The notes under the pieces were generated by a model. That model had not been told where the DNA came from, made no database searches, and worked only from the letters and a program-made list of their open reading frames with translations. Source: a virus. From it: a DNA stretch of 26,399 bases. This document shows positions 1 through 26,399 of the stretch, piece after piece. The translations under genes and the position numbers were made by a program. The stretch covers positions 1 through 26,399 of IMG/VR virus record IMGVR_UViG_3300045996_003913. One strand, given 5' to 3'. The first letter of the stretch is position 1, and every line of letters starts with the position of its first letter.

Positions 1-231
1 GTGACGCTCACGTGTGGCCGCACCTTCACCCCAACGCTGTTGGAGGGTCGAGACAGCTACGAGGAAACCGAGCACGCGTTGAAAGTGCTGTTCCGAGACG
101 AGGCCGGTCAGGTGGTCGAACAGGTGAGGATTCAGCAATCCAGTATCGCCATGCTCGCGATTCGCACCCGCACCGTCGAAGCCGACCCGGTGGTCCCTTC
201 CCATCCCGAAGATTCGGACGCGCTCGTATGA
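1..231 (+). CDS. hypothetical protein, possibly truncated by the window edge
   Basis: The frame is open from the first base, where a GTG could serve as start, so the true start may lie outside the window. The readable part is 76 residues with no recognised domain; its middle (EHALKVLFRDEAGQ) reads like a small soluble beta/alpha protein. Its stop codon overlaps the ATG of the next gene (ATGA at 228-231), which implies translational coupling to the small-terminase-like gene and supports it being real. Rightward, at the head of the packaging module. Function unknown. Confidence 0.5.
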   Translation: MTLTCGRTFTPTLLEGRDSYEETEHALKVLFRDEAGQVVEQVRIQQSSIAMLAIRTRTVEADPVVPSHPEDSDALV

Positions 232-665
232 GCAACGAACAGCTTCCAGTGAAAGTGCCGGGCCAGAGCCTGAAATGCCACGCCCACAGTTCACAAACGG
301 GTCTGCCGTGCCAGAACGAAGCTCTCGACGGCATGCGGGTGTGCCGCACCCACAGTGGTAGCACCACGCTGGCGCGCAAGGCGGGTCAGGAACGGTTGGA
401 CCGATTTCTCGACGAAGCGATTGGGCACGTCGAAGACTTGGCGCGGCAACGTGAGTTTTTGCCGACCGCACTGGCTGCCAACAAGCTGGTCATCGACCGG
501 GTGATGGGACAGGAGACAAAGCAGGCGCCGGGCAATCAGGTTGTGGTGAACGTCGCCATCGGTGTCGCCGAACTGTTGCGCCAGAACAAGCCGGAGGCCC
601 ACATCGACGCGACGGTCGTCACCAACGAACCGGTGCCAGATGAGAACGGCGACGGTGAGGCGTGA
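228..665 (+). CDS. putative terminase small subunit (Cys/His HGG-type phage protein)
   Basis: A 145-residue protein. The N-terminus carries a likely metal site: C17, C28, C39 and H42, with CRTHSGS at 39-45 resembling the VCRxHGG motif that many phages encode next to the large terminase, followed by basic helical sequence (KAGQERLDRF). In those phages this protein is usually annotated as small terminase or a DNA-recognition partner that brings the packaging motor to viral DNA. The start at 228 is chosen because it overlaps the previous stop; an in-frame upstream extension to position 12 would run through the previous gene. TerL normally follows at once, but here about 2.6 kb of mostly leftward genes intervene. 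It could instead be an HNH-like or other small DNA-binding protein; the Cys/His pattern and position are the only support. Confidence 0.6.
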   Translation: MSNEQLPVKVPGQSLKCHAHSSQTGLPCQNEALDGMRVCRTHSGSTTLARKAGQERLDRFLDEAIGHVEDLARQREFLPTALAANKLVIDRVMGQETKQAPGNQVVVNVAIGVAELLRQNKPEAHIDATVVTNEPVPDENGDGEA

Positions 666-667
666 AC

Positions 668-681
668 GGCGCCGTGGCGCC
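668..681. other. tandem GGCGCC palindromes between convergent genes
   Basis: Two GGCGCC palindromes (668-673 and 676-681) separated by GT lie in the 20-nt gap between the rightward small-terminase-like gene and the leftward lipoprotein gene. They can form a short GC hairpin, but no U-run follows on either strand, so a bidirectional terminator is only a possibility. Confidence 0.25.
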
Positions 682-685
682 TGAG

Positions 686-1093
686 CTATTGCTTGTAGTA
701 CGGGTAGGTGGCGCCGGATTGAAGCACCACCTGCAACCACAATCGTTCCACACCAAGGCTGGTAACATCGCGCACCGGCCTGAACCGCGGTTCGATTTTG
801 CCGTGCCCATCTACGACCGGAATCCAGCCTCGTAGGTTGACGCTTGCTTCGGCGGCGTCAAAGCTCCACGTCCCCTTCACCGTCGCGTGGGGTTCACCTT
901 TTACTTCGACGTGCTGCACAAACGTGCCGTCTTGGTTCAGGACCAAGGTTTCAAACCCAAAGGGATAGGTGATGGCGTACTTGCCGGGGACTGACTGCTT
1001 GGAGACGAGGGAGCCGGTCGTGCATCCAGCCGCGCACGATGTGGCGAGGGCCAACAGCGCGAGCAATAAGCGTATATGTGGTCTGCGCATCAT
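686..1093 (-). CDS. exported lipoprotein of unknown function
   Basis: A 135-residue protein with a classic lipoprotein signal: basic start (MMRRPHIR), a Leu/Ala-rich core, and a lipobox ending AAGC with the acylated cysteine at about residue 24. The mature part is beta-rich (FGFETLVLNQDGTFVQ, then GTWSFD), like small host lipoproteins with a 'DGTY...GxW' beta-barrel-like pattern. The predicted location is the bacterial envelope, not the virion. Two adjacent ATGs (1093 and 1090) are possible starts; neither has a clear ribosome site. It is the last gene of a leftward cluster (about 2006 to 686) and ends tail-to-tail with the small-terminase-like gene. It looks like a moron that alters the infected or lysogenised cell, but its role is unknown. 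Confidence 0.75.
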   Translation of the reverse strand: MMRRPHIRLLLALLALATSCAAGCTTGSLVSKQSVPGKYAITYPFGFETLVLNQDGTFVQHVEVKGEPHATVKGTWSFDAAEASVNLRGWIPVVDGHGKIEPRFRPVRDVTSLGVERLWLQVVLQSGATYPYYKQ

Positions 1094-1168
1094 CAGTACG
1101 CAAGCGTCGTCAAATTTACGCGACGGAACAGAATTTCCGGTGCGATGAGTGGGCAGCCCTGATTCTAC

Positions 1169-1450
1169 TCACCGCGACCTGAGACGCTTCCAGTCCGCGC
1201 ATGCACAGTCGTGGCTCGGCACGATGCGTTCGGCGCGCAGCTTCACCTCACGGAGCGAAGTGGTGAGGTGTGATTCCGTGGCGGCGGCGACAAGCTTGCC
1301 GGGTGCGATAACGGTATAGCCGTAGTAGCCACCGCCCTCGTACATGACCAATACGACCCACCCATTGGTGTGGACCCGACCCCACTTGGCGCCGGTCCGT
1401 ATGCGAGGACGTGGTCGAAGCGATTTCACGCTAAGGTGTTGGTCGGTCAC
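1169..1450 (-). CDS. hypothetical 93-aa protein
   Basis: A GTG-start ORF in the leftward cluster. The middle is beta-like and aromatic (GWVVLVMYEGGGYYGYTVIAPG, split here as residues 30-51), the N-terminus is basic (LRPRPRIRTG), and the C-terminus contains CACADWKRL. No signal peptide or membrane helix is seen. A GAGG lies about 12 nt before the GTG, which is a weak ribosome site. It starts 32 nt after the stop of the 67-aa membrane protein, so co-transcription with it is likely. I do not recognise the family. Confidence 0.5.
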   Translation of the reverse strand: MTDQHLSVKSLRPRPRIRTGAKWGRVHTNGWVVLVMYEGGGYYGYTVIAPGKLVAAATESHLTTSLREVKLRAERIVPSHDCACADWKRLRSR

Positions 1451-1482
1451 CGCGCGTGATGCGTCCTCGGTCCTCGTGCCGT

Positions 1483-1686
1483 CTACCGCTTTCCGCCGCG
1501 CATGCGGGTCCAGACGATGAATGCCACAGTGAGCGGGCTCATCGCGGCGGCAACCGGACCCGTTGGGAATCCGTCAGGCAGCAGTTTGGGCAGCACCAGC
1601 GCCACGAGCATGACGCAGACGACGCCCACGGCCATGAACGCGCCGAGCCCGAGCATCCAGTCCGTGACCGTGTAGGTGCTGCGCAT
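1483..1686 (-). CDS. small two-helix membrane protein (67 aa)
   Basis: The start at 1686 is chosen because an AAGAGG ribosome site sits 7 nt upstream; a longer frame to 1803 is open but would overlap the preceding gene in another frame. The protein has two hydrophobic stretches, residues about 11-35 (LGLGAFMAVGVVCVMLVALV) and 43-59 (PVAAAMSPLTVAFIVWT), joined by a short loop, with a basic tail RMRGGKR. The upstream 45-aa ORF ends only 4 nt before this start and its last codons form this gene's ribosome site, so the two are coupled. A small size, two helices and a basic tail would suit a holin, pinholin or membrane-exclusion protein, but it is far from the lysis genes. The function is not established. 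Confidence 0.65.
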   Translation of the reverse strand: MRSTYTVTDWMLGLGAFMAVGVVCVMLVALVLPKLLPDGFPTGPVAAAMSPLTVAFIVWTRMRGGKR

Positions 1687-1690
1687 GTCG

Positions 1691-1828
1691 CTACCTCTTG
1701 GGAAGTCGTTCGAGCATGTTGCGTACGGCGCGGAGTCCCGGCACGTCAGGGAAGTACCACGCCACCGCGCTGACCACACCGAGCAGCGCGACTGCGCCAC
1801 CAATCCACCGATACGTGTCAGGCTCCAT
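1691..1828 (-). CDS. single-pass micro-membrane protein (45 aa)
   Basis: A 45-residue ORF, ATG at 1828, preceded by a strong GGAGG five nt upstream. It has one hydrophobic helix at about residues 8-26 (WIGGAVALLGVVSAVAWYF) followed by an amphipathic basic tail (AVRNMLERLPKR). Its stop TAG at 1691-1693 sits inside the ribosome-binding region of the following 67-aa membrane protein, so the pair is probably translated in a coupled way. The family is not recognised. The good ribosome site, phage-like codon choice and tight coupling make it more likely real than chance. Confidence 0.6.
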   Translation of the reverse strand: MEPDTYRWIGGAVALLGVVSAVAWYFPDVPGLRAVRNMLERLPKR

Positions 1829-1844
1829 CAGCGCCTCCGTGCAG

Positions 1845-2006
1845 CTATTTTATCCGTTCTGTCTCGGCGTGGCCACACGTGCGTGACGATGCTGAACCCA
1901 GAGCGATGTCGTGGTCTTTCGAGGCCACGCAGTGGCGACAACACCCACAGCGAGCACCACGCGCATTGCGCCCGATGAAGCACGATGTCCATGCCCGTCG
2001 TAACAT
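1845..2006 (-). CDS. possible Cys-rich micro-protein (53 aa)
   Basis: This reading is tentative because three minus-strand frames are open here. The chosen one starts at ATG 2006 with GGAAGG 10 nt upstream and ends 17 nt before the 45-aa membrane protein. It encodes C9, C20, C22, C23, C26, C44 and H46 (for example RCGCCRHC and TCGH), which could bind zinc. Rivals are a 38-aa ORF at 1850-1966 with a hydrophobic start (MRVVLAVGVVATAW) and a frame from about 2040 to 1828 whose stop overlaps the next ATG. At most one is likely real. Confidence 0.3.
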   Translation of the reverse strand: MLRRAWTSCFIGRNARGARCGCCRHCVASKDHDIALGSASSRTCGHAETERIK

Positions 2007-2053
2007 CAACCAGTGACCTTCCTGCCCGCGCACACCGCACAGTTTCGCCTGTG

Positions 2054-2100
2054 CGATTCAGAGCGAGAAGCGAAACGTCGCTGAATCGTTAGCGAATCAG
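2054..2100. repeat. mutually exclusive inverted repeats
   Basis: CGATTCAG (2054-2061) is perfectly complementary to CTGAATCG (2081-2088). The latter can also pair, with one mismatch, with CGAATCAG (2093-2100). Alternative pairing of one central arm with either of two partners is the geometry of attenuators, but no U-run follows, so regulation is only inferred. Confidence 0.35.
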
Positions 2101-2115
2101 CCAATGTCGCATAAG

Positions 2116-2142
2116 ACAGCTTCTGTTAACCAACCAAGCTGT
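2116..2142. repeat. 7-bp inverted repeat ACAGCTT/AAGCTGT
   Basis: ACAGCTT at 2116-2122 and AAGCTGT at 2136-2142 form a perfect dyad with a 13-nt centre containing GTTAAC. It may be an operator or a stem-loop in the presumed promoter region of the leftward cluster. Only the symmetry is visible. Confidence 0.35.
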
Positions 2143-2207
2143 AATTCGGCCCTGTTTTACTCAGTGTTTTGACGCGTTCTTCAACCACTTCGAACGATTA
2201 CGGTTAT

Positions 2208-2235
2208 GTGATGCATCGAAACGGTGATGCATCAC
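2208..2235. promoter_or_regulatory. paired operator-like palindromes (GATGCATC)
   Basis: GTGATGCATC at 2208-2217 recurs 16 bp later at 2224 and extends to a perfect 12-bp palindrome GTGATGCATCAC (2224-2235). Each copy has the self-complementary core GATGCATC. Two palindromes at fixed spacing in an A+T-rich intergenic stretch suggest cooperative binding by a dimeric repressor. The binding protein is unknown. Confidence 0.4.
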
Positions 2236-2390
2236 CGAGCCCACCGAGGCGACTGCGCACGCCACGCAATCAGGGGCGATGAGGCCCGGTTCTGCGGCGG
2301 ACAGAAGCTGGCAACGACCTTTCCGAACCGGGTCCGCGCGCCGAGGCGGGGGCCTCATCACGACAGTGGCAGGAAGGGCGCAATCTGCGG

Positions 2391-3188
2391 TCAGTTCTCA
2401 ACAGGCTGTTGCACCGAGTCGATAATCAGCACCTCGACGGGTCCTGTCGTCCGTTTCAAAGTGAGCCCGAGTTCTTCTTCAAGGGCTGTATGCAAGGACG
2501 GCAGGTTTTGGCGGTCAACGAATGCCTGCACGGGTCCTGCGGACAGCACGACCGGACTGGCGAAGATAACCGTATAACTCCAGCGTCCCTCCAGCTCGGT
2601 CTTGTCGGTGACTATCGCTCCAAGAACCTCAGATGCCGTGGTCAAAATTGGCTGAAACGATTCACAAGACCCCATAATCGGAAACGGGTAGGCCCCGGCC
2701 GGCATTCGTATCGGCATTTCCGGAGGCGGGGCATTGCCGTCTACGCAGCGTGCAAGTTTTGGAGAAGTCCGGCCGGCCCGAACTAGCTCGTAGATGCGCA
2801 TGTCGCGTTGAACGCGGCGGCTCACGAGCTTAAAGCGGTCCTCTAGTAGCGACTGAGCCATCTCTCTTACCCGCTCTGGAGCCGATTCGCCTCCCGACCG
2901 CGCTTCGATTTGGAAGTAGTCGCGACGTATCCAGTCAGGCCCGTCAATGATTTGAAATGACTTTAGACCGTAAGCGAGCATTGCCAGCGACTCGACCGTG
3001 GCATGTGTAGCACTCAACACTCCGCCCGGACGAATCGTCGGGTCAGTTGTTGCGAGGTACTCTGACGGCACCGGTGCTCGCTGGCGCTTCACAGACGCCA
3101 CGTCAAATCTTGGCTTTGCTCCCTGAGCGGCAACCGCGCACCCGACGAGCAGTGTTACGGCGACCGCTACCACCACGGTCCGTGTCAT
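2391..3188 (-). CDS. TIGR03435-type exported protein (copy 1)
   Basis: A 265-residue protein with the hallmarks of the TIGR03435 'soil-associated' family: FDVASVK (28-34) just after the signal peptide, a PGG...ATVESLAMLAYGL stretch, LLEDRFKL (114-121), VTDKTELEGRW (193-203), ALEEELGLTL (235-244) and a closing VEVLIID (251-257). The N-terminus is an export signal; LVGC with C16 fits a lipobox, while the AAQG that follows could instead be a signal peptidase I site. The start at 3188 is chosen for its AAGGAG five nt upstream; the frame stays open 58 codons further but lacks a signal there. The family has no established biochemical role and is known mainly from acidobacterial chromosomes, so finding it between TerS and TerL on the opposite strand marks it as acquired cargo. 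By eye its base composition is less G+C-rich than the capsid genes. Confidence 0.9.
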   Translation of the reverse strand: MTRTVVVAVAVTLLVGCAVAAQGAKPRFDVASVKRQRAPVPSEYLATTDPTIRPGGVLSATHATVESLAMLAYGLKSFQIIDGPDWIRRDYFQIEARSGGESAPERVREMAQSLLEDRFKLVSRRVQRDMRIYELVRAGRTSPKLARCVDGNAPPPEMPIRMPAGAYPFPIMGSCESFQPILTTASEVLGAIVTDKTELEGRWSYTVIFASPVVLSAGPVQAFVDRQNLPSLHTALEEELGLTLKRTTGPVEVLIIDSVQQPVEN

Positions 3189-3264
3189 CTCTTCTCCTTG
3201 GCAAGCGTTCCGAGATGCTACCCGAAACGAACCCGAATGCCACAGCCTTTCACCAATCCATACC

Positions 3265-3372
3265 TTGACCCTCCTCGACCTGCTCCACCATCTGAACGCC
3301 CGCCTCGACCGGACCATCGCGACGCTCGACCGCGTCATCACCGACCTGAAAGCTCTCTCCACGCGTGACTGA
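3265..3372 (+). CDS. possible coiled-coil micro-protein upstream of TerL
   Basis: A 35-codon frame beginning with TTG at 3265 and ending in TGA at 3370-3372, overlapping the TerL GTG at 3365. The product is a leucine-rich amphipathic helix (LLDLLHHLNARLDRTIATLD) with heptad spacing, and its codons have strongly G/C third positions like the phage genes. No ribosome site is seen before the TTG. A rival frame begins at ATG 3237 and ends at the TerL start but is an improbable Pro/His/Arg-rich sequence. It may be a small packaging accessory protein or only a translated leader coupling into TerL. Confidence 0.35.
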   Translation: MTLLDLLHHLNARLDRTIATLDRVITDLKALSTRD

Positions 3373-4909
3373 CTCCGAACTCAAGGCCCTACTTGTTCAT
3401 CCCGACAAACAGGCCCGCACCGAGGCTCGGCACGAGCTTCAGCGTCGTGCCCTTGCTGACCCCACCATCGACGGGTACGAACTCGCGATTGAACGGAACG
3501 GCGAACGCATCGTGTTGCTGCGCCCGTGGCCGGAGCAGGTGCCGGCAATGGACCTGAGCACCAAGACGCTGTTCGTGCGCGGACCAAGAAATTCCGGCAA
3601 GACCGCGATTTGGCTCGCCATCGCCCATTTTCTGGCCCTGAGATTCCCCGAGTTCCGGTACCTCGTGGTTCGCCGCTCGCTGACCGAGCTTGAGAAACAG
3701 GTCCTGAACAAGATGCCGGAGCAGATGAAGCGGCTCACCGGCGATGCCAGCAACTACAACAAGACCACGCACACCTGTGTGTACCCGAACGGCAGTCTTG
3801 GCGTCTTCGGAGGCGCCGACAGCGAAGACGATGTCAAGAAAGTGGTCGGCAGCGAGTACCACCTGCTGATTGTCGATGAGGCGCCGGAAATCGACTTTGA
3901 ACTGCTGGTGATGCTTCGAGGCTCGGTGCGCTGTCCCGAGGACTATCCGTTCCGACCCATCACCCGGCTGCTCGGCAACCCGTTCGGCCCGTCGTGTGAG
4001 GAACTGTACGACTGGTGCGTGGACAAAACCGTGGACCGGGACAAGTACCCGGACTACGACGAGGCCGACCACGGCTCGGTGTTCTTGCCGATTGAAGCCA
4101 ATCTCAGCGTGGACGCGGTTGAGTACTGGAAACAGTTCGTCGGCCTCTCCGACCAGAAGCTTCAGGCGTGGAAGCACGGCAAGCGCGTCGATGCCGGGGC
4201 GCTGTTTGAACTGGTCCATGTCGTGACCGTGCCGCTCCCCGATGTGGGCACCGGCACGATGGTGGAGACGCGGCAGCCGTATCACGTCCTCGACAAAATC
4301 CCGACCTTTCAGGGCACGCCGGTTGACCGCTTGGACTTCGTGCGCATCGCGTGCGGCTACGACCACGGGTTCTCCGATTCCGACCCCGCGGTGATGCTCT
4401 GGGGCGCCTTGGTCGGCCCGCGCGTCATCATCTTTCACGAGCAGACGTGGCGAAAGACCGTCATCAAGGACATCTGCAAAGACATCGTCGAGTTCCGGGG
4501 TGACAGACAGGTCATCACCTACTGTGACCCGTCCCTGAACATCGACCAAGGCACCGGATTCACGCTCATCGACCACTTCGCGGTGCATCAGGTGATGCTG
4601 GAACCGGCCCGGAACGACCGCGAACTGTTCGTCACCATCGTGCAGGAAGCCCTCAACACCGAGGTTTCACCCGGTATGCCGCGGGTGCAAATCGTGCGTC
4701 AGTGCTGTCCCGAGTTGATGCGCACCTTGCCGAAGCAGCGCGGTAATCCGAACAATCCGCGCAAGCTGGCGGACAGCAAAACCGACCACTGGACGATTTC
4801 GCTCGGGTACCTGCTCATGGGACTCGGCCTGACCACCACGGAACAGCCCCGCCAGAAAGAAACCGACTACAACGACCTGTCACAGTTCAGGCCGTACCGC
4901 CCGCACTAA
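3365..4909 (+). CDS. terL: terminase large subunit (packaging ATPase and nuclease)
   Basis: A 514-residue DNA-packaging motor and genome-cutting nuclease that acts at the portal. The ATPase half has Walker A GPRNSGKT (73-80), Walker B LLIVDE (167-172, E172 as likely catalytic carboxylate) and a GNP motif at 204-206 typical of ATPase coupling. The RNase H-like nuclease half shows GYDHG (D333), TYCDP (D388) and a late acidic residue in SKTDHW (D475), which would form the metal triad. Length is normal for the family. The GTG start at 3365 lacks a clear ribosome site and overlaps the end of the 35-aa ORF, so it may depend on coupling. The scaffold-like gene follows after 21 nt. This is the most secure assignment in the window together with the major capsid protein. 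Confidence 0.95.
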   Translation: MTDSELKALLVHPDKQARTEARHELQRRALADPTIDGYELAIERNGERIVLLRPWPEQVPAMDLSTKTLFVRGPRNSGKTAIWLAIAHFLALRFPEFRYLVVRRSLTELEKQVLNKMPEQMKRLTGDASNYNKTTHTCVYPNGSLGVFGGADSEDDVKKVVGSEYHLLIVDEAPEIDFELLVMLRGSVRCPEDYPFRPITRLLGNPFGPSCEELYDWCVDKTVDRDKYPDYDEADHGSVFLPIEANLSVDAVEYWKQFVGLSDQKLQAWKHGKRVDAGALFELVHVVTVPLPDVGTGTMVETRQPYHVLDKIPTFQGTPVDRLDFVRIACGYDHGFSDSDPAVMLWGALVGPRVIIFHEQTWRKTVIKDICKDIVEFRGDRQVITYCDPSLNIDQGTGFTLIDHFAVHQVMLEPARNDRELFVTIVQEALNTEVSPGMPRVQIVRQCCPELMRTLPKQRGNPNNPRKLADSKTDHWTISLGYLLMGLGLTTTEQPRQKETDYNDLSQFRPYRPH

Positions 4910-4930
4910 CCCCGCCTCAGAAGGACCTTC

Positions 4931-6007
4931 ATGAACATCGACACCGCTCCCGCCCCCGCCGAATCCACCGCCGATACCTCTGAGTTCGACGCCTCACCGG
5001 TCAGCGATGACTCTCTTGCCGCGGAAATCCTGAGCGAGGCTGCCGGCGACACCGACAGCACCCCTGCTGCATCAGCCAACACGTCGTCGGCCGGTGCCAA
5101 CACCGCACCGATTGCCAACACCACGGTCGCCACAGCCGACACGAACGCGAATACGGCTGTTGCCAACACCGCGACGGCGAACACGACCGCGAACACGGCC
5201 GGCAGTGATGACGATTTCGCCAAGGTTCCGGCGAAGAACAACCGCGGCGGCGAAAACCGGCTGCCTCACAGTCAGGTGCAGCGCATCGTCGAACGTGAGC
5301 GCACCAATGCCCGCACCGCGGCGCTCGCCGAGCTTCAGCCCCGCCTCGACGAGTACGAGACGGAGCGACAAGGCTTCGCGCAGTTCGAGCAGGCCATCAC
5401 GGCAAATCCGGAAGGTGTGCTGAGGCTGCTGGTCCAGACGAATCCGGCGATTGCGCAGTATCTGGTCCAGCCGGGTCAGAGCAGCGCCAACACCGCCTCG
5501 GCGAACAACGACCCAATGCCCGGTCCGGACATCGAGCTTGGCAACGGCGCGCGCACCTACTCGCTCGAAGGGCTCCAGAAGCGTGACGAGTGGCTGATGA
5601 GACAGGCCGAGGCGCGATTCTCGGCTCGGTTCGCTCCTATCGAGCAGCGTGAGCGGGCCATGCAGGCGATTCAGCAGTCACAGCGGGAAGTGCACAGCAC
5701 GTACGCCGATGCACAGCAGAACTGGCCGGGCTTCAAAGAGCACGAGACGGAGATTTCCGCCGCATTCGCGGCCAATCCCCGGTTAACCCACAAAGACCTG
5801 CCGACTGTGTACCGAAAAGTGGTGTTCGGCAAGCTCGCACAGGGTCGTGACACGCTGCGCGCGGAAATCCTCAAGGAGATTCAGGGACAGCCCCGGAGCA
5901 CCAGTGCACCGGTTCAGACCGCAGGGCAGGTCCGAGATGAGAATCGGCCGCGCACCGACGACGACCTTGCGGCGGAAATTCTTCGGGAAGCCGGAGCGGG
6001 CCGATAA
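4931..6007 (+). CDS. putative scaffolding or capsid-assembly protein
   Basis: A 358-residue protein between TerL and the major capsid gene, the usual place for a scaffold. The start has AAGGA about 6 nt upstream. The N-terminal 95 residues are low-complexity, acidic and rich in Ala-Asn-Thr triplets (residues about 49-90). The rest is charged and predicted helical (QVQRIVERERTN, ALAELQPRLDEYETER), with more coiled-coil-like sequence around 220-300, as in scaffolds. A short motif is present at both ends: DDSLAAEILSEAAG (26-39) and DDLAAEILREAG near 344-355, and again at the C-terminus of the zinc-ribbon protein at 10794-11315. The terminal position of this motif suggests a docking peptide for capsid or portal. 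I see no protease motif, so a fused maturation protease is unlikely. Confidence 0.7.
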   Translation: MNIDTAPAPAESTADTSEFDASPVSDDSLAAEILSEAAGDTDSTPAASANTSSAGANTAPIANTTVATADTNANTAVANTATANTTANTAGSDDDFAKVPAKNNRGGENRLPHSQVQRIVERERTNARTAALAELQPRLDEYETERQGFAQFEQAITANPEGVLRLLVQTNPAIAQYLVQPGQSSANTASANNDPMPGPDIELGNGARTYSLEGLQKRDEWLMRQAEARFSARFAPIEQRERAMQAIQQSQREVHSTYADAQQNWPGFKEHETEISAAFAANPRLTHKDLPTVYRKVVFGKLAQGRDTLRAEILKEIQGQPRSTSAPVQTAGQVRDENRPRTDDDLAAEILREAGAGR

Positions 6008-6009
6008 TC

Positions 6010-6423
6010 ATGGCTCGCATCCCGCCTCCACCAGACCCCACGCTGCCGGCATCAACCACCAAGTGCCGATGCGGGTGTGGTCGATTCACGCACACCTATC
6101 GCGACTTCCGCGGCTCCATCAAAGAGACGAAGTACACGCACACCTGCTACTTGCGCCGCATCGACCGCCGCACCGGTCGGCCTCCGGGCCGTCCCTCGTT
6201 GCCGGCGCATCAGAAGCGGTCCGCGAGGGTCGTGATTCGTCTCACAACCGGCGAGCTACAACGATTGAAAGATATCGCGGCCAACCCCGACTACAACACG
6301 TCGGTCGCCGCGCTTATCACCAAGCTGCTCGACAAGACGCTGCTGACTCAGAGCCGCGTACAGGACGACGCCGAAGCCGGTGCCGCAAAACTCAGGTCCA
6401 TCCTCGAGAAACGCTGCACCTAG
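6010..6423 (+). CDS. DNA-binding-like protein: Cys cluster plus ribbon-helix-helix
   Basis: A 137-residue protein starting 2 nt after the scaffold-like gene. Residues 19-23 are CRCGC, with another Cys at 46 (HTCYLRR), a plausible metal site. A basic, Pro-rich linker (RTGRPPGRPSLP, which includes an AT-hook-like GRP pattern) follows. Residues about 72-111 have ribbon-helix-helix character: a beta strand ARVVIRLTTGEL, then two helices ending AALITKLLDKTL. RHH proteins bind DNA as dimers at palindromes. A regulator inside the capsid block is unusual; the 12-bp palindrome at 6453-6464 directly downstream is a natural candidate site for it. It could alternatively be a virion DNA-binding protein. 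Confidence 0.6.
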   Translation: MARIPPPPDPTLPASTTKCRCGCGRFTHTYRDFRGSIKETKYTHTCYLRRIDRRTGRPPGRPSLPAHQKRSARVVIRLTTGELQRLKDIAANPDYNTSVAALITKLLDKTLLTQSRVQDDAEAGAAKLRSILEKRCT

Positions 6424-6452
6424 TGTCACGGTTTCCGCGCATGGCGACTAAG

Positions 6453-6464
6453 TTACATCTGTAA
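6453..6464. promoter_or_regulatory. palindrome TTACA-TC-TGTAA
   Basis: A near-perfect 12-bp dyad with a 2-nt centre, A+T-rich in a G+C-rich genome, 30 nt after the RHH-protein stop and about 230 nt before the capsid start. It is a candidate operator, possibly for the RHH protein encoded just upstream. Binding is inferred. Confidence 0.3.
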
Positions 6465-6652
6465 GAGATACACATCTCGCAACCTCTCGCTGAGGCGAGT
6501 CGTACCGCAACTCGGTCGGCCACCGTCACAAGGCTGGTACGCATCGCAAGCAGCGAGCCCACCGACATCTTTGCTCCACCGGCTGGTCCCTCCGTTATCG
6601 GGCTGATGTTCGTCTGCGGGTCGGGTCATCGACACAGGACAAACAGCACTCC

Positions 6653-6672
6653 GCTCACCCTCCCCGGTGAGC
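6653..6672 (+). other. hairpin just upstream of the capsid ribosome site
   Basis: GCTCACC (6653-6659) pairs perfectly with GGTGAGC (6666-6672) around a CTCCCC loop. TAGGAG (6678-6683) follows 5 nt later, with the capsid ATG at 6695. There is no U-run, so mRNA stabilisation or translation control fits better than termination. Confidence 0.5.
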
Positions 6673-6694
6673 CCCGATAGGAGCAACGACCCTC

Positions 6695-7630
6695 ATGGCA
6701 CTTCCGTTTGAACAGGCACTGGCCCTGTCATTTCCCAAGGTTCTGAAAGAGCGCGACGGCGCGTACACCCAGTACGGCGCGACGCCCGTGATGCGGCTGA
6801 TGAAGGCGCAGGGCGGCATCGAGATGGTGGACGGTGGTCATGCGCTACAGCCCATCCTCGATTTTCAGGAGAATCCGGCCGCGGCCTTCCTCGACGCCAA
6901 GGGCGATTCCACATCCACGGCGCAGACCGAAGTGGTCACCAAGGCGCAGTACGAGTGGGCGCGTCTGGTTGTGCCGTACACGTACAACCTGTTCGACGAG
7001 CAGGACAACGCCGGCAAGGACGATACCCAGATTGTGAAGATGGCGCTGGCGCTATCTCGCAACGCGCTCAAGAGCTTCGACCGCAAGATTGAGCGGTACA
7101 TGCTCGGCACGACCGCCAACAACATGATTGGCATCCGTTCGCTCATCGCCGAAGACGGCACCGGCACCTTCGGTCAGGTGAACGCAGGCGTAGAGACGTG
7201 GTGGAAGAACCAGTTCGACGAGTACACGGACGGCAACGACATCGAGGCCAGCGTTCATACCGTCTACAAGGCGTGCGCGCGTGGCAACCCGGATTTCGAG
7301 CCCTCGATTCTCGTCTCGGGCAGCGACACGCACAGCACGTACGAGGCCGCGCTTGAAGAGCGCAAGCGATTCGTGGACGGAGACAAGGCCGTGTCCGGCT
7401 TCAACGTCATCGCGGTCTACAACGGCCGCTACGTCTACAGCGAATTCGGCACCGATTCCATCTTCATGTGGAATTCGCAGCAGACGAAGCTCTACGGACT
7501 TCGCAGCGGCTACCGCAAGCTGCGCCCCGGTATCGAGCACGTGAACTCAGGCAAGGTCACGGTTCGCATCCTCTCCTCGGTGCAGTTCCTGACCGGCAAC
7601 CGTTCGACGACGGGCGTCAGCTTCACCTAA
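6695..7630 (+). CDS. major capsid protein (HK97-like fold expected)
   Basis: A 311-residue protein in the size range of phage major capsid proteins. Its pattern is typical: an N-terminal segment with PVMRLMKAQGG, a middle helix-rich region (ALALSRNALKSFDRKIERYMLG), the IGIRSLI...GTFGQVNAG...WW sequence (residues about 148-170) that recurs in this class of capsid proteins, and a C-terminal FNVIAVYNGRYVY-type strand region. It would assemble the icosahedral head around the scaffold. It has a long structured leader and its own ribosome site (TAGGAG 11 nt upstream), consistent with high and independently controlled expression. A perfect hairpin follows its stop. The HK97 fold is inferred from family resemblance. 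Confidence 0.9.
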   Translation: MALPFEQALALSFPKVLKERDGAYTQYGATPVMRLMKAQGGIEMVDGGHALQPILDFQENPAAAFLDAKGDSTSTAQTEVVTKAQYEWARLVVPYTYNLFDEQDNAGKDDTQIVKMALALSRNALKSFDRKIERYMLGTTANNMIGIRSLIAEDGTGTFGQVNAGVETWWKNQFDEYTDGNDIEASVHTVYKACARGNPDFEPSILVSGSDTHSTYEAALEERKRFVDGDKAVSGFNVIAVYNGRYVYSEFGTDSIFMWNSQQTKLYGLRSGYRKLRPGIEHVNSGKVTVRILSSVQFLTGNRSTTGVSFT

Positions 7631-7647
7631 ACCCCGTTCGGTGAGTC

Positions 7648-7671
7648 GGGAAGCATCTCACGGTGCTTCCC
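7648..7671 (+). other. hairpin after the major capsid gene
   Basis: GGGAAGCA (7648-7655) and TGCTTCCC (7664-7671) form a perfect 8-bp stem with an 8-nt loop, 17 nt after the capsid stop. There is no clear U-run (AAACCCCTT follows), so it may stabilise the capsid mRNA 3' end or reduce read-through. Confidence 0.55.
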
Positions 7672-7704
7672 AAACCCCTTCACTTCCTGACAGGAAATCT
7701 CCCG

Positions 7705-8178
7705 ATGCCCTACTTCGTAGACACGGTGCCCACGGTTGGTGCACCTGCCGAAATTCACACCGAGCAGAAGAATCAGCTTGGTCTGGTGGCTCGCGCCAAC
7801 GACGGCAACGAGTACATCTACCTGCGCGGCGTGGCCTCGCTGGCCAATACCGATGTGGTCGTATTCGACGAGGCCGGTCAGACCGCGCGACTCGCCAACA
7901 CGAGCGTCGGTCCCATCGCCGTCGCCACGGCAGCCGCCAACGCGACCAGCTTCGCGTGGTTTGGTCGTAACGGCCAGTTCCCGGCCGCAGTGGACACGGC
8001 AGTGACCGACAACGGCAAGCTGTACATCGCCCAGAACGCTGGCGGTGGACAGGTCAATGCGACCGCAACGACCGGCGCACAGGTCATCGGCGCCGTGGCT
8101 CGCAGCACCGCCACAGCCAACGTTGCGACGGTACAGGTCCAGAACGCGTTCGTCGGTGTCGCTGACGCCATCGTCTAG
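7705..8178 (+). CDS. putative capsid decoration/head protein
   Basis: A 157-residue protein right after the major capsid gene. The ATG at 7705 is preferred over an upstream in-frame ATG at 7663 because AGGAA lies 8 nt before it and the upstream start falls inside the post-capsid hairpin. The sequence is Ala/Val/Thr-rich and beta-like throughout, with repeated hydrophobic strands (LANTDVVVFDEAGQTARLAN, VIGAVARSTA, VATVQVQNAFVGVA). This resembles capsid cement proteins, which bind the outside of the expanded head. Position and composition support the call; no diagnostic motif is seen. Confidence 0.6.
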   Translation: MPYFVDTVPTVGAPAEIHTEQKNQLGLVARANDGNEYIYLRGVASLANTDVVVFDEAGQTARLANTSVGPIAVATAAANATSFAWFGRNGQFPAAVDTAVTDNGKLYIAQNAGGGQVNATATTGAQVIGAVARSTATANVATVQVQNAFVGVADAIV

Positions 8179-8197
8179 TTCGTAACCAATCCAAAGC

Positions 8198-8216
8198 CCG
8201 CCGCGTATGTCGGCGG
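8198..8216 (+). other. GC hairpin after the decoration gene
   Basis: CCGCCG (8198-8203) and CGGCGG (8211-8216) form a perfect 6-bp stem around CGTATGT, 20 nt after the decoration-protein stop. There is no U-run. It is one of several hairpins in the capsid-module gaps. Confidence 0.45.
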
Positions 8217-8258
8217 TTCACCTTCAACCAGCAACCGACTCCAGAGAGGTTCTGCGTA

Positions 8259-8753
8259 ATGCCCAAGAACTCCGTTCCAGCCACAACCATTGTCGATGCC
8301 GAGCCAGCATCGGCACAGACCTACGTTCCGTCCGAAACCGCGCTTCTCGCCGATGCGCTGCGCAAGCAGGCGGAAGCGAATCTGTTGCAGGCCAAGCTCG
8401 AACAGGAACGACGCGCGGCGAACCCTCACAAGGTGAGCTTCGCCGAGCACGCGCGCAAGACCCGTTTCACCCCATATCCGTGCAAGGTGTATCAGAACGG
8501 ATTCGCGTGGCCGGACCGGTCCGCACGCGGCATGGACGATGCGACGAAGGAAAAGCTAGGCCAGCTTCGGTCCGGGCATTTCCTCAACGGCCGCGTCACG
8601 GTTCGCCGCGAAGGGGAAATCCTCTGCATCGACTATCCGTGGCAGGGCGCCGACAACCAGATTGCGAACATGAGCTACTTCACCAGTGACAGTGACCTGA
8701 TTCGCAAGCTCTGGATTGAACAGAACGCCACCGCGTCGGCACCGCGCGCGTAG
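8259..8753 (+). CDS. hypothetical structural-module protein
   Basis: A 164-residue protein, ATG at 8259 with AGAGG about 10 nt upstream. Residues about 26-55 form a charged coiled-coil-like helix (TALLADALRKQAEANLLQAK). A compact domain follows with conserved-looking aromatic and basic sequence (FTPYPCKVYQNGFAWPDRSA, then GHFLNGRVTVRREG). It lies between the decoration gene and an intrinsic terminator, so it closes the capsid transcription block. It may be a minor head protein or assembly factor. I do not recognise the family. Confidence 0.65.
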   Translation: MPKNSVPATTIVDAEPASAQTYVPSETALLADALRKQAEANLLQAKLEQERRAANPHKVSFAEHARKTRFTPYPCKVYQNGFAWPDRSARGMDDATKEKLGQLRSGHFLNGRVTVRREGEILCIDYPWQGADNQIANMSYFTSDSDLIRKLWIEQNATASAPRA

Positions 8754-8799
8754 TTCCACCCGCCTCTCACCAGCATCCATACGCGTCCCACGCGTCACA

Positions 8800-8829
8800 G
8801 GGCACAGCCAAGCGGCTCGTGCCCTTTTT
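8800..8829 (+). terminator. intrinsic terminator between capsid block and portal
   Basis: GGGCACAGCC (8800-8809) pairs with GGCT (8814-8817) and GTGCCC (8819-8824), with one bulged C and an AAGC loop, followed at once by TTTTT (8825-8829). The 10-bp GC stem plus U-run is the clearest rho-independent terminator in the window. It lies after the 164-aa gene and 21 nt before the portal ATG, so it should lower portal expression relative to capsid. Confidence 0.8.
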
Positions 8830-8850
8830 CTTCAAGGACCCACCCGCGGC

Positions 8851-10791
8851 ATGTCGGACCGGCTCAAAACGTTCAAGTCCAAAATCGAGTCCGCCAAGGC
8901 TCGCCGTCGCGAACTCGTCGCGGAGTGGCAAGAGAACCGGGAACGGCTCACCGCGCCGGCCGGGCGGGTCGTCGCGGAGCCGCAGAAGCGTCGCGCGATG
9001 ACCACCGATGCGACGCTGGTGAAGAAGAAGGCCAGCTTCCTCTACTCGCAGGTCCCTGAGGTTCGACTCACTGCGAAGCAAAAGCAGTACGAGCCTGCGG
9101 TTCCAGTCTTCGCGAAGTCACTCAACGACACCCTCAAGGAATCGGGTGTGGGCGCCGCGATGTACGAGGGCGTTCGTGACGGCCGCGTCGCCGGCATCGC
9201 CGCTGCGATTGTCACGTACACAGCAACCGCCGAGACGGTTCAGGTTCCGGCGCAGGACCCGCTCATGTGGGCGATGACTCGCCCCGGCGAGCCGGTCCCG
9301 ATGGTACCGGTCGAACGCGTCGCGGACAAAAAGTTCACCACCAAGCGCATCTCGCCTGCTGACCTGATTGTGGACGTGTCGTTCCGCGGGAGCGATTTCG
9401 ATTCGTGTCCGCTGCTCGGTCACACCGGCAAGCTGACATGGGCTGAGGCGAAGCGAACGTTCGGGCTCAAGGATGCGGACCGCACCAAGGTGTGCGGCAC
9501 CACCGACTCAGACAGTCTCGACCGGTTGAATCCGGACGATGTCGCGAATCGTTTCGACGAAGACGCGGCGATGGTCGAGTTCGACGAGATTTTCGTCAAA
9601 AGCTATCTGTTCGACGCGGGTCAGGTCCGATTCGACGCGATTCACCATCTCGTGTTCGTGAAGGGCCTCGACCAGCCTGTCGTTGACGAGCCGTGGAAGG
9701 GCCAGCGGTTCGACGAGAAGAGCCGCCGTTACGTCGGGGCCTGCCGTTATCCCATTCGGGTGCTCACGACCGATTATCAGTCCGACTCGGCGTATCCGGC
9801 CGCAGAAGTGTCGATGACCCGCGGTCAGGTCGATTCGCTGGCGCGGTCACGCTCCAACATGATGGAGCACAAGGAACACAACCGCCCGATTCGGACCTTC
9901 AACCCGTCGATGGTGGACAAATCCGTCAAAGACGCGTTGATGCGGGGCGACTGGCAAGGGCTGCTGCCCGTGCTCAACGTGGACCGCGCCTTTGGCGCCG
10001 TCCCACAGGTCAACTATCCGCGTGACGACCACGAGTTCGACGAAATCTATCGGCGCGAACTCGCCGAGTACTGGTCGTTGGGCGAGAACCAAGGCGGCAG
10101 CTTCGCACCCACCGGTCGCAGCGCCAGCGAAGCCACCATCGTACAGGCCAACTTCCAGTCGCTGATTGGACAGGAGCGCGGCCGTGTCGCGGATTGGTTC
10201 GTCGGCATCGCGGAAGTGATGGCCGGGCTGCTCGCGCTGTTCGGTGACTTCGAGATTCCGGAACTCAGCCCAGAGGACCAGAAGCGACTCGGCACGTGGG
10301 ACCGCGCGACGATTTCACAGCACGTGGTGTTCACGGTGCGCGCCGACAGCACCGTTGCCGTGGAAGCGCAGTCGCGGATTCAACAGTTGATGTCCATCCT
10401 GAACATCACCGCGAAGGCCCCGTACGTCAACTCCGCGCCGATTGTTCGCGAAATCGTCAGTCTCGCCGGGTTCGACCCGGAAGACCTGATGCAGGAGCCG
10501 CCGCAGGCAGCCCCTGAACCCGTCAACTTCTCGCTGCGCATCTCCGGTGAGGACCTGACCAACCCGATGGTGGTTGGCGCAATGGCCAAGCGCGGTCTGC
10601 TCCCGACCGGTCAGGAGATGGAAGACGCGAAGCTCGCCATTGCTGATGCGAAGACGCCTTCGCGCACGCCGATTGACCAGCTTCAGCAGCAGCCACAGCC
10701 GGGACCGGCGCCGGGCGCTGTGGACGAGCAGTTTCCGGACTGGAACACAGCGGCGCGCATTGACCGGCGCAATTCAGGGAGTGAGGGCTAG
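8851..10791 (+). CDS. portal protein
   Basis: A 646-residue protein forming the dodecameric ring at the DNA-entry vertex, the docking site of TerL and the tail. Supporting sequence includes an N-terminal charged helix (RLKTFKSKIESAKARRREL), central VAGIAAAIVTY strands, the RSRSNMMEHKEHNRPI segment, and near residue 410 the LGENQGGSF...SASEATI...R pattern characteristic of podovirus-type portals, followed by a long helix through QERGRVADWFVGIAEVMAG. The tail end is Gln/Pro-rich. The ATG at 8851 is chosen; an open extension to 8716 would overlap the previous gene and read through the terminator. The AAGGA is 13 nt upstream, a long spacing. Its place after the major capsid gene, instead of directly after TerL, is unusual. 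Confidence 0.9.
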   Translation: MSDRLKTFKSKIESAKARRRELVAEWQENRERLTAPAGRVVAEPQKRRAMTTDATLVKKKASFLYSQVPEVRLTAKQKQYEPAVPVFAKSLNDTLKESGVGAAMYEGVRDGRVAGIAAAIVTYTATAETVQVPAQDPLMWAMTRPGEPVPMVPVERVADKKFTTKRISPADLIVDVSFRGSDFDSCPLLGHTGKLTWAEAKRTFGLKDADRTKVCGTTDSDSLDRLNPDDVANRFDEDAAMVEFDEIFVKSYLFDAGQVRFDAIHHLVFVKGLDQPVVDEPWKGQRFDEKSRRYVGACRYPIRVLTTDYQSDSAYPAAEVSMTRGQVDSLARSRSNMMEHKEHNRPIRTFNPSMVDKSVKDALMRGDWQGLLPVLNVDRAFGAVPQVNYPRDDHEFDEIYRRELAEYWSLGENQGGSFAPTGRSASEATIVQANFQSLIGQERGRVADWFVGIAEVMAGLLALFGDFEIPELSPEDQKRLGTWDRATISQHVVFTVRADSTVAVEAQSRIQQLMSILNITAKAPYVNSAPIVREIVSLAGFDPEDLMQEPPQAAPEPVNFSLRISGEDLTNPMVVGAMAKRGLLPTGQEMEDAKLAIADAKTPSRTPIDQLQQQPQPGPAPGAVDEQFPDWNTAARIDRRNSGSEG

Positions 10792-10793
10792 AC

Positions 10794-11315
10794 GTGCCGC
10801 TGTTTGACCTGACTTGTCCGAACCAGCACGAGCGGTTCGACGTGATGCTCAAGATTGGCGAACGCCCGCCGTGTCCGACCTGCGCCGAGCCGACCGAAAC
10901 GTTGTGGCAAACCAAGGCATCGAGCGTCATCGGCGACGACATCCCCGGTGGGCTCACCATCGAGCACGGAGTCTGCCACAGCAACGGAGCGCCGAGGACG
11001 TTCTATTCCAAAGCCGAGATTCTTCGCGCGGCGAGAGAGCGTGGACTTGAACCGTTTGTCCGCCACAGCCCGGACCCAAAGAGCGGCGGTGATTCGTCGT
11101 CGAGGGTATCGCGGTGGGCCAGCGCCGACATCACCGACTACGACGACCCCGCGGTTCGTCGCCAGCGGCAGGAAGACATGGCCCGGCACTGTGGGATGTC
11201 GCTCGACCACTTCATGGCGCTGCGCGCGGCGCCCGTCCACCGGGGTATCACCGTCATTGGCTCGGCTGATGACGCGCTGGTTGGCGAAATCCTGACCGAG
11301 GCGGGTGCACGGTAG
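10794..11315 (+). CDS. zinc-ribbon phage protein with C-terminal EILxEAG motif
   Basis: A 173-residue protein starting with GTG 2 nt after the portal stop. The N-terminus is a FmdB-like zinc ribbon: C8, H12, C27 and C30 (CPNQH and CPTC). Such ribbons occur in many phages close to the portal gene, with unclear roles. The middle has GVCHSNGAPRTFYSKAEI and a His/Cys helix. The last 16 residues, ADDALVGEILTEAGAR, match the terminal motifs of the scaffold-like protein, suggesting the two bind the same partner. The stop overlaps the next GTG (TAGTG at 11313-11317), so translation is probably coupled to the adaptor. Confidence 0.7.
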   Translation: MPLFDLTCPNQHERFDVMLKIGERPPCPTCAEPTETLWQTKASSVIGDDIPGGLTIEHGVCHSNGAPRTFYSKAEILRAARERGLEPFVRHSPDPKSGGDSSSRVSRWASADITDYDDPAVRRQRQEDMARHCGMSLDHFMALRAAPVHRGITVIGSADDALVGEILTEAGAR

Positions 11316-11965
11316 TGACGTTCAATGAGCTTGTCCAGAACGTGCTGGCACGTGCCGAGTTGACATCCAACGCGGCACAGGCCCGTGTCGAAGCGGCCAT
11401 CAACTCGATGTACGGCCGCGTCACGTCCCGATGTGGCATCGACCATAGCTCGCGTCGTGAAACGGTGACGGCGAACACCGTGATTGGGTCGAAGTTCGTG
11501 ACCATCAACGGGATTGAAAAGCTCCTGCTGGTCCGGAACTCGGAAGGACGACCGCTTGATGAGAAGACGGTCCACCAACTAGACCAGCAGATTCCGACCA
11601 CGTCGGCTCCGGCCGCATACGCGGTGTATCGCGTCGGCTCGAACACCGTGACGATTCAGTTGGATTGCAACGCGCAATCCGTGCAGGTCCTAACCTGCTC
11701 GGGGCTTGAGGTCTCCGACACGCTCAGCGGCAGCCTCGAACCGGCCTTTCCACGAAGCTTCCACTACATCATCGCGGAAGGAGTGCTGGAACAGGAGTTT
11801 CGAAAGAAGGGCAAGGACCACATCGTGTTGGCGCAGATGGCCAAGGCCGAATACGAGGACGGCGTCAATCGTCTTGCGCTTTACCTCGACTCGTCCGCGA
11901 TGCTCGTGGTTCGACAGGGTGAGGCCGCGACCGGTGCACGGCGAGTTCTCGACGAGGGTCAGTAA
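11315..11965 (+). CDS. head-tail adaptor (connector) protein
   Basis: A 216-residue GTG-start protein overlapping both neighbours by one base. N-terminal sequence MTFNELVQNVLARAEL and the C-terminal helix-rich segment (HYIIAEGVLEQEFRKKG...AKAEYEDGVNRLALYL) match the pattern of podovirus adaptor proteins that ring the portal and connect it to the tail hub. The middle is beta-like (VTIQLDCNAQSVQVLTC). The order portal, small protein, adaptor, large nozzle is as expected for short-tailed phages. The assignment rests on size, order and this helix pattern. Confidence 0.7.
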   Translation: MTFNELVQNVLARAELTSNAAQARVEAAINSMYGRVTSRCGIDHSSRRETVTANTVIGSKFVTINGIEKLLLVRNSEGRPLDEKTVHQLDQQIPTTSAPAAYAVYRVGSNTVTIQLDCNAQSVQVLTCSGLEVSDTLSGSLEPAFPRSFHYIIAEGVLEQEFRKKGKDHIVLAQMAKAEYEDGVNRLALYLDSSAMLVVRQGEAATGARRVLDEGQ

Positions 11966-14100
11966 TGGCTGACCTGCTCATCAGAACCCTGCGAGGCGGA
12001 CTCAACGACAGCGATTCTCCGGCATCACTGCCCGACGACATGGTGGTTGTCGCCAACAACGTCGAATGGCGTGAAACGACTGTCGCCGAAAGGCGCCGGG
12101 GCTCTCTCGCGATTGATGGCGGGCCGCTCGGCACTCATGACCGGGTCACCTTCTTGTACCGGCACGTGCCCACCACCGAAGGCGCGGATGCACAACTGTG
12201 GGGACTCGGCGTCACCGGCACGAGCAGCTATACGCTGGCGTACAAGTCAAACACGTGGAACATCGTCACTCCCGTCGATGACATTGTCGTCACCACCCCG
12301 GCGCAGTACCAGCTTCAGGCGCAGGCGCTGCACGGCAAGCTGTTCATCGCGTTCAAATCCGACGTGGACCGGTTGCACGTCTTCGACGGCACCACGCTGC
12401 GTCGCACCGGGTTGGCCGAGCCCGATGCTCCGACCGCGAACGACACCGGCAGCGGCAGTTTCGCCAACACCCGGTACTACCGGGTTCGACTCACCGAGCA
12501 GGACGGCAACGGCGCGACGCTTCGCCGCAGCGAGCCGTCAGAGATGCTGAGTTTCACTCCGTCTGGTTCCGGGTCCGGTGCGGTGGTGACTCGGCCGGCA
12601 CTCGTCGGCGAGGGCGAGACGCATTGGGAGTTGGAGGCCAGTCTCGATTCGGAGAACTGGTTCCGCATCGCCACGACCGCCGTGGGCACCAGCACGGTCA
12701 CGGATTCGCAGCCGTACGACAACGGGTACTCCGACATTGGAACCGTGTCCGAAACGATTGGCGATTACTCGCTCATCGGGAGTGGTCGCTTTCTCGTCGT
12801 CGATGAGGACCGACTGCTCATCCTGAGCAGCTTCGAGGACGCGAACGCCGCAAGCCGAGTCCGGTGGACCACGGTCGGCAACGACCCCGGCGATGGCAAT
12901 GACGAACGCATTCCCATTGCGACCGCGAACGAGCTTGACCTTGATGGCCTCGAAGGCGGCGGTCTAACCGGTGCCAGTCAGAGCATTCACGGCTACGTGT
13001 ACGCGTTCAAGCTCGGGGCCATTTACAAGCTGGTGCGCACCGATGTGCGCCAGCACGCCTACGAGGCGATGGCCATTACGAAGAGTCGCGGCGCGGTTGA
13101 AGGCAGCATCGTTGACGCCGTGGACGAAGCGGGCCGACCCGCGGTGTTCTTCATCGACCCGACCATCGGAGCGTGCCTGCTCGGCTCCAACGGACTTCAG
13201 ACCTGTGGGCTCGACATCCGCGCGACGTGGCGCCGGCTCAATCTGGACGCCACGGCGGTTTCCCGCGGCGTGTACTACCCGGAGGCACAGCAAATCCATT
13301 GGTGGATTGCCGTGGACGGAGCGGACACGCCGAATTTGCGCGTGGTGCTGCACATCAACGAGATGCGTCTCACTCCGGCCGGGTATCGGCGCGGGTGGGC
13401 GGTCTGGAACGGTGCATCGGCGAATGCGTTGGCGGCATGCCTGTTCGCTGAGAACGTGGATGACAACGAGCCCCGGTCGCTGCGACTGGTCCCACTCATC
13501 GCGTTGGAACCGGTGCCGGTCGAGGAAGAGCCGGAACCCACAGGATGGGTGCCTGACGCAGACATCTATACGGCGTTCTCGCTCGCGCACGCCAACAATC
13601 AGTCGAGCATCACCGCCATCAACGCGCCGGCCGGTGATTCGCCGATGGCTGCCGCACTGGCAGACGAAAGCGATGAGAGCTTCGTCCAGATGCGGTTCAA
13701 CCGCCTGAACGCGTCGGACATCCTCTACACCGTCGTCGGGCTTGCACCACACACGGACCCCGGTGTGGACACCGGTCACGCCTTGCACGTTCGCTGGCGC
13801 CAGCGCACGCCCAACCTCGGCTCCGCTTCAGCGTTTCTCCAACTCGGGACGGGATGGGACCCGGTGAACAACCAGTTCGCCAACGTCTTCGCGAACTCAG
13901 GCGCCATCACGCTTCCGCTGAGCAACACCTTCGCCGACTACCAGATGACGCTGAACGCGACGGCAGTGCAGGCGATTCGCGCCGCCAACGGGTACTCGTC
14001 CCTGCAAGTCATGATGTTCCTGTTCTACACCAGCATCCCGACGCTCGAATCGAGCCCCATCAGCGTGGACGTGTCGCGCCTCTACATGGAGGCGCCGTAA
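11965..14100 (+). CDS. tail hub/nozzle (stem) protein
   Basis: A 711-residue protein whose ATG overlaps the adaptor stop (TAATG). It begins with the pattern RTLRGGLNDSDSP...LPDD...NNVEWR seen in large beta-propeller tail proteins of short-tailed phages, which form the tube through which DNA leaves. Residues about 150-270 look like an immunoglobulin/fibronectin-like insert (RYYRVRLTEQDGNG, THWELEASLDSENWFRIA). The propeller-like repeats resume (IHGYVYAFKLGAIYKLV, then AVFFIDPTIGACLLG). A Pro/Glu hinge near residue 515 (VPVEEEPEP) leads to a C-terminal beta domain of about 190 residues, perhaps a fibre-attachment or binding domain added to the core. Confidence 0.8.
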   Translation: MADLLIRTLRGGLNDSDSPASLPDDMVVVANNVEWRETTVAERRRGSLAIDGGPLGTHDRVTFLYRHVPTTEGADAQLWGLGVTGTSSYTLAYKSNTWNIVTPVDDIVVTTPAQYQLQAQALHGKLFIAFKSDVDRLHVFDGTTLRRTGLAEPDAPTANDTGSGSFANTRYYRVRLTEQDGNGATLRRSEPSEMLSFTPSGSGSGAVVTRPALVGEGETHWELEASLDSENWFRIATTAVGTSTVTDSQPYDNGYSDIGTVSETIGDYSLIGSGRFLVVDEDRLLILSSFEDANAASRVRWTTVGNDPGDGNDERIPIATANELDLDGLEGGGLTGASQSIHGYVYAFKLGAIYKLVRTDVRQHAYEAMAITKSRGAVEGSIVDAVDEAGRPAVFFIDPTIGACLLGSNGLQTCGLDIRATWRRLNLDATAVSRGVYYPEAQQIHWWIAVDGADTPNLRVVLHINEMRLTPAGYRRGWAVWNGASANALAACLFAENVDDNEPRSLRLVPLIALEPVPVEEEPEPTGWVPDADIYTAFSLAHANNQSSITAINAPAGDSPMAAALADESDESFVQMRFNRLNASDILYTVVGLAPHTDPGVDTGHALHVRWRQRTPNLGSASAFLQLGTGWDPVNNQFANVFANSGAITLPLSNTFADYQMTLNATAVQAIRAANGYSSLQVMMFLFYTSIPTLESSPISVDVSRLYMEAP

Positions 14101-14104
14101 AGCA

Positions 14105-16024
14105 ATGGCCGTCACCGCAACCAGTAACGGTCAGCAGACCATCAAGCTGACCGAGCCGTCGCCACCGAGCTTCGCGAACGTCACGATGTTCAGGGTGTTC
14201 ACGTTCACGCCGGCACACGGCAGCGGGTATCAGGACATCTTCGTGCTCGGCAAGGACCTGTCGCAGCCGTACGACGGCAGCAATATCTGGCTCGGCATCG
14301 ACGACGACGGAGTGACGCTGGCGCTCGACGTGTACATCGATGGCGTCGGCGACACGTACACGCTCGGCCCGGCACTCGTCACCGGAGTGACGTACGCCAC
14401 CGCGTACGTGCTCAGCGGCAACAATCACGTGGTCTACCTGTGGTCGAGTGACGGCGCGTACGACTGGACTCCGGTCATCACCGCGAACACCCCACCACCG
14501 TCGCCGATTCGGACGCCGTGGATTGGCATTTACCCCGGTCACATCATCAACGCGAACAAGATGTGGCTCGCCGCGTTGACGCCCGCACAGCTTGCGCTGG
14601 AGCGCGCCTCGATTTATCCACGCGCCACGGCGAACGTGTACGGGTACTGGCCGATGCTCAATCGGTTCGACACCGAGGATTGGTCGGGGAACGGACACGG
14701 GTTCAGCACCAACTACAACCCATCAGGTCTGCTCGGCGCCCCGAACTACTCGGGCCTGACCGAGCGGTCGTTCATCTACCGCCAGAACTTCTCACGCGGC
14801 GACGGCTCCATCATGACGCCGAACTCGGACGACTGGTCGGCCAATACATGGAGCCGTACCGGCGGCGACACGCTCGGCTCGAACAACGCAGATACGGTCT
14901 ACCCCGAGGCGGTGCGGTCCGAGAACATCGATATCGTCGCCAACACCGGCCCGAGCGGTGAGGCGATGGTGCACGCGAACGAGAACACCGCCAACGCCGA
15001 TGCCCAAATCAGTGCGCTGGTGCTCGCCGGCTTTGGTCCCCTGACCAGCCCGTATCCGTCGCATGGCTGGTGGAACGCGCATCGAGGCAAGGTGACGGTG
15101 GACTGCCTGTTCGACGCCGACTCGTGGGACGTGCACAGTTACTTCCCGGTCGTGGTCATCAACGGTTCGGGGCTCTACGACGAGACGTTGCTGCTGGCCA
15201 CGAATACGGCGAACAGCGCCGCGGCTGACCTGCAATTCAACCTCACCGTCACCAATTGGGCCAACGGGTCCATAGACGGCACCAGCTACTACTCGAACAT
15301 CGAATCGTCGCGTGCCGCCACCGAGGGCAAGTTCCAGCGGTTCGAGATTCAGTGGAAGTGCGGAACCGTCACGGGTGACCCGGTTACGAGTGTCGCTTCG
15401 GACGGGTGGGTCAAAGTGTGGTGGACCAACGGAGCGGTCGGACCCGTGCTGATTTTCGACATCAGCGGCATCGACCTGTTCTTCAACGAGGGCACGGACC
15501 AGAAAGCGTCAGGCAGCCAACAGGGACTGACCGCCAACACCATCGGCATCGTGAATTGGGCGCGAGCGATTTGGCTCGGCTTCTACGGCATGTGGCCGAC
15601 CACGAATCTGGAGGTACACGACGACCACGACACCGACGTTGATGGACGCGACGTGGTGTGGCGCACCGACACAGGCGACGACGACAACGGTGAGGCGTAT
15701 CACGCCGTGCTGAAAACGAAGCCGTTCACACCCACGTCGATTCTTCACTGGTTCGGCATCGCTGCGGGCAGTGTGATGGCCAAGGCCGCAAACGCCGTGT
15801 CACTCGTCATCAAGGCGGTTCGGGACTACGGGCTCGAAGCCAAGACGGTCGCCGCGAATCTGTCTCCGCAAGCCTCGGAGACGCGCGTTGTGAAACGGCT
15901 CGACGACCTGAGCTTCAGCGAGTTGACCACCGTGCAGATTGAGATTTCTGACCCCGACACACCGGCCGGCCGGTGGGAAGTCGATGAGATTGCGCTGAAG
16001 CAGCGAACCGAGGCGCGCAGCTAA
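14105..16024 (+). CDS. tail spike/fibre protein with concanavalin-like domains
   Basis: A 639-residue protein with the ATG 4 nt after the nozzle stop. Residues about 1-200 read as a LamG/concanavalin-like jelly roll, ending in the common phrase KMWLAALTPAQLALERAS...YGYWPMLNR. A short linker carrying DWSGNGHGF follows, and a second jelly-roll-like region covers about 320-520 (HRGKVTVDCLFDADSW, FQRFEIQWKCG, WVKVWWTNG). Such lectin-like folds bind glycans, so it probably contacts the host surface. It also carries an Asp-rich HDDHDTDVDG segment, possibly calcium-binding. No glycosidase catalytic motif is recognisable. The family call is by sequence pattern only. Confidence 0.7.
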   Translation: MAVTATSNGQQTIKLTEPSPPSFANVTMFRVFTFTPAHGSGYQDIFVLGKDLSQPYDGSNIWLGIDDDGVTLALDVYIDGVGDTYTLGPALVTGVTYATAYVLSGNNHVVYLWSSDGAYDWTPVITANTPPPSPIRTPWIGIYPGHIINANKMWLAALTPAQLALERASIYPRATANVYGYWPMLNRFDTEDWSGNGHGFSTNYNPSGLLGAPNYSGLTERSFIYRQNFSRGDGSIMTPNSDDWSANTWSRTGGDTLGSNNADTVYPEAVRSENIDIVANTGPSGEAMVHANENTANADAQISALVLAGFGPLTSPYPSHGWWNAHRGKVTVDCLFDADSWDVHSYFPVVVINGSGLYDETLLLATNTANSAAADLQFNLTVTNWANGSIDGTSYYSNIESSRAATEGKFQRFEIQWKCGTVTGDPVTSVASDGWVKVWWTNGAVGPVLIFDISGIDLFFNEGTDQKASGSQQGLTANTIGIVNWARAIWLGFYGMWPTTNLEVHDDHDTDVDGRDVVWRTDTGDDDNGEAYHAVLKTKPFTPTSILHWFGIAAGSVMAKAANAVSLVIKAVRDYGLEAKTVAANLSPQASETRVVKRLDDLSFSELTTVQIEISDPDTPAGRWEVDEIALKQRTEARS

Positions 16025-18510
16025 TGTCGTACGCGGTCAAGCATCGTGAGCAGCTTCCCGCTGTGACGGCCGACGAGTTCGATTCTCTCAGCGCATGGCT
16101 GAAGGGACAGTTTCTCGGCCTCGACTCCCGACAGCCGCTCTCCACCACGATTCAGAACACGGTCAATCAGAGCATTGTCACGGCGATTTCGCGCGTCGGC
16201 GGTGCGCTGAAGAGTCTCCGGCACTACAACACGTCGCAGACCTTCACCGCGGTAGCCGGCAACGTGGACATTCCGATTGTCACCGTCAACCCGGCCCGGT
16301 CCGCGGTGATTCACACCGCCCCGTTGGGTGGTGACAACGTGCTCGGCGTCGTCGGCATCGTCGATGGTGGTTCGAAGGTCCGGTACACGCTCATGTCCGG
16401 CTCGGCCCCGGTGACCATGACGGTCAACTTTTGGGTCATCGAGCACACCGAGGAAGGTGACGAGGGACCGGCCGGGATGCTGAATGTCGCCGACCTGTCG
16501 GATGTTGAGACGACGCTGCCCGCCAACGGGGAGTCATTGCTGTATGACGGCAGCGCCGGGACGTGGAAGAACCAGTCGCTGCTTCAGCGTGGAACCCGAG
16601 CGGACCAGCCGGTAGCCAGTGCGGTCCTATCCGGCACACAGTATTTCGTCACCGATGAGAAGGTGACTGAGCGCAGCAACGGCACTACGTGGCAGTCCTA
16701 TTCGACCGCAACAGCCGCGGCTGGCATCACCAGCATCAGCATCAACGGCGGAATCGTGGCCGGACAGACCGTACAGGCGAACAGCTTCGCCAGCGGTCAG
16801 GGCACGCCGGCAACGCTCGGTGTGATTCGGTTGAACAACGCTGGCGGCATCTTCAGCCGCAACGCCGGCAACACCGGGGACATCGCCATGATGGTGGTGT
16901 CCGCCAGCGATAACCTCGTCATCGGTCCTTCGTCGGGTGCCAGCGATATCGCGCTGCAAACCAACGGCGCGGTCCATTGGCGAGTCACCAGCGCGGGCAA
17001 CTGGAAGGCCGAAGCCGGCACCCAACTGATTCAGTGGGGCTCAACCTCCAGCTTCCCGGCTTTGAAGCGTTCCGGCACACAGCTTCAGGCTCGACTCGGT
17101 GACGACAGCGACTACACGTCGTTTCGGGCCTCAAGCTTCGGTGTCGGCACCAGCGGAAACTCATCGGACCTTGTGAACATTCAGGCCGCGGCAAGCACGA
17201 CTTCGCCGCGGGTGAAGGTCTACAACCAATCGGCGGTCCAGTTTTCGTCCACAGGTCTGGTGCTCGGCAACCAAGAGGTAGGGAGCGGGCACGAGGAATG
17301 GCACTTCTACGCAGAGAAGTCGGCGTCGGGCACAGCGAATGGAGGAAGCTCATTCGGCATCCGGCGCCGTAACGCGAGCCAGTCTGAAGCCACATCGCAC
17401 GTCACCATCGACAGCAGCGGCAACATTCTGCTCAACGTCGGCTTCTCGGCTGGCAGCGGTGCATCGCTTCAGGGCAACGTCGGAATCAAAACGTCGGTCC
17501 CCGGCACGGCCCTCACGATTGTGGCGACGGGTGCCCTGTCGTGGGCCAGTCGGTCACGGCTCTACTCCGACGCGGACGGGCGCATCACGCTGCTGAACGC
17601 GGCCGAAACCGGCTTCACCCGGTTGATGTTCGGCGGCACCAGCAGTTCGTACCCGGCGTTGACCCGCAACGGCACCGCGCTCGAAGCCAAGCTGGCGGAT
17701 GACTCGGCTCAGACCACGTTCCGCGCCGCGAAGCTGGAGGCGACCGGCAGCGACACGGCACCGGCCGGATTCAGCGGGTTCCACTTCAACCGGCGAACGG
17801 TCACGGGTGATGCGGGTGGAACGAGCAACCCGATTGCGTGGGACTCGCAACTGACCACGGCGGGCGGCAACGGGTTCGCGCAGTGTCAGGCGTTCACGTC
17901 GGTGATGAACCACGATGGGACTGGCACGGTTGCCATCAGCGCGGCCGGGACGATTCTGGCGCGCATCCGAAGCAGCGGCACCATCACCGCGCATTCGACG
18001 GTCGCACTCGGCTTCGACTTCACCAGCACCGGCAATATCACCAGCGTGTTCCGGCATCTCTTTCTGGGTGCGCCTACCAAGACCAGCACGGGTGATATCA
18101 CCGGTGCCATCAAGGTCATCGAGTTCGCCAACATCGGACGAGCGACAGCGACAGACTTCGACGGCATCATAATGGCCGACCAGACACAAGGGTCTGGCGT
18201 GGTGCGCTGCATCTTTATCCAGCAGAGTTCGGGCACGAATCGCTGGAACATCTTCGCGTCCGGCACGGCTCAGAACTACCTGCGCGGCAATCTCGGCATC
18301 GGCAGCGGCAAGTCGGTGCCGGCCGAAGCTCTCGACATCGCCGGCAATCAGGCGCTGAGCGGGTTCGTCCAGTTCACCGAGATGACCGCGCCGGCAGCAG
18401 GCGCGTCGAACACGGCCCGCCTCTTTGTCGAAGACAACGGGTCCGGCAAGTCCCGCCTCATGGTGCAGTTCGCATCTGGCGCGGCACAGCAAATCGCAAT
18501 CGAACCGTAA
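16024..18510 (+). CDS. tail fibre protein
   Basis: An 828-residue Ser/Thr/Gly/Ala-rich fibre; the ATG overlaps the previous stop (TAATG). The N-terminal 150 residues form the likely virion-attachment domain (MSYAVKHREQLPAVTADEFD, then ALKSLRHYNTSQTF). Residues 159-250 contain LADLSDVETTLPANGE-like phage-fibre sequence. The shaft has two copies of a GTSSxxPAL-R-GTxLxAxLxDDS-TxFRA unit near residues 335-373 and 533-571. The C-terminus ends with the conserved fibre tip sequence RLFVEDNGSGKSRLMVQFAS. It lies after the spike gene, so the virion may carry two receptor-binding proteins. Confidence 0.85.
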   Translation: MSYAVKHREQLPAVTADEFDSLSAWLKGQFLGLDSRQPLSTTIQNTVNQSIVTAISRVGGALKSLRHYNTSQTFTAVAGNVDIPIVTVNPARSAVIHTAPLGGDNVLGVVGIVDGGSKVRYTLMSGSAPVTMTVNFWVIEHTEEGDEGPAGMLNVADLSDVETTLPANGESLLYDGSAGTWKNQSLLQRGTRADQPVASAVLSGTQYFVTDEKVTERSNGTTWQSYSTATAAAGITSISINGGIVAGQTVQANSFASGQGTPATLGVIRLNNAGGIFSRNAGNTGDIAMMVVSASDNLVIGPSSGASDIALQTNGAVHWRVTSAGNWKAEAGTQLIQWGSTSSFPALKRSGTQLQARLGDDSDYTSFRASSFGVGTSGNSSDLVNIQAAASTTSPRVKVYNQSAVQFSSTGLVLGNQEVGSGHEEWHFYAEKSASGTANGGSSFGIRRRNASQSEATSHVTIDSSGNILLNVGFSAGSGASLQGNVGIKTSVPGTALTIVATGALSWASRSRLYSDADGRITLLNAAETGFTRLMFGGTSSSYPALTRNGTALEAKLADDSAQTTFRAAKLEATGSDTAPAGFSGFHFNRRTVTGDAGGTSNPIAWDSQLTTAGGNGFAQCQAFTSVMNHDGTGTVAISAAGTILARIRSSGTITAHSTVALGFDFTSTGNITSVFRHLFLGAPTKTSTGDITGAIKVIEFANIGRATATDFDGIIMADQTQGSGVVRCIFIQQSSGTNRWNIFASGTAQNYLRGNLGIGSGKSVPAEALDIAGNQALSGFVQFTEMTAPAAGASNTARLFVEDNGSGKSRLMVQFASGAAQQIAIEP

Positions 18511-18530
18511 GACAAGGATTGAGCACAGGC

Positions 18531-19439
18531 ATGGCAACCAACTACCCGACCGGCGAACTCCGCTACGACGCGCAGGGACGACGACTGCTCGACGAGGCCG
18601 ATGTGAAGCGCCTCGGTGGCGTCGCGTATCCGATGCTGATGAGAGACGGACGCGTCGCCAATTCGACGACAACTGCGGTGACGCTGCCTGCCGGATGGGA
18701 CGCCAGCGGCTACCTCAGTTCAAACCCAGACGTTCAGGCCCATTGGGACCAGAACATCAACGGGATTCAGTCACAGGTGCGCACCGCCGACGAATGGGCG
18801 CGTCGGCACTATGTCCAGCATGGGCAGGCAGAGGGCCGAATCGGTGGAGCGCCGGCTCCGAACGGAGGCTACGTGCCGTATCAGGCGCCGGCAGCCAACG
18901 CGGCTCCAGCCAGTGCGCAGCCCGCTGCGCCTTCGCAGACACAGCAACGCGCCGACGACCTGTACAACATCCTGAATCAGCGTGCGACACAGAGTCTCGA
19001 TGTGAGTCGCGATGATGCGGCCTTTCGTCCACAACGCGAAGCGTTCGCCGTGGCACAGGAGCGGGCCAGACGGGACTACCTCGCCGACATTGCGGAATCA
19101 TCGGGGCCGCTCGCGAACCTGCGAGGCGAACAGCGACTGAGCTTCGAACGCGCCGGTCAGAACATCGGCAGCTTCGAGGCGAACCTTGTTGCGACCGAGC
19201 TTCAACGGCGCCGTGACGAAATTGCCTCCGCGCTCACCATGCAGGCGCAGTTCCTCACCGCGGAACAGCAGCGAGAACTGACGGAACGTCTCGCCGAGAT
19301 GGACCGCGCGATTCAGTTGCAGCAGATGCAGATTTCGGATTCGCAGTTCGGCGCCCGCCTCGGCTTCGACCGCGAGCAGGCCGACCGCACCTACGACCTG
19401 ATGCGCCGGGGCCTCTACCCCGGCCAGCAGCAGGACTAA
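18531..19439 (+). CDS. internal virion protein with 'YLSSNPDV' module
   Basis: A 302-residue protein. ATG 18531 is preferred to an in-frame TTG at 18519, which would sit on top of the AAGGA ribosome site. Residues about 66-106 hold SGYLSSNPDV...HYVQHGQAEGR, a short helical module also seen in bacterial surface and repeat proteins as 'YLAxNPDV...HY...G..EGR'. A Pro/Ala linker follows (about 108-140). The C-terminal half is a long charged coiled-coil (FAVAQERARRDYLADIAE, ELTERLAEMDRAIQLQQMQI). Its place between fibre and Gly/Ala-rich protein fits the ejection-protein set of short-tailed phages. Function inferred. Confidence 0.65.
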   Translation: MATNYPTGELRYDAQGRRLLDEADVKRLGGVAYPMLMRDGRVANSTTTAVTLPAGWDASGYLSSNPDVQAHWDQNINGIQSQVRTADEWARRHYVQHGQAEGRIGGAPAPNGGYVPYQAPAANAAPASAQPAAPSQTQQRADDLYNILNQRATQSLDVSRDDAAFRPQREAFAVAQERARRDYLADIAESSGPLANLRGEQRLSFERAGQNIGSFEANLVATELQRRRDEIASALTMQAQFLTAEQQRELTERLAEMDRAIQLQQMQISDSQFGARLGFDREQADRTYDLMRRGLYPGQQQD

Positions 19440-19460
19440 GCCCGCAGATAGGAGAACGCA

Positions 19461-20096
19461 TTGGGATTCTGGTCAAACTTCGGAAGGATTGCCCTGATGG
19501 CCGCGCCGTACGTGGCGGCTCCGTTTACAAGCGGGGCGTCACTGGCTCTCATCGGAGCCGGTGCAGGCGCGGGGAGCGCGCTCGTCGGCGGTGGCGGGGT
19601 GAAAGAGGCCCTGCTCGGTGCGGGCATGGGAGCCATTCCCGGCGCCACGTCCGCGCTGTCAAAGCCGGCGCAGATTGGTGTGCAGGCCGGCACCAACGCG
19701 GGTGCCGGGTTGATTCCGACCAATCCGAGCAACATCGACGTGAACGCGGCCATTAACGGGCTGACGCCGAACCCGATGGCGGCATCAACTGCACAGCCCT
19801 CGTTCTTCTCCAGCATCGCGCGCAATCCAGAGGTTCTGAAAACCGCGTCAAGCGCCATCGCCGCGGCGACGCAGGCCGCTGGAAAGAACCGAAGCTCGTT
19901 GCGCGACGCCCAAATCGCTTCGTACGTCGCGTCGGGCGGCGGACCGAGCCCCGCATCGTCAAGGCTTCGCACACGAGCCTCTGACTTGGAAGAGGAACTA
20001 CTGAATCGGCTCACTCCCTCGTTCTGGGAGCGGTTCGGCACCTATGCTGCGCCGGCCGCAGCCATTTACGCCTCTACGCTTCCGACTCGAAGGTAA
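19461..20096 (+). CDS. Gly/Ala-rich internal virion (ejection) protein
   Basis: A 211-residue protein starting at TTG 19461, supported by AGGAG 6 nt upstream; no ATG or GTG fits better. The first 70 residues are hydrophobic and glycine-rich (ALMAAPYVAAPFTSG, SLALIGAGAGAGSALVGGGG), resembling proteins that insert into the cell membrane during DNA ejection. The C-terminal part is amphipathic with a charged LRTRASDLEEELLNRL segment. In podoviruses small hydrophobic ejection proteins form part of the trans-envelope channel. The assignment is by composition and neighbours. Confidence 0.65.
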   Translation: MGFWSNFGRIALMAAPYVAAPFTSGASLALIGAGAGAGSALVGGGGVKEALLGAGMGAIPGATSALSKPAQIGVQAGTNAGAGLIPTNPSNIDVNAAINGLTPNPMAASTAQPSFFSSIARNPEVLKTASSAIAAATQAAGKNRSSLRDAQIASYVASGGGPSPASSRLRTRASDLEEELLNRLTPSFWERFGTYAAPAAAIYASTLPTRR

Positions 20097-20101
20097 TCCC
20101 G

Positions 20102-21403
20102 ATGGCCCGAGACTACATCAATCCCGGCGCCGCGGCGGCTCAGAGCATCCTCACCATGCTCACCGAGCGCGCGGCACAGCAGCGGCAGGCCGAACTTGAC
20201 GCAATGAACCGCGCCAACGCGGAACAGACCCGTCTGGTTCAACAGCAGCAGATTGAGGCCAGCAAGGCGGCAATCGCTCGTGAACAGGAAGAGGCTACGT
20301 CTCTCCGCTCGCAGCGTGACGCAGGAACGGCCCTCAACAATCAGAGGCTCACGCTCGGAGTCTTGGACACTGTCTCGCCGGGAGCGAGCATCGACCCTGC
20401 GTTGGGCACTCGGATGCGCCGTGACGGTTTGACTCATCTGATTGGTCCGTATCGGCAGAGTGAGACGGCGAATGGACCGAGCGATGACCCGCGTTCGTGG
20501 GTCAACGAGACGTTCCGCGGCACGCCACAGCAGCAGGCGTTGCAGCAGATGCTCGATGACCCGAACACGCCCGACGCGGTGAAGCAGTACATGCAGGCGC
20601 GGTCGGTCGCGGGTGACGAGAACCTGCCGTATCAGATGTTTCAGCCACAGGTGGCTCAGACCACGCCTGTGGTCCGCGTCAGTCGTGACCGTCGCGGGAT
20701 TGAAACCTTCGTCGATGGCCAGTGGACTCCGGTGACTGGTGAAGTTCCGAAGGGCGCGCATTTCATCACCGAGCCGGCGCCGACCGGGCAGGTCACACAG
20801 GGTGCGGTGGACCGGCGCGTTGACAACTACCAGCGCCAGTTCGAGTCCAACGCCATCGTCAAACGATTTGCGACGCAGAACGAGGCCGAGGAATTCATCA
20901 ACAGTCTGGACCCACAGACGAATAATCCCGCCGACGACCAAGCGTTGATTTACGCCTTCGCCAAAGCAATGGACCCAGACAGCGTGGTGCGTGAAGGTGA
21001 GTACGCGACGGTGCAGAAGTATTCGCAGACGTGGACGCAGCGCCTGAAGGTCGATGTCAATCGCATCATCAACAACGACGCGTTTTTGACCCCGGACGCG
21101 AGACAGCACATTCTGGCCACGATTCGCGGCAAGGTGGCGTCGGGTCGCAAGTCGTATATCAACTTCCGCAACGAGTATGCGAAGAAGGTGAATCGCGCAT
21201 TGAATCTACCCGACGATGACCCGTCAGGTGCGAGCTACCTGACCGAGTTCGACACCATCTCACAGGGCCCGGAGCCGCGTCAGGCGCCTGCGTCAACGAC
21301 TCGCGTGTCTACACCGTCGCGCGTCACGTCGGCGCCGAAGCCAGCACCATCGGCGCAAGAGTTCGATTTCGTGCCCGGCAAGGGCCTCGTTCCTCGGAAG
21401 TAG
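20102..21403 (+). CDS. internal virion/DNA ejection protein (coiled-coil)
   Basis: A 433-residue protein with AAGGT 8 nt before the ATG. The N-terminal ~75 residues form a Gln/Ala-rich coiled coil (LTERAAQQRQAELDAMNRAN). The centre carries DDQALIYAFAKAMDPDSVVR followed by EGEYATVQ (residues about 280-310), a phrase that recurs in internal virion proteins of many short-tailed phages. The C-terminus is Pro/Ser/Thr-rich and ends VPGKGLVPRK. It would be packaged in the head and expelled with the DNA. I see no lytic transglycosylase motif, so any wall-opening enzyme must be elsewhere. Confidence 0.75.
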   Translation: MARDYINPGAAAAQSILTMLTERAAQQRQAELDAMNRANAEQTRLVQQQQIEASKAAIAREQEEATSLRSQRDAGTALNNQRLTLGVLDTVSPGASIDPALGTRMRRDGLTHLIGPYRQSETANGPSDDPRSWVNETFRGTPQQQALQQMLDDPNTPDAVKQYMQARSVAGDENLPYQMFQPQVAQTTPVVRVSRDRRGIETFVDGQWTPVTGEVPKGAHFITEPAPTGQVTQGAVDRRVDNYQRQFESNAIVKRFATQNEAEEFINSLDPQTNNPADDQALIYAFAKAMDPDSVVREGEYATVQKYSQTWTQRLKVDVNRIINNDAFLTPDARQHILATIRGKVASGRKSYINFRNEYAKKVNRALNLPDDDPSGASYLTEFDTISQGPEPRQAPASTTRVSTPSRVTSAPKPAPSAQEFDFVPGKGLVPRK

Positions 21404-21406
21404 TCG

Positions 21407-22852
21407 ATGCCTACGAAAGTCAATCTACCTGACGGACGTGTCGTGAACTTTCCCGACACGATGACGCAGGAACAAATCCTGACCGAAGTCGAAAAGCTGT
21501 CTGGCCCGGCGCCGACAGCGACGACCAGCGGTCCGCAGATGCGAGCCTACACCGCTCGCACGCAGTCTGAAGAGGACCCGTGGGGCTACACCAAGAAGTT
21601 CTTGGGCAACATTCTGCCGAGTGCGGGACGCGCCGGACGTGACACCGTGCTCGGCGTGCTGGCGCTCGGCAAGCAGGCGGCATCCGCTCCGGTCCAAGTC
21701 GTACAGGCTGCGATTAGTGACGACAAGACACTTGCCGATGTGGAGCTTGGTCAGACGCTCCGGAATCTGCCCGGCGCTGTGGTCCAGACCTACCGTGACC
21801 GGTGGGCTGACGACGAGGACCGTGCCCGGAACATTCGTGACGACCCGTTCGGGATGGCCTCAGACGGCGCGGCGCTCGTGTCCGGCATTGGGGCGACCCG
21901 CAACCTCGCACGTGCCGGGGTTCGCAACGTTGCGGCAGCAGCGGCCCCTGTGGCGCGTCGGGGCGCGGAACGCGCGGTGGTCAAAGCCTTCGAGGCCACT
22001 AGCGGCAAGACCAAGGCGATGGCCGAGAAGGCCACGCCGGCCATGCTCGACCAAGGCGTCAGGCCCCAGACCATTGGTCGTCTCGCAACGTCCGCCGACG
22101 AACAGGTCTCAACACTTGGCCAGCGGCTCGATGCGGCGTACCAGACGCACGGGCCGGTCAGCGTCGATACCAAGCCGATTCTGGACGAGATTCAGGTGGC
22201 GAAGCAGCGCGCGCTGGCCACGACCCCGTCAGGCAGTACCGTGCCTATCGCGGGTTCGGCGCTGCCAATGCTGGAAAGCTTGGAGGAGACCATCAGGAGT
22301 CTGGGTCCGACCACCACGGTTGAGAATCTTCGTAAGGTCAAGCAGGCGTGGGACGAAATCGCCTACGCCAAAGGACCTGCCGCGACCGACAACGTGCGAG
22401 CCGGGGCGTTCCGCGTCGGCGCCGATGCGACGCGTCGAACGATGGCCAACGCCGTGACCGAACTCGATGACCTGAATCGCCAGTACTCGCATCATCGCAA
22501 TGTGGCCGATGCGGCGCAGGCCACGGTCAACAGGCAATCACATCAGGGGCTCCGTCTGCGGGACTTGCTTGTCAGCGGTACCGGCGGCGGCATCGGCACG
22601 TTGCTTGGTGGCACCGCGCTTGGCGGCGGGGTCGGCGCGACACTCGCCGGAGGCGCGTACCGGTTCGGCACATCCACACCGGGTCGTCTCCTGCGCGGTC
22701 GTGTCTTGAACGACACGAGCCGCGGGCTGCGAGCTTTGGTGAATGCTCCGGCGATGTCCGGGCCGGCAATCTCGATTGGCCCTGTTGACTCTGCGCTGCT
22801 GGCGGAACTGCTGGCGCGACAGCAGGCCATTCAGGGCGAGGCAGGCCGATGA
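21407..22852 (+). CDS. internal virion protein with PDGR...FPD N-terminus
   Basis: A 481-residue protein starting 3 nt after the previous stop. The N-terminus LPDGRVVNFPDTMTQEQILT is a short domain found at the start of many phage internal virion proteins. Residues about 55-170 include a membrane-active-looking segment (RDTVLGVLALGKQAASAPVQ) and charged helices. Residues 190-370 are alanine-rich coiled coil. Near 385-415 comes a Gly-rich hydrophobic hairpin (LLVSGTGGGIGTLLGGTALG) suggesting membrane insertion. The stop overlaps the holin-like start (ATGA at 22849-22852), linking the last virion gene to lysis. Confidence 0.7.
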   Translation: MPTKVNLPDGRVVNFPDTMTQEQILTEVEKLSGPAPTATTSGPQMRAYTARTQSEEDPWGYTKKFLGNILPSAGRAGRDTVLGVLALGKQAASAPVQVVQAAISDDKTLADVELGQTLRNLPGAVVQTYRDRWADDEDRARNIRDDPFGMASDGAALVSGIGATRNLARAGVRNVAAAAAPVARRGAERAVVKAFEATSGKTKAMAEKATPAMLDQGVRPQTIGRLATSADEQVSTLGQRLDAAYQTHGPVSVDTKPILDEIQVAKQRALATTPSGSTVPIAGSALPMLESLEETIRSLGPTTTVENLRKVKQAWDEIAYAKGPAATDNVRAGAFRVGADATRRTMANAVTELDDLNRQYSHHRNVADAAQATVNRQSHQGLRLRDLLVSGTGGGIGTLLGGTALGGGVGATLAGGAYRFGTSTPGRLLRGRVLNDTSRGLRALVNAPAMSGPAISIGPVDSALLAELLARQQAIQGEAGR

Positions 22853-23085
22853 CGAGGCTCGAAATCGCCGCGCACGTGGCACGCACCAACACACTGCTCG
22901 AATCCATCGCGGCATCGCAAGAAAAGACCGAGCAGCATTTGGCTGCTCAGAACGGCCGCATCCGCAAGCTGGAATCGGCGCAGACCGAAACCCGAACCAA
23001 GCTGAGGGTGTACGCCGCGATTGGTGGCAGCGTCGGCCTGCTCGTGATTGGTGACCTGCTCCGTTACTTCGTCACAACGCTATGA
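22849..23085 (+). CDS. XhlA-like holin/lysis-accessory protein
   Basis: A 78-residue protein overlapping both neighbours by 4 nt. The N-terminal ~50 residues are a heptad-like coiled coil (LLESIAASQEKTEQHLAAQN), then one transmembrane helix at about 53-74 (VYAAIGGSVGLLVIGDLLRYF). This coiled-coil plus C-terminal anchor layout is that of XhlA-type lysis proteins, which work with a holin and endolysin. It could instead be a spanin-like anchor, but there is no lipoprotein partner. Membrane-bound in the infected cell. Confidence 0.7.
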   Translation: MTRLEIAAHVARTNTLLESIAASQEKTEQHLAAQNGRIRKLESAQTETRTKLRVYAAIGGSVGLLVIGDLLRYFVTTL

Positions 23086-23546
23086 GCAACACAGGCATCA
23101 CGCTGCTGACCCATTTCGAAAATTTCCGCGACACCGCATACAAGTGTCAGGCCGGAGTGTGGACCATCGGGTGGGGAACTACGCGCGTCGATGGCCAACC
23201 GGTCCGCGAAGGCATGACCTGCACGCGGTCACAGGCGATGCAGTGGAAGGCCGCAGACATCGCCGCCAGCGAGTCAGCATTGGTGCGTCTGCTGCCGAAC
23301 ATCAAGCTGGAACCGCACCAACACGATGCCGTGGTCAGCTTCATCTACAACTGCGGCGCGGGCGCGTTTGAATCCTCGACGCTGCGCAAGCGATTGCGCG
23401 CCGGGTTGCCGGTGCTAGAGCAGCACTTCACCGATTGGAACAAGGCACGCGTCAACGGCGTGTTGACAGTGTCGAAGGGCCTGACGCGCCGACGCAAGGC
23501 CGAATACCACCTGTTTACAACCGGCGCGCTCCGGTTTGATTTCTGA
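23082..23546 (+). CDS. endolysin, GH24 lysozyme-type muramidase
   Basis: A 154-residue phage lysozyme that would cut the beta-1,4 link between MurNAc and GlcNAc in peptidoglycan. The active-site region matches GH24: E13 in THFENF, C22 in YKCQAGVW at the position of the second catalytic residue (Cys in the E-C-T subtype), and T28 in VWTIGWGT. The usual Glu-Gly is Glu-Asn here, a small departure. Later family features are QHDAVVSFIYNCGAGAF and RRRKAEYHLF. There is no signal peptide or SAR helix, so release depends on a holin. It lies between two holin-like genes; ATG overlaps the preceding stop. Confidence 0.9.
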   Translation: MSNTGITLLTHFENFRDTAYKCQAGVWTIGWGTTRVDGQPVREGMTCTRSQAMQWKAADIAASESALVRLLPNIKLEPHQHDAVVSFIYNCGAGAFESSTLRKRLRAGLPVLEQHFTDWNKARVNGVLTVSKGLTRRRKAEYHLFTTGALRFDF

Positions 23547-23554
23547 GACACGAC

Positions 23555-23965
23555 ATGGCACTTCTCGACTTTCTCAACATCGGCTCGAAAATCATCGACA
23601 AGGTGATTCCGGACCCGCAGGCCAAGGCCGAAGCCTTATTCAAGCTGAAGGAGCTTGAACAGGCTGGTGAACTGAAGGTGTTAGACGCCGACCTTCAGAT
23701 TGCGTTGGCGCAGGCGGACATCAACAAGGCCGAGGCGACCGACCCGAACGCGTTCCGCTCCGGATGGCGTCCAGCGGTTGGGTGGGTCTGCGTCGTCGGA
23801 CTGGCGTACACGTTTATCTTGCAGCCACTGCTGTCATGGGCATCCGGTGTCTGGAACATCCCGGCGCCTCCACCGCTCGACATGGGCGACCTGTTCACAC
23901 TCTTGGGCGGCATGCTCGGATTGGGCGGTCTGCGCACGTTCGAGAAGTTGAAAAAGGTGGCTTAG
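23555..23965 (+). CDS. 3TM-type holin (GTA holin family)
   Basis: A 136-residue membrane protein of the 'holin of 3TMs, for gene-transfer release' type. It has an N-terminal amphipathic helical region with a DPQAKAEALFKLKELEQ segment, the recurrent FRSGWRPAVGW motif (about 67-77) just before the first clear membrane helix (VCVVGLAYTFILQPLLSW), and a second helix around 105-127 (LFTLLGGMLGLGGLRTF). It would make the membrane lesion that releases the endolysin. Its start is 8 nt after the endolysin stop with only a weak GAG ribosome site. Confidence 0.85.
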   Translation: MALLDFLNIGSKIIDKVIPDPQAKAEALFKLKELEQAGELKVLDADLQIALAQADINKAEATDPNAFRSGWRPAVGWVCVVGLAYTFILQPLLSWASGVWNIPAPPPLDMGDLFTLLGGMLGLGGLRTFEKLKKVA

Positions 23966-24048
23966 TGTTACAGCCACTCGACCCATTGGACACCAAGCGG
24001 ACGTTGCTCCCACGAGTTGCAGCCCTGCCGCTGGCAGGTGCGCGTTAG
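23965..24048 (+). CDS. possible 27-aa micro-ORF after the holin
   Basis: A GTG at 23965 overlaps the holin stop as TAGTG, the same junction used at 11313-11317. The frame gives 27 residues (MLQPLDPLDTKRTLL and on) and ends inside the final codons of the convergent TIGR03435 gene. It has no ribosome site of its own and no recognisable feature, so it may be a chance extension. Confidence 0.25.
   Translation: MLQPLDPLDTKRTLLPRVAALPLAGAR
24024..24038. other. short GC hairpin at the convergent gene junction
   Basis: CCTGCC (24024-24029), loop GCT, GGCAGG (24033-24038) is a perfect 6-bp stem between the rightward lysis cassette and the leftward second TIGR03435 gene, where a terminator is expected. 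No U-run follows on either strand, so termination is only plausible. Confidence 0.35.
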
Positions 24049-24860
24049 TCAGGCGTAGGTCGCTCGACTCTATCCAGTACCACTACGCTCATACGTTCAC
24101 GCCGGGGTTCCAATCGCAGCCCGAGTTGTTCTCGTACCGCGCTGAAAATTGAGACGTTGTCCGTATCAGATTGAGTACTCAACGACGCCTCGACGAATCG
24201 CAGCGTTATCTCGTAGTAACCGTCCAGTCCTGTGCGGTCGATAACCTTGCGTCCGGCAGCGCCAGAGATGGTGCCTGCGAGGCTCGACATCGGCACCCCA
24301 CCCGCCATCATCGCGGCGTCGGTCACCCGTATTCCGCAGGGTGGCGCTCCGTTTGATGGCGCCGGGAGCTGCTCAACCGACCGTCGCTGCTCGCGAGCGG
24401 CGTTGAAAGCGGCGCAATCCAAGGGTGAGCGCCGGAGTTGAGGACCGAGGCGGCCATCGGTGCTGGCGAGCACCATCACATAAACGTCGCGCTCTGCAAA
24501 CTCAGAGTGAACCGTCAGCTTGAAACGTTCAGAGAGAAGGGCACGCAGCATCGCCTGCCTCTGCTCCAGCGTGGGAATTACATTCGTCGTTGCGACCACG
24601 TCAAAAGTCTCCTTCGACATCCAATCTGGCGCTCCTAGTAGCTCGCCCGTGTCGCTTGGGTAAGCCGCCGCGATGAGGGAGTGGACGAAGCCGTTGGTCA
24701 TGACGAACCGCCCTCCTTCCCATCGCATGCTCATCCCCGCACCGTTCGCCTGAGCCCGCCGAACCGAAGCCGCTTCAAATCGCATCGAACTTGTCTGGCC
24801 GTGGACAGTCACATAGGACCAGAATTGGGCAATTAGCAGAATTGTCAGCAAGACACGCAT
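24045..24860 (-). CDS. TIGR03435-type exported protein (copy 2)
   Basis: A 271-residue protein with the same family landmarks as copy 1 in the same order: FEAASVR (28-34), a GGRFVMTNGFVHSLIAAAY stretch, LLSERFKL (108-115), VIDRTGLDGYYE (206-217), AVREQLGLRL (241-250) and a closing VVVLDRVERPTPD. The signal peptide (MRVLLTILLIAQFWSYVTVHG) has no lipobox, so a signal peptidase I-processed exported protein is expected. The start at 24860 is chosen for GGAAGG 9 nt upstream. Outside the motifs it differs greatly from copy 1, so the two are not a recent duplication. It lies just after the lysis genes, on the opposite strand and with its own divergent upstream region, a typical moron position. The family's biochemical role is unknown. 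Confidence 0.9.
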   Translation of the reverse strand: MRVLLTILLIAQFWSYVTVHGQTSSMRFEAASVRRAQANGAGMSMRWEGGRFVMTNGFVHSLIAAAYPSDTGELLGAPDWMSKETFDVVATTNVIPTLEQRQAMLRALLSERFKLTVHSEFAERDVYVMVLASTDGRLGPQLRRSPLDCAAFNAAREQRRSVEQLPAPSNGAPPCGIRVTDAAMMAGGVPMSSLAGTISGAAGRKVIDRTGLDGYYEITLRFVEASLSTQSDTDNVSIFSAVREQLGLRLEPRRERMSVVVLDRVERPTPD

Positions 24861-24953
24861 GGGCACCAACCTTCCGCCCCATTTGACGCGGTTAACATCC
24901 ACGTGGGTGCGCCGCCCACCGCAGTGACCCAATCGGAACACCTAAATCACTGC
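24861..24953. promoter_or_regulatory. divergent intergenic region
   Basis: This 93-nt gap separates the divergently read TIGR03435 copy 2 and the nuclease gene, so it must carry at least one promoter unless transcription enters from farther away. A TTGACG occurs at 24883-24888 and an 8-bp palindrome CCACGTGG at 24899-24906. No matching -10 could be assigned with confidence. Confidence 0.35.
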
Positions 24954-25412
24954 ATGACCCCACAATCCGCGAAGGCCAAGGGCCGGCGCCTCGTCGCGGC
25001 GCTGCGCGACGCCATCCTCAACACGTTCCCTCAACTCGAACCTGACGACCTGATTGTTCCGGCCACGTCACAACCGGGATGCGACCTGAAGCTGTCACCC
25101 CATGCCCGACGCCTCTTTCCGTTCGCAGTGGAGTGCAAGAACACCGAACGATTTGAAGTCTGGAAGTCGATAGCGCAGGCCGAGGCGAACTGTGGTGACG
25201 GGCTGACCCCCCTCGTGGTGTTCGGTCGAAACCGAAGCCACACCTACGTGGTGCTCCGGCTCGACCAGTTCCTCGCCTTATTGCCCGAGCACGACGGTGA
25301 GCGCATTTTGCGCGATTGCACCGGCCGTAAAGCTCCAAGCAGCCATGTCGATTCTCCAGTGGATGTCTCCTCACCGCACGATGGACCCGCGCGCGACCCG
25401 CTCCGCTGGTAA
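24954..25412 (+). CDS. phage PD-(D/E)xK nuclease
   Basis: A 152-residue protein. The start SAKAKGRRLVAALRDAIL...FPQLEPDDL followed by GCDLKLSPHARRLFPFAVEC and NTERFEVWKSIAQAE is the pattern of a phage nuclease family often labelled Holliday-junction resolvase-like or PDDEXK endonuclease. The catalytic set is D44, E60 and K62 (D-x15-E-C-K), followed by QAEAN and LVVFGRNRS. The likely substrate is branched or processed phage DNA. ATG 24954 is chosen; an open extension reaches GTG 24903 but is not conserved-looking. The tail after residue ~112 is Pro/Ser/Asp-rich and overlaps the start of the next gene. Confidence 0.8.
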   Translation: MTPQSAKAKGRRLVAALRDAILNTFPQLEPDDLIVPATSQPGCDLKLSPHARRLFPFAVECKNTERFEVWKSIAQAEANCGDGLTPLVVFGRNRSHTYVVLRLDQFLALLPEHDGERILRDCTGRKAPSSHVDSPVDVSSPHDGPARDPLRW

Positions 25413-25857
25413 GGAGGACTCGACGTTTACCCGGGCAACCCACCTCTGGCTCGGAATGAGTTGCCTTGCTGTCAGCGCCTTGTTTTACAGCTTCCGCACG
25501 GACATGCCGGCCAAGTTCGTTTACGCACTGGTTGGTAGTCTCGTCGTGTTCGGCGTCGCGCACTTGTCCTATTGGGTCGTGACCGGCGTTATCGACGCCA
25601 CCGTCGCCACAACGCCCCCGGCACCCGCAACTCCGCTGGCGCCGGTTCAGAATGAGCCGTTTTCTATGGAACTCACGATAGACAAGCTCGGATTATCGGT
25701 CGCGGGCATTGGCGCCCTCCTATTCCTTCACGGTCAGAGCCGAACGGCGGCTCGTGCATATCAAGGTCAAATCGAAATCGAGATTTGGGCCGGAGTGCTC
25801 ATTTTCTTAGCTGGCGTAGCCATCGCAGTCTACGGGCTCGCGCGAGAATCGCGCTGA
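25381..25857 (+). CDS. four-helix membrane protein of unknown function
   Basis: About 158 residues from ATG 25381. Hydrophobic segments at roughly 20-38 (THLWLGMSCLAVSALFYSF), 45-71, 101-117 (DKLGLSVAGIGALLFLH) and 135-153 (WAGVLIFLAGVAIAVYGLA) predict four membrane helices, with a Pro/Ala-rich loop between helices 2 and 3. The start is uncertain. ATG 25381 and ATG 25363 lack a ribosome site and overlap the nuclease gene, whereas a perfect TAAGGAGG (25410-25417) overlapping the nuclease stop lies 5 nt before an in-frame ACG at 25423. It might be an exclusion or lysis-related protein; nothing specific is recognised. Confidence 0.65.
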   Translation: MDPRATRSAGKEDSTFTRATHLWLGMSCLAVSALFYSFRTDMPAKFVYALVGSLVVFGVAHLSYWVVTGVIDATVATTPPAPATPLAPVQNEPFSMELTIDKLGLSVAGIGALLFLHGQSRTAARAYQGQIEIEIWAGVLIFLAGVAIAVYGLARESR

Positions 25858-25875
25858 AGGGCAGGCTCCTCGTGT

Positions 25876-26172
25876 TCAGTGCATCATCGCTGACGCCGGC
25901 AACCCGGCCAGCAACGCCGCATCGGCCTGATACGGCTCCGACAACCCCACAATCTGCTCGCACACCGTGTCCTGAAACTCGGGACCTGTCGTAGCCGCGT
26001 ACCCTTCAGTGGCCTGAAGCTCCAGCGCGGCGATGTACAGCATTGCGCTCAAGCTGTCCGGGCTCAACTCGGGATAGGTGTGCTTCAGGGACGCGATGAC
26101 TTCACGCGCGGCGTAGCGGTACGTGTCGAACGTGGCTCGGTCGATGATGGGCAGTGTCTGGCTGGTGTTCAT
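25876..26172 (-). CDS. hypothetical 98-aa soluble protein
   Basis: ATG 26172 is preceded by GGAGG four nt upstream; a longer open frame to 26232 runs across the operator-like dyad and is rejected. The protein is helical and acidic (TFDTYRYAAREVIASLKHTY, SLSAMLYIAALELQATEGY), with no signal or membrane helix. It is transcribed leftward from a region with an operator-like dyad, so it may be an early or regulatory gene of the adjoining module. I do not recognise the family. Confidence 0.6.
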   Translation of the reverse strand: MNTSQTLPIIDRATFDTYRYAAREVIASLKHTYPELSPDSLSAMLYIAALELQATEGYAATTGPEFQDTVCEQIVGLSEPYQADAALLAGLPASAMMH

Positions 26173-26399
26173 ATGTCCTCCTGAACACCACGGTAACGTG
26201 CACGATTTCTCTTGGGGAGTATTGGCGAACAATACCGGAGATGCAGGCAGTGACGTGCACCGTCGTCAACGCCGCAGAGCACTAATGCGGGAGAGGCGTG
26301 CGTCGGACGTTCAGTCGTTCACTCGCTTTTCTAAATCGCGAATTCTGCTCATTCGCCAAGAGTGAAGTTCAAGCATCGCAGTGGCCGTGACTCCGATGA
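26173..26399. promoter_or_regulatory. edge region, probable promoter of the leftward small gene
   Basis: There is no convincing gene in these 227 nt up to the window edge. They hold the operator-like dyad at 26219-26235 and a repeated ACGTGCAC (26196-26203 and 26253-26260) on either side of it. The region 26320-26360 is A+T-rich. It probably controls the leftward 98-aa gene and perhaps a rightward gene beyond the window. Confidence 0.35.
26219..26235. promoter_or_regulatory. operator-like dyad GTATTG-N5-CAATAC
   Basis: A perfect 17-bp dyad (6-bp arms, 5-nt centre GCGAA) lies 47 nt upstream of the leftward 98-aa gene. Size and form match binding sites of helix-turn-helix phage repressors. I saw no second copy in the window. 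Confidence 0.4.

Follow-up and report, generated by a model that had tools for sequence, protein, structure and literature searches.

Two TIGR03435/DUF3738 genes in a phage genome, best read as moron cassettes

RESULTS

Two members of the TIGR03435/DUF3738 family in one phage record

We found that two genes in the genome of a soil phage, here named DUF_A and DUF_B, are genuine members of the TIGR03435/DUF3738 family and are best read as moron cassettes, i.e., acquired cargo genes. The window, by which we mean the whole stretch of DNA that was analyzed, is a complete IMG/VR record of 26,399 bases; an end repeat was looked for, and none was present. The features are listed in Table 1.

Table 1. 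Features of the 26,399-base window
Feature	Position	Strand	Length (aa)	Remarks
Probable terminase small subunit (TerS)	about 240-665	+		Weak PHROG match
Putative lipoprotein	686-1093	-	135	Signal peptide with Cys by eye; DUF_A cassette; low codon score
Two small predicted membrane ORFs	1483-1828	-		Hydrophobicity by eye; DUF_A cassette
DUF_A	2391-3188	-	265	TIGR03435/DUF3738 protein, probably exported
Terminase large subunit (TerL)	3365-4909	+		Divergent from DUF_A
Major capsid protein	6695-7630	+		NF033394
Portal/head-tail adaptor-like	8851-10791	+		phrog_332; start codon by eye, ORF listed from 8716
Endolysin	23082-23546	+		Phage_lysozyme
Holin	23555-23965	+		GTA_holin_3TM; convergent with DUF_B
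DUF_B	24045-24860	-	271	TIGR03435/DUF3738 protein, probably exported; AF2 model
RusA-like resolvase	24903-25412	+		Divergent from DUF_B

In the profile search, DUF_A matched TIGR03435 with an E value of 1e-42 (146.5 bits) and DUF_B with 3.9e-49 (167.5 bits; curated cut-off, 40), and each alignment covered nearly the entire 241-position model. The Pfam profile DUF3738 (PF12543; cut-off, 22) was also matched by both proteins (DUF_A, E = 1.5e-36, 126.7 bits; DUF_B, E = 3.3e-43, 148.4 bits), and the identical family search in 14 control genomes gave no match. The first-pass annotation of this DNA had proposed the family from motifs, with a failed profile match as the result that would speak against it. 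Its coordinates and motifs were right, and both matches lie far above the cut-off. The family positions F28, P78, W80, R112, F113, L115, D208, T210, G247, L248, and P268 are kept in both copies, while DUF_A departs from conserved residues at G76D, D87Q, H118R, and G211E (DUF_B numbering). No Cys column is conserved in the family, and the strongest polar columns (R, D, T, and H) form no recognized catalytic motif, a pattern that fits a binding domain.

Both proteins begin with a segment that, judged by eye, resembles a signal peptide, and the start of DUF_A contains a lipobox-like LVGC, a possible lipobox (also by eye). Export of both proteins, as stated in the first-pass annotation, is therefore probable. 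Upstream of DUF_A there is a good ribosome-binding site (AAGGAGA). DUF3738 was the sole domain found in the two proteins, which matched neither the PHROG profiles, including those of virion and lysis proteins, nor the PADLOC-DB models of known anti-phage defense proteins.

Position and composition of the two genes

Both genes are leftward, as described in the first-pass annotation, and run antisense to a rightward structural operon, where they are placed at gene borders. DUF_B, which forms the second cassette, is located behind the endolysin and holin genes. The first cassette, comprising the putative lipoprotein, the small membrane ORFs, and DUF_A, sits inside the packaging module, in the TerS-TerL interval. 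Thus, the view that the copies lie on either side of the packaging-structure-lysis block holds for DUF_B but not for DUF_A. The putative lipoprotein had no Pfam, PHROG, or PADLOC match.

The base composition of the two genes is unlike that of the phage core. Their GC3 values (DUF_A, 0.613; DUF_B, 0.651) are lower than that of every rightward phage gene (0.773 ± 0.033 for 19 genes) and of every 268-codon stretch of those genes, and their codon scores are the two lowest among all genes tested. Strand could contribute partly to the contrast, although the other leftward genes of the window have a GC3 of 0.71 to 0.82. Chromosomal family members from the class that holds the best relatives have a median GC3 of 0.787. 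By composition, DUF_A and DUF_B are thus foreign to the core of the phage, which is common among morons. Another gene of the window, at 25297-25857, encodes a predicted membrane protein with a weak DUF4345 match; its codon usage is also unlike that of the phage core, and it is possibly another cargo gene.

In lambda, bor is leftward and located directly behind the lysis genes, and the same is true of DUF_B. Like bor and lom, the window genes are leftward phage accessory genes with an exported product (predicted in the window). In the window, by contrast, there are two copies, and the leftward cassette that separates TerS from TerL is larger; no sequence relation to bor or lom is claimed. In many cases, accessory loci of the moron type are antisense to lytic genes and active in lysogens; bor and lom are examples of expression in the lysogen (PMC7067206). 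Based on the antisense position at gene borders, outside the logic of the lytic operon, and on the foreign composition, both copies are best read as moron cassettes. Promoter consensus scans upstream of DUF_A and DUF_B revealed no clear leftward promoter, and no integrase was recognized in the 26-kb record.

Carriage by a second, unrelated phage

IMG/VR was scanned with single-protein queries, with family alignments, and with a DNA pattern, and INPHARED and PLSDB were searched by tblastn. The single-protein queries, namely DUF_A, DUF_B, and the TerL of the window, gave nothing, and hence no close relative of the window phage was found with TerL; the scans with the family alignments A1 and A2 were also empty. 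The DNA pattern for VxDxTGLxGxY[DE] detected one further record, IMGVR_UViG_3300047160_027829 (L142), which was found again, with nothing else, by the family alignment A4. INPHARED and PLSDB contained no family member by tblastn. The motifs of the A1, A2, and A4 scans and of the DNA pattern jointly match 98 of 136 chromosomal members. This estimate of sensitivity is rough and biased upward, since one of these motifs had served to recruit part of the members. Common carriage of the family by phages was not supported by these searches.

The L142 record comprises 4,054 bases. Its DUF3738 gene is cut by the contig end, so that the C-terminal 174 aa of the protein are encoded. On a single strand, this gene is followed by genes for a probable TerS, a GpA-type TerL, gpW, and a lambda-family portal; it is thus located directly upstream of the terminase genes and co-oriented with them. 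The terminase family differs from that of the window phage, and L142 belongs to an unrelated lambda-type phage. The GC3 of its DUF3738 gene is 0.651, as compared to 0.757 for its TerL gene. For comparison, 79 other IMG/VR phages with a related TerL were fetched via the L142 TerL, and examination of their DNA, which extended at least 1.5 kb upstream in 50 of them, revealed no DUF3738, a pattern in line with a moron in L142. We conclude that phage carriage of DUF3738 is rare, cargo-like, and present in at least two unrelated phages, and that DUF3738 adds a new family to the cargo of phage morons.

In the relatives of L142 with DNA upstream of TerS, that site holds other cargo. A ParB_N/DNA-methylase gene with confirmed domains is found there in L151 (similar ORFs are present in L150 and L152), and L154 encodes there two small proteins that look exported and belong to no known family.

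The neighborhood of DUF_B raises the question of whether a late-expressed structural or lysis-associated protein, such as a secreted lysis helper, was recruited instead of a lysogeny gene. DUF_B adjoins the endolysin and holin genes, and the L142 copy is co-oriented with the terminase genes; the window copies, however, are antisense to the late operon and match no virion or lysis PHROG, and we consider such a late role improbable.

Origin and divergence of the phage copies

The two window copies share 28 to 29% identity over their full length. This strong divergence, pointed out in the first-pass annotation, excludes a recent duplication. No chromosomal member found exceeds 43% identity to a window copy, and with all three phage copies considered the maximum is 43 to 48%. 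In the tree, the three phage copies were placed apart with modest support; long branches were seen (1.15 and 1.39 versus a median of 0.5). The nearest members to DUF_B belonged to a single Acidobacteriota class, that of genome G323, while DUF_A had no firm place. In AU tests, a single clade of all three phage copies was disfavored (P = 0.03), but a single origin of the two window copies was not rejected (P = 0.10). Of the two courses proposed in the first-pass annotation, separate acquisition or long divergence, the trees favor separate acquisition, which appears likelier than one old duplication but is not proved. No close TerL relative was detected in 396 Acidobacteriota genomes, and in the PHROG matches listed for 103 neighbors of chromosomal copies no phage structural family appeared that would indicate a prophage.

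An assembly chimera of host and phage DNA was named in the first-pass annotation as a case that would refute phage carriage. The family is chromosomal and the composition of the two genes differs from that of the phage core, as such a chimera would predict. However, each copy is flanked by phage genes on both sides, so that the assembly would have had to join host and phage DNA several times, each time at a clean gene border, the window copies are at most distantly similar to the chromosomal members found (see above), and L142 is an independent instance. We regard a chimera as very improbable.

The genes could also be plain cargo, that is, host genes that were acquired by recombination, confer no present benefit, and are heading to decay. 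The host-type family, the foreign composition, the rarity in phages, and the long branches are in line with this. Yet two full-length open copies are kept in one small genome, the family motifs and the signal-peptide-like starts of both are intact, DUF_A is preceded by a good ribosome-binding site, and a second unrelated phage has a copy beside its terminase genes. Mere passengers therefore seem rather unlikely.

DUF3738 in Acidobacteriota chromosomes

The first-pass annotation described the family as mainly acidobacterial. Consistently, all 46 matches in genome_contigs were titled Acidobacteriota, with one exception titled Phycisphaerae (L004). Over 3.6 kb, this contig shares 99.2% identity with a contig of Bryobacteraceae (L003), and it is probably mis-binned. 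Family matches above the cut-off were present in 37 of 396 sampled Acidobacteriota genomes, a survey in which a scoring cap bounded the number of matches per genome. The family is massively expanded, with up to 122 matches within one genome and 29 in Terriglobus roseus DSM 18391.

Among 10 long DUF3738 proteins that were scanned, 8 combined an M56 (BlaR1) peptidase with DUF3738, and one had the order CarboxypepD_reg-TonB_C-DUF3738. In the BlaR1-type M56 proteins DUF3738 is the C-terminal domain, and directly upstream of many of them there are BlaI-like ORFs. Penicillinase_R was the commonest neighbor family (6 of 103 neighbors). Most of 123 stand-alone chromosomal DUF3738 loci showed neither M56 nor BlaI, which speaks against the sensor link; 23 did have M56 or BlaI, and many had only 3.7 kb of DNA. 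Some stand-alone genes are located directly downstream of M56 in BlaI operons. The best-scoring genomes for DUF_B in the 396-genome sample, G323 (42%) and G094 (41%), have stand-alone DUF3738 matches in operons of BlaI, M56 (with or without DUF3738), and DUF3738. In other Acidobacteriota genomes, DUF3738 stands behind a domain of the redoxin/AhpC-TSA type that bears the motif WCAPC or WCxPC.

The simplest reading of the fusions to M56, TonB_C, and redoxin together with the BlaI operons is that DUF3738 serves outside the cytoplasm as a sensor or partner domain. The statement that the family has no assigned function is literally correct, and TIGR03435 or DUF3738 was not mentioned by name in the open-access full texts searched; the domain fusions and operons, however, point to BlaR1-type envelope sensing.

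One acidobacterial contig contains a tight leftward operon of BlaI, M56-TonB_C, TonB_C-DUF3738, BlaI, M56-DUF3738, and DUF3738 (L231:9313-16862). The TlpA-like redoxin-DUF3738 fusions (L225:3038-4342, L226:4002-5309, L227:3389-4660, and L229:3476-4726) come from genomes with otherwise few or no TIGR03435 matches.

A possible role in envelope sensing

BlaR1 senses beta-lactams via its C-terminal extracellular domain (PMC7593790). In the host relatives, DUF3738 occupies the place of this sensor domain in BlaR1/MecR1 M56 sensor proteases, behind a BlaI-like repressor. In contrast to BlaR1/MecR1, the window proteins have neither an M56 protease nor a membrane part, and DUF3738 matches no penicillin-binding sensor domain in Pfam. 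No M56 peptidase domain was found in the window proteins, and the window contains no BlaI or M56 ORF. Relative to the family, the window copies share the full-length match above the curated cut-offs, the signal-peptide-like start, and the motifs; they differ in being phage-borne and stand-alone, in their GC3 below that of the structural genes, and, for DUF_A, in the loss of several conserved residues.

From the BlaI/M56 operon setting of the family, we infer that phage DUF3738 may act on the ligand or partner of the host sensors. We tentatively propose, as the likeliest of the mechanisms considered though short of an even chance, that the phage encodes exported homologues of the sensor domain, which either compete within the BlaI/M56 envelope-sensing circuit of the host or retune it. 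In an acidobacterial host, DUF_A and DUF_B would reach the periplasm or outer membrane and would bind the same ligand or partner as the host M56-DUF3738 sensors, either competing as soluble decoys or mimicking a stand-alone DUF3738 partner. The BlaI regulon could thereby be retuned during lysogeny or late infection, and the lysogen or the phage might gain from the altered regulon. More generally, the phage copies probably alter the envelope of the infected cell or its sensing.

The main rival to this sensor-circuit proposal is an envelope-acting moron that works apart from BlaI/M56, with a bor-like surface effect or superinfection exclusion, in which a receptor is masked or DNA entry is blocked. 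Phage-excluding lipoproteins and membrane proteins encoded by prophages are known (PMC3952083, PMC10883804), and the likely export, the bor-like position, and the putative lipoprotein alongside would suit such a function. On the other hand, no PADLOC model was matched, and in chromosomes, where the family is expanded to such an extent, phage exclusion is unlikely to be its main task. Surface modification or exclusion of other phages, raised in the first-pass annotation as a benefit, is possible, but nothing found here points to it specifically, and we see in it a weak possibility.

Returning to the proposed action on the BlaI/M56 circuit, a bolder version holds that Acidobacteriota phages recruited a BlaR1-type sensor domain at least twice and export it as a decoy or agonist that hijacks this envelope-stress circuit. 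We consider this version doubtful. If true, bacterial signaling would be intercepted at the ligand of the sensor and not inside the cell. The interest of the phage DUF3738 genes rests on the proposed link to BlaR1-type sensing, and the single-domain phage versions, together with the BlaI-M56-DUF3738 operons, open the role of a large and so far unexplained family of Acidobacteriota to direct testing.

Structure model of DUF_B

The AF2 model of DUF_B had a pLDDT of 86.8 and a pTM of 0.76, and its C-terminal half alone had a pLDDT of 83.1. Neither the model nor this half gave a meaningful match in PDB or BFVD (best E values of about 0.6 to 1.4; VIA Z of at most 3.0). PBP5 and OXA-48 were rejected as fold relatives, their Z scores of 2.2 to 2.6 being at noise level. 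An STN/secretin-N-like repeat in DUF3738 was dropped, since the two halves matched each other only weakly and the structure searches lent it no support; a search for STN (PF07660) retrieved a single locus. When the N-terminal and C-terminal halves of the domain in the protein encoded at window:24045-24860 were compared by hhalign, they aligned with a probability of 40% and an E value of 3e-4, and an internal duplication within the DUF3738 domain is possible.
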